The notes under the pieces were generated by a model. It worked only from the letters and a program-made list of their open reading frames with translations, was not told the origin of the DNA and made no database searches. From Sipunculus nudus (lineage: Eukaryota > Annelida > Sipuncula > Golfingiida > Sipunculidae): DNA of 64,000 nt. Shown here piece after piece: positions 1 through 64,000 of this stretch (positions are counted from its first letter, which is position 1; every line of letters starts with the position of its first letter). The position numbers and the translations under genes are program-made. The stretch is from NCBI GenBank assembly GCA_026874595.1, contig CM049308.1, positions 81,452,124 through 81,516,123 on the forward strand, written 5' to 3'.

Positions 1-344
1 GGCCTCCAAAAAACCTCATCAGCTGAGCTACATCTTCACAAGAACTGACAGGGATTTCCCGGACTCCACTGACTCGCTGATCATCTGAGCAACATCTGCA
101 CAAAACGTGACAGAGATATCCCGGCCAACACAGAACCTTAGATCAGCTGAACTACAACTCCAGAAGAAGTGACAGAGAGATCACGGCCTCCACAGAACCT
201 CAGATCAGTTTAGCAACATCTACACAAGAAGTGACAGAGAGATCACGGCCTCCAAAGAAACTCATCAGCTGAGCTACATCTCCACAAGAACAGACAGGGA
301 TATCCCGGCCTCCACAGACTCGCTGATCATCTGAACAACATCAG

Positions 345-1890
345 CACAAGACGTGACAGAGATATCCAGGCCTACACAGAACCTCAGATCACCTGAGCAA
401 CATCTCCACAAGACGTGACAGAGATATCCCGGCCTCCACAGAACCTCAGATCAGCTGAGCAACATCTGCGCAAGACGTGACAGAGAAATACCGGTCTCCA
501 TAGAACCTCAAATCAGCTGAACTACATCTCCAGAGGAAGTGACAGAGAGATCACGGCCTCCGAAGAACTTCAGATCAGCTGAGCAACATCTCCACAAGAC
601 GTGACAGAGGGATCACGGCATCGACTGAACCTCAGACCAGCTGAGCAACATCTGCACAAGACCGGACAGATATCCCGGCCTCCACAGAACCTCAGATCAG
701 TTGAGCAACATCTACACAAGAAGTGACAGAGAGATCACGGCCTCCAAAGAAACTCATCAGCTGAGCTACATCTCCACAAGAACAGACAGGGATATCCCGG
801 CCTCCACAGACTCGCTGATCATCTGAACAACATCAGCACAAGACGTGACAGAGATATCCAGGCCTACACAGAACCTCAGATCAGCTGAGCAACATCTCCA
901 TAAGACGTGACAGAGGGATCACGGCCTCCACAGAACCTCAAATCACCTGAGCAACATCTCCACAAGACGTGACAGAGATATCCTGGCCTCCACAGAACCT
1001 CAGATCAGCTGAGCAACATCTGCGCAAGACGTGACAGAGAAATTCGGTCTCCATAGAACCTCAAATCAGCTGAACTACATCTCCAGAGGAAGTGACAGAG
1101 AGATCACGGCCTCCGAAGAACTTCAGATCAGCTAAGCAACATCTCCACAAGACGTGACAGAGGGATCACGGCATCGACTGAACCTCAGACCAGCTGAGCA
1201 ACATCTGCACAAGACCGGACAGATATATCCCGGCCTCCACAGAACCTCAGATCAGCTGAGCAACATCTACATAAGACGTGACAGAGATATCCCGGCCTCC
1301 ACAGAACCTCAGATCAGCTGAGCAACATCTGCACAAAACGTGGCAGAGATATCCCGGCCTCCACAGAACCTCAGATCAGCTTAACTACACCTCCACATGC
1401 GGTGACAGAGATCTCCACAAGACGTGACAGAGGGATCACGGCATCTACAGAACCTCAGATCAGCTGAGCTACATCTTCACAAGACGCGACAGAGGGATCA
1501 CGGCCTCCACAGAAACTCAGATCAGCTGAGCAACATCTTCATAAGACGTGACAGAAATATCCCGGCCTGCACAGAAACTCAGATAAGCTGAGCAACATCT
1601 GCACAAGGCGTGACAGATATATCCCGGCCTCCACAGAACCTCAGATCAGCTGAGAAACATCTACATAAGACGTGACAGAGATATCCCGGCCTCCACAGAA
1701 CCTCAGATCAGCTGAGCAACATCTGCACAAAACGTGGCAGAGATATCCCGGCCTCCACAGAACCTCAGATCAGCTTAACTACACCTCCACATGCGGTGAC
1801 AGAGATCTCCACAAGACGTGACAGAGATATCCCGGCCTCCACAGAACCTCAAATCAGCTGAGCAACATCTCCACAAGACGTGACAGAGAT
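345..1890. repeat. 2231-bp higher-order satellite duplication, copy 1
   Basis: The stretch from about 345 to 1890 recurs at about 2576-4121 with a constant offset of 2231 bp. For example, the rare ACCGGACAGATA variant is at 661 and 2892, and again at 1214 and 3445. Rare monomer variants occur in the same order in both copies. Only scattered substitutions separate them, such as GAGATATCCC against GAGATACCCC near 3977. Similarity breaks at both ends, so this is a block duplication and not just shared periodicity. Confidence 0.9.
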
Positions 1891-2849
1891 ATCCAGGCCT
1901 ACACAGAACCTCAGATCACCTGAGCAACATCTCCACAAGACGTGACAGAGATATCCCGGCCTCCACAGAACCTCAGATCAGCTGAGCAACATCTGCGCAA
2001 GACGTGACAGAGAAATACCGGTCTCCATAGAACCTCAAATCAGTTGAACTACATCTCCAGAGGAAGTGACAGAGAGATCACGGCCTCCGAAGAACTTCAG
2101 ATCAGCTGAGCAACATCTCCACAAGACGTGACAGAGGGATCACGGCATCTACAGAACCTCAGATCAGCTGAGCTACATCTTCACAAGACGCGACAGAGGG
2201 ATCACGGCCTCCACAGAAACTCAGATCAGCTGAGCAACATCTTCATAAGACGTGACAGAAATATCCCGGCCTGCACAGAAACTCAGATAAGCTGAGCAAC
2301 ATCTGCACAAGGCGTGACAGATATATCCTGGCCTCCACAGAACCTCAGATCAGCTGAGAAACATCTACATAAGACGTGACAGAGATATCCCGGCCTCCAC
2401 AGAACCTCAGATCAGCTGAGCAACATCTGCACAAAACGTGGCAGAGATATCCCGGCCTCCACAGAACCTCAGATCAGCTTAACTACACCTCCACATGCGG
2501 TGACAGAGATCTCCACAAGACGTGACAGAGATATCCCGGCCTCCACAGAACCTCAAATCAGCTGAGCAACATCTCCACAAGACGTGACAGAGATATCCAG
2601 GCCTACACAGAACCTCAGATCACCTGAGCAACATCTCCACAAGACGTGACAGAGATATCCCGGCCTCCACAGAACCTCAGATCAGCTGAGCAACATCTGC
2701 GCAAGACGTGACAGAGAAATACCGGTCTCCATAGAACCTCAAATCAGCTGAACTACATCTCCAGAGGAAGTGACAGAGAGATCACGGCCTCCGAAGAACT
2801 TCAGATCAGCTGAGCAACATCTCCACAAGACGTGACAGAGGGATCACGG
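1411..2849. repeat. 704-bp tandem duplication inside the satellite
   Basis: About 1411-2145 is repeated at about 2115-2849 with an offset of 704 bp. Examples are GCATCTACAG at 1441 and 2145, and ATGCGGTGAC at 1791 and 2495. The offset equals eleven 62-bp monomers plus a 22-bp remnant, so the truncated monomer was copied with the block. Very few differences are visible (CCCGG against CCTGG near 1626/2330), which implies recent duplication by unequal exchange. Confidence 0.88.
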
Positions 2850-4121
2850 CATCGACTGAACCTCAGACCAGCTGAGCAACATCTGCACAAGACCGGACAG
2901 ATATCCCGGCCTCCACAGAACCTCAGATCAGTTGAGCAACATCTACACAAGAAGTGACAGAGAGATCACGGCCTCCAAAGAAACTCATCAGCTGAGCTAC
3001 ATCTCCACAAGAACAGACAGGGATATCCCGGCCTCCACAGACTCGCTGATCATCTGAACAACATCAGCACAAGACGTGACAGAGATATCCAGGCCTACAC
3101 AGAACCTCAGATCAGCTGAGCAACATCTCCATAAGACGTGACAGAGGGATCACGGCCTCCACAGAACCTCAAATCACCTGAGCAACATCTCCACAAGACG
3201 TGACAGAGATATCCTGGCCTCCACAGAACCTCAGATCAGCTGAGCAACATCTGCGCAAGACGTGACAGAGAAATTCGGTCTCCATAGAACCTCAAATCAG
3301 CTGAACTACATCTCCAGAGGAAGTGACAGAGAGATCACGGCCTCCGAAGAACTTCAGATCAGCTAAGCAACATCTCCACAAGACGTGACAGAGGGATCAC
3401 GGCATCGACTGAACCTCAGACCAGCTGAGCAACATCTGCACAAGACCGGACAGATATATCCCGGCCTCCACAGAACCTCAGATCAGCTGAGCAACATCTA
3501 CATAAGACGTGACAGAGATATCCCGGCCTCCACAGAACCTCAGATCAGCTGAGCAACATCTGCACAAAACGTGGCAGAGATATCCCGGCCTCCACAGAAC
3601 CTCAGATCAGCTTAACTACACCTCCACATGCGGTGACAGAGATCTCCACAAGACGTGACAGAGGGATCACGGCATCTACAGAACCTCAGATCAGCTGAGC
3701 TACATCTTCACAAGACGCGACAGAGGGATCACGGCCTCCACAGAAACTCAGATCAGCTGAGCAACATCTTCATAAGACGTGACAGAAATATCCCGGCCTG
3801 CACAGAAACTCAGATAAGCTGAGCAACATCTGCACAAGGCGTGACAGATATATCCCGGCCTCCACAGAACCTCAGATCAGCTGAGAAACATCTACATAAG
3901 ACGTGACAGAGATATCCCGGCCTCCACAGAACCTCAGATCAGCTGAGCAACATCTGCACAAAACGTGGCAGAGATACCCCGGCCTCCACAGAACCTCAGA
4001 TCAGCTTAACTACACCTCCACATGCGGTGACTGAGATCTCCACAAGACGTGACAGAGATATCCCGGCCTCCACAGAACCTCAAATCAGCTGAGCAACATC
4101 TCCACAAGACGTGACAGATAT
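2576..4121. repeat. 2231-bp higher-order satellite duplication, copy 2
   Basis: Second copy of the block at 345-1890, offset 2231 bp. It ends where the monomer reads GACAGATATATCCCTGCC instead of GACAGAGATATCCAGGCC. Confidence 0.9.
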
Positions 4122-5048
4122 ATCCCTGCCTCCACAGAACCTCAGATCAGCTGAGCAACATCTCCACAAGACGTGACAGAGATATCCCGGGCTCCACAGA
4201 ACCTCAGATCAGCTGAGCAACATCTCCACAAGACGTGACAGAGGGATCACGGCATCTACAGAACCTCAGATCAACTGAGCTACATCTTCACAAGACGCGA
4301 CAGAGGGATCACGGCATCTACAGAAACTCAGATCAGCTGAGCAACATCTGCACAAAACGTGGCAGAGATATCCCGGCCTCCACAGAACCTCAGATCAGCT
4401 GAGCAACATCTTCATAATCCGTGACAGAGATATCCCGGCCTCCACAGAGCCTCAGATCAGCTGAGCAAAATCTATACAAGAAGTGACAGAGATGTCTCGG
4501 CCTCCACAGAACCTCAGACCAGCTGAGCAACATCTGCACAAGACGTGAGAGAGATACCCCGGCCTCCACAGAACCCCAGATCAGCTTAACTACACCTCCA
4601 CATGCGGTGACAGAGATCCCCACAAGACGTGACAGAGATATCCCGGCCTCCACAGAACCTCAAATCAGCTGAGCAACATCTCCACAAGACGTGACAGATA
4701 TATCCCTGCCTCCACAGAACCTCAGATCAGCTGAGCAACATCTACATAAGACGTGACAGAGATATCCCGGCCTCCACAGAACCTCAGATCAGCTGAGCAA
4801 AATCTATACAAGAAGTGACAGAGATGTCTCGGCCTCCACAGAACCTCAGATCAGCTAAGCAACATCTGCACAAAACGTAACAGAGATATTCCGGCCTCCA
4901 CAGATCCTCAGATCAGCTGAGCTACGTCTACACAAGACGTAATAGAGAGATCCCGGCCCCCATAGAACCTCAGATCAGCTGAGCAACATCTCCACAAGAA
5001 GTGACAGATATATCCCGGCCTCCAGAGAACCTCTGATCAGTTGAACTA

Positions 5049-6275
5049 CAACCCATGTTTGAGATTCTTATTGCCTCTCTTAAGTGTCCAAGAAACGGTA
5101 CATTAAGGATTTTATTCCTATTCATACGATATCATATCCGCATTACATTCCAAAACAAGGCCTACAGGTCTAATGCGAACCTGTGCAATGGTTTATACAC
5201 CAGGTATAATGCTTCAATGCTGGGCCATTACTTTTAAAGTAGGCCTACATGTCTTGTATACGACGAAGGTATCAGAGATGTACACATATGCCCAATTTCA
5301 GGCTGATATCCCCGCCTGAGAAATAAGCAAGGACATACACAGTGCAAATAATTATTGTAGGTGGCACCACCAGTCATGTATATAACAAAGCTTTACGATA
5401 TGTATAAATTTTCCCTATTTAAGGCTGATATATCAAATTCCTCTGCAGAAATAAGCAGGCACATACACTGTGCAAAAGTCACTGTAGGTGGAGACACCTG
5501 TCTTCTGAACGAGAAAGCCATCAAAGATGCATAGACAGGTCAAAATATCAGGCCAATACATCAAATTTCTCGAGTTTGATGCACTGGGTTGACCAGACTT
5601 AGGCCAGAAAGGCAGTTGCCCCGAGTGAACTGTAACCAATAGCTGGCTCAAGCTACTGCACTGAGTTACTCTTGACCTGCCCCTGGCTAGACTGAGTGAA
5701 CTTTTGACCTGTACCTGGCTGCATTGAGTGAACTCTTGACCCGTTGCATACACAGACACAATCTGGCAGTCTGTCAAAGCTATACATAGATTCAGGCTGA
5801 ACTTTGGTGCCAAATCTGATGCAGTGGGCAGTCTGCCAAAGCTATAAATAGAATCCAGCTACTGCACTGAGTGAACTCTTGACGTATACCTGGGTGCACT
5901 GAGTAAACTCGTGACCTGTTGCCTAATCTGATACAGTTGCCAGTCTGCCAAAGCTATTTATAGAGCCAGGCTGACCTTTGGCCTGTTGCAAAATTTGAAA
6001 TAGTTGACAGTCGGCAGAAACTGATGAAACACTCCATGATCAATACTCATGCAAAGAATCATGGGGATCAATGCAGTAGTTGTTCAGATAATCGATCTTT
6101 TGTATCTTTATTCTGGCTGGGGGGGGGGGGGTACTTAGGAGCCCCATATCTCGAAGAATATGGGTAACAGAGACCTAATTTCAGGTTTCCAAGGAGATCT
6201 TTTATGGACCTCTCTGGGTGACAAGTAAAAAGATACCAGGTCCAGCGGTTGACTTACAGTCAGCTCAGCTAAAAA
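5049..6275 (+). repeat. Dispersed modular repeat (family R1) with hairpin 3' end
   Basis: Non-coding dispersed repeat directly abutting the satellite. From about 5190 it matches 24505-25455: CACCAGGTATAATGCTTCAA, several GGTGGCACCACC modules with CAGTCTTGTATAC-like text, then internally repeated units of CACTGAGTGAACTCTTGACC and CAGTCTGCCAAAGCTAT. From about 5990 it instead matches 56980-57310 (GCAGAAACTGATGAAA, then the GGTAACAGAGACCTAATTTC core). It ends in a small hairpin, TGACT-TAC-AGTCA, followed by CTAA and A's near 6269-6275. The usual ACGG tract is missing, so the 3' part has a deletion. Open frames of 60-126 codons here follow the repeat and look non-coding. Confidence 0.75.
6119..6131. 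repeat. G13 tract
   Basis: Run of 13 G inside the 3' part of the R1 repeat, next to GTACTTAGGAGCCCC. The related copy at about 57090 has only G6, so the run has expanded. Confidence 0.9.
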
Positions 6276-9200
6276 CCAGAATGTAGCACCTTTCGACTTC
6301 AATAGGGATAAAAGGATGAAACCCCAATCAATCAGGCTTCTTAAATATAATCTGGTCTTTGTTAGATTGATCCATATAAAAAGCAAAGATAAAAGTTTTT
6401 CAACATTAAATGCATGACATTTTACTATTTTTTTATTGAAAAATTTGAAATATCTTTTCAGTGTATGAACTTTGATACTGCTGTATTTGTCCTGGTGTAA
6501 AGTCACAAATGAAACTACAATGCCTCTTAAGAAGTTAACAGGGCATGGTGGGATTCCGTTACTGAGAGCGTTAATGACCTCGGCCAGAGGTTTCTTGATA
6601 TGCTAGTATACTACTCTTTACACTCCTGTCTTGGGACAATCTACACAGGATCTGCACAGCTCTAGGACATTGTATCCCTGTGTCCCTGCTGATGAAGATA
6701 TACTGTAAACTCCTTTCGACGACAGTCCTTTAGTCTGTATTGCCCTGACAGGAGTCAAAGGGGTGTTTAAAGGTTAGACTGGGTTAAATATAGTAAAGTC
6801 AAGAGTGTATATCTGTCTCTAAGGTGTGACCAGGACACCTAAAATATGGATTAAATCTCAATGTAACTGGAAGGATTTTCTGATTCATCAAAGTGTTGCC
6901 CATATGATTATGGTGATCTGGATATAGATCATCCCTTGGCGAAGGTATGTGCTCTTGGAGAGCTCTCATTTTTAACCTACCCCAACACGACCTATCAAAT
7001 GTTGTCCTGCTTACACTATGCGACACGGTCATGTACAACGGCGGTTGTATGTTCCAACTACAGTAAACAATCACATTAATTGTCATGCACTTGAGCATTT
7101 TATGTAACAGGTATCAATATTGATTCATTTTTATTTAATCTATGGTGGTACATGTATATTATCTAAAAGGTGAACTTAGGGTTGCGGATTTTTTTCAAGA
7201 GTGTGTGCGACCAAAACTGCAGTTCAAACTCGCTGAGATTACAATTTTTTTCAGATTATTAATTTTGCTCAAAAAAAGATTGTTTATTACTAAATATTGT
7301 TATTATTCTCAAGCAAGTTCCAAGACAAACATCTGAGGTGCCCCAGCTGAGAGCGTAAAGTGAAGCAAGCAAAGGAGGGACAACCCCTTCCCTCTGCATG
7401 CTGATAGTACATCACTTAAAATCAACACAAAGATGAATGATTGCAATATTTTATTAGCAACTTTGCAAGTACTCAATCCCATTATATGGGGTGGTGTTTA
7501 TAAGGTGAGCTAATTCAACAAATCGCATGATATATTCATTGGTATCCCAAAGCTTTTCAGGGGTGTCCATTTCTTAGGTGTTCTTGGACTCTGCAGACAG
7601 GGTTGCCAGCAGCCAACTATACACAAATCACTTACTTTTCACTGACGTTTGGTTTATTTTCAAGGTTTAGTAAATATATAACATTCTGAATTCATGACCT
7701 CATTTTATTGTGGACCTTAACCATTTTTTTCCCTAAATTTTGGCAACCTTGGCGGATTTGAATACTAAAATACCAAACCAATTACCCACAGAATTTTTAA
7801 AACTATATATGCCAGTGATATATGCCAATGTAATTACTTATTCAAAGGTTGTTGTAGTTTTATCTATTTAATATTAAAAGATCTACCAACAGCAGCCTTG
7901 TTTCTGCTTATAAACCAGTTAGATTGGAAATACTACCAGCATTCCCTGTGTGAGTACATCATAAACCATAAATGGCTGTGATGTCTATAACTAAACTAAA
8001 AGGACAAAACTCTGTTTGGTGCTTTACCACCTTTTCTTCTTCTAGAATTTGCCATATTTGCTACAAAAAGAAATAATGTGAATGTGTGTGTTCAACTATT
8101 TGTATGTTATATGTGTGTAATTGTTATTATATAAATCTGAAAACTGGACATCAGATATCAGTGCAGTGCGGGCAGTGTGGCCTTATAGTTCACAACGGTT
8201 AAGATTGTATTGATTTATTTGATTTTCATGGTGGGTTGTCTGTGTAATCAGACACTCTCTTTAATCCAAATGGCATCAACAACATGATTTGAACATGGGC
8301 CATATTATTATGAGTGAAAGGAAGCTGATTTAGGAATTCTGATGCAATGACTGTATTACAACTATCCTTAAAAAAAGCATAGTGTAGTATCATATATGCA
8401 GTGAGTGCATGAAAAAAGCCTAAAACTTGATGTACAGAAACTCAGCACGTAATCTAAGCAAAACTGGCTTATAAATATTTTCATAACATGCCTAAATTTT
8501 ACAAATATTATACATATATTATGAATGTATCTTACAAGTATGTGTGTTTCTGTATGAACCTGATCTGACTGTACATGTGAAACATTGCCTCAGTTTATGC
8601 TGCTAATATATTTTTTTTATTATTTTATTTTTATATTTATAGATAAAATGTGTGAATCATTCAATGAATTGTTTTCCAAATTATATAAAGTATTCTTCAA
8701 AATTAAAGGTAAGATAAGGTAAACAATAATAGATATAGGTTGTGTGTGTGTGGTAATGGTTATGTTCAAACAAATACAGGAGACAAACTGTTACAGACAA
8801 TACAGTATGCACTAAAGTAAAATGTGAAATGTGTTGAATGAAATTGAAACAAATAATAAACTGACATAAATGACACATATTTTGTTGCTATACCAGTGAT
8901 AAAGGCACTATAAGGACACAGCCTTCATGGATACTGTCTACATCTGATGCATGATAACATATGATGAAGAAGCTGACAGGACACTCACACATGACAAAGT
9001 ATCAGCTTCAGATAACATATTATTGATACCGCTGGATGTTGCTGAAACTGGACCTGACTAATGACCGACATCCTCATCACCTGAACTTAATGACCCCATC
9101 GCATCAATATATAGGTCACTTATGGAATGGGACAAACAAATATACATACAGTTACACATGATGTGTCATACATACAGAAGAACCTCTATATTGGGCTATG

Positions 9201-11180
9201 TGGCATGTGGTGATATTTACGATGAGACATATGTTTACAAATAAGTTGACACATGATTAAAAAATCAGCCCAGGTAGAGAGGGATGAGTTGCTTATAAAT
9301 GAATATGTTAAAGATGATTTGATTCTGTGTTTACAACTTGATTGTACCTTGATCCACTATTCCATTAGGAAGTATGTGATCAAATCACACTAAATTAATG
9401 CCTGTTAGATTGTATCATTTTTTTCTTAAAATACACCTAAAGATATTCTCATGTTTTACTGGTTGCTGCTCATCACAAAAAAAGATTGAGAACATTATAT
9501 GATATAAACATTTAGTTTTCCATAAGATTCTCTAATCAATTTTAAAGTATGTAACCCTGTCACACACATTTACGGTTAAATGTCTAATCACAGAAATTAA
9601 GACTGTTTCATTTCCAAGGTTTCCCTTACTGGCTGTGATATCACAGGGTATTGTGGGTTCAGCCGGGTTTGAAATTTGTCATACTCCACTCTCACTGATG
9701 TGAATGTTCTTGGATCTATGCCGCTCGTGGTAATACACAGCAAACCTTGCTACTGAAAGCAGTAGGGTTGGGATGATAACAGACATCCAGGATTATAAAG
9801 ATATCAGACAGTTGTGATAACTGTATAGTTTACTTCCCTGTTATTGTGACATCATGATACATGTTTTTTATCCCACAAATTTAGTACACAAACAAGCTCT
9901 TTTAGGATTATTACATAGGGATAATGCTCTTTCTGTGTTCAGAAAAACATTAATTTACAAAGATATATTGATTAATCACATAAAATTCTAAACAGAATTA
10001 TTATTATAATATAAAAAATATATTGGTATTGGTATGCACGAAATGATGATGTTAGACAAAGTGAAAGAACTGCATTCTCCAAAAATGTTCATGATAATTT
10101 GCGAGCTTATAGGTAGTCCTAGAATTCTGAAGTAAACACACCACATACTGATATTATGATATCCTGTTATCCTGCGATTAATTTTATCTCATTACCATGT
10201 TATAACAATCTGATATCATCCCAAATCTAGAGGTCAGTGATTGAGTGGAAGGTAAATGTAGCATGATTGATGCAGAGGGAGTTTACAAACAAGCAAGTTA
10301 ATAAACAAGTGGACAGCTGACAAACATTGGTTTGGGTGGAGGGGCACATAAGTACAGCCACTGAAATACTACTGTATTTTTTTGTGAAATAAACATATAT
10401 AATAGTTGAAAACAGTATATATTGTATAGTAATTAATTAATGTGAACAAAATATGACCGGAATGCTAGCTGTGAACAGCTTTCAGTTTCTTAACTTTTTC
10501 ACTCATAAAATAAGAAAAACTGACAACAAATAAAATGTTGAAAATAGCTGAAAGCCTGTATACTTTTACTATGTGAATTAAATAAAAATCTGAAAGGCAA
10601 ACGTACATTTAACAAATTGGACTCAAACAACATTGTGATTTAGTTGGACAAGTCATAAACAAAATGCTGCTTGATAAGCTAAATGGTATCACTTTAAATT
10701 GTAAAATATGACAGCTGTTCTTCTAACAGTTTACAGAATCATAATAGAAGGTCACATATTATCTAACACCTCCCATGATGTCATTTGCAACATTAATAAA
10801 TATATTATTTTTATCTATATATTTCAGCATATGTATTTATTAAATATTCACCACAATGTAATATTTTTCTTGTGTCAGCTTAGGTACTCTTATAAGATAC
10901 TAAAGTGGCATTTTATATCATACCACCCATGATGCAAGGCAAATTATATCTCATGATGCAATGCAATTTCCATAATTTATGCTGAAGCTCTTTAACTGAA
11001 GCTTGAGGAAGCATATTATTCTAAAGTTCCCATGATGCAGTGTTACTGATATTCAATAATGAACTGGTACATGTTTTCACTGGTGTAATTTTATTATAGC
11101 CAGACAGCCATCTTCCTGCAATGTGATAAACACAAGAACTGCATATTAATGGTGGTCACACAAACCGATCAGAAAACTGA
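6276..11180. other. AT-rich unique sequence, no gene seen
   Basis: About 4.9 kb without recognisable genes or dispersed repeats. Open frames are at most about 100 codons, rich in F, I, Y and K codons as expected from AT-rich DNA, with no domain signature. There are short TG runs (about 8089-8120 and 8741-8753) and T-rich stretches near 8608. No long inverted repeat or RNA gene is visible by eye. Confidence 0.6.
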
Positions 11181-11182
11181 TG

Positions 11183-11640
11183 TGTATCAGTGATGGAATC
11201 GAGTCTGCAGTCTCCAAGTTGGAGAGCAAGTATGATTCAAAGCCACTCGAGTCACGAGTTTGAGTCCAAGTCTGAGTCTTTGAGATTTAAACCAAAGTCC
11301 AAGAGTCCAAGTGTTTGTATTATGTTACAGTTTACACATGTTATTTATACTGCATTACAATTAACTCCAAATGCAGATACTGAGTTTGGTATATATCTAA
11401 ACTTGTTTTTATAACAATCTGTCATAGTACACACACATCTTTATGACAGGTTTTCCAATCTGAATGTCAGGCCTGATGTGAAAGAGTTTTTTTTCTACTG
11501 GACTCGAAATAGACTTCACCTGATTTCTCCATTCCTAACCTCTATGTCCAAGTATAAGTCCAAGTCCAGGACCCTCAAGTCCGAGTCAGAGTCCCTAAAA
11601 AGTGGACTCAAGTCAGGACTCCAGTCCTACATAAATGATC
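11183..11640 (+). repeat. AGTCCAAGTC-rich dispersed repeat, possibly a MITE
   Basis: Two blocks rich in GAGTC, AGTCCAAG and GACTC (about 11190-11305 and 11540-11630) flank about 235 bp of AT-rich DNA. The outer ends, CAGTGATGGAATCGAGTC and (reverse complement) CACTGATCATTTATGTAGGA, are only loosely inverted. A related stretch in opposite orientation is at about 59515-59590, so it is dispersed. Two small open frames here read serine/lysine-rich simple sequence and are not credible proteins. Confidence 0.55.
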
Positions 11641-11732
11641 AGTGTATAACTCATGGATCTAGGAATAACTGAACCCTATCATTACATCATTACAGTTTAA
11701 GTACCTCCCCCAGAGGTAGTGGTGAATACATT

Positions 11733-11975
11733 ACTCAGAAGGCATTTATATAGGACTAGCAGGCCTACTTGACAGGAAAATACTCTATACATGACTCAGA
11801 AGGCATTTATATAGGACTGGCAGGCATACTTGACAGGAAAATACTCTGTACATGGCTCAGAAGAGATTTTTATAGGACTGGCAGGCCCTACTTGACAGGA
11901 AAATACTCTATACATGACTCAGAGGGCATTTATATAGGACTGGCAGGCCTACTTGCAGGAAAATACTCAATGTTT
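11733..11975 (+). repeat. 61-bp minisatellite, four copies
   Basis: Four head-to-tail units start at 11733, 11794, 11855 and 11917 (period 61, 61, 62). Each reads ACTCAGAAGGCATTTATATA then GGACTGGCAGGCCTACTTGA then CAGGAAAATACTC. The repeat is open in one frame (about 69 codons) only because few stops occur in the unit. The 1-bp period change shifts the frame, arguing against coding use. Confidence 0.93.
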
Positions 11976-14190
11976 TAGAGTGGCAAAGAGGTAATACCTA
12001 AGATTAAAAAAGCTGATGATATGTTATCAAAATCTGAAAACACTTAACATAAAAGTAGAATTTCAGATATTTCAGGAAACAGCACCTGTTTAGGACTTAA
12101 TAATAAAGAAAATGAAAGTAAATGAATAGTATACAGCTGACTGTATGCTCTCAGTGAAACACAATCTAGTGTTTTTATATGAATAATGATGCATTAACAG
12201 TACTTAATTATATATCATACATTCATGCTTAACTTGCATCAAACTGCATTTGTTCGATACAAACTACAAGTTCCATGTTCATAATGCCTGTTTAGACTCA
12301 CTATAACATTCATGTAACTTGACTAAATGAGAATAAATATGTTAAATACACACTATTGGTTCCTATAATTATACAATGCATGTGGTAATCTCATGTCTTC
12401 TTTTGAATACAGGTAACAGAATCACTAAGCCTAAAGACAGGTTCACCGTACATTTTTATTATAAAGGGAGTCAAAACAAAGTTTAAATTCTCTCAAAAGA
12501 AATCAGGTTTAATCTCTATCCCTCTAGGTTTTAAAGGATAACAAAATAACAACATCACATGTTACAAATTATGGAAAATGGTTCACACGTTATCACTCTT
12601 GATATATCACACTCATTGTAACAAAACAGCTCCATCCAAAGTTCACCAAAGGTTATCAATAAATCAAACGTCACATATTTATTTTTGGCTTTAAAGGTTA
12701 GTGAGAGTTTGCTGCACTTTGACTCCCCCCTTGTAAATATTTGTGTACACTTGTATGTCCTTGAGCAAGTTTCTAAAACTCCTTCTTAAGCTCCTTTTAG
12801 TGGGCCATCCTGAAGAGGTGTACTAACTTAGAAAAAGAGTACTGTAAATTCTTCATCTTAAGCCGCGACTTCAGTTAGAAGACTATTGTGCTAAAACATC
12901 TAAATTCTAGCTGAACTCCTACTGCAAATTTAAATGGATGATTCTCTTGAATCCTCTTGTGGAATGGATGAATGATAATCAGAAGCTGACAGCCATCCTC
13001 AATAGGGAATAGACTGAAAGGCCAATTAGAGTGAACTATATTTTGGTGTTAAAAGGAAAGTTGTGATCAATTCTATCATGCTTAACTTGATAATCATATT
13101 TGCTTAATTCTGATGATTAGGTCAGAGAGTCCTATTGTAGATTAGACCTTGTCAATATGCTGACTTGATTGACAGACCACCACTGTAATGTCGTGCATCA
13201 TCCATTGAAAGCCACAGTGTGAATTTGAATGTTTCAGATTACTAGTTTTCTAACTCCCCACAGCTTATGATGGAGAATCTATGGCAGTTGAATTCCTTAA
13301 TGGTGTGTTTACTTGCCAAGTAAAGGGACCACTGAACATTTTTTAACACTTCTGCACTAGTCTGTACATCCTCATTAGTCACAGGTAAAAATTAATTACT
13401 TAACAACACTTGACATGAGTGATTAGTGGATAGTAACCACCAAGGACAGCCATGAGGATACTGGTCTGATTTGCAAGGTTAAGTTTCCATGATTTTCATG
13501 GTCTCTTTGTTGCATGAGGGTTTCATTTTTCGCAATAATAGCAGACCATAATTTTTACAGAATACATAAATTACTATATTCATTATTTAGTATGTGCAAA
13601 ATGATAATATTACAAGTACCCAAAGGAGCATTAAATGAGTGGAATTTATTTTTCATAACAGTTAGTTAATATAAAAGATAATTATTATTTATAATATTGA
13701 TTCCTTACCTTTTCCTTTTGAAACTACAGCACTGATAACACAGATGAGTTACCAAAAAGGTTGCAGCATGAAAGGCTGTTCAGCTGTGTAGATGAGGTAC
13801 CTTATTTATGAATATTTTCCTTTTATGATAATTCCCCTTTCTTAATACTGCAAATTTGAAACCGTCAAAAACAAAAAGCCAACAACAGTTTACACACTGC
13901 TTTGTGTGACTGGTTTCAAATTTGATCTAACCATTAATCATTTACACTTGAACTGCAAATGCATGTCTTGCCCTTTATATCACTAACACACGTTTTAAAT
14001 AATGATGTGTATAATGACTTTTCATCCCAGTCAGAACCTGGAACTTGTTGCAAGACACCACTCAATTGCAGGTAGTAGGTACACGGAGTAATTGCTAGAT
14101 CAAATAACTGATAAGAAAGCCAAAGTACCCTGTTTTCTCATTTGTGTGCAATTAACTGTTTTTGCATTCTCAACATATTTTGCATTTTGC
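11976..14190. other. Unique AT-rich sequence
   Basis: No gene, RNA or clear repeat apart from the degenerate fragment near 13505. There is no open frame over 60 codons with protein-like composition. Confidence 0.55.
13505..13548. repeat. Degenerate fragment related to the CG-rich MITE
   Basis: TTTGTTGCATGAGGGTTTCA followed by TTTTTCGC resembles GTTTCGCGAGGGTTTCATTT inside the element at 41370-41794, with CGCG decayed to CATG. This fits CpG decay in an older copy. Confidence 0.5.
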
Positions 14191-14400
14191 AGGTGGAAAC
14201 CTGGTGTGAAGCTGGCCAGTACACATAATATATAGTAGTGCTACAGCATCCATCGATTGTCTTGGCACTGGTTACCATAGAAACAGACTGAATCACATCT
14301 GGCTTCGAAATTTCCATGGAAACACGTCAACCATAAGACAGCTGTCCCCTGGTGATGTTACTATTTGTGGTCATATTGGTGATCTCCCATCTAGAAGGCA
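14190..14400. promoter_or_regulatory. Possible conserved non-coding block with X-box-like motifs
   Basis: A less AT-rich unique block. GTTACCATAGAAAC (14271-14284) matches the RFX X-box consensus GTTRCCNNRGYAAC at all but one position. About 40 bp on, TTTCCATGGAAAC gives a second, weaker match. CATCGATT and GACAGCTGTC are nearby. Regulatory function is inference from motif density alone. Confidence 0.3.
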
Positions 14401-14526
14401 GAATGAAACACCTGAATTACCATACATGTACAAAATCTGTACCAACCTTATACACAAGGGACCCATGGGTCACATCCCTCAGCTAAATTTCAGAAAATTT
14501 TAGCGAGTGCAAAATATTTTTTTTAT

Positions 14527-14547
14527 TTATATATATATATATATATT
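14527..14547. repeat. (TA)n microsatellite
   Basis: About ten TA dinucleotides following a T/A-rich run, inside the mobile element at 14454-15983. Confidence 0.9.
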
Positions 14548-15199
14548 AGCATTTAAAAAGTTAAATCGACTGGCCCTGCTATTGCTAAATAATAATAATT
14601 TTATACTAAATATATATTTGCTGAACTAATACTGAGCACTTTTATAGACTATATCAAAGATGCAGGAGTCCCTTACGATAAAATATTTCTAGATGTATCA
14701 TTATTTCAGCCATGTGACAGGGATAGGTGCTTAAAATAACCATGAGAATGTATGAACACCTGTCAATTATAGTAACATGGAATGAAGTGGAAATTAGCTG
14801 AAGTATAATAATACACATTTAATTTATAAACTGTAATAAAATGTAGTAAAAAAATTTAAAAAATCATTTTTTAAAATGAGCATAAACTAAATCTGATAAG
14901 TGTATATTGTACTATGTAATACATGAAAATGATGCCTGTCACCTTTTAATGATGCAATTAGAAACTAGAATATCAGCAGAAGCTGACAAAAGCCCTCAGC
15001 TAAAAGAACAGTATTTAAAGGTGGTAACAGCAACAAGTACTAAATATCTGTTCTCACATGGATGTATATCTGTACATGTCTCAGTTATAAATTTAAAATG
15101 GAGAGATATGTACCATGATTCAAAACAATCCACCAAATGCTTCCTGAAAAATAAGCTTCTAAGTTTTATTCGATTATAAGCTCTGTGACCTTGAAAAGT

Positions 15200-15803
15200 A
15201 GGTCAAAGGTCACCAATCTTCGAACTTTGTCGATATACATCTTCACCAAAGAAATAAAATTCCTATTGTGAATACTTTTTGAGATATCATGCTCACAAGG
15301 CCAAAGTTGAAAAATCCAAGGAAAATTCATTAAAAATCAGAAATTGTAGGTGGCGCCCCCAAACTTGTGCAGCAGTTACAGACAATCAGTCCCTATGACC
15401 ATAGTAAGTATTGTAAAAATCCACCCAATGGTTCCTGAGAAATTAGCTCCTAAAGTGTTTTTCTATAATCAGCTCTAAAATGTAGAGAAATAGGTCAAGG
15501 TCACCCATCTTCGAACTTGACCGAGATTTTGTCAATATACATCTTCACCGAAAAAATAAAATTCCTACGGTGAATCCTTTTAGAGATATCCCGCTCACAA
15601 GCTCAAAGTTGAAAAATCCGATAAAAATTCATTTAAAATCAGAAATTGCAGGTGGCACTACCAAACTTGTGAAGCAGGTACAGACTATCAGTCCCAATGA
15701 TCATAGTAAGTTTTGGAAAATCCACCAAATGGTTCCTGAGTAATAAGCATCTAAGTGTTTTTCTATAATCAGCTCTAAGATGTAGAGAAATAGGTCAAGG
15801 TCA
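15200..15803. promoter_or_regulatory. AGGTCA direct repeats, one per core unit
   Basis: AGGTCAAAGGTCA (DR1) is at 15200-15212. AGGTCAAGGTCA (DR0) is at 15492-15503 and again at 15792-15803. All are perfect nuclear-receptor half-site pairs in the same position of consecutive core units of the element. Binding is untested. Confidence 0.5.
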
Positions 15804-15983
15804 CCCATCTTCGAACTTGACCTAGATTTTGACGATATACATCTTTACCGAGGAAATAAAATTCTGACGGTGAATCCTTTTCCAGATATCCCACTCACAA
15901 GGTAAAAGTTAACGGACGCCGGACAGACGGACGGACAGCTTGGGTGATAACAATAGCCCATCAGCCTAAGGGCTGAGGGCTAA

Positions 15984-16880
15984 AAAAATCATTGTTTGCC
16001 TAAGAGTAATATAAAGGAATACATTTGACCAACAAAAATGTGTTAATGTTATTTATAAGTCTGGATGGAGGGACACAGAGAGCTAGAGAAAAAGGAGAAA
16101 GGGGGAGCATTCAACAGTGCTTACAGGAAAAAAAAAATTATTCATAATTATTATATATTTAATGATAAACAGAAATGTACAGACAGGACTGATCACTTTA
16201 TGTCCCATTCTGCTGAGGCAAAAATATTATATGCTTCAATTAAATCCTAATTTTTCATTACACTATTATTTCTCAACAAACCCTAATAAAGTTGCTATGA
16301 AACTAATGGGCAAGAGTACACAGGTGTAAGGGCTCAATCGGTGTGGAGGGAGTTAATAAGAGTTACAATACCTCTGGATATACACACAGGATATGAAATT
16401 TTAAGCAACAGTGAGAGTTACAATACCTCTGGATATACACTCAGGATATGAAATTTAAAGAAACAGTGCTTACAGGAGGAAATGTTTCTTCATAAATATT
16501 AAATATTTACAAAGAGACAGAGAGATGAACAAGCAAAGCCAATCACTTTATTTTATATTATGTTGAGGAAGGAAAATAATGAACAATAAATATCTGAAAT
16601 ATAACTTGAATCAGAATTTACCATTTTAAATTGCACCTTAATTTATCCATAATTATGCTTCCTGATGGGTTTAATTATATTTTAATTTGTTAAAATTATT
16701 TAAAATTATATTAATTTCTTAAAAATGTTTTCACTTGGTGGGGGGGGGGAGGGGGAGGGGGTGATATGAGAATAACTGTGCACCTGTGACCCATTACACA
16801 TCAGGTAAGCAGAGAGAGCTATACTCAATGACCTAAAGTGACCAAAATGGGCTGCTTGACAATGCAGCCTTAAAATAAAA
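15984..16880. other. AT-rich sequence with a short tandem duplication and G-rich tract
   Basis: No gene seen. AGAGTTACAATACCTCTGGA followed by TATACAC occurs at 16359 and 16414 (55-bp tandem duplication). A G-rich run with two A interruptions is at 16739-16762. Two overlapping open frames at 16065-16329 have simple lysine/isoleucine-rich composition and are probably chance. Confidence 0.6.
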
Positions 16881-18987
16881 TACAATAAGAACCTTAAAAA
16901 TTCAATAATTAGCCTAACTGTAAAGCTTTTATTATCAAATTTCAGATTTTAACAAATTAAACCCTTATGTGTACATGCTGTGAACATTAAATCTACAGTA
17001 CTTACAGGAAAAAGTGTGCCATGGCCAAAGTTGGGCAAAATTTAAGGTGCTAGATCATTTTATGTTTATGCTTATAACTTTAAAAACTGCATAATTAAGA
17101 TCTAATTTTGGGTATACAATTAAATCTTGATAAAACAAAGTTATATCCCTGAAAAAAAGTCTCTAGCTTCAACAAATCTCATTAAATTGATTAAATGTCT
17201 TTCCTGACATTTTACATTATATTCAGGCCCATAATATCAAGAAACTACATGAAACTGATCACATTTCTAGTATGTAGACAGGAAATAGAGGAAAATTTAT
17301 ATTAAATTTGATAAAAAACAAATACCGTAAAATCTCCACTTAAAACCGCACTTCCGATTAAAACCGCACCCAGACTTCGCCGAAATTCCAGGCGAGACAC
17401 CGCGAGGGGCTCAAATACTAAGAACCCCCCTTTAAAACCGCACCAACTTTCGCTACGGAATGATTTGACAAAAGACACAATCAAGCAATCATCTAGAAAT
17501 GAACACGCGTAGGTTGCGACTCGGCCATTCCTGTCCACTTTAAAAATTCCTTGGGCATTTTATTTTAACACATCATAACACTTTTTTGCAGGGTCACTCA
17601 AGTATGAAGTTTGGGAAGACGTAAGGGCCGGTGAACCTCTGCCTGTTTATACAGATTTTATATTCCGTGCCGTATTCTTGTTTGCTACTGATTTGTCATT
17701 ATATTTTGGAAAAAATATTCTGCTGATCCATTTCAAGTCACTGTATATTTTAATTCTAAAAGTAATATTTTGAAATCTTAATTTTTGATGAAAATTCCAT
17801 TTTCTGGATTTACTCGGAAGATTCAAATCATTTTCATACCGGTTACTTCGGTATTATCTTCGTCACATCGTACGTTGACATCGCTCCATGTCACAATTTG
17901 CTGGTGCGTTTGAAAACATCGCTGGTCAACTTAACTAAATATCGAAGTACTGAAGTTACCTTTTAGAGATACGCACGTATAGGAAACATGACGCTTGAAA
18001 ACGAGTGATTTTAAGGTAAAATTAAAGTGGCCAGTCCGGGTTAGCAAGTTTTTTTCCTGAAGAAAGTTTCCGTGTGGAGAGCCATTTTGTCAAGGCAGTG
18101 TTCGCGCAAGGCACGCTGGGACGAAATAGGTGGCTGTTCTATTTACCACCCACCGCTTACAGCCGTTCAAAATATTCTTAGCAGAATACCGGGGTGTTTC
18201 AGCACATGGCGGCACTCAAACTAGATTTTAAAACGATCGTCTGCCATTGTGTGACTCTTTACGATGTCAGCTTTTTATTCATTTTACGTTTTAAACAAAT
18301 AATCATTGCTAAATAATGCCGCAAATGGGTTTAAAGTAGGCTTTTATTTCAATTTTGCTTGACCATGCCCAACGAAGTGGACCGCTGTGTGTAACAGCAG
18401 GGTTGTTGTAAACGTATTATTTGGTGACAATTACCAAGATTTTATAACAAGTTATATATCACACGAAAACTTATCAGCAATATTAAATTTTTATAAATAA
18501 CAAATAATCGTAAATAATACATTTACACACGGCTCCCATGCATGCTAAGAACAGCCTTCGAAAGTTGCAATATTATCGCCCACGCGCCGGCCCAAAAACG
18601 ATGTCTGTCAGAAAGATATTCAGGAAACCCTTCTAGTATAAACCGCACAGTGCTTTCAGGAAATCAACCTGATTTCAAGATTTTGAATTTCTTGATTAAA
18701 CCGCGGTTTTAAGTGGAGATTTTACGGTAAGTGGTTTTGAAGTGTAACAATGGGTTTTAAATTAAAAATTCAGATTTTTCCTACATGTCTCGAAGAAACA
18801 AAGTCATAGTGAGCCACTTTATGGTATGATAAGAGATTTTGGGGACATCTAACTGTATGTCGAATTTTGGATTTACAGATCCAATGATTCTAAACATGCC
18901 AGTTTAACAGACGGCCAGACAGACGGACAGACCGATGGACAAAGGATCATGGCTATAACTCAGTTTATTTATAGTCAGCTGTGCTAA
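16880..18987 (+). mobile_element. R2-family Helentron-like 3' part, split by a nested element
   Basis: Matches 35430-36103, 39140-39738 and 48380-49083: ACAGTACTTACAGGAAAAA, GTGCCATGGCC, GGGCAAAATTTAAGGT, then GAGATTTTGGGGACATCTAA, CAGACGGACAGACCGATGG, and the end TATAGTCAGCTGTGCTAAAAA with CTAA at 18984-18987. The copy is interrupted between GATAAAAAACAAA and AGTGGTTTTGAAGTGTAACA by the element at 17325-18727. The 5' end is not recognisable, so the copy is 5'-truncated or decayed. Confidence 0.75.
17325..18727. mobile_element. 1.4-kb terminal-inverted-repeat DNA element nested in R2
   Basis: Terminal inverted repeats CCGTAAAATCTCCACTTAAA continuing into ACCGC are perfect over about 25 bp. 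They are flanked by TA on each side (17323-17324 and 18728-18729), as in Tc1/mariner/pogo-type insertions. The left end repeats its own motif (AAAACCGCACTTCCG, then AAAACCGCACC). The interior is richer in CpG than the surroundings and holds an internal inverted pair (GGTTACTTCGGTATT near 17839 against GTACTGAAGTTACC near 17948). The longest frame (78 codons, minus strand, 17302-17538) mostly reads the inverted repeat and shows no transposase motif, so the element is non-autonomous. The R2 copy at 35811-35840 serves as the empty site. Confidence 0.85.
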
Positions 18988-20300
18988 AAACTACTTTACA
19001 CAAGGTTTCATTCATCAGCTATTATTTTACCTGAATTACTATACTCTTACTGTGTTTACAGTACCATGGGAAAATCTACAATTTTACACAAACAGAAATA
19101 AGTTAATATCTAAACTATTATAAGCCACTTACAAATTTGTTGTTAAATGTATAGTAAAACAGTGGAACAGTAAACCATGCTGGAATCTACGCTTTTTCCA
19201 ATGGTAAGGCCTCTGTTTTAAATTTCATTTTATGCTCATTTTGACAGAACTCTTCACTGGTGACCATTCTTTCACATAATAAAATTGTTCAATTATTTAT
19301 CATAAAAAGCCAATGAAAGGTTTAAGGCAATTATATTGTAAGGTGGAAAACTGATACATATATGATAATGTATTTGCTACAACAATGCATATTTTACCTG
19401 AACAATTGTTGAATATCATTATAATGGACATTCAGAAAATATTAAAATACACTTAAGCATCATTTATCTGATAAACAATTCTGCATGATACACCATGAAT
19501 GCCAACCTGCTGCCTAGCAAATTACTTTATTAGAAACTGACGTACATGAATTAATGAGGCTAGTCCAAATAAACATTTTGGTTAGGTGTTCCATCAATTT
19601 ATCTTGTAAAATACATTGAAATAATTGCTAATTAGACCTTAAAGATCAGAAATCATTTCATTGTTGAATATCTTACATTGTTTGAATTTCTGATAAATGG
19701 TAAAAGTTTTTGGTTCTCATTTTTCAATTTAAGTTAAGTGATTTTTTTTGGATAAACAGTGATTGGAAAACAACATTCTACTGTATATATGAATCATTTG
19801 GAATAAGCATACCTGACATCATGTGGCAGACATTCCCGGTTTAAGTGGTGTTCTATGACTACCATCATGCACAGGGTCTTCAGGGATGGAGCTAAAATAC
19901 ATAAAACAAATGATTAATAACATACTTGTAAGAATGTTAATTAATTTATCTTGTTGATCTCACCTAAAACTTGTACTGTTGCACACTATGATAAACATAA
20001 CAATTTGATAAGTATGACTAAAAAATATACAAGAGTTCACACTGTAATTAGGTGTTCTTAAAGCAAATGGCCTTTTCTGCCATCCTCAATGGTGCACATG
20101 TTCACAATAATCCTTTATTTTGCCAAGATTTGACCTGGAGAACCAAGGAAAAGATCACCTGTTTCAAATAATTAACATGTCTGTGATCTTGGTGGAAACA
20201 ATTTGGTACAAAAGGTGAGGGAAAATATGCAGTACATTCTAAAATCATATGATTATGGTTAATTGAAATGGTAATTAAGGGCATAACCCCATTTTAAATA
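18988..20300. other. Unique AT-rich sequence
   Basis: No gene, RNA gene or repeat recognised. Confidence 0.5.
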
Positions 20301-20935
20301 AGTTTCTTCCTCTGACCCATTCCAAAGCATGTGCAATTTAATAGAAATCTGTTGCATATTTTTAGTGAACCCATGAGCTTTTGCGATGGTGTGGAGTTAA
20401 GGTTTACTCTGTAGACATCCAAGCTTATATCTCGGGAACCGTTTGACCAATTGGGCCAAAATTTTGCATGCCTATAGATCTCACATAGCTCTTCATCATA
20501 GGCAAAACTGGTGGCGCCACCTGCAACCACTCATATCTCAGAAGTGGTTTGACTTATCCACCTGAAATTTTGCAGGTTTATACATCCTGGACAGCTTTCT
20601 AGATTTTATGACAGGTGGCGCCACCTACATTCACGTTTACTCTGCAGACATCCAAGCTCATATCTCGGGAACCCTTTGACCGATTGGGCCAAAATTTTGA
20701 TTGTGTATAGATCTCACATAGCTCTTCATCATAGGCAAAACTGGTGGCGCCACCTGCAACCACTTATGCACAGCATCAATCTGTTCACTTGCCTTGGGAT
20801 AAAATCACTCATATCTCAGCAGTGGTTTGACTTATCCACCTGAAATTTTGCAGGTTTATACATCCTGGACAATTTTCTCGATTTTATGACAGGTGGCACC
20901 ACCTACATTCACGTTTAAGCTGCAGACATCCATGC
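20300..20935. repeat. Tandem repeat with GGTGGCGCCACC palindromes
   Basis: Units begin with GTAGACATCCAAGCTTATAT/TCTCGGGAACC at about 20414, 20647 and 20925 (offsets 233 and 278; the second carries 45 extra bp). Each holds CCAAAATTTTG, CATCATAGGCAAAACTGGTG and ACAGGTGGCGCCACCTACAT. Perfect 12-bp palindromes GGTGGCGCCACC lie at 20510, 20614 and 20743, and GGTGGCACCACC at 20892. No 3' hairpin end was found here, so this may be an internal fragment of a larger element. Confidence 0.8.
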
Positions 20936-23454
20936 TAATATGCAACACACCTCACTCTATTCCCCTTGCCACTTAATCCATGCCTCACTTCACCCGTCCC
21001 ACTCTGATTTCTGAGGATACACAGTCACTTGTCGACTACCCATATTCTGGTTTTAAAATGTCCTAGTCTGAAACTTGCTGGTCGGAAACATCCATTTTGC
21101 TGAAATCATAATGACTAAGGTAGATATGCAGGACTTAGAGGATCAATATTAAATTTTTAAAAAATAAACCTCCATTCATACTCCTTAACTTTGCACAGTT
21201 TGCATTAGGCCTGTAGGCCTTGTTTTAATATACATCACATAAATTTGTTCTTTAGTACTACTGATGGGAATGTTCAACCATCCAGATCACAGAAAAACCT
21301 GCAAACAGGGCCAACAGTCTTCTATATAAAATATTTAAATAAAGCTATCCAAGATTTTTGGTCATACCAAATTTCAGGACAATCCATCCTATCACCCTTG
21401 AGATATCTAATATTTTGTATGATTTTCTTTCCATATGGACAATTCCATGGCAACTCTCATGCTAAATAAGCTTCATTATCTGGCCTATCTTCACAAACTT
21501 CTGAAAAAAAAACCTGTCAATGCTTTTTTTATCTCTGCTAAAAAAATTATCTTGCTCACAATGACTGTCTTCAGCAGCACAACAGTGCTGAAACCATAGG
21601 ATCTCCAGCCTCCAGTCTGACAACTAAACTTGCATCTGTACCCAAATCACCCGACAAATCACAGCAATATCTAAATAAAGAAAGTACTGACCCAATGGCT
21701 ATACATTATAAGCTAACATGGGAGGTGATGCTATGTGCTAGCCTGTCTGGCCAGCACTTGCATGATGTTACATGTCTAGGGCTCTCTGATGATTGTAAAT
21801 ATAGAGGTCAGGATGATGATGGTGATGATAATGCTGCTGCTGATGATGACTGCAGCACTGCTGGAGAAGCTTTGTGACTTTGAGATGAAGATACATAAAT
21901 GATGACATGTAAGATGTCCCTTTAACATAACTCTATCAATCATCATAAAAAAAAGCAGAAACATTGCAAGAATCCAGGAAATGATCTACTGACGGAAAAA
22001 AAGACAAATGGCATATAAGAACTAGATGTATTCTCAAAAAAAGACCTTTTTTATTTTTTTTCAGATAGACTTTTTTAATGATTATTTTACATTTGGAAAA
22101 AAACAGTGTTCATAAAAGGAGATTCAAATTAAGGAACAATAAACATAAAATAAGATACTTGCTGCTTTGATGGAAAAAAAAACAAAATAAAACAATATTT
22201 TTTTCAAAGCTAGAAGCTGGTTAAAGTGATAATACCAATTTGAATTGATTTTTCTTTTGCAGCCACACAAGATAAATTTTAATGAATTGGAACTGATACA
22301 ATGAAATAACAAAAAGGACGAGTAGATATATATATATATATCAAAAGTGTCCTTCTTTTTTTGAGGCCCATAAGAAATAATGCGTACCACATGATTATCA
22401 CCAGGTTGATAACTTGATGACTTGAAAATCTTAATTAAATTTAATTCATCTGCACTAAGTTAAGTCTAGGCTATTGTTTTCAGGTGATTCTGTGTAGGTA
22501 TGTAAGTATGTGTGACAGTCCCCTATATATCTGATATCAGATTCATGGATTTTAAGGAAATTTATCTCACTTTTAATAAATATTTGTGTAATTCCTTGCA
22601 CAAATAAACACTTGGATGCACATTTCATGGCATAGGCAGTATTGTACACCTCTAGGGCTTCTGAGAAAAGTGTGATTTATTGTATCACAAGTGTGATAAG
22701 TGTGGTTGTATTTTTGTTCATGAGGGCTTCAAATTTGCAATATGCGCAAATGGGAAAATATCACAAAATTATAACATTCTTGATTAGGATTGAGTCTCAA
22801 TCATCAAAGGCCAGTGATCCATGGAGGGGTTTGCTTTCAATAAACATGTTCATTTTCTCCTTTTATTCAGCCTGTTAACCCACATGCATCCTTCAATGAC
22901 AGCTCGAGTACAGCCAGGACATGTTGCAATTAAATACCATTCTCTTTTTTAATTAAAGCTTTACTTCATTATACCACTGCTGTCCACCTGCCAGTCTCCA
23001 ATGTTTCTTTTAAGACTATGGTACATTATTATTTCTGAAACCATAATCAACATGCATAAAATGTGAAACAAGCAAATGCTTTGGTAATACGTTGTTCTGC
23101 AATGTACATAAACATTTACTAGACAATAAGCTGTCTAGTGATTGTAACATCAAGTCTTTCATTGTGCAGTTTTCATTGAGCAATCAATTTTACAGAGTAA
23201 CATATTTGTGACCTCAAAGGCATCCATTTTTCAAGCTTTTAAGAAAAGATCAATGTTTTTTGGTGTATAATGCCATATCATGATAATCATGTAATGTTAA
23301 ATAGAAATTCATATATATGCTCACTATTTTATAAGATATATTTAAAAAGTTTGTTATTTATGTTTTTAAGTCCTTCATTTTTTATTTCTTTACTTACATT
23401 AATTATTTGACGTTCCTAGATATCACTGAGTACCACTGATGTATTATGTATTAA
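20936..23454. other. Unique sequence with simple repeats
   Basis: No gene recognised. There is a GATGATGATGG/GCTGCTGATGATGAC simple stretch at 21808-21850 and a short (AT)n at about 22327-22341. Several open frames of 60-88 codons have AT-driven composition and no recognisable domain. Confidence 0.55.
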
Positions 23455-24500
23455 CTGGGACAGAACGTGAACTTGATCTGTAACTGGTCTATATCTGCCC
23501 ACACACCAAAAATCAGGCCAATATCTGCAAGCATTGCGAAAAAAAGTCCATACATGTGTATTTGTCATGAAATTTCATATTTTTCATGAAATTTTCTATG
23601 TTCAGGAGCCGTAAAACGGTCAAAAATAGGTCAACCGGGACGAAACGCGAACTCAATCTGTAACTGGTCAATATCTGCCCACACAGCAAAAATCAGGCCA
23701 ATATCTGCAGGCATTGCGAAAAAAGTCCGTACATGTGTATTTTTCATGAAAATTTCTATTTTTCATGAAATTTTCAAAGTTAAAGAGGCGTAAAACGTTC
23801 AAAAGTTGGTCAACCGGGACGAAACACGAACTTGATCTGTAACTGGTCTATATCTGCCCACACACCAAAAATCAGGCCAATATCTGCAGGCATTGCGAAA
23901 AAAAGTCCGTACATGTGTATTTGTCATGAAAATTTCTATTTTTCATGAAATTTTCGAAGTTAAAGAGGGGTAAAACGATCAAAAGTAGGTCAACCAGGAC
24001 GAAACGCGAACTCAATCTGAAACTGGTCATTATCTGCCCACACACCAAAAATCAGGCCAATATCTGCAAGCATTGCGAAAAAAAGTCTGTACATGTGTAT
24101 TTGTCATGAAATTTCATATTTTTCATGAAATTTTCTATGTTCAGGAGCCGTAAAAAGGTCAAAAGTAGGTCAACTGGGACGAAACGAAAACTCTATCTGT
24201 AACTGGTCTATATCTGCCCACACACCAAAAATCAGCCCAATATCTGCAGGCATTGCGAAAAAAATTTCTATTTTTCATGAAATTTTCAAAGTTAAAGAGC
24301 CGTAAAACGGTCAAAAGTAGGTCAATCGGGACAAAACGCCAACTCGATCTGTAACTGGTCCATATCTGCCCACACACCAAAAATCAGGCTGATATCTGCA
24401 AGCATTGCGAAAAAAAGCCCGTACAACTGTTTGATTTCGGAATGACGGAAGGATGGAATGACGGACATGGGTAAAACTATATGCCCCGGCCACTTTGTGC
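23455..24500 (+). repeat. 180-bp tandem array (family R7) with element-like 3' end
   Basis: Six units are anchored at ATCTGTAACTGGTC: 23475, 23655, 23834, 24014, 24194 and 24346 (period 179-180, last shortened to 152). Each unit reads GGTCAACCGGGACGAAACGC, AACTGGTCTATATCTGCCCA, CACCAAAAATCAGGCCAATA, GCATTGCGAAAAAAAGTCC and a paired TTTTTCATGAAATTTTC. The array ends with GGAATGACGGAAGGATGGAA, GACGGACATGG, then ACTATATGCCCCGGCCACTT, which resembles the ACGG tract plus hairpin end of the other families. Confidence 0.88.
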
Positions 24501-24504
24501 ATTG

Positions 24505-25455
24505 GGAAATACACCAGGTATAATGCTTCAATGCTGGACCACTACTTTTCATGTATATGAACAATGCAAGTACTAAACATTTTGAATAAGAAACAATTAC
24601 ACAAACATCACTGCTGAAATTCTGGCATTGGTGCACACAACACAAAAACGATTGTAGCTGGCACCACCAGTCTTGTATACAGTGAAGCTATCAGAGATAT
24701 ACACATACGCCAATTTTCAGACTGATATATCAAACCCCTCCTGAGAAATAAGCAGAGACACACATTGTGCAAAAATTATTGTAGGTGGCACCACCAGTCT
24801 TGTATACGACAAAGCTATTCCATATGTATAAATATGCCCAATTTCAGGCTGATATATTAAAGTCCTCTGTATAAATAAGCAGGCACATACACTGTGCAAA
24901 AGTGCAATGAAGGTGGCACCACCTGTCTTGTAAATGAGAATACCATCAAAGATGCATAGACAGGTCAAATTTCAGTCCAATACATCAAACTTTCCCAGAG
25001 TTTGATGCACTGGGTTGACAAGGCTTAGGTGAGTAAGACATTTGCCCCCGAGTGACCTGTGACAAATTGCTGCCTCAAGCTACTGCACTGAGTGAACTCT
25101 TGACCTACACCTGGATACACTGAGTGAACTTTTGACCTGTACCTGGCTGCACTGAGTGAACTCTTGACCTGTTGCATAATCTGACACAGTTGGCAGTCTG
25201 CCAAAGCTATAAATAGATTCAGGCTGAACTTTGGTGCCAAATATGATGCAGAGAGCAGTCTGCCAAAGCTATAAATAGAATACAGCTAATGCACTGAGTG
25301 AACTCTTGACCTATTCCTGGCTGCTTTTCTTCCAATCCTGGCACTGTGCCAAAACTATTTATAGAGCTGACACATTCTGGGCTAATGGCCAACATCAAGG
25401 CACTGGCAATCTGCCAGTGGTAAACCAAGTGCTGCCATCTGTACACATAAATGGC
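24505..25455 (+). repeat. Dispersed repeat R1, second copy
   Basis: Collinear with 5190-5990: CACCAGGTATAATGCTTCAA, GGTGGCACCACC modules at 24784 and 24912, CATTGTGCAAAAATTATTGT, then repeated CACTGAGTGAACTCTTGACC and CAGTCTGCCAAAGCTATAAA. It is joined directly to the end of the R7 array, so the two modules may belong to one composite element. It differs from the first copy by substitutions and indels, hence is not a recent duplicate. Minus-strand frames starting at the same codon in both copies reflect shared repeat sequence. Confidence 0.8.
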
Positions 25456-25879
25456 CCCTACTTGAAATAACTTTGAAATTTATTTTCCTAATACAAAATG
25501 CTTTTCAGCTGACTTTTTATTAAAAAGAAATCTGGAATATATGTAAAATTATTACGGATGCATAATGAATGCAAAATTAAAATACAGATATATCTCATTG
25601 ATGACAAATTCTTGAATTAAGTTGAGTAGGGATACCAATAATTTATAATCCACGTACAGTTGTCTTTATATAGCCACAGAGAGCTGAATATCCATGAATA
25701 TCCCATTGCCTGGTATGATGAATAACTTAAATCATAAATCTAATTTTTTTAAAAGCTTTTAAAAAACTTTCTTGTCAATATTAACCAAAGATAACCTGAA
25801 ATCTAAATGTCTAGTGGCATGATGTAATAGATGTTGATAAACTGGTGCCAGGCTAGATGAAACAGCATAACACAGCTAA
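25456..25879. other. AT-rich sequence, nothing recognised
   Basis: No gene or repeat seen. Confidence 0.5.
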
Positions 25880-27510
25880 CATATATGGTAAAATGACTCA
25901 ATTCAATCTCCATAATTCAGCCAAAAATCATTCATGTGGAACCATTAATGAAAATTATTATAAGAATTATTGTAGGGATTATTCTTGTAAAATAGTTAAC
26001 AAACTGGCTTCAGTGGCATCAGTCGAAAAACGTTTCACAGGTTTAAAACTCATATAGGAAAATACAGCAAAATGGCTAAGTTAAGCTTCCCATAACTCAG
26101 CCAAAAATCACTGAACCAAAACCATTTGAACAAACTTGAATAATCAACATCTGAGGATAATTAATGTGTTAGATTTAAGAATTTGGCCAAGTGGTTTTTG
26201 AGAAGAAGATCTTTGTAGCCACTGAGCTAAAATGGGCTGTTATGGCATATGACTAAATTCAGCTTCCCATAACTTATCCAAAAGTCACTGAAAAGTGACA
26301 CAAACTTCAGAAAGCACTACCCTAGGATCATTTCTTTGCGATATTAAACATTTTGGCCATATGGTTTCAGAGAAGAAGTTTTTTGTAGCCCACAGTGTGA
26401 TACAGGCACTGATGACCCTGTACAAAAAAGGCCCATGCAGGTGGCGCCACCAATACCTCAATTTCAGATATGACCTATGTGACCAACATTGGCATAAAAT
26501 TTGGTGATGATAGCTCCAGCTGTTTCTGAGATTTAAATTTTAATATGCTTTTTTGCACAATTAACAAAGTTCAACCTCCTGTAACCTGGCCAAAAATCTC
26601 CGAACCAGAACCATTCCAACAAATTTGAGAAAGATTGTTCCAGGGATCATTTCTGTGAAATATTGGACAATTTGGCTGGGCAGTTTCGGAGAAGAAGATT
26701 TTTAAAACTTTTTTAGCTTTTTCCCTATAAAATCTAAGAAAATGCAGTTAGAAAAAAAAAAATAAACAAAATCTGATATAGTTTTTTGGATGACACATTA
26801 TTTGCAAAAAATTTGGTGATGCTAGCTCCTGCCGTTTTTGAGATAGCTATGGTTAACGTACAGACGACGCACGACGCACAACACACGACGGACGACGCTG
26901 CACCATCGTATAAGCTCACAGGTTTGGTAACAATTTGGCCATATGGTTTAGAGAAGAAGTTTTTTTGTAGCCGTCAGTATGATACGGGCACTGATGACCC
27001 CTGTACAAAAAAAGCCGATGCAGGTGGTGCCACCAATACCTCAGTATCAGATATGACTCATGTGACCAAGCTTGGCATAAAATTTGATGATGATATATAG
27101 CTCCAGCTGTTTCTGAGATTGTAATTTTAGTATGCTTTTTTGGACAGATGACTAAGTTCAACTTCCTGTAACCTGGCCAAAAATCACTTAACTTAAACCA
27201 TTTGAACAAATTTGAAAGAGATTATTCCAGAAATGATTTCTGTGAAATATTGGACAATTTAGCTGAACAATTTCGGAGCAGAAGATTTTTAAAGCTTTTT
27301 TAGCTTTTTCCCTATAAAATCTATGAAAATGCGGTTAGCAAAAATAAGCAAAATCCAAGAGTGTTTATATGACTAATTTTTGCATAAAATTTTGTGATGC
27401 TAACTCTTGCCATTTTCAAGATAGTATGGGTTAATGTACAGATGACGGATGACAGACGACGGATGAAGCCACTCCCTCACATAAGCTCACAGGTTTGCTA
27501 AAAATATGTT
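25880..27510 (+). mobile_element. Tandem-core element (family R4) with duplicated 3' module
   Basis: At least five core units are marked by TAACTCAGCCAAAAATCACT-like text (about 25905, 26090, 26270, 26580, 27170). A block of about 580 bp is duplicated: about 26340-26930 matches about 26925-27510. Both contain TTGGCCATATGGTTT, GAGAAGAAGTTTTTTGTAGC, a GGTGGCGCCACC/GGTGGTGCCACC module (26440 and 27023) and AAAATTTGGTGATGATAGCT. Each copy ends in an ACG-rich stretch (26863-26905, 27440-27470) and ATAAGCTCACAGGTTTG, the second followed by CTAAAAA. The 5' end was not identified. Confidence 0.72.
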
Positions 27511-27514
27511 CAAA

Positions 27515-27838
27515 TACCATGTTGAATGAATGAACAGTTAAAAAATATTATGTATACAATCAGAAAGTACACTGTACCAGGTTTAAAATAATATATGCTT
27601 CATTGGGTCAAACTGAATGTAAAACAATAATTGGAATAATTGTAGATATAGGGGTTTTGCCATGGGTTTAACTGTATGACTTGAATCATATTGTAGGTTA
27701 AATTTACATATGCTGGTGCTATGAGCACAATAAACCTGTGATCTGTGGAGCTAGAATTGTTACAGAACACAAGTGCAAAATAACCCTATCATCCACTGCT
27801 GAAATATATGTAGAAACTAGACATTTCTTGGCACCGCA
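27515..27838. other. AT-rich spacer
   Basis: No gene or repeat recognised. Confidence 0.5.
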
Positions 27839-27974
27839 GGTGCCAGAGTATCCCCAGACATAGTAGGCCCCCCTCCTACAAGAACAGACCCCCATTTTTA
27901 GCAGCATATACTGACACTTGGCATATTTATTGTTTATTCCATCTAACGATCCACAATCTTGTTGAAGATGTTGG

Positions 27975-30690
27975 TCCTGTGACCTTGATCTTTTTAAAGA
28001 TGTGTCCTGTGACCTTGACCTTTGATCTCATAACCCCAAAATCAATTTGGGTCTTGCTTTTCCAATGGGACATATGCAAGTCAAGTTTGAAATCTATACA
28101 TCAATAAAGCAGGAATTATCATCCAGAACTTATTTTTGGACAGATGGCTCCTGTGACCTTCACCTTTGACCTTGTGACCTCAAAATTGATAGGGTTCTTC
28201 CTCTCTTGGCAGGAGAACTATATGTGCAAGATGAAAGATATGAGATGAAATGTTTGGCTGAAAATGCATCCACATCTTTTTAAAGATGTGTCCTGTGACC
28301 TTGACCTTTGACCTCATGACCCCAAAATCAATTTTGGTCTTACTTTTCCAATGGGACATATACAAGTCAAGTTTGAAATCCATACATCAATAAAAGCAGG
28401 AATTATCATCCAGAAACTTATTTTTGGACATATGGCTCCTGTGACCTTCATCTTTGACCTTGTGACCTCAAAACTGATAGGGATCTTCCACTCTTGGCAG
28501 GTGAACTATATGTGCAAGAGGAAAGATCTGGGATGAATTGTTTGGCTGAAAATGCATCCACAATCTTTTTAAAGAGGTTTCCTGTGACCTTGACCTTTGA
28601 CCTCATGACCCCAAAATCAATTTGGGTCTTGCTTTTCTAATGGGTAAATAACAAAGCCAAGTTTGAAATCCATACATCAGTAAAAGAAGGAATTATCATC
28701 CAGAAACTAATTTTTGGACAGAAGGCTCCTGTGACCTTCACCTTTGACCTTGTGACCTCAAAACTGTTAGGGTTCTTCCTCTCTTGGCAGGTGAACTATA
28801 TGTGCAAGAGGAAAGACCTGAGATGAAATGTTCGGCTGAAAATGCATCCACATCTTTTTAAAGATGTGACCTTGACCTTTGACCTCATGACCCCAAAATC
28901 AATTTGGGTCTTGCTTTTCCAATGGGACATATATAAGTCAAGTTTGAAATCCATACATCAATAAAAGCAGGAATTATCATCCAGAAACTAATTTTTGGAC
29001 ATATGGCTCCTGTGACCTTCACCTTTGACCTTGTGACCTCAAAATTAATAGGGGTCTTCCACTCTTGGCAGGTGAACTATATGTGCAAGATGAAAGATCT
29101 GAGATGAATTGTTTGGCTGAAAATGCATCCACAATCTTTTTATAGAGGTTTCCTGTGACCTTGACCTTTGACCTCATGACCCCAAATTCAATTCCGGTCT
29201 TGCTTTTCCAATGGGTCAAATACAAGTCAAGTTTGAAATCCAAACATCAATAAAAGAAGGAATTATCATCCAGAAACTAATTTTTGGACAGATGGCTCCT
29301 GTGACCTTCACCTTTGACCCTTGTGACCTCAAAATTGATAGGGTTCTTCCTCTCTTGGCAGGTGAACCATATGTGCAAGATGAAAGATCTGAGATGAAAT
29401 GTTTGGCTGAAAATGCATCCACATCTTTTTAAAGATGTGTCCTGTGACCTTGACCTTTGACCTCATGACCCCAAAATCAATTTGGGTCTTGCTTTTCCAA
29501 TGGAACATATATAAGTCAAGTTTGAAATCCAGCAATCAATAAAAGCAGGAATTATCATCCAGAAACTAATTTTTGGACATATGGCTCCTGTGACCTTCAC
29601 CTTTGACCTTGTGACCTCAAAATTGATAGGGGTCTTCCACTCTTGGCAGGTGAACTATATGTGCAAGATGAAAGATCTGAGATGAATTGTATGGCAGAAA
29701 ATGCATCCACAATCTTTTTAAAGATGTGTCCTGTGACCTTGACCTTTGACCTCATGACCCGAAATTCAATTCCGGTTTTGCATTTCCAATGGGTCAAATA
29801 CAAGTATAGTTTGAAATCCATACATCAATAAAAGAAGGAATTATCATCCAGAAACTAATTTTTGGACAGATGGCTCCTGTGACCTTCACCTTTGACCTTG
29901 TGACCTCAAAATTGATAGGGGTCTTCCTCTATTGGCAGATGACTTATATGTGCAAGATGAAAGGTCTGAGATGAAATGTTTGGCTGAAAATGCATCCACA
30001 TCTTTTTAAAGATGTGTCCTGTGACCTTGACCTTTGACCTCATGACCCCAAAATCAATTTGGGTCTTGCTTTTCCAATGGGACATATATAAGTCAAGTTT
30101 GAAATCCATACATCAATAAAAGCAGGAATTATCATCCAGAAACTAATTTTTGGACAGATGGCTCCTGTGACCTTCACCTTTGACCTTGTGACCTCAAAAT
30201 TGATAGGGGTCTTCCACTCTTGGCAGGTGAACTATATGTGCAAGATGAAAGATCTGAGATGAATTGTATGGCTGAAAATGCATCCACAATCTTTTTAAAG
30301 AGGTTTCCTGTGACCTTGACCTTTGACCTCATAACCCCAAAATCAATTTTGGTCTTGCTTTTTCAATGGGACATATATAAGTCCATTTTGAAATCATTAC
30401 ATCAATAAAAGCAGGAATTATCATCCAGAAACTAATTTTTGGACAGATAGCTCCTGTGGCCTTGACCTTTGACCTTGTGACCCCAACATTTATATGGATC
30501 ATCCATTATTGGCAAGTGAGCTATATATTCAAGATAGGAGACCTGGGATGAAAGTTTGGCTTAAAATGCATCCACAGTATCTTTTAAAATGCCAGTCCAG
30601 TGACCTTGACCTTTGACCTCATGACCCTAGAACCTATAGGGTTCTTACTTTAGTGGTGGGCCATACATAAGTCATGTTTGAAATCCATAT
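27975..30690 (+). repeat. 289-bp satellite with dimeric higher-order repeat
   Basis: Anchor GACCTCATGACCCC (with variants) recurs at about 28024, 28310, 28599, 28881, 29170, 29459, 29748, 30036, 30325 and 30615 (period mostly 288-290). Neighbouring units alternate between two types. Type A has CACATCTTTTTAAAGATGTG and GTTCTTCCTCTCTTGG. Type B has CACAATCTTTTTAAAGAGGT and GTCTTCCACTCTTGG. The true repeat is therefore mostly a 578-bp dimer. The last unit (after 30530) is the most diverged. Repeated minus-strand frames of 67-74 codons simply mirror the units; 289 is not a multiple of three. Confidence 0.93.
28016..30619. promoter_or_regulatory. Phased AGGTCA half-site clusters in the 289-bp satellite
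   Basis: Each unit holds TGACCTTGACCTTTGACCT, the reverse of three AGGTCA sites as DR1 plus DR0. Perfect DR1 cores (TGACCTTTGACCT) are at 28302, 28591, 28873, 29162, 29451, 29740, 30028, 30317 and 30607; 28016 has one mismatch. The other half of most units carries TGACCTTGTGACCT (DR2, for example 28167-28180). These match established nuclear-receptor half-site spacings. Binding is not shown by sequence. Confidence 0.5.
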
Positions 30691-31218
30691 GGCTATCAAC
30701 ACTGGAGATATCATAAGAGGTGTGTGATTTTCACCATATATGGCAATATTCAAGGTCAAGGCCACTATCATAGGAAAGGTCATGACCCCAATTTAAATAA
30801 GCATCATCCCATAACCCATACCTATGTATATGCATAATATAAAAGAAATCTGTCCGTTAGTTTTTGACTTATAATGCTCACAGTGCTGTAAGGTGGCAAT
30901 TTAGGGGGTATTAAACGGCACGAAAACAAGTAAAGAATAATAGGTGGCGCCACCAGTTTCTGGAACATGACAACCCTATCCATGATATTCCATCAACTTG
31001 ATTTTGGGATAAATCCATGCAAGATTTCTTGAGATATTAAAGAATTTGTGTGATTTTCCCCAAAATTGGACCTATTCAAGGTCAAGGACACTCTCCTAGT
31101 AAAGGTCATGACCTCATTTTAAATAGGCGTCGTCCTCTTACCCATATCTATATATATACCAAGTTTGGTAAAGTTCCGTGAAATATTTTTTGGGTTATCG
31201 CGCCAACAAGATTCATAT

Positions 31219-31237
31219 GCGGCGGCGGCGGCGGCGG
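31219..31237. repeat. (GGC)n microsatellite
   Basis: Six GGC units just upstream of the R5 terminal hairpin. The second R5 copy has GGCAGCAGCGGCCACGG at the same place, so the run is a decayed family feature. In one frame it reads polyarginine, which is not evidence for a gene. Confidence 0.9.
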
Positions 31238-31290
31238 GACCGGTATGAAAACATAGTATCCCCCGACTTTGTCTGGGGATACAATAATGT

Positions 31291-32635
31291 ACACTCATGG
31301 AAGGCTCCAACCAGACTCCTGAAGAAATATACAAAATTTATAACAAGACTCGGACTGTAGTCTGAGATTATAGATATAAGCCATTTCACGCATTTCTCAT
31401 ACATAAATAAGCAAAGTCTGAATAATTGGGCCTCAAAGCCTGACCTTTAATATAAATTTGCAGTTTCTAGGGCCGAATAAAAGCCCAGCTAAGAAAGAAT
31501 TGTGTGTATAATACGAGGTGCAAAAGGAAACAAATCATCGAAACTGGAAAAATATATCGAAAACAATAATGGTATGTGTATCGTGTGCGATGAGCCATAG
31601 CTGGAATTAGCTGGAAGGGATTGGGAGGTTTTTAGCTGTACCATGGTGACTGAGCAACTGGCGTGTTTCCACCTTTCCTAGTGGCTGAAGTAGTAAAGAT
31701 CAGTAAAGCATGACGCAACCCCCCTCCCGCAGACGGATTCACCATGTTTGACTAAAGACAATATCCTGCCTTAATTACAACTTTTCAGCTGAAAATATAG
31801 GAAAAGTATAGGAGAGTTCACTGCACAACTGCTGTTTGTATGGAAAATTTACATGACCATCTATCCTCAAAGAAGATTTTAACAGGTCTGTTTTATTGGT
31901 TTAGATTGCTGCATGTGTATGACTGCATCACTTCTCTTACCAAACTGTATGCAAAATTTCGGGTCTATAGCTATGATACATTTGATTTGTTCCCTCTTAA
32001 TGTTCATAGAGGCAGATAGGCAGGCAGACAACAGGTCATAACCAATGCTTAAATGACTTACAGTGAGCTGTGCTTAAAAATAGAGAAAATACAATTACCT
32101 ACTTTCTGGTTTCCACTGAGATCTCAATTTGATCTATCTTGTTGATAATTAAGATGTTTTAGTACTGATGGTTTTAAATGTACCCTAACTATCAGATAAA
32201 TTGGTCATGAGGTAAAAGACCAATTGTTGCAGGTATGCAACTTAAGTTGAGCTTAAAATAATGAAGTAGTCAAATAATGTAAATCAGGAGATACCTGACC
32301 CAATCAAAACGAAGACTGGTAGACTTTATGTGAATTACATATTGTGGTTCCCTTGACATCTCTGAGGGTACTTCTAATTAGTTTTCTCATGATGTGTCTG
32401 GCAAATGTTTCTTCATGTAAAGCAAGAAGTATACATAACTAATTTGCTGACAAATGTGGATACCTCATACACCAAAATGCAGTAAAAGCCAAACATCAAT
32501 GTACATTATATATCAGGCTTTACAGCTGTGGCACGAAATACAGTCTCTCTTATTTTATTCAAGCTTATTTTTTTCTCTTTCTTCTTTCTGGGGCACTGAT
32601 ACACATGTGCTTGTATGTTATTTTAATACTTTCAC
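31291..32635. other. Mostly unique sequence with a decayed element end
   Basis: No gene recognised. At about 31900-32080, GGTCTATAGCTATGATACAT, GGCAGACAACAGGTCATAAC and AATGACTTACAGTGAGCTGTG followed by CTTAAAAA look like a degenerate 3' end of the CAGCTGAGC family. Confidence 0.5.
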
Positions 32636-32639
32636 TTGC

Positions 32640-32872
32640 TGAAGGAATCAGAGGCAGAATCAGGATTTTGGAAAAAAAAGGTCCAATCCATGAAGACTGT
32701 TGAGAAATCCTTAAGAAAAAGGTCCTCTGGCCTGGAAAAAAAGGGGTGGGGGGGGGGGGGGGTCCAGGCCAAAAAAAATTGGTTCAAATCCCTCAATAAA
32801 AGCTTGCAAAAGCTCAGATGGACCATAGTCCCCCCCCCCCCCCACCCCACCTCAAACCGCCACTGGGAATCG
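32640..32872. repeat. Short element with paired G and C tracts, possible MITE
   Basis: The left end AGAGGCAGAATCAGGATTTTG and the reverse complement of the right end, AGTGGCGGTTTGAGGTGGGG, are loosely similar, suggesting decayed inverted termini. A run of 14 or more G (about 32749-32762) and a C run (about 32830-32843) lie about 70 bp apart and could pair or form G-quadruplex structures. Complementary 89-codon frames on both strands are products of this low-complexity DNA. Confidence 0.5.
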
Positions 32873-33890
32873 CTGAGGTTAGGAAACAACAGTTCACGCA
32901 CATGATGTCACTTAAATTAAACATGACGTGAAAGAAGGGGTTTATGGCTGATCTGGCAAAAACAGATTTGCTTCACATTTTATTGTTGTGTGAAGGATCA
33001 ATTTGCACTGAAAATGGTTTGGTGATAACAGATATAATACACATTTGACGAAGTGTGAAAGCTCAATTTGTACTGATTTGCCATGTAAAGGAGATTTAAT
33101 CCAGGCAAACTCCAACTTTGTATCTTATCTTTTACAAATACTTGTCTCATCTTTAAATAAAACCTAGAAATATACTCAATTAAACAGTGATATCTGGATC
33201 TCTCCATCACATAGCATTCCATTCAATAGCAGAATCCAATGTGTGTGCATATTTTTTCATGATTAATTTTGTATAACTAACCTGGTATAAAAATTTCTAG
33301 TTGATAGGTTACAGGAGATTTTCTGGCAATTGGCCAAGTAGTTAATGTCTGTGTGTGATTGGACTGGAGTTTTCTTGCCTGTTTCTAAAGGTTAAACAGA
33401 TTATCTTTAGACATCAGATATCATAATAGGCCCCTTCAATTTACAGTAATACCCAGTCAATCATCATATATACTTATAAAGAATCATATCTTATACTTAA
33501 TATTGACAGAGCAGATGCATATAAAAAGAGACTTTGAAAGAAATTTTTATTTAGTTTATAAGTTATATTGTTCACATTGTTTTTTGTAGCTGTGATGGGC
33601 AGGTAAACTGCAAAAATACAGGACAGGGGTTACAGATAGCACCACCATAGATTAAAGATTCCCCGAACAATCAAACTTTCTTGAAAGCCTGATGCTTTGC
33701 ATGACCTAAGGAAATATGGAATCATTCACGATGAAGGTCATTCTGGTAGCAAAAGTCAATGACCCCATTCTTAGTCTCGACAAAGACTGAAGTTAATGTA
33801 ATCAAATGCCAGATCCCATGAAAACTCCATTCTATACGGAATGTGTTATCTTGCCTAGATTTATGCACATGTAGCCAGTAATATATCAGA
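32873..33890. other. Unique AT-rich sequence
   Basis: No gene or clear repeat. A stray module ACAGATAGCACCACCATAG is at about 33633. Confidence 0.5.
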
Positions 33891-34452
33891 ACAAGGGACC
33901 TATGGGTCATGGCGCTCAGCTGTTATATAAGATAATAAAATATGATTTTGAAATGAGGCACATGCTGGTTTTGTGTGGAAATAAATATAAGCTGTATTAT
34001 GAGTTGTTAGTGTTAAGCTTATGTATGATTTTGATAGTTTCTTTGGAGACAGGGAAGAGATTGATTTTATTTATTTTATTAACAAATGGAGTGCCACTGT
34101 CATACAGATTTTGACTTGGCCATATAACTGATAAGCAGCACATATAAGATAAAGAGTTTAACTATTTATTAAAATTTAATAACAAATATTGTGCCAAACA
34201 TAATTTTTATTAAAAATAATAAGAGAATCATATGATTTTTTTAATAAAATATAACTGAAATGATTATTAAAATAATATTATAGAATATATTCATGAATGC
34301 ATTTATGAATACATTTTGAAAGTATTTGCACTGGTATTCAAATACTTTCATTTTTACCTGAATTCCCATTCTTATGCAAGAAATTTTACAATGGCGTGTC
34401 TGGTATTTATTCAGTTTTAGCCAAACAATGATGTTGAGAATCCAGAACATAA
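33891..34452 (+). mobile_element. 5' part of a Helentron-like element, truncated
   Basis: Starts ACAAGGGACCTATGGGTCAT with GCTCAGCTG at 33914-33922. It is collinear with 46455-47055: GAGGCACATGCTGGTTTTGT, CTTTGGAGACAGGGAAGAG, CAGATTTTGACTTGGCCATA, CAATGATGTTGAGAATCCAG. Similarity to the 46-kb copy stops where the next element begins at 34453, so it was interrupted or cut there. Its 70-codon frame resembles one in the 46-kb copy only through DNA identity. The longer frame there differs at both ends. Confidence 0.75.
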
Positions 34453-36103
34453 ACAAAGGACCCATGGGTCACGACAACCAGCTTAAGTCTGAAATTTTTG
34501 CAAACGCAAAATATAAAAAATATTCTATTGTAATGTTTTTTATTTATGTAAGCATATGAGAAGCTAAGAGGAAAGGGCCCTACTACTTGGTTATAGTAAA
34601 GTTCTCAATATATGATTGCAAACTAATACTCTGACAAGACTGTCATGAAGAAAAACAGTAAAAGTTTTGAGATACTGTGATGCATATGAAAACTTTGCAG
34701 ATGGACAGGCAAGTGGACAGAATGGACTAATACCTTCATTTCACTTTCAAGGGAATAATGCATTTAAGTTTATATATAACAACATGGCATCTACAAAATT
34801 ATTCCTTTAATCCCTATTAAAACGTTTTGCACATTGGAGTTTTCAGTACATGATTAATTTTATTCACCGAAATAAAATAAAAGATTCAGTACATTTGATA
34901 AAATAAAAACATCTTTTCAAATAAAGTATACACACTGTTGGTTGAATGAGGGACAAACAATATAATTATGCTAATTACAATCTCAGCTATAATTAATTAC
35001 TGGAATTAATAATCAATTTCACACCTGGTGAAGTTTTACTCTTCTGAAGTAAAGCATTACTTATCTGATGAACATCCACACTTTCATAGCAATACATCAC
35101 TTTGTGGACACAATTAAATGTGCACTTTAATCATTGTCACACTGGTGGTACAATACAAAATCTAAAATGTAGCATGTCCAAGAATAAAATAAAATACAGA
35201 AAATTATAACATTCATCTAGTTTATGCAACAGCTGGGAGGGGGGGGGTGAGTGCAGGGCAGAGGGGAAGCCTGCTAGTAGTGGCCAAGCTGGGCCAAGGC
35301 AAGCTGCCTGGGGTGGGTTACATTATGCAAGTGAAGGCTGTACTACAAGGTGGGCCAGATGTAAACAACACTTGACATGGTGTATGAAAACTTGAATAAA
35401 AGCTACTCTTTTCAAACAATTTCTTTGAAATTTCAGATTTAAAAGATTAAATCCTTATGTATATATGCTGTGAAAATAAAATCAACAGTACTTACAGGGA
35501 AAAAAACGTGCCACTGCCAAATTTGGACAAAATTTAAGGTATTGATTTTTTATTTATGCTAATAACTTGAACAAATTGCAAAATTCAGATCTAATTTTGG
35601 GTAAACAATTGAATCTTGATTAAATAAAGTTATATTCCTGAAAAAAAGTCTCCAGCTTCAGCAATTCTCATGTTAAGTGAGCAAATATATTTCCTGATTT
35701 TTAAAAAATTGCATTATATTTGGGCCTATAACTTCAAAATAATACCCAATACTGACCTAATTTTTGGTATGTGCACAGAAAATGTATAGAAGAATATGAA
35801 TACTAAATTTGATCAAAAACAGATTAGTGGTTTTGATATTAGGCAGCCTTGAAGTGTAACAATGGCTTTTTTATGGAAAACGGAGGTTTTTCCTTAATAT
35901 CTTGAAGGAACGAAGTTCTAATGACCCAATTTTTGGTATGGTAGGAGATTTTGGGGACATCTAATGGTATGCAGAATTTTGGATTTGTAGGTCCAACAGT
36001 TTTAAAACGTGCCCTGTTAACGGACGGACGGCCGGCCGGACGGAGGGACAACGGACAAAGGACCACGACTATAGCTCAGATGACTTATAGTCAGCTGAGC
36101 TAA
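34453..36103 (+). mobile_element. Near full-length R2 Helentron-like element
   Basis: Starts ACAAAGGACCCATGGGTCAC with the palindrome GACCCATGGGTC at 34459-34470. The 5' 0.8 kb is collinear with 61026-62110 (GCATATGAGAAGCTAAGAGG, CTCTGACAAGACTGTCATGA, GTATACACACTGTTGGTTGA). The 3' part is collinear with the copies ending at 18987, 39738 and 49083. An ACGGACGG tract lies at 36016-36053. The end has the compound hairpin AGCTCA-GA-TGACT-TAT-AGTCA-GC-TGAGCT, then CTAA at 36100-36103. The 5' partner of CAGCTGAGC is degenerate here (AACCAGCTT). No protein is encoded. Confidence 0.75.
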
Positions 36104-36117
36104 AAAACTGTTTATTT

Positions 36118-36185
36118 ATTAACCCTGCATGGAGCGCGGGTTATTGTTTTCACTTGATTCTGGGTGTGTGTGTATGTATGTCTGG
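36118..36185 (+). repeat. Possible terminus of another dispersed element
   Basis: AACCC and GGGTT flank TGCATGGAGCGC (36120-36142), followed by TTGTTTTCACTTGATTCTGG and a (GT)n-like run. The arrangement resembles a hairpin terminus. I could not find the other end. Confidence 0.3.
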
Positions 36186-36794
36186 ACGATATCTGGAGAC
36201 GGTATTACAAATGTTATTGAAATTAATCATATAGGCTGGTGTTGTGAAACTGTTGATGAAGTTCAATTTTGGTGTAAATCCTAGCGTAAATAACCCCAGA
36301 ATGAGTGTTTTATGGGGTTTAAAACTTGCACTTGTTGCATGTGACCATAAAGCCATCTGTTGAGCAAGATTCATTACATCACAGGTGACAATGACATCAA
36401 GCCATGTGCTGTTTCCCTGAAAGGTGTGTCAGACACCTGGGGGGGGGGGCGCATTGTTGTTGTTCATTATTTTTAAAGTCAAGTACAGCAATACCACAAT
36501 GTCCAGGGCATTTTCCAAAATATGCAGTTAAAATGTTCCAAGGAATCACAAAGGGTTTATTAAAATTCCATATCACTATCTTCCACACAGGGTCTGCGTC
36601 CCAATATTGGACGTTTTTTTTAATTTTGAGTTGTTTTGCTTGCAAGGATTGTCTGTGGTGACTGCATTGCAATAACAATGAAACCATATTTCCCCTATCT
36701 CTGGTCTTGGGATTCTATGACCCCTGCAAAATGGTTCTGATTACTAAATCATAAAATTTCAGACAAATGACATTTTCTATATCCACAGTACTTT

Positions 36795-36796
<2 letters not shown>

Positions 36797-36825
<29 letters not shown>
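36797..36825. repeat. (GA)n microsatellite
   Basis: About fourteen uninterrupted GA dinucleotides. Confidence 0.95.
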
Positions 36826-36829
<4 letters not shown>

Positions 36830-37529
36830 ACAGGACCATGGAGACAAAAAAGAGGGACAGAAATAAAATAAAAAAATATTCAACCAAAAAAAAAAATTAA
36901 ATCATGCACAGCATGTCTGTTTTATGTATCAAAATATTGAGGCTGTAGATAATCAGACTATACACAATTTAGATCTTGTTTCAGTCAAGTCTTCATTGTG
37001 TCCAACCAATATGGCACAGTGAATAAGCTACAGTTTCAAGCAATTTGTTCCACTGAGGTTTGTATGGGATATATCTGATAAATTCTATATAATATCCCCT
37101 TTCACAGCTAATAGATAACCTTAAGTTTCCCACAGAGTAAGATAATCCACATCTTCCCAGGTCTGGTCTCATACTATTTCTTCCATGTAACATATTGGGT
37201 AAAGCCAGAGAGCTTGTATATTTTGCTCACTGAAGCAACCTCTTCTTTCCTTACAGAAGTCACCAAGATATCTCATTCAACAGTTGAACAGCTAGTTGCG
37301 GAAAGCACCTTCCACAAGAACAATGCACACACAATAACAAGCTATTCCTTCCTGAACTTGCCTTTAATTGGCTAAATCCCAGGTGCGTGGTCATGGTTTG
37401 TGCGTAGCTTTGCTCGCTACTAAATTTGAGGCCCAGGGTTCTGGTTACCCATTGTGTCAAGGAAACATGATCAACTGCCTGGCATAAGAGCAGGCAAGTT
37501 ATTAAAACAGACAACTGAGCCGTGCATCT

Positions 37530-37720
37530 CCAACCAATGTTTGTCCCTAATTAGTAATATTAATTACAGGTGGATCAAGGTGTTATTGGTGATATTATTT
37601 ACCTGTGTAATTAGACAACCCCTTTAGCTGGGGCCGCCCTCCATCTGTTTCATTTAACTGACAGTTTCTGGGCTATTAACAAGATCATCCTCACCAGATG
37701 CCAACAAATTGTGATTAATT
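37530..37720. promoter_or_regulatory. Possible conserved non-coding block rich in TAAT sites
   Basis: Within 190 bp: CTAATTAG, TTAATTACAGG, GTAATTAGAC, CATCTGTTTC, TTAACTGACAGTTTC, TATTAACAAG and GTGATTAATTG. These resemble homeodomain, TALE (TGACAG) and E-box sites in otherwise unique, less AT-biased DNA. This is pattern recognition only. Confidence 0.25.
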
Positions 37721-38539
37721 GAAAAAAATAAATAAAATACACCTGAACATGGATAACATTAGCAGCTTTCCCTACTTTCATTACATCTTAAGTCACCTGT
37801 AATAGATATAAGTTTGCAAGCCATATTAACATAATTAATGATCAAGTATGGAGTGCTAATTTCCATTGAATACCATATTTAAAAATTTATGAGATAATAA
37901 TGGTCTTCAAAAATTACCTGCCAATACCACATAAAAACTACAAGAAAATCCAAAATTTTCATAGCACCATCTACAGCTGACTATCAGGTGAAATGTTCAT
38001 ACAAATTATAAGCCTATCCTTGGTTACTGATTCTGAAACAGTATTCATGTATGAAATTGTATGACAAGGGAGTCAGTGTAATTTATGTATTACATCATTT
38101 TATGTACAGCATTTTATCCTTGTCTATATGCTTAAAAGGCTCTTTTGATTTAAACATGAGTGTCAAGAGGCTAAACATCTACAAATAAAGATATGGATGC
38201 AAGTCACATAATCAATATGCTAGTATAATTTGGTGCAAATAGCTGCTAAATAGCTTTCTTCAGATGTTTCAGTATCTTTCATTCTTAAAGAAAGTAAGTG
38301 CAATTTTCAAATTTTGTGACCAGCAAGTTGCATGGAGATGCCATTTAAAAACTTATTCAACTTAATCCACACCCATAAATAATACCTTTTGCTTAAAAGG
38401 GGCATAATCATATTATGCCTATTAAATCACACTATAAGTTCAGTTTGCTTTATTCAAAAGTTCCCAAGCAAAACCATCCCAGCATACAGTCTCAGCACCT
38501 TGTATAGGACTGATTAACAGCTTATTATTGGTCTGTATG

Positions 38540-38780
38540 TTGGAAAACATAGTCAACGTGTGTCTATTTCCCATTACAAGGCTGCGTGACCAGAGGGCCA
38601 ATTGTGAGCCGCAACACGGGGTGTTTCAGCCAGCAGAACATGTATTAAATATTTTGGGCCAGGTCAGTCAGGGCATCTACTGTTTGACACATTGTTGTCG
38701 AGACGATGCAGGCAGTATTTATGTTGCCACCTGTGATTGCGCCCCATCCACTGTTTTTTACACTCGTTTACAGGACTTTG
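38540..38780. other. GC-richer unique block with an unsupported open frame
   Basis: A locally GC-richer, non-repeated block. A 115-codon frame (38528-38875, plus) covers it and is moderately cysteine-rich in the middle. It shows no recognisable domain, no signal peptide and AT-rich low-complexity ends, and a second frame overlaps it. A non-coding conserved element or an exon part are both possible; neither is established. Confidence 0.25.
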
Positions 38781-39139
38781 CAAACAGTTTCAGGACAATA
38801 TTTTGGCATGTACAAACTTATTTTACAAGGAAGAAGTTATTTTTTTTGTGTCAATTCAACATGCTTTATAGGTAATTGGGTTCCTTTAAGCAATTACTCA
38901 GTATGGTTTGAAAGCTTACATATTTATATTTACTCACTCAGTGAACAGTCGAGAATTTTGGCTTGCATTGAGAATTTTAATGGCCAAAATAAAAGCTTCG
39001 TTTTACATATTAATCACATCATCAATATGTCTGCAATATTTGAAGATAACAGCTGAAGTGGAATTTCAGATATTTGGGGACAGAAGGTGGCTTAATGCAC
39101 TGGCCAAATGCACATATGAATAAACAGACAAATGTGGAC

Positions 39140-39738
39140 TATTTTGGCAGCCACTTATGAGAAAAAAACATGCCATGGTCAAATTTGAGCAAAATTTAAG
39201 CTACCAATTTATATTTTTGCTTATATTTTAAAAAATTTAAAAGATTTTGATCTAATTTTGGGTAAACAATTTAATTTGATTAACTAAAGTTATATTACTG
39301 AAAAAAAGTCCCTAGCTTTAACATTTTTTTTGGTGTTAAATGACCAAATAGTTTTCCTGATTTTTTACAAAGTGCAACATGTTTGGGCCCCTATCTTATT
39401 TAAATTATATAATACAGACCTAATTTCTGGCATGTAAATAGGAATTAAATAGAGGAATATTTATGGTAAATATGAGGAAAAACAGATGAGTGGTTTTGAT
39501 ATTAGGCAGTCCTTAAGTGTGAAAATAGGTTTTTCCTTAATTTCTCAAAGGAACGAAGTCGCAAAGAGCCAGTTTTCGGCTTGGTAGGAGATCTCAGGGA
39601 CATCTAACATTATGCAAAATTTTGGATTCCTAGGTCTTATGGTTTCAAAACGTGCCACATATACGGATGGCCTGACAGACAGACAACGGACAATACACCA
39701 CGACTATAGTTCAGATGACTTATAGTCAGCTGAGCTAA
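39140..39738 (+). mobile_element. R2 element 3' fragment
   Basis: Begins inside the family (AACATGCCATGGTC, GAGCAAAATTTAAGCTACC) and ends with GACAGACAACGGACAATAC, CACGACTATAG, hairpin TGACT-TAT-AGTCA and CTAA at 39735-39738. It is 5'-truncated; its closest relative by eye is the last unit of 46455-49083 (shared GAGGAATATTTATGGTAAAT and GAGTGGTTTTGATATTAGGC). Confidence 0.8.
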
Positions 39739-41369
39739 AAATGCATTAGGGTAAACTCTTGCAGTGATTAAACTTGGCAAACATATCTGAATTCTCTGTA
39801 GTTGCAGCCCTGGTAGTAGCTGTGAGTGCACAAAAGTGAAAGCTCACAGCTGAGTTACAAAAGGAACACACATGCTCACTAAAAAGCGGAGTCTGAATGG
39901 AATGCTGTCCTATTTTAAAACTATAAAATATCATAAATTATCAGGATGTATCATTTCTTATTACTCTTGATTTTTAAAAATTTAATTAACAAGATTGTAT
40001 AGCTTTTTTAAGTAAATCATTTATAAATGAAACATTAGTTTTTTCTCAGAAGTGTGTGGAAGACTCTAGAATTTTGATGGCTTGGTTTGATTGTATTTCT
40101 GAACAGATATACTGGTAAGGGAGTGTGGATCTCACACTAACAGTATTTTACAAGCAACTAAGATTCTGTTTAATTAAATATAAAACAGTACTGAAGAGTT
40201 GAAAGGAACTAATTTGTCAGAATACAAAACAGTATTCAAAGCTTGTAAATCAAGTAGAGAATAAACATAATTCAGGTAGCACACATATAATAATATGCAA
40301 CTGTGTTCAATATAATTTAATATGTTACAAATTCAAAAGTAATGACCACTATAATGATTAATTTCTTAGTAATGCAAAAGGAAGACTTGTAAATATATGT
40401 TTGGAAACATTAAACTCCCAGGCTTGAATATAAGATATTTCTGTGTTGCAGTGATTCTGTGCTACTCTGCTTTAAAAATTGAAATACTTGCCTGTAAGAC
40501 TATAAAGTTCAGTAATTCATATTAACAAATTTGTACAAGTTTTAAGGATATCTATGGGATCATTATAGCTTTCAACATTGTAACAACTTGTAAACATTTC
40601 TATTCGAGGCTAAACATCACAAACTGGACCAAGGAGCTGAAAAAACTGAACCATGGAGCAATCAATTAATTTTTTGTAGCATTTTATTCCCATCAACTTA
40701 AGCAGTATTAATAATGCCAAATGAACCGATCTCATCTGGCTGTGTTTTTTACCATGCTGAACTCTGTGATATTTACTGCGGGACAGCTCCGGACAGATAA
40801 AATTTAGAATCGTTGCTGCACCTGGTGCCTAGTTAAATCAGGTGCCACTAGACTGTTCGCTTCTCCCATTTCGAATAATCCCCAATTCTAATCACTCCAC
40901 CTTCAGTCTCTGAAAGACTACATTCTTGTAACATTTTTTTTTATCAATGAATCTGGCAGCTTTGTACCATAAAAAAATGGAGAAAAAATTCTGTCCTCTA
41001 AACCATGAATCAAACAGGGAAGACACAGTAAATGGAACAAGCTTCAAATCTTAGACACTTATAATACCTTTTGTGGTGTTTACAATCAATCTGGTAGGAC
41101 TTCCACAAAATATAGTTGGATGATTTTAAGCATTTCTCTGTTTATCATTCCCTATGTTTGTTTGTGTCTGTGTGTGTCTGTTTGTTTGTGCAAACTATAT
41201 ATCAGATCATGTAAATGGGTTTAACCCTTTATTTTAAATTCAACAGCTTACACAGACATAAGTACAATATTGGATACAGCACATGTGACATTTAACAAGA
41301 ATACATAAGACCTGTGTCAAAAACATAACATCCATGAAACTATAACGTCACTCAATTACAAAATACATA
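39739..41369. other. Unique AT-rich sequence
   Basis: No gene or RNA seen. CACCTG ... CAGGTG (about 40818-40844) forms a short inverted pair in a slightly GC-richer patch. Confidence 0.5.
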
Positions 41370-41794
41370 CTGTGGTTGGCTTCATATTCGCGAGGCTGAA
41401 ATTTCGCGATTTTTCAATTTTTAATGTTTCGCGAGGGTTTCATTTTTCGCGATCTCACCAGAACCCAAATATTTAGTAAAGCCATACCTATGTGTGTTAT
41501 CATGAGAATAAGTCATGAGTTTGTGATATTTTTCTCATATAACGATGGGCCCGAACACAAAGCACAGGTAGTTAAGTTCAAATTAAGGGGAACGTTTTCC
41601 CTATACCTGCATGGATGTAACTTATTATAACAATTCTCATTGTTCTAATCTATTCCCATACAAATATTGGCTACATTTAATAAGAAGGACGTAATCCATT
41701 GGCCAATTATTCCCGAGGGTTTCATTTTCGCGATTATTTCCCATTCGCGAATATCGCGAAATTAAAACCCTCGCGAACAAAAAGGCAACCACAG
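41370..41794. mobile_element. 425-bp CG-rich MITE
   Basis: The left end CTGTGGTTGGCTTCATATTC continuing GCGAGG pairs with the right end, which reads in reverse complement CTGTGGTTGCCTTTTTGTTC then GCGAGGG. TA flanks both sides (41368-41369 and 41795-41796). Subterminal TTCGCGA, TCGCGAGGGTTT and TTTCGCGAT recur many times in both orientations near each end. No coding capacity. TA target sites and small size fit a Tc1/mariner-type MITE; the family name is not known to me. Confidence 0.85.
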
Positions 41795-41946
41795 TATATG
41801 GTATGTGTAATGATGTTTATATATAGAGACATAATTTCAGCAAACTAACTGTGAATTTTGGGAGGTATAAATATACATTTATTTGAAATATTTTTGAAAA
41901 AATACTTACATCCAATCTTGTTTTATAAAGCAGTTTCTGGCAGGTA

Positions 41947-42087
41947 GGGCTATATAAATATATTGATATATCAATACATATCCAAACGCCACGTCAATAC
42001 GGTTACCGATTTGCAATGCATGTTGTATTGTTGTATCGAGGAAAAACATGTGCAATGACTGCTAATAAATATAGATACAACCCTGAC
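41947..42087. mobile_element. Possible small MITE (AGGGYTRTAT ends)
   Basis: Left AGGGCTATATAAATATATTG and right (reverse complement) AGGGTTGTATCTATATTTAT are similar inverted ends about 140 bp apart. No clear target duplication was seen. Confidence 0.35.
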
Positions 42088-42866
42088 TTGAACTATAATG
42101 TAAACTATTTATATCTGCTAAAGCTATTTTATATTTCTAATGTTCACCTTGAAGACATAAATCAGATCACATGTATTGTCATGTGATCAACTGGGTGAGG
42201 AATAGAAGTATACACTTGTTTGTGCTTCCAAGACAAGCTGACGCGTGTGAGCGATGATTTAAGAATATACGGTCATCGGCTCTCGTTATAGTTGGTATCT
42301 ATAAGTTTACATATTGTATTTCACTTTATAATCCAGTATTTTTCCTCTAATTAGTCAATCAATTTCTTGAGGTCCATAATTACCTGCTTATTTTGAACTG
42401 CATGTATGGCAACAGGTGAAACCAGTGCTCGAAACCTTTGGAATAAAATCTAATACTATATTACAAGGGAAAATGTGCTTTGGGGATTCACATTCAAAGA
42501 AGCACAGGAAAAAAGGTATACTTACACGGCATAAAAATTGATAAAATATAACTTGTTTATCATCCCCATAACATGTTAACATATAATAGGGAAGGGGTCC
42601 AAGTGCTGGGGGGGGGGGGAGGGCAAGGACTGTAAAAAAGAATCAAGATTTTAATACCCAACAGTCTGTATATGGGGTTAAGAAAAAGGAAACCATTTAC
42701 AGAACTAATGATAGATTTGGCCAATCATTTGAAATGAGTGCCTACCAACCAAAAAGCGAGCATTGCTGTTGATACGGTGGTTATGGCGCCACTAATGTAT
42801 GGATCGTCCAGCAAGTGAGCAGAAAATAAGGAAATGTCATGATGAAACTGTATAAATGTATAAACT

Positions 42867-42870
<4 letters not shown>
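42088..42870. other. Unique sequence with a G12 run
   Basis: No gene seen. G12 at 42608-42619 precedes AGGGCAAGG. Confidence 0.5.

Positions 42871-42912
<42 letters not shown>
42871..42912. repeat. (AT)n microsatellite
   Basis: Twenty-one AT dinucleotides. They directly precede the A/T-rich tail side of the minus-strand SINE. Confidence 0.95.
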
Positions 42913-42914
<2 letters not shown>

Positions 42915-42924
42915 CTTTTTTTTA

Positions 42925-43204
42925 CAGGATAGGTCCATGGCCTGTTGGTGGCACTGTCTACTGAATGAGGATGAAGGTATCCATATAATAATTATGATAT
43001 GTTATTATTGAGCCTTCAGGATTCCAAGTTTTATATGCAAGGGGTTCGTAATAATCCAGAAGTCATAACCTGTCATTAAGACATTAGAGCAAATCTCTAA
43101 GGTTCAACAAGATTTCACAATTATGTCATTGAGGCATCAGCGGATTCAAACCAGGGACTTTCAGCACCGAAGTCCAACAGCTTAACCACTAGGCTACGTC
43201 CCAT
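42925..43204 (-). mobile_element. tRNA-derived SINE
   Basis: On the minus strand, TGGGACGTAGCCTAGTGGTT at the right end contains a pol III A box (TAGCCTAGTGG, 43186-43196 region). About 35 bp on is a B box, GGTTTGAATCC (43142-43152), close to GGTTCGANTCC. The spacing matches a tRNA head, but the intervening bases do not form a full cloverleaf, so it is a SINE head and not a tRNA gene. The tail side runs into AT-rich DNA and the AT microsatellite near 42925. The exact 3' boundary and target duplication are not certain. It is the only recognisable minus-strand mobile element of note here. Confidence 0.75.
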
Positions 43205-43582
43205 GTCCTAAATATATATGCATGTATGTGTGTGATTAAGAAAATAGGTTTTAATTAGAAAATAATACACAAAGGAAAAGGATCCATATCATCAGTACGT
43301 ATCAGATATCACTTTATGTGTATCACAATACGTATTGTACCTGGACAGGCTGACCAATAACCAGACCTACTGGCAGGCCATTTTAACAAAGAATCAAAGG
43401 TCAATTTGTCAATTTTTTTAAAATAAAATTTAAGAAGAAAGAGAGATATATATATACCATAAAAAGACTCCTGGAGATATTTGTATGCATTTTAAGATAA
43501 TGTAATGGTAAATGAATACTTATTGCCAAAGGCTAGATATATCACGTTTTTTGTAAAAATTAAAATTTTACTTTAAAATTTA
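43205..43582. other. Unique AT-rich sequence
   Basis: Nothing recognised. Confidence 0.5.
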
Positions 43583-43652
43583 ACAAGTGGCTCTTGGGCC
43601 ATGACACTCAGCTTATTTTGACTGGGTGCTCATTTCTTTTATTAATGTTATA

Positions 43653-44421
43653 CAGTGAAGTCTCGTTATAATGGGGTCCGTTACAACGGAAGACTCGAGT
43701 TAGGGACAAATCTCAAGGGAATGATCGAGTGAAAGTTAAAATTGGCTTTGACATAACGGAAAACTTGAGTTCTGGTTCCAAACGGACTAATATAAAACAA
43801 AATGAACCTTGCCGCTATAATCAGAATCATTATAACAAACGAGAAGTGCGATGGTCAGGTCCAAGTTTCCCCAGTCCTTTGATCTTTGTTAAACCCAGCC
43901 AACACTGACTGGCTAATTAATACATAACAGGGCAGGATTTCACACCTAGGCCATCGTTGAGTGGTTATGTCACCGCTGTTTACTCGACATCACGGTTGAG
44001 CAGACCCGTGTTCATTCTTCGCGTATTGCTTGACCAGTAAATGAGATGAATGTCAAAATGTTGGGTAAATAACTTTGCCACATACCTCATTAATTGAGAA
44101 ACAAAAGATACTATAAAGAATGTTTAGCCAAACAGTCAAGACATAATTATCCAAACAATGTAGCTTTGTATATATGTCCATTATATACATTAACATTGTA
44201 AATTTGTTTTCTTTATATATATATATGTTCATTATGTAATAAACGTGCTTTATTTGGTATGAACTTTTTCCTCTTTGTGGATGAATATGCGCGTGTGTGC
44301 TTTTATCAGTTTTCTTTCATGCTACAAAACTGCATACTCCGACATTTCATTATAACAGAAATTCGATTTATGGCACTAATTTGCTTGGAACAAACATGTT
44401 CATTATAACGAGACTTCTCTG
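43653..44421. mobile_element. 769-bp pogo/Tigger-like MITE with TA target duplication
   Basis: Left terminus CAGTGAAGTCTCGTTATAAT and right terminus (reverse complement) CAGAGAAGTCTCGTTATAAT differ at one base in 21. TA flanks both ends (43651-43652 and 44422-44423). The CTCGTTATAAC-type terminus is typical of pogo/Tigger elements. No transposase is recognisable in the interior, so it is non-autonomous. Insertion is inside the 5' arm of the element at 43583-45698. Confidence 0.87.
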
Positions 44422-44580
44422 TATATTGTCTGTGAGAATTGCCTATGGCTATACAGGAGATTTGCCTAGAACCTCCAAGGATGTTGCTTAAGAAGAATCT
44501 AGGCCTAATGGATAAAGTTTGTGCCCCGACTGACTGTCTGGGTGCTTATATGACATCTTTACCTATAGGTCACAAAATAT

Positions 44581-45539
44581 AGCTCATGGTGACCTAATTT
44601 CAGTTTTCCAAGAACATTTGCCGAGGACGTATCAGAATGTTACATTAGAAAAATCTAGGCCTAGCAGATACAATGTGTGTGACCTGACTGACTTTCTGGT
44701 TGCTTATATGACTTCTTTTCCTATAGGTCACAAAATATAGGTCATAGTGACCTAATTTTAGTTTTCCAAGAACATTTGCCAAGGACGTCTCAGGATATTA
44801 CATTAGAAGATTCTAGGCCTTACAGATACAATTTGTGCCCATCTGACATTCAGGGTGCTCAAAATCATGTTTTTGGCCTGAAGGTCACAAAATATAGGTC
44901 ACCATGGCCTTATTTCAGGTTTCCAAGGGAATTTGCCTAGAACCTCCCAGGATATTGTGTAAGAAGATTCTAGGCCTAACAGATACGATTTGTAGACATC
45001 TGACATTCAGGGTGTTCATACAACATCTTTTTTCTTTTAGGTCACAGAAAATAGGTCACATTGATCTAATTTCAGGTTACTAGAGACATTTACCTTGGAC
45101 CTCCTGAAATGTCACCTTGGAGGATTCTAGGCCTAATGGATACAATTTGTGCCCCATCTGACTGTCTGGGTTCTTAAAATCATGTTTTTGGCCCATAGTT
45201 CACAAAATATAGGTCACCATGACCTAATTTCAGGTTTCTAAGGAGATTTGCTTAGAAACTCCCAGGATATTGTTAAAGAACATTCTAGGCCTCACAGATA
45301 TGATTTGTCCCCATCTGACATTCAGGGTGCCCATATGACATCTTTTCCCTATAGGTCATAGAATATAGGTTACAGTGACCTAGTTTCTAGTTTCCAGGGA
45401 CATTTGCCTAGGATCTACCTAAATGTCATGTAAGAGGATTCTCAGTCTAATGGATACAAATTGTGCCCCGTCTGACTGTCTGGGTGCTTAAAGTCATGTT
45501 TTCTGCCCGTAGGTCACAAAATATAGGTCACCATGACCT
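44581..45539. promoter_or_regulatory. Phased IR3 (ERE-type) palindromes, one per 158-bp unit
   Basis: Seven sites match AGGTCANNNTGACCT, at 44581, 44739, 44896, 45053, 45211, 45367 and 45525. Those at 44739 (spacer TAG), 45211 (CCA) and 45525 (CCA) are perfect; the other four have one mismatch each. Spacing is 156-158 bp. IR3 of AGGTCA is the classical estrogen response element. Whether a receptor uses them is unknown. Confidence 0.55.
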
Positions 45540-45698
45540 AATTTGGGTTTCCAAGGAGATTTGCCAAGGACCTCTCTGGATGTACAGTAAGAAGTTTCTA
45601 GGTCTAGTGGTTAAAATTTTTGCCCTGTAATGGACGCACAGCCAGACGGACGAAGGGTGATCGATATAGTTTAGATGACTTACAGTCAGCTGAGCTAA

Positions 45699-46454
45699 AA
45701 ATCTTCTGACCAAAATTAAAACCTTTGTTTATATATAGCTTATCAGACAGAGGATATTCTGGGGATGCCCAATATGCATATATCACTGGGGCTAAAATTC
45801 ATTTTAATATGTATTTAAAGCTTATCATTATAATTGGTAGGACTGACACAATACATGATACAATACATATCACGATATATTCATTCACAATACTATACAC
45901 GTTACAATACATGAAAGTGGAATATCAGAGTTCAGATTTAAAGTCTTTGCCCTTCTTGGTCTCAAGGGCTAAATCACATTAAGCTTTGCCATACCACTTT
46001 ACCTCCACTCTTTAGGGTAACGAATAATGAAACAGCCCCTTTTAATTTTTTTTTATTTTGCTTCAGTAAGCCAATCAGATGCAGATTAACTAAATTCTGA
46101 GAAAATGATGTCCGTCTTGCACTCGCTAGGCCGCTGACTATTGCTGAATGCTTGTTGCTTGAAAAATGTCTCATTTTCCATTGGGATTTCATTTATTGTC
46201 AACGAATCAATACTGAGACATTTGATTATACCGAAAAAATATCTGACTTTGTATTGTGATGTATTTGTGCATCCGTGAATCGTTACAGCCTTAATGGATG
46301 AGCTGACCAAATGATGGATCAGATCCAGATTAGGATGGACATTTTGCTTGATTTCAATATGAAATTGTTGACTGAAGATCCTTGGTAATTTTTTTTTAAT
46401 CCATATGTAATAAAATGATTTGTATATATTTGTCTGTGAATGGCATATATAAAA
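45699..46454. other. AT-rich sequence, possible decayed hAT-like MITE
   Basis: ACTGACACAATACATGATAC then ATATCACGATATATTC (about 45840-45885) and, inverted, ATTGTGATGTATTTGTGCAT then CCGTGAATCGTTACAGCC (about 46254-46291) resemble decayed inverted ends. No target duplication is visible. No gene seen. Confidence 0.35.
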
Positions 46455-49083
46455 ACAAGGGACCTATGGGTCACGATGCTCAGCTGTTATATATGATAAA
46501 AAAATATTATTTAGAAATGAGGCACATGCTGGTTTTGTGTGGTAATAAATATAAGCTGTATTATGAGTTGTTGTTGTTTAGCTTATGTATGATTTTGATA
46601 GTACCTTTGGAGACAGGGAAGAGGATTGATTTCATTTATTTAATTAACAATTGGAGTACTATTGTCACACAGATTTTGACTTGGCCATATAACTTATAAG
46701 CAGAACATATAATATAAGAGTTTAACTATTTATTAAAAAAAATTACAAATATTGTCCCAAATATAATTTTTATTAAAAATAATAAGAGAATCATATGATT
46801 TTTTAAAATGAAATATAACTGATATGATTATTAAAATAATATTAAAGAATATATTCATTAATGCATTCATGAATACATTTTGAAAGTATTTGCAAGAGTA
46901 TTCATATACTTTCATTTTTACCTGAATTCCCATTCTTTATGCAAGAAATTTTATAATGGAGTACATAATCATATTCGTATTTAAATACAATTACAAAGTA
47001 TTCGCACCATGTCTGGTATTTATTCAATTTTCACCAAACAATGATGTTGAGAATCCAGAATATACAAAATTCACACATTTAAATAATAATCATAAGTACC
47101 TGGTTTTATGGCTTTTATTTATATTAAAAAAATAAATGTAAAAAATTCATTTTGGACTAATTTCACATCAATGTACACACTAGACACAGTAGGAATCTAG
47201 ATTAATATTATCAACTGCATCTTTGTCTATCATTAATTTCCTTCATATGATCCCTAATGATTAGTAATGAATAATATGATTTACTTCTTTATCATTAAAA
47301 TTGAACTGAAAAATGCCATAGGTGACTGCATGGTGTTATTTGGAATATGTGACATTCTACCCATCGATACAAGATTCTTATATCATCAGTAACTGCAAGT
47401 TAATTTCCTGTTATTATAAACTAACAAATTCCTTTTCTATTTTTCTTTAATTTGTTATTAAAAACCAATAAAAATTTATTAATTTGTTGTTTATTGTTAT
47501 GTTGTTGGTTAAAACTACTAGATGAGTTGGGTTGGACACCTGGATCAACTGTGGCTGGCCATAAGCTGCCTGGATTCCTGTATGCCTCGCCTCAAGCGTG
47601 CATAATTTGATGAAAGGTCAACAAGGTCAACATACAGGTGACTCAAGAGGGGCTGGAGAGAGCCAAAGTCTGACAGGGTGTCATAAAAAACATTAATAAA
47701 AGCTACAATTTTTGGCCAATTTCTTTCAGCTTTCTAAACTAAAAAGCTGAAATCCTTATGTGTGCATGATATGAAAATTATATCAACAGTGCTCACGGGA
47801 AACAAACGTGCCATGGTCACAGTTGGGCAAAATTTAAGGTACTAATTTTATATTTATACTAATAACTTATAAAATTTGAAAAATTCAGAACTAATTTTGG
47901 GTATTCAATTGAATCTTGATTAAATAATGTTACATCCCTGACAAAAAAATCTCTAGCAATGCCCTTGTTAAGGGAGTAAATATATTTCTTGATTTTTTAC
48001 AAAGTGCATTATGTTTCGGCCCATAACTTAAAACAATTACGCAATACTGACATCATTCTGGGATGTGCATAGAGAATGAAAAATATGTATATTGTTTATG
48101 ATTAAAGTCAGATCAGTGGTTTTGATATTAGGCAGTCTTGAACTGTAACAATGGGTTTTTCATGGAAAAATGAAGTTTTTCATTAATATCTCGAAGGTAT
48201 TAAGTCCTAGTGACCAAATTCTTGGCATGGTAGGGGATTTTTGAGACATCTAACTGTAAGCTGAATTTAAGGAACTTAGAGCTGAAGCTGGGGAGCTGAG
48301 CTTTTGCAAACTGCATAACACTAGCTTGATGTAAACAATATGTTACAAGGTGCTTGAAAACTTGATTAAAATCTACAGTTTTTGATCAACTGGTTTCAAA
48401 TTTTTGGTGTTAACAGTTGAAATGCTGACAAAAACATGCTGTGAAAATTAAATCCACAGTACTTACAGGAAAAAAACGTGCCATGGTCAAGTTGGGCAAA
48501 ATTTAAGGTACCAATTTTTTATTTTTATTAATATTTTAAAAAATTTAAAAGATTTTCATCTAATTTTGGGTATACAATTTAATTTTGATTAATTAAAGTT
48601 ATATTACTGGAAAAAAGGTCCACAGCTTCAACATTTTTTGTGTTAAGTGATCAAATATCTTTCCTTATTTTTTTCAAAATGCATTATGTTTGGGCCCAGA
48701 ACTTTTTTAAATTAAATAATACAGACATAATTTCTGGCATGTACATAGGAACTATATAGAGGAATATTTATGGTAAATATGAGGAAAAACAGATGAGTGG
48801 TTTTGATATTAGGCAGTCCTAAAGTGTGAAAATAGGTTTTTAATAAAAAATTGAGGTTTCCTTAATTTCTCAAAGGAACAAAGTTGCAAAGACCCAGTTT
48901 TCGGCTTGGTAGGAGATCTTGGGGACATCTAACATTATGCCGAATTTTGGATTCCTAGGTCTTACGGTTTCAAAATGTGCCACATCTACAGACGGACGGA
49001 CGGACGGACGGACGGACAGACGGACGGACGACGGACAATGGACCACGACTATAGCTCAGATGACTTATAGTCAGCTGAGCTAA
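46455..49083 (+). mobile_element. 2.6-kb Helentron-like element with two R2 core units
   Basis: Starts ACAAGGGACCTATGGGTCAC with GCTCAGCTG at 46478-46486. Ends with the longest ACGG run in the window (about 48990-49035), the compound hairpin, CAGCTGAGC at 49072-49080 (exact inverted partner) and CTAA at 49080-49083. The 5' part matches 33891-34450. The core has two units of about 650 bp (about 47695-48290 and 48350-49000), each with ACAGTRCTYACRGG and GTGGTTTTGATATTAGGCAG. This copy joins a 5' arm otherwise seen at 33891 to a 3' arm otherwise seen at 34453-36103, so the two belong to one family or recombine freely. Confidence 0.75.
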
Positions 49084-50164
49084 CAAGCTAAAAGAATTTA
49101 CTAAATAACATTAGAACCTGTCTTTATTCAATAAACAGTGAAAGCATGATAAGGCTGCTGCATGAAAGTGACATCACAATTTAATTTCCATACTCAGTGT
49201 GACTGGCCATTGGGTATTACTCTTTAAGACATGGTTTTAATATCTTATTATGGCCATTTAACTGCAGTTTTAATGCCTCATGATTCTTTTTCTGTTTACA
49301 TTGTATCCATATTCATTTGTATTTTGATCTGTATCTTTCTAATATCCCTTGAATATACTTTATATTTTGGTTAATCATTTTTATTTTGATAAAGTGAGCA
49401 GTGATGTAGCCTGTGCCTCAATCACATGTCAAATTTATGAGACAGAAATGAAACTTGGTAATGTGACAGGAGCCTCTCAGCAAAGGATACATTTTCAAGA
49501 TACTGTGAAACCTGTGTTATGAGACCACCCTTGGGACTGGCCAAAAGTGGTCTTAAATCACAGGGGGTCTTATTAGACAGGTCAGTTATAACCAATGTGA
49601 ATGTTTTCAGTTCACCCAAGGCTGGTCTTATTAGACAGATGGAACCTGAGACAGGTTCTACTGGACTTAAAAAGTGTTAGACTGACAGACATTGAGCTCA
49701 GCCTGTCACTTTTAACTTGAGATCATAAACACAGCTGCATCTTCTGTCTAAATTCTGCAAGTAATTTGATAATGGCTGCTGTAGGTCACATATCTGCAGC
49801 ACAAGTCAGCCGTTCTATTTTCTCTCTCTCTCTAACACAAAATGCTGATAGGTGTCTCAGTATCTGAACTTTGGTCAGAGTCTTTTTAACCCCTAGTCTA
49901 CTGAAAACATTGCAGACATATATCAGAAGATACTCACCTCAAGGAGGCAAAAAGCTAGCATTAAGCTTAACTGAATTAAAAGCTGCAGAAAATCTTGACT
50001 ATTTATATTTAAGTAATTTGCTGAACAGGGGTCAACAGGTGTTTGAGTCCTGCACAAATATGTATTGCAATAGCTGAGTGAAAATCATCAATATTTGTGA
50101 TTTATAGCCAATGTTGGCAGTAGAAAATGAAGAAAAAAAATGTTGAAATGGATGGTCTTTCACT

Positions 50165-50182
50165 GGGGGGGGGGGGGGGGGG
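50165..50182. repeat. G18 tract
   Basis: Eighteen uninterrupted G followed by AGGAGACGCC. Confidence 0.95.
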
Positions 50183-50579
50183 AGGAGACGCCTAAGAAAG
50201 CCCACCCACAAAACATTTTGATCCCAATATTGATATAAAATTAAACTCATCAACCCCAGTAAACCTCCCCTATATAATAAATTTTGACAATAAGATTATT
50301 ACTGAAAATATCATATAAACTTCTGACTATACTGTATGTATTGACTTTATATTTTATTACTTGACTACATATTTGAATACTTTATATTGCATTAAAAAAT
50401 TGACCAGTTCTTTAGAATCCTGCACTTAAATACCAAATAATGAAAACACAACCTTGCATATAACAGAAAGCTAATTCACAGAGAAAACAAATGGTGTAAC
50501 AGTTACTTGAGCTGTTCTGTATATAGTGATATTTAAGGAGATCTCTGGGAGTCTTGAAGATACAAACCAAATAGAGTTC

Positions 50580-51010
50580 CAAAAAGACACCACCATGGAA
50601 GTCATCTTTGCTGAAATGACTGGCTCATTACCATGAAGTCTGATGAGACTGGTTGTATTGTGGCCAACAATCAGGGCTCAAAGACTACTAATCTTCTGTA
50701 TTGGGCTTGTAATGGGCCGGCTCTTGTTGTTGCCGACCATCTTTTCTTTGTTACTCCGGGGCAAACTTACCCGCTGGGTGAAAGACACACCACATCTTTC
50801 CCGTCAACCCAGGACAACCTGACCTAAACAACTCTGACAAACAATTGACGGACCACAATGGTGACATATCCCTTGTCACACACTACAGGTGTCTCTGTGT
50901 TCTTAATGACGCTCTGAAACCTCTGATGTCATGGTTGCTCCACTTGGAGAGCACCAAGAACTCTAGCATCTCATCTGAAGAATATCTATCCTGGTGATTG
51001 ACACAAGATC
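50580..51010 (+). other. GC-richer block with two overlapping open frames, possible exon
   Basis: Base composition is clearly less AT-rich than its surroundings. One frame runs from an ATG at 50633 for 64 codons. A second frame, without ATG, stays open for about 70 codons from about 50782 to a TGA at about 50998 and has balanced composition, ending in a leucine- and serine-rich segment with EEYLSW before the stop. Balanced composition in two frames also fits non-coding GC-richer DNA. No domain is recognised and no splice site is convincing. Confidence 0.25.
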
Positions 51011-51119
51011 AACACCCAAGATTACTGTACTGTTTTACTGAGCATGTGATCTTGTTACAAAAATCACAATAAGTACCACTGATTGCATCTGTACTTGTGT
51101 TTCAGTTATTTCTTTTTGC

Positions 51120-51372
51120 TCTCTTAAGTCCATAAAGTAAACTACCCACCTGTTGATACCTCATTAAATATGTGTGGATTTTGCCTATAATCAAACTCTG
51201 TAGAGATAATCTATTGGTTATAAGTTTTTGCAAGTTGTGTGAAAATCTATCAAATCCCTGGTAAGTAATCACAGCGACACTAAGGTTAACGAACAGACAG
51301 ACAGACAGATGGACGGACAGAAGGACTGTGGGTTTACCATAATACGTCCCCTCATAGACAGGTGTATAAAAA
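51120..51372 (+). mobile_element. Fragment of family R6 (3' end)
   Basis: Matches 57330-57580: CCTCATTAAATATG, GATTTTGCCTATAATCAAAC, GAGATAATCTATTGGTTATA, TCACAGCGACACTAAGGTTA, an ACAGACAGACGG tract (51290-51330), then CATAATACGTCCCCTCATAG and ACAGGTGTATAAAAAA. It is a 5'-truncated copy. Confidence 0.72.
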
Positions 51373-51636
51373 AGGGCAGATTGCTATTTAATTAAGGATT
51401 TGGCAAAAGAAGGTATGTGACCTGCAGTATGATAATGATGATAAATAAAATGGCTTTGTTTTTTTTTAGGTCCCTTCCCCCACCCCCTGGCATCTGAGCA
51501 GAGAGATGCACTATCTTAATGTTATTGTATTTTAGAAAACGTATAGATCTTCAGTAAATTTTTAGTATTTTTTAAGTTATTGGGTCACAATGATTCTAGA
51601 TGTCAAGGGGGTGGGGGAAGGGATAAGAAATAACTC

Positions 51637-51657
51637 GGGGGGGGGGGGGGGGGGGGG
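51637..51657. repeat. G21 tract
   Basis: Twenty-one G, the longest homopolymer in the window. It follows an earlier GGGGGTGGGGGAAGGG. Assembly length errors are likely here. Confidence 0.9.
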
Positions 51658-51692
51658 AAGAGACATTATTATTTGTAATTAAAAATATGTTA

Positions 51693-52230
51693 AACTAGCT
51701 GATAAACCCGGTATACCGGGCTTTTCACCGCGGTTTGGGAGATATATTTACTGAGATATTGAAGGTTGGCTCATTTTTTATTATAAAAGTTAAAAGAAAA
51801 TATGGATTTTTAGTGGGATACTCTCGGAATACAATATGTACAAATAATTTTTACTGTTATTTTGTGGCGCTGTGCTCGTAGCAAAAATCATATCCCGGTA
51901 TGTTTACCTTAAAGACCTGGTCAGTGATGGTTTACATTGCGAACCGGAATGAGACGCGGAGGCATACAGTGTTTCGTTGATATTTGACTGGTTTTTATCG
52001 TTGGACATATAAAGAATAGGTTGATGTGAGGAAAACATTAGATTAATTAAATGTACGTTGCAAGGAAACTGTTCCTGAAGAAGGAAACAGAAATATACAT
52101 ACATCGTAAGTAGCAGAAGCGGACCCAGCGAGACTCCATGCAGTGGGTCCGTATCCCATTTTCAGACCCCCGACACCACCCCAGCCCTGTTCCTGAATTC
52201 GGGACCTTGAATTAGGTTTTGTCATTAATC
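51693..52230 (+). repeat. Candidate dispersed element beginning with CCCGGTATACCGGG
   Basis: AACTAGCTGATAAACCCGG leads into a perfect 14-bp palindrome CCCGGTATACCGGG (51707-51720), followed by a CpG-richer body. A second inverted pair GGACCCA/TGGGTCC is at 52121-52127 and 52144-52150. ACTAGCTGA-type starts are common at ends of dispersed repeats in invertebrates. No second copy lies in the window, so extent and class are uncertain. Confidence 0.35.
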
Positions 52231-52639
52231 CTCCTGGGTTTCATAAAGCGAGAAACATGCGTTTTTCTCTTTTACTGACCTCGCATGTGGATCAAATCCC
52301 TCATTGAAAGCAAGCGTTATTCATATGAACAATAGTCCTTAGTGTTAGAGGTTAAGTGACCATGCACGCATTCCGGTGATTGCCGGAGGCAATTTGGCTG
52401 TGCTCGGTAAAAAAACGGAAAAATCACTCAAAATTATGTGTATATTTAAAATTATTTATTTTCATATCGCCTATGTCACTGCGGGGATAATAACCTTTAA
52501 AATGATGTATGGCACAATATTGTACACAACGCGGTTTTAGAGAACACCGCGAACAAACGTGAACTGAATTCCTTTTATAAGTATTAGATAACTTAAGTAC
52601 AGTCAATTACATGGAAATGAGTAATTATTCACACTCAAT

Positions 52640-53340
52640 TATAATTACATTTTTTACATGAAAATGTCAGGATGACCAAATCCCTAACCATATAGGATGT
52701 GAGAAATGTGTGCTTTGCCTTGTAAAGGAATCTTAAATTTAACAAATTTACCTCATGTAGAATCCATGAAAATTCCAAAAATAAACCAAGAATGCACCTA
52801 AATCTAATCAGATCAGAAGACCCATAAGATACACCTGCCATCATAAAAAGAAATGAATATATGAATCATTTTGGGATATCACATCACAAATGAAATGTTA
52901 AGACTTAAAAATTCGTAAAAAAAAGAAAATCAACGATTTGCCACCAAAAACTAATCAGATCATGAGACCCAATATACCTGCAATCTTGATCAGAAATCCA
53001 TATGTAATAGTTTTTGAGATATTAGGTTTTATATGCAACATGAAAAAATTTAAAAGTTAGTAAAACAGAAAATCTGAAATCAACCAAAAGTAACCAAATA
53101 TAATCAACATGAGACCTATAAGATATACATGTCATCTTAATAAGAAGTGGATATAAGTATTTTTTTAGATATTTTTTTAAAGAAACAGACCAAAACCTAA
53201 TCAGGACAGGGAGACCATAAGATACACCTGTTACATAAAACAGCAGTGGACGAGAGCTTTTAAAGTTTTTTTTGCGATATCGCATCACATATGAATAGAG
53301 CTTATCCATCTCTAAACTGCCACCTGTGGTGATGACTGAC
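52640..53340. repeat. Degenerate tandem repeat
   Basis: Four diverged units around CTAATCAGATCAGAAGACCC and ATAAGATACACCTGCCATCA, at about 52800, 52950, 53095 and 53195. They are followed by AAGAAATGAATAT, then a GATATYRCATCACA segment. Unit length varies between about 100 and 150 bp, so the array is old. Confidence 0.6.
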
Positions 53341-53583
53341 ACTCAATGTTGGGGATCATTTTACTTACAAAAAGATAATAATTTTTTATATATTTCAAAT
53401 GACAATTTAAGTTAAAAATTTTATCTTATCTTTAAGGTAAGTGCCCGAAAATTTGCAATGGCGACTCACAGCAGATGACCGATGTGTGAAGTCCTGTTCC
53501 TGGACAAACAGATGGACAAAGCCAATCACCATATCCCCAACACTGCTGAGATGATGGATAATAAATTTAGCCAAGGAAAGCAA

Positions 53584-53838
53584 CCTAGATGTGACACATC
53601 TAGTAAAGGAGCCTAGATGTGACACAGATCTTGGACAGGAGCCTAGATGTGATACATCTTGTACAGAAGTCTAGATGTGACACATCTTGTACAGGAGCCT
53701 AGATGTGACACATCTTGTACAGGAGCCTAGATGTGACACATCTTGTACAGGAGCCTAGATGTGACACATCTTGTACAGGAGCCTAGATGTGACACATCTT
53801 GTACAGGAGGCTACATGTGACACATCTTGTACAGGAGC
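53584..53838 (+). repeat. 28-bp minisatellite, nine copies
   Basis: Units of CCTAGATGTGACACATCTTG plus TACAGGAG start at 53584, 53612, 53642, 53670 and 53698, then every 28 bp to about 53838. Each unit has the inverted pair AGATGTG/CACATCT. The right-hand copies are near identical and the left ones diverged. Confidence 0.95.
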
Positions 53839-54532
53839 AAATTATTAATATGTACATAATCCTTGCAAATATTTAAAGCAAAACACTTATTTGATCACAC
53901 AATGTATACAAATTTGACTTGGATGGAGCTAGATAGTAAACCTTTTTAATTTACCTGTTGAAACAAGACAGATGAAATTTTGTAACTTACAGGGAAGATA
54001 CTAGATGACTAGAATTTCCTGAAATGGTCCATATGAACAACACAGTTTATTTTAGTTCAAACTATACTGTTGACCCTGAAAACTTTAATCATTAGTGGAA
54101 ATAAAGATTATTTTTCAATGAACTGAGACCAAAGCAGGTAGTAGCAAACATTTTGTATGACTATATGACTTGTATGTGTTCACTGAAAGTCAATTTTAAA
54201 TCTGAAAAAAATATTGAAGCTGCTAATCCCTAGGACAATTAATCTTTTGGGAGGAATTTCAATATTTTAAAATTTTACATTGATGAGAAATTGGGCCAAC
54301 TTAATCACCAAAAACTCCATGTATTCAGTTAATTGCAACAGATTACAATGTATTTTTTATGTCTGAAATTTATCATGGAATTTATAATGAAATATGATGC
54401 CATATGCAATGACCCAGTTCAAGTCTATGATAGTAATTCCTGGGAATACCTTTTTACCACTATAAAGCATTGTTGCATGGTCTTTAATTAACTTCTTTGT
54501 CTTTAATTAACTGAGCATTTAATATATATTTG

Positions 54533-54537
<5 letters not shown>

Positions 54538-54571
<34 letters not shown>
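54538..54571. repeat. (TA)n microsatellite
   Basis: About sixteen uninterrupted TA dinucleotides. Confidence 0.95.
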
Positions 54572-54573
<2 letters not shown>

Positions 54574-54983
54574 CATATGAGCACATTATGTTAAATGTAA
54601 CTACTCTTAATAAAACCAAGATTTATGATCTCATAATAGCGACATGTATCATTTTCATTTGATATTTTAAACCCAAGGCAGTACACAGAACCAATTAGCT
54701 GCAGAACAAGATCAAATACTTTATAAAGAAACTGTAAGCAAATCAGAAACAAGGCATCTTTTATAATACTGCCAGGAGCATACATGCAAAACCCACTGAA
54801 AAAATTTGTAAGTAGGATATGGAAACTTGAACATTCAACCAGTTTTTCTGATGGAACACCTGTATTTTTAAGAAACCTGAGACAGCCCCTTTCCTCTCGT
54901 GTTGCTTCCAACCACAGGCTCCAGGTAATTTACCTAATATTGTTGAATCTCCGCAAAAAGCGCCTAGTGTTTTATGTGACCAT

Positions 54984-54997
54984 GTTGCCATAGCAAC
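54984..54997. promoter_or_regulatory. Perfect RFX X-box motif
   Basis: GTTGCCATAGCAAC fits GTTRCCNNRGYAAC at every position. X-boxes bind RFX factors and mark many ciliary gene promoters in animals. No downstream coding exon is visible, so function is uncertain. Confidence 0.4.
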
Positions 54998-55679
54998 TAA
55001 AGGTCAGACAAAGGGGTAAATGAACACAAATAAAAAGAGCCGTAAAATGTGGCTTCAATTAGGGAAAATTCAGCAACTTTAAGAGGAGGGGTCCTGATAA
55101 GTAAATATTTCACAGTCATCACAGATATGGAAACAAATTAGAGGGTTGTCAGCAGAGCACTGACACCCATCCCCTTTATATCATCTTGGAATGAAGTCTG
55201 GGCTGTTATGCAGATTCAAACCACATTTTTTTTTACAAACAAAAAGTGCTACAGGCCTAAAACTTTCCTCTTTGGAATAAAAGAATCATTATATCAAAAT
55301 ACTATAATGCGCAAGTTCCACATGGGAAAAGATAAGGGATATTGTGATACTCTACATATTATGTAACACAGTTTGACTAGTCATACAGGTGCCTGGATGA
55401 AATTACAACTTGAGTAACTGGATGTAATTATAAATGTCGGAAAACACTAAAGTCTGACTGTATTAATTTCAACCTACTTTTTTCAGTAGGCTCTGAAAAA
55501 TCAGATTCCCTAAAGCAACATAATTATAAATTAAATGTTCTGGAAAGGGGTCCCATTGAGCCAGTGTTATGTTTCAATATAAATAATAAAACATTAATAG
55601 TTTCCTTTGATTTAATTAATTAATTAAAGCAAAAACATATTTTCATAAAATAACTTAAGCACTGCAAATGGTGCATAAT

Positions 55680-57580
55680 ATGCCCATACAACCTCTGACC
55701 TCATTAAACATGCATGATTTTGCTGAGAATGTAATTCAGGGGGGAAAAACTATATTATTTAATACTCATCATGAGTAATATGATAATCAATCAGATTTTT
55801 TGGAAGTCAGGGCTGTGCCATCAGGGTGTAGTGACCTCATTAAATATGCATGGATTTTGTTGAAAATAAGACTAAGTTAAGATATTATATTGATTAATGT
55901 TTACTATTGAGTTTTATCAAAATCAACTATATTCCTTGTATGTTATTGCGGCGACACCACATATTGGTCTATACAAAGCAGCCTGGTGACCTCTGACCTC
56001 ATTATGACCTCAAATATGCCTGAACTTTGCAGAGAATTTAATTGAGGTGAGAAACTCTATTGGTCAATATTTATAATCCGTTTCATGAGAATCCATAGGA
56101 CTTTTAGTAAATCACCAAAATACCTCCAAAGTTCAGTGCCCTATGACTAACTAAATAATAGGTTAATTTTGCGAGAAATCAAACTAAGGCGAGATCTCTT
56201 ATTGATTAAAATTTCTGTTGAATTTTATAACAAGTGACCCGTGGGTCATGACGCTCAGCTGACTGACACGTTGACAATATGTCCTTGCACAGACAACCTA
56301 ATTAAGGTAATGTAGGTGGCATCATTGTTCATGCATATTAGCTTAAGTTCATCAAGACCCATAAGCACAACAAATCTGATGACAAACCAACCTGCCTTTC
56401 ATGAGTAATCTGGCAATTTGTGTGTATTTTGCATTATTTCTAGGGTGCTCAAACATACCCCAAAACTCTGAGAATATAGTTCACTGTGACCTAATTTCAG
56501 GTTTCAGGGGAGAACTTTTGAGGAACTCTCAGGATGTCAGGTTAGAAGATTCTGGGCCCAAAGGTTATGATTTGTGCCCTACTTTGGTATCAAATTTTCA
56601 ATTATTCTGAGGGGTGCTTATATTTATAAGCCCCACAGCTCAGAAAATATGGGTGACAGAGACCTAAATACATGTTTCCAAGGAGATTTTCATAGACCTC
56701 CCTGGATTTTAGGTTAGAAGATTCAAGATCCAATGTTAATGATTTGTGTCCTGCTCTGGTATCAAATTTGTATTATGATGGGGGTACTTATAAGCCCAAT
56801 AGCTCAGAGAATATGGGTAACACAGACCTAATTTCATGTTTCCATGGAGACTTTTCGTGTACCTCTCTGGATTTAAAGTGAAAAGATTCTATGTCTAATT
56901 GTTACAATTTGATCCCTGTTAACAGATGACCACATCTTTTAAGGTCTCAAAAATAGAAAAAATACAGGTGGCACCATCAGTCTGCAGAAACTGATGAAAA
57001 ACTCCATGATGAATATCCATGCAAAGAATCATGGTGAATGATGCATTAGTTGTTCAGATACTTGAGCTTTTGTATCAAATTTTTCATTATTCTGGGGGGT
57101 ACTTTGGAGCCCCATAGCTTGAAGAATGGGTAACAGAGATCTAATTCCAGGTTTCCAAGGAGATTTTTCATGGACCTCTCTGGATGTAAAGTTAGAAGAT
57201 TCCAGGTCCAGTGGTTATGATTTGTGCCTTGTTAACGGACAGAGGGCCGAACGGACGATGGACAGAGAGTGATCGCTATAGCTCAGATGACTTACAATCA
57301 GCTGAGCTAAAAATCTATCATATTCCTTGTAAGTTATAGAGGCGACACCACAAGGTAGCCTAGTGACCTCTGACCTTATTTAATATGCCAGGATTATGCC
57401 TATAATGAAACTCTGGTGATAAAATCTATTGTTAAGGAATTATGGTGAGTTCGTGAAAATCCATCAAAGCCCGAGTATGTTATCATGGCGACACTAAAGT
57501 TATTGGACAGATGGTGGAACTGCCAGACCGACGATGGGGATAACATAATAAGTCCAGTCATAGACAGGCATATAAAAATA
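55680..57580 (+). mobile_element. Family R6 tandem-core element, split by a nested element
   Basis: Units of about 170-200 bp carry ACCTCTGACCTCATTAAACA, TGCATGGATTTTG, a GAGATATTATATTGATTAAT-like segment and TATATTCCTTGTATGTTATT then GCGGCGACACCAC. They are found at about 55690, 55830, 55985 and 56140, and resume at 57312-57530. It ends with GACAGATGGTGGAACTGCC, CATAATAAGTCCAGTCATAG and ACAGGCATATAAAAA. Perfect DR1 TGACCTCTGACCT lies at 55987-55999 and 57364-57376. The 5' limit is approximate. Confidence 0.7.
56231..57310 (+). mobile_element. Complete 1.08-kb Helentron-like element nested in R6
   Basis: Starts ACAAGTGACCCGTGGGTCAT with GCTCAGCTG at 56254-56262. Ends GATAGCTATAGCTCAGATGA-type text, a hairpin (TGACTTACAATCA), CAGCTGAGC at 57299-57307 and CTAA at 57307-57310. 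The core has about four units of roughly 165 bp (AAAATATGGGTGACAGAGAC, TTTCCAAGGAGATTTTCATA, GATTTGTGCCCTACTTTGGT). A shortened ACGG-type tract is at 57235-57262. The flanks, GTTGAATTTTATA on the left and ATCTATCATATTCCTTGTAA on the right, rejoin to an R6 unit, so both boundaries are defined to within a few bases. Confidence 0.82.
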
Positions 57581-57640
57581 AGATCTGGACAGCCATGCAA
57601 ATCATCTAGAATTATATATTTTACTGATAACATCTTAATC

Positions 57641-57647
<7 letters not shown>

Positions 57648-57702
<55 letters not shown>
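57648..57702. repeat. (TA)n microsatellite
   Basis: About 55 bp of TA repeats interrupted once by TACA, immediately downstream of family R6. Confidence 0.95.
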
Positions 57703-60700
57703 ATATTTTCAAAATTGCTTTAATTTTTTTTTTCCAAATTTTTAACAAACTAAAATATAAAATACTCATCTGTGTGTGAGGCTTTGAAGATTACTTGCAC
57801 CATGTACACATGTTAAAGGGGAGTTTTCTATATCTGCTCTGCTCAAGTCTTACAAATTACCATTTTTACTGGCATCACGCTGCACCTAGATGATCTATTC
57901 TGGGACCACAACAGGACTAGGCCAAGTCTGAACCAAGATCAGATTTGGTTGGCCTGTACCACTATTCAATGTCACTCCAGTCAGAAACCAAAATGGGTTC
58001 TGCCTTTCTACTATGTTTTGTTTTTTTGGCTGCACATAATGAGGCTTGTGCCAGTCTATGTAATGTAATATTTAGTTTTTTTGTGCAATGCCCCTGTGTT
58101 ATTACAACATTACATTTATTTTCTTTAGTAAATTTTACATTTAAAAATGCATTTTTTCTTATTTTACTTTTTGTTACCATGGAAACACCATCTGCTGGGG
58201 CTGAAACCACTGCTTTCAACAAGACAAAACCACTTACCCATAAAATCTGATTACGTCAGTCACATTTTTCAATACTGTTCTATTGTTACTGTTCGGTAGA
58301 ATCAATCACCAATATGATACTGGTACTGTTGCCCCATCTGCACTCCCGGCCGCAATGTTTAACTCTTGACCTCTGTATTTTTTACAGGGATTTTTAAGAT
58401 AGATTCTGTATTTGAAATGTAGTGATAATGTTTGTTTAATCTGTATTACTTTATAATACCAAGCTCATTTATCAGACATTTCTGCTACAAACTTTGCAAG
58501 TTTTATTATGGAATTAGGCAACATATCATAGAAGGAGCACTTCATGATAAAAGCATTTGTTGAATCAGTATTACCATATATTAAAGAGCCCATTTAGCAG
58601 CTATACTTGATATGTATAGACATTTATGTATGGACTTGAGAAATCAGGCCTGTTCTATCTTGAGTCCAGCAGAAAAAGAAAACTTTTTCAAACACCGATA
58701 CTATGAAGACTTATATACATACCGTATGCAAACTACTTACAGAATATTATGAATCAGGCTTTACATTCCCAAGCATCAGCTCTGCATGAAGAGATAAATT
58801 TATTACACATTCAAGTAAAACATGTGCATAAATTTATATAAAATGCACATGATAATCTCAAATTTCTTTTAATAAGGAGATTTGTAAAGGACTGGAACTT
58901 GGACTTGGGTTCTGAATGACTTAGACTAGAAGATAGTGCCAGATCAGCCCTATGACATTAGAGAGTCTACAACCAGCATACTGGCAGTCACAGTGCGGTA
59001 ACATCCTACAGCGAGGAATGCAGTTTAAGGAGCTATGAGGATGCAAATATTTTTATCATTTCTGACAACACCTCATGGCCTATAAGTACCCTGTCACTTG
59101 ACATAAACACCAGACTCATCATTACCTTAGTATACTTTCTAACAAGAACAAAAAAGTTTTTTAAATCACCATACTGGTAAATCCCTCCACAGGTTTGTTG
59201 GATTTCTCACTGCATGAATACAAGCATGGTCACATGGGTTACTGGATGCAGCCAACTTGTATGCGCTACAGGAAATATACTTGTTACCATTGGGATGGAG
59301 TTTCATTTGGATTATGAGTTCACATGTATTCTTTTGTGTTAATTCATCATTTGTGGCCTAACGTTAAGATTATTGGCTGTTTACCACGATATGAATGAAA
59401 CATGTTGAAGACCGCTGCGATGCATTCTTTGACATGACTTGTATCACGACCTAAGTTAGGCTTACCAGTCCTATTTATATGCCTAATGAATCAGGTTGTC
59501 ACAGCTAACTGGAAGATGGTGGACTTGAACTCAAACTTGAATGACTGGGGTGACTTGGCTTCAGGTGACTTGGACTTGGACTCTGATAGTGTGGATTGGT
59601 CTGCATCACTGGCATTTGTTTATAAGGTACAAACATACAGGAAATAACAGTTTTACGGCTGAGAGTGGAAATGTATTCAGAACTAAATTTCTTCACATTT
59701 AATGAATGTTAAGTCTAGATATAATTATTCCATTTTGATAAAGTCAATTGTCAAAAAGAAAACATGATGCACCAGATTTGCACAATGCCCTGATAAATTC
59801 CCATCAAATGTGCATCCACATGCATAGACTAGCCAAGCCAGTATGCTTTAAATAAGAAGTCTCAGCCAATAAATTAGGTTTAGAAGTTGCTACTAGATTG
59901 CCACTAAATGTCTAGTATATAACATGTTACACCAAACAAAGCTGCATGAAAACTGTCTGGTACAGTGAACAAAAAGGTGGTAGTTAGCGCCACCTGTCAA
60001 AGCCTAGCTTAACTGAGGGTGTTCTCTTGATACATCAACAATATTTCCCTTCAAATAAAGCTTAGGTCATTCAATCATTGCTGTACTCGACCTTAAGTGT
60101 AACCTACTTATATGCAAATGAGAGGGGATCACCCAATCCTTCAACAGTCTTGTGAAATATTAATATGCAAATATCAGGGTTTCATCCACTTTTTGGCTAT
60201 TTGTATGAGCAATTAAAGAATTTTTTTTCATTATGCGATACGTATCCAGGAGCTGAAATAAATTTTGTTTTGCATATATTTTCTATACTGTCAAATATAA
60301 CTACTAACAGCCTGCCAGTGTGTCAGAATAATTACAGTTCCTGATAAAATACAGGCACATAAAATACGACACACGATCCTCTTAACTGTAATATATATAT
60401 CTGTGACCTGATTTAAAAGGCAAAAATTTATCTTCCTCCTTTGCAATTCCCTTAAGCGTTCTCAGCTTTCAAGTAATTAATAAAACTCCCTGGAGCATTT
60501 GGTATGTTGTTGAAGATATTGTAAAATTCTGTATACACACTGGTGTACAGGACAGATCAGGTATATCTATAAACATGACGACAGCAGAATTATGAAACAG
60601 CTCTTTAAATTCAACAATAGAAATAATATCTAACCAATACTAGGAATAAATGAGACCATCCAGAGGAACTCTGAGGGACTACATATCCTGAAAATCTGAA

Positions 60701-61025
60701 AAGGCTATTGAAATAATGAACAAATGACTGAAAATACTATTGATATGTCCAATTACTGATATATAAAGTTTCAAAATACCATTACACTATGGAAGTACTG
60801 AGATTTCAACCTTTTCTTCACAACATAATAATTAAAAAAAAAAATTATTTGTTGCATCAAAACAAATTTTTTTAACATTGAAATTGTGAATGAACAAACA
60901 ATTTCTGCAGTTAATAATTCATTTTGATGAAATTTTTAGATTTGAGCTTAAATCTAGGAGCATTTTAAAAAACATACAGACAAAAGTTAAAAAAAAGTAT
61001 GTTAATGTAACATAAATACTTTAAC
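57703..61025. other. Unique AT-rich sequence, no gene supported
   Basis: Scattered motifs only: X-box-like GTTACCATGGAAAC at 58173-58186, POU octamers ATGCAAAT at 59041, 60112 and 60165, and an AGTCCAAGTC-type stretch in reverse orientation at 59515-59590. A 101-codon frame at 57945-58250 is hydrophobic and F-rich; its composition matches the local T-rich DNA and no homologous domain is evident. Confidence 0.5.
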
Positions 61026-62130
61026 ACAAGGGACCCATGTGTCACGGCGCTCAGCTGGAGTTTGAAATTTTTGCAAATACAAAATATGCAAAATATTCTA
61101 TTGTAATGTTTTTTATATGTATATAAGCATATGAGAAGCTAAGAGGAAAGGGGCCCTCCTACTTGGTTATAGTAAAGTTCTAAATAGTGACTGCAATACT
61201 AATACTCTGACAAGACTGTCATGAAGAAAAACAGTAAAACTTTTGAGATACTGTGATGCATATGAAAAACTTACGAATGGACAATCAAGTGGACAGAATG
61301 GACTAAAACCTAATTTCACTTTCAAGGGAGTAATGCATTTCAATTTTAATTAAAGCCTATTTTTTTAGCATATCCACTGTTTCCATTTATAGTTTTTATC
61401 AGATTCATTTTTTATTTATATGTAAAAAAAATCTGAAAATATAAGTTAAAATATCAGAATTCTAAGTTGCAATCATTATTTATCCAGAGTTTTAGCTCAT
61501 ATTGGGTCATATTATGCATACACATATATTTTATTATTCATAAATCACAAATATTTAAACTGAATTTAAAAGAAAATAATGTGCACAAAATGGCAACTTC
61601 AAGATTATTCCTTAATTCACTATTAAAAAGTTTTGTACATTGGAGTTTTCAGTACATGCTTAATTTTATTCACCAAAATAAAAGATTCAATAGATTTGAT
61701 AAAACAAAAACATATTTTCAAATAAAGTATACACACTGTGTACATTTGATAAAATAAAAACATATTTTCAAATAAAGTATACACACTGTTGGTTGAATGA
61801 GGGACAAACAATATCACTGTGCTAATTACTATCTCAGCTATAATTTATTACTGGAATAAATAGTCAATTTTACCCCTGGTGAAGTTTTTACTCTTCTGAA
61901 GTAAGGAATTACTTATCTGATGAACTTCCACACTTTCATAGCAATACATGACTTCATGGACACAATTAAATGTAAACTTTAATCACTGTAACCCTGGTTT
62001 TACAACACAAAATCTAAAATGTAGCATGTCCAAGAATAAGAATGAATCAAATACAGAAAATTATAACATTCATCTAGTTTATGCACCATCTGGGAGGGGG
62101 TGTGCAGGGCAGAGGGGAATCCTGTTGGCA
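61026..62130 (+). mobile_element. R2 element 5' part, 3'-truncated
   Basis: Starts ACAAGGGACCCATGTGTCAC and is collinear with 34453-35270 (GCATATGAGAAGCTAAGAGG, TACTTGGTTATAGTAAAGTT, CTCTGACAAGACTGTCATGA, GGAGTTTTCAGTACATG, GGGAGGGGGTGTGCAGGGCA). It has about 250 bp at 61340-61590 with little match in the other copy, and a 50-bp tandem duplication at 61692-61790 (ATTTGATAAAAYAAAAACAT). Similarity stops at about 62130, without the 3' half. Confidence 0.8.
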
Positions 62131-62440
62131 TATTGCATCAATTTGTCATTGAATGTTTCTGATATCCTATGATTTCATTAAATGTACGCCTAATTTGAAA
62201 TAGGCTACATAAATTTGATTTAAATCAATTTCAAAACAGCTTATATATGCACTTGCAATTTATAAAATATAATATTTAAAATAAAGAAAGACAAACATCA
62301 GCTAGGCTTCGCAAACTAATCTTGGCAGTCTCAATTCGACTTACCATGCTTCATCTTCTAAGCCAGTTGCAGTTCATGGATGGTTGCACTAGGCATATTC
62401 AAGATTGATTATTGACAGCATCCAGACAGCGTGATCATTT
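62131..62440. other. AT-rich spacer
   Basis: Nothing recognised. Confidence 0.5.
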
Positions 62441-64000
62441 GTTAAAGGCTATATTCACCACGCATTCAAGTGGTAGGTGGGGCCACCTGTCTGGTCTACC
62501 AGAAATTTTCCATGATGAATAGACATGCCAAATTTAAGGCCAATACCTTGTGCCACTCCGGAGATATGCGCAATTTTCACCGAATGTACATATATTAATG
62601 GACACCACGGCAAAATGATTGCAGATTGCACCACCAGTCTTATGTACAAGATGGAGGAGTCCAAGATCTATGGATATGCACAATTTCAGGCCAATAGGCC
62701 GAATCACTCCTGATAAAAGGGCATTAATTTATTTTACAAATAGGGAAGGTAGGTGGCGTTACCGGTCTGGTCTACGAGAATATTTTCAACAATGAATGAA
62801 CATGCCAAATTTCAGACAAATACCCTGATTCACTCCAGAGATAAAAGCAATTTTCACTGAAAGCACATATACAAATCGACGCAATGGCAAAAAAATTGCA
62901 GATGGCACCACCAGTCTTATGTACGAGATGGAGGAGTCCCAAGATCTATGGATATGCACAATTTCAGGTCAATAGGGCAAATCATTCATGAGAAAAGGGC
63001 ATTAATTTATTCTATAAAAACAGGAAGGTAGGTGGCGCCACCTGCCTGGTTTTTGAGAAAACTTTCTAAGATCAATAGACATGTCAAATTTCAGATCAAT
63101 ACCTTGAACCACTCCAGAGATATGAACAATTTTTTACCCAAAGCACTTGTACAGATTTATAGACGCCACGGCAAACAACTGCAGATGTCGCCATCAGTCT
63201 TGAATACAAAATGGAGGTATTCAAGATCAATGTACATGCATAATTTCAGCCCAATCTGTCCATAAGTTTTAGACTTTTAATGCTCACAGTACTGTCAAGT
63301 GGCAATGATAGGGTATTAAAAGGCAAAAAAAAAATAGAAAGACAGAAGGTGGTGCCACCTGTCTTCTGCAAAAGACAAAGCTATCCAAGATCTTTGGTCA
63401 ATTTGATTTTTGAACCAATCCATGCATCCCTCATTTAGACATATTTATGATTTTGTGTGATTTTCACTATATATCATCATATGGCAACATTCATGGTCAA
63501 GGCTACTCTAATAGGAAAGGCCATGACCCCAATTTAAATATACAGCATCATCCCAAGTGACCCCATGTCTATGTATATGCATAATATGAAAGAAATCTGT
63601 CCATTAGTTTTTGATTTAAAATGCTCACAGTATTGTTAAGTGGCAATGAAGGGGGTATTAAACGGCACAAAAACAAGTAAAGGATACTAGGTTGCGCTAC
63701 CAGTTTCCATTACATGACAACACTATCCAAGATCTTCGGTTGAGTTGATTTTTGGATCAATCCATGCAAGATTTCTTGAGATATTTAGCAATTTGTGTGA
63801 TTTTCCCCCAAAATGGACCTATTCAAGGTCAAGGTCACTCACCTAGTGAAGGTCATGACCCTATTTTAAATAGGCTTCATCCTCTCACCCATATCCATGC
63901 ACGTGTCAGGCTTGGTAAAGATCCGTAAATATTTTTTGAGTTATCGCGTCCAAACAAAATCTCTGTGGCAGCAGCGGCCACGGTGGAGGCGGCAGTCACG
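62440..64000 (+). mobile_element. Second R5-type element, cut by the window edge
   Basis: Three units of 276-279 bp start at GGTAGGTGG (62476, 62752, 63031): GGTGGCGCCACCTGCCTGGT, TTTCTAAGATCAATAGACAT, CACTCCAGAGATATGAACAA, CAGATGGCACCACCAGTCTT and GATCTATGGATATGCACAAT. From about 63250 it follows the R5 3' module at 30690-31235: GCTCACAGTACTGTCAAGTG, TATTAAACGGCACAAAAACA, ATGCAAGATTTCTTGAGATA and ATTTTTTGAGTTATCGCGTC, then GGC-rich sequence at the edge. The R5 hairpin should lie just beyond 64000. Its core differs from the 289-bp core at 27975-30690, so the same 3' module is attached to a different tandem core. Confidence 0.78.

Follow-up and report, generated by a model that had tools for sequence, protein, structure and literature searches.

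Probable HINE insertions in a Sipunculus nudus window carry matched subterminal repeats typical of their families, without demonstrated covariation of the two ends

The window, by which we mean the whole 64,000-nucleotide stretch analysed, very probably holds 11 or 12 insertions of non-autonomous rolling-circle elements of the Helentron type (HINEs), each with its 5' end at the higher plus-strand coordinate. Read on the minus strand, the true 5' end is built of a T-run, a subterminal inverted repeat (subTIR), a complementary inverted repeat (IR) and a GTC-type (GTCC-like) or CCG microsatellite. The true 3' end consists of a subTIR, a palindrome resembling GACCCATGGGTC and CTTGT(T), and a repeated core lies between the two ends. 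Seven true 3' modules and nine true 5' modules in the window align as family A. The matched short motifs are the standard subTIRs of HINEs.

E6, E5 and E4, all on the minus strand, are complete copies of family A. E6 (56229..57312) has its 5' end at 57311, where TTT is followed by AGCTCAGCTGATTG and the IR, core repeats of about 160 bp at 56443-57208, and the 3' subTIR CAGCTGAGC at 56253-56261, followed by the palindrome and the 3' end at 56229. E5 (46454..49085), whose own subTIRs match over 9 nt, has (GACG)n at 48991-49036 and two internal repeats of about 600 bp that are 73% identical. E4 (43582..45702) has 157-bp tandem repeats at 44455-45606, an altered 3' subTIR, ACTCAGCTT, and an own match of just 7 nt. 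A compound of E2 and E8 (33890..36107, minus strand) has its 5' end at 36104 and both an inner and an outer 3' terminus. E1 (14453..15986, minus strand) is a HINE with a divergent 5' end, AGCCCTCAGC, and 302-bp repeats at 15226-15910; its 3' end lies either at 14453, with an 8-nt match and the family-A palindrome, or at about 14960-15002, with a 10-nt match to AGCCCTCAGC and another hairpin.

The element we call B (27826..31290, minus strand) is a HINE of a family unrelated to A. Its 5' subTIR, GTATCCCCAGACA (the minus strand of 31270-31282), is followed by an IR and a CCG microsatellite, then by a 289-bp array of 9.4 copies (27988-30689) and by the 3' subTIR at 27848-27860 with the palindrome TGGCACCTGCGGTGCCA; it has no CTTGT at its 3' end. 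A second, minus-strand copy, B2 (63454..63978), is 83% identical to B 30721-31232, and if it is built like B, its 5' end would lie at the window end or past it.

The remaining minus-strand insertions are partial. E3 (39153..39741) has a family-A 5' module and core repeat, its own 3' end not being identified. E9 (16937..18990) has the 5' module TTTTTAGCACAGCTGACT and core-repeat homology, E10 (31955..32085) has a degenerate 5' module, AAGCACAGCTCACT, and no 3' end was found for either; three matches to GCACAGCT or CACAGCTG lie outside the satellite at 1-5044, none adjoining a 3' module. Ex (6008..6282) has a 5' module, a degenerate IR and a core repeat, with no family-A 3' module in the part of the window upstream of it. 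E7 (61025..62124) has a 3' module (CAGCTGAGC and an imperfect palindrome) and a body homologous to E8, its 5' end not being found in the window. We also looked for subTIR pairs near five further microsatellite clusters (51.3, 26.8, 27.4, 24.4 and 18.9 kb), which gave one AT-rich candidate (24.4/18.0 kb) that we did not credit.

At least two Ts precede the subTIR at all ten putative 5' ends, with one intervening A in E10. A complementary IR, 1-12 bp from the 5' subTIR, is clear in six of the ten (E1, E2, E3, E5, E6 and B) and weak in E4, Ex, E9 and E10. GACG-type clusters adjoin seven of the nine family-A 5' modules (all except Ex and E10), with CCG in B. By sequence, a subTIR is followed by a palindrome in the seven family-A 3' modules and in B, imperfectly in E4 and E7. 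Tandem arrays are present in E1, E4, E6 and B.

The original prediction was right in recognising Helentron-type elements with hairpins and short inverted repeats near both ends, which agrees with this architecture, but it read them in reverse. What it drew as the 5' end is in truth the 3' end, and what it took for a 3' hairpin before CTAA or AATA is the true 5' end. The same plus-strand reading could be taken as canonical Helitrons with a 3' hairpin before CTAA (CTRR), and CTAA does follow a hairpin at eight of the nine family-A right ends, E10 having CTTAA. Against it, there is no 5' TC, the hairpin arm abuts CTAA where a spacing of about 11 nt would be expected, the end of B is AATA, and the order of T-run, microsatellite and palindrome suits the reverse polarity. 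We therefore rejected membership of the canonical Helitrons (Helitron1), CTAA being what the T-rich 5' terminus looks like on the opposite strand, and regard the plus-strand reading as having next to no probability. An nhmmer search of both strands of the window found no reverse-orientation family-A module below E 0.008, the best matches being the palindromes themselves, and GACG-type clusters outnumber the reverse type by 13 to 1, with 7 of the 13 inside element 5' modules. The corrected polarity and family count guard against an easy misreading, in which CTAA is mistaken for CTRR.

None of the 29 stop-to-stop open reading frames of at least 90 amino acids in the window reached the Pfam cut-off (four weak sub-cut-off matches were set aside), which fits non-autonomous elements, and no Rep/Helicase partner was seen among them. 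A search of Rfam gave no matches, nor did viral contigs for any of three terminal patterns. Prokaryote genome contigs gave one match, in a Bifidobacterium, which we judged from its title to be chance.

An exact motif search of the window located every end motif that had been listed, with a single coordinate 1 nt off (56254 given, 56253 actual). CCCTCAGC is at 14476, with a second, unlisted copy at 14993, and GCTGAGGG at 15972; GCTCAGCTG is at 46478 and 56253, and CAGCTGAGC at 49072 and 57299; GTATCCCCAGACA is at 27848 and TGTCTGGGGATAC at 31270; CTCAGCT is at 43607 and AGCTGAG at 45688. As a chance level we took the longest inverted match in each of 4,000 random pairs of 60 x 60 nt drawn from the same window. 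Matches of at least 13 nt occurred once, of at least 10 nt 24 times (0.6%), of at least 9 nt 65 times (1.6%), of at least 8 nt 271 times (6.8%) and of at least 7 nt 898 times (22%). Because the longer lengths are so rare in random pairs, B (13 nt) and 56253/57299 (10 nt) are significant unaided. The 46478/49072 pair (9 nt) is suggestive, while 14476/15972 (8 nt) and 43607/45688 (7 nt) are individually non-significant and credible only through homology to other ends.

The frequency of the 7- and 8-nt matches favours reading the pairs as short palindromes arising by chance (CAGCTG, for one, is a palindrome) in an AT-rich, repeat-rich region, and CAGCTGAGC occurs 45 further times in the satellite at 1-5044. 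This explanation is, however, hard to reconcile with module homology over seven 3' and nine 5' copies, with the 13 nt in B, or with the full HINE grammar, which is more frequent in the window than in any of 100 shuffles; we give it very little credence. The grammar was scanned for in its entirety with no motif given; a laxer scan came first, and the thresholds were then made stricter, with the modules already seen. With those thresholds it gave seven overlapping matches at three loci (56.2-57.3 kb, 27.8-31.3 kb and 15.0-16.0 kb), each of them on the minus strand and thus none in the plus-strand orientation discussed above; 86 of the 100 shuffled windows had no match, 13 had one and 1 had two (mean 0.15). 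This motif-blind scan picked up E6 and B. At 15.0-16.0 kb there is one match only, a level that 14 of the 100 shuffles also reach, and it is built on the CCCTCAGC copy at 14993, not that at 14476. The strict scan missed E2, E4 and E5. The laxer scan, which the strict one replaced, gave 61 matches, mostly scattered AT-rich words (23 on the plus strand and 38 on the minus strand), where 20 shuffles gave 22-48.

The original prediction held that several families with different ends keep complementary pairs. Four of its five listed instances belong to family A (core CTCAGC) or its close variant; the fifth is B, perfect over 13 bp and unrelated. It further proposed that the ends pair during transposition, with any matching sequence tolerated, so that they covary by compensatory change. 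We compared own with swapped ends. Among the five complete A copies, 46 of 120 permutations equalled or bettered the own pairing in match score and 20 of 120 in duplex energy; among the four core copies, none of the 24 arrangements scored lower than the own pairing, and 20 of 24 were equal or better in duplex energy. By neither measure do own ends outdo swapped ones within family A. Adding B to the permutations gave 46/720 (match score) and 20/720 (duplex energy); this says no more than that B belongs to a family of its own.

In the complete core copies (E2, E4, E5 and E6) the true 5' subTIR has one variable position. In E4 the true 3' subTIR has two changed positions (ACTCAGCTT) that are uncompensated at the 5' end, and the 5' subTIR of this copy matches the 3' end of E6 over 13 nt, against 7 nt for its own 3' end. 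Own-end matches in family A run to 7-10 nt, and cross-copy matches up to 13, against 13 of 13 in B. Copies across the genome with independently varying ends had been named in advance as the observation that would count against covariation; within this window E4 has such ends, as does E8 (AACCAGCTT), provided that 36104 is the E8 5' end.

Several observations favour pairing of the ends. B has a perfect 13-nt pair unrelated to A, and each side of E1 carries a one-position difference from A. The predicted duplex of the 5' subTIR with its own 3' subTIR is stronger in E4, E6 and B (-12.0, -15.2 and -17.2 kcal/mol) than that with the adjacent IR (-5.4, -10.6 and -13.1), and the E4 3' end pairs at -12.0 with the E4 5' end and at -9.0 to -10.4 with the 5' ends of the other complete A copies. 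In the compound of E2 and E8, pairing is at -7.1 for the inner end, which would have been bypassed, and at -13.6 for the end used. FoHeli1 and FoHeli2 of Fusarium oxysporum are also described as having different, self-matching ends (PMC5148889). However, besides the negative swap results and the one-sided change in E4, IR pairing in E2 and E5 (-13.4) is on a par with that of the 3' end (-13.6), and in E1 the IR (-14.2) pairs better than the outer 3' end (-11.8). The altered position of E1 varies in three of the seven 3' ends, so its single two-sided agreement could easily be chance, and its 5' end is better matched by the inner site. We therefore consider compensatory pairing of the ends very unlikely. 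Covariation is not shown in this window, and the own-versus-swapped outcome in family A lends no support to end pairing that would accept any sequence.

Differing yet matching subTIRs are a published criterion for separating families, and HINE families are defined by identical subTIRs (PMC4067079). As the families are defined by their subTIRs, matching between them needs no compensatory evolution, and a within-family control guards against taking matched ends across families as covariation. In our interpretation of the insertions as HINEs, the two subTIRs would be alike because each family has a single end signal from which both derive, a signal probably read by the same protein or as a local structure; single copies would drift afterwards. 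From what is published on Helitrons, a Rep/Helicase provided in trans would nick at the T-rich 5' end, one strand would be displaced with copying stopping at the 3' module, and the product would insert into a T-rich site without duplication.

Folding of the ends, predicted in kcal/mol with DNA parameters, was uneven. The predicted 5' hairpins of E1 (-12.0), E2 and E5 (-10.6), B (-10.4), E6 (-8.2) and E3 (-5.7) are followed by weak ones at four of the ten ends, Ex (-3.5), E4 (-2.4), E10 (-2.2) and E9 (-2.1). The family-A 3' palindromes are predicted to fold weakly (-2.0 to -2.7 in E1, E2, E5 and E8), and in E1 and E7 the predicted 3' fold is other than the palindrome.

In the E2/E8 compound, the inner 3' terminus (E8, 34452) has a mismatched subTIR and a sequence-perfect GACCCATGGGTC, and the outer terminus at 33890, 562 nt beyond, has a 9-nt match. 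Copying would have passed the mismatched inner end and stopped at the outer one, picking up a piece of another element. That the Helentron stop point might be set by 5'/3' subTIR complementarity more than by the 3' palindrome is an improbable reading, made less likely because the sequence-perfect bypassed palindrome is not predicted to be more stable than the used one (-2.0 and -2.7). Simple nesting of E8 inside E2 is a possible alternative. At E 1e-4 nothing else in the window matches the E5 sequence past the junction (47065-47670), and 36108-37200 and 39743-40800 give only weak matches to it of 10-23 nt (E 0.27 or worse). Nesting would then require an extra deletion, or divergence of E2 from E5 in exactly that part. 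If true genome-wide, the compound would be a natural test of Helentron 3'-end choice, for which the experimental work known to us is on the canonical Helitron Helraiser (PMC4778049).

The architecture resembles published systems by description. Helentrons, HINEs and DINE-1 are described as sharing subTIRs within a few nt of the 5' terminus, a 3' palindrome, T flanks and a non-autonomous state (Thomas et al. 2014, PMC4067079); the published subTIRs are 11-13 bp, longer than the perfect own match of 7-10 nt in family A, and the superfamily includes an autonomous Rep/Helicase/endonuclease partner, whereas none was seen among the reading frames of the window. In FoHeli (Helitron2) the bases of the 5' hairpin likewise reappear close to the 3' end as an inverted repeat, and its subgroups, like A and B, have different but matching ends; FoHeli was, however, found with Rep-Hel genes, and FoHeli1 and FoHeli2 have 12-bp repeats, a TNAT^A target and an ATTTT terminus (PMC5148889). 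The bivalve elements Pearl, CvE, MgE and DTC84 have short arrays of core repeats of about 160 bp and a bivalve HINE architecture (PMC7492417).

A close likeness, again by description and not by sequence, is to Cg_HINE of Crassostrea gigas, with the same module order, satellite-like tandem repeats, a T-rich target and element-specific subTIRs. Its left flank is described as a 5' subTIR, a complementary IR and a GTCY/GTCC/GTCK microsatellite, its right flank as a subTIR and a palindrome, and in most Cg_HINE elements the prevalent subTIRs are those with one mismatch (PMC7492417). Both orientations are reported for Cg_HINE in C. gigas (PMC7492417), whereas all 11-12 insertions here share one, an observation we retain as a lead.

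The motifs of the original prediction were all found in the window, one of them 1 nt from its given coordinate, and CCCTCAGC has a second copy at 14993. The end pairs at 14476/15972, 43607/45688, 46478/49072 and 56253/57299 had been regarded as separate families, but their modules align with each other. Seven left modules can be aligned from ACAAG via a GACCCATGGGTC-like palindrome to CTCAGCT, and nine right modules across a GACG-type stretch and hairpin. The pair at 27848/31270 comes from a different, unrelated element, whose 289-bp array has 9.4 copies. The window thus contains two families of non-autonomous Helentrons (HINEs), A and B, with the element at 14.4-16.0 kb (E1) a divergent A-like case. 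No relatives of these elements were found among viral contigs or prokaryote genome contigs.

On the minus strand, the family-A 5' module leads from a T-run through AGCTCAGCTGACT and, after a spacer of 3 nt, its near-complement AGTCATCTGAGCT to a GTCC-type microsatellite. In the 3' module, CAGCTGAGC is followed by a GACCCATGGGTC-like palindrome and then by CTTGTT. B (27826-31290) has the same order: TT, GTATCCCCAGACA, GTCGGGGGATAC and CCG repeats, the array, then TGTCTGGGGATAC and TGGCACCTGCGGTGCCA. Both have the module order of the Pacific oyster Cg_HINEs, for which PMC7492417 gives a left end of 5' subterminal inverted repeat (subTIR), complementary inverted repeat (IR) and GTCY/GTCC/GTCK microsatellite, and a right end of 3' subTIR and palindrome. 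The order also agrees with Thomas et al. (PMC4067079). The element type would suggest a mollusc host. The hairpin beside CTAA had been taken as the 3' end, but the minus-strand module order puts the 5' end there. In 10/10 5' ends there are two or more Ts before the subTIR, with one additional A in the 5' module E10. These Ts and the published order lead us to read CTAA as the probable complement of a T-rich 5' terminus, not a CTRR 3' end.

We compared all 5' modules with all 3' modules across six complete elements: E1 (14453-15986), E2 (within 33890-36107), E4 (43582-45702), E5 (46454-49085), E6 (56229-57312) and B. The B ends had a long match to B only. Within A, the predicted copy-by-copy covariation did not appear, own pairs being no better than swapped ones. 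For E2, E4 and E5, the 5' module matched the E6 3' end over 12, 13 and 12 nt, against 9, 7 and 9 nt for its own 3' end. By match score, 46/120 permutations of the five A copies equalled or exceeded the summed own pairing (46/720 with B included), and 0/24 arrangements of the four core copies fell below it. By duplex energy, own pairing was equalled or bettered by 20/120 permutations of the five A copies, 20/720 with B included and 20/24 arrangements of the core copies.

Covariation is favoured by the E1 ends, which pair mutually over 8 nt against 6-7 nt with other A copies, and by the E4 3' end, which prefers its own 5' end by energy (-12.0 versus -9.0 to -10.4 kcal/mol among complete A copies). 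The E4 3' subTIR is altered at two positions (ACTCAGCTT), while the 5' subTIR varies at one position among E2, E4, E5 and E6; the ends of E4 have changed independently. The 5' subTIRs of the partial copies E9, E10 and Ex are altered, and no 3' end was found for comparison. E1 has one double-sided change, at a position that varies in 3/7 3' ends. Its 3' border is ambiguous, because an inner site (AGCCCTCAGC, near 14993-15002, followed by another hairpin) matches the E1 5' end over 10 nt, against 8 nt at the site first proposed. The stretch 14960-15002 is thus a candidate second 3' end within E1, with a different hairpin. The remaining pattern is that separate families carry different, self-matching subTIRs. 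This is an already published family criterion: PMC4067079 defines families by identical subTIRs of at least 11 bp, and different, self-matching ends are also described for FoHeli1 and FoHeli2 of Fusarium in PMC5148889.

Short matches taken singly are weak evidence because they are frequent by chance: in 4,000 random 60x60 comparisons, 22% had a match of at least 7 nt, 6.8% at least 8, 1.6% at least 9, and one at least 13. A grammar scan with no motif supplied, on both strands of 58,956 bases (satellite at 1-5044 excluded), gave seven overlapping hits at three loci (E6, B and E1), always on the minus strand; its thresholds were fixed after a laxer scan and with the modules already known. The same scan of 100 dinucleotide shuffles gave no hits in 86, one in 13 and two in 1. 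E1 accounts for one hit only, a level met by 14/100 shuffles, and the strict scan missed E2, E4 and E5. In the laxer scan there were 61 hits, compared with 22-48 for each of 20 shuffles.

Anatomy, polarity, family structure and the independent change in E4 are shown in the window. From the literature, a Rep/Helicase would act in trans, a single strand would be displaced, copying would terminate at the 3' module and insertion would be into T-rich sites. PMC4778049 describes the Helraiser 3' hairpin as a terminator that can be bypassed. We favour the subTIR as one signal that would be recognised at both ends, by protein or as local structure. Duplex energies do not decide the matter: in each element, the 5' subTIR paired with the IR/the 3' end of that element at -13.4/-13.6 (E2, E5), -14.2/-11.8 (E1), -10.6/-15.2 (E6), -5.4/-12.0 (E4) and -13.1/-17.2 kcal/mol (B). 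A single-stranded pairing step between the ends is therefore a possible alternative; what is not seen is covariation, its claimed trace.

In the compound element at 33890-36107, the 3' terminus of E8 at 34452 is joined directly to an E5-like 3' end, of which the final 562 nt are present (33890-34451). E8 is homologous to E7 (61026-62124), and no resumption of E5 sequence was found past the 5' end at 36107. The arrangement suggests read-through of the E8 3' end and a stop at the next, which accounts for the compound with no deletion required. Nesting with deletion or local divergence is possible instead; the evidence for read-through is one case. With the 5' subTIR, the bypassed end forms a duplex of -7.1 kcal/mol and the used end -13.6. 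The palindrome at the bypassed end has no sequence mismatch, but the folds of both palindromes are weak (-2.0 and -2.7). Decay of the bypassed end may also have followed the read-through. E1, if compound, opposes this pattern (inner end -14.8, outer end -11.8).

All 11 or 12 insertions of families A and B (6008-63978) share a single orientation, and no reverse-orientation A/B module was found in the window (two-sided p ~0.0005-0.001 if insertions are independent, and post hoc). In contrast, C. gigas HINEs occur in both orientations, according to PMC7492417. GACG-type microsatellite clusters divide 13 to 1 by orientation, 7/13 lying inside these elements. Against a bias peculiar to the elements, however, repeat pairs involving non-element DNA are also largely co-oriented (11 same, 2 opposite).

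The 62-bp satellite monomer at 1-5044 carries GCTCAGCTGA then TCTGAG on the minus strand, resembling the family-A 5' subTIR and IR; matches of at least 10 nt occurred in 7/5,000 shuffled monomers. A HINE 5' module may be the source of the satellite. On the minus strand, the stretches 26849-27008 and 27419-27578 have AAACCTGTGAGCTTAT in common, along with a degenerate GTC microsatellite; they may represent a further family of elements, oriented like families A and B. Repeats of another family, 86% identical, lie at 5251-5897 and 24670-25324, where TRF reported 32-bp units (5659-5741, 25083-25172) and 127-bp units (24643-24990). A fainter likeness to them occurs at 20.5-20.9 kb, on the opposite strand, and at 62.5-63.1 kb.
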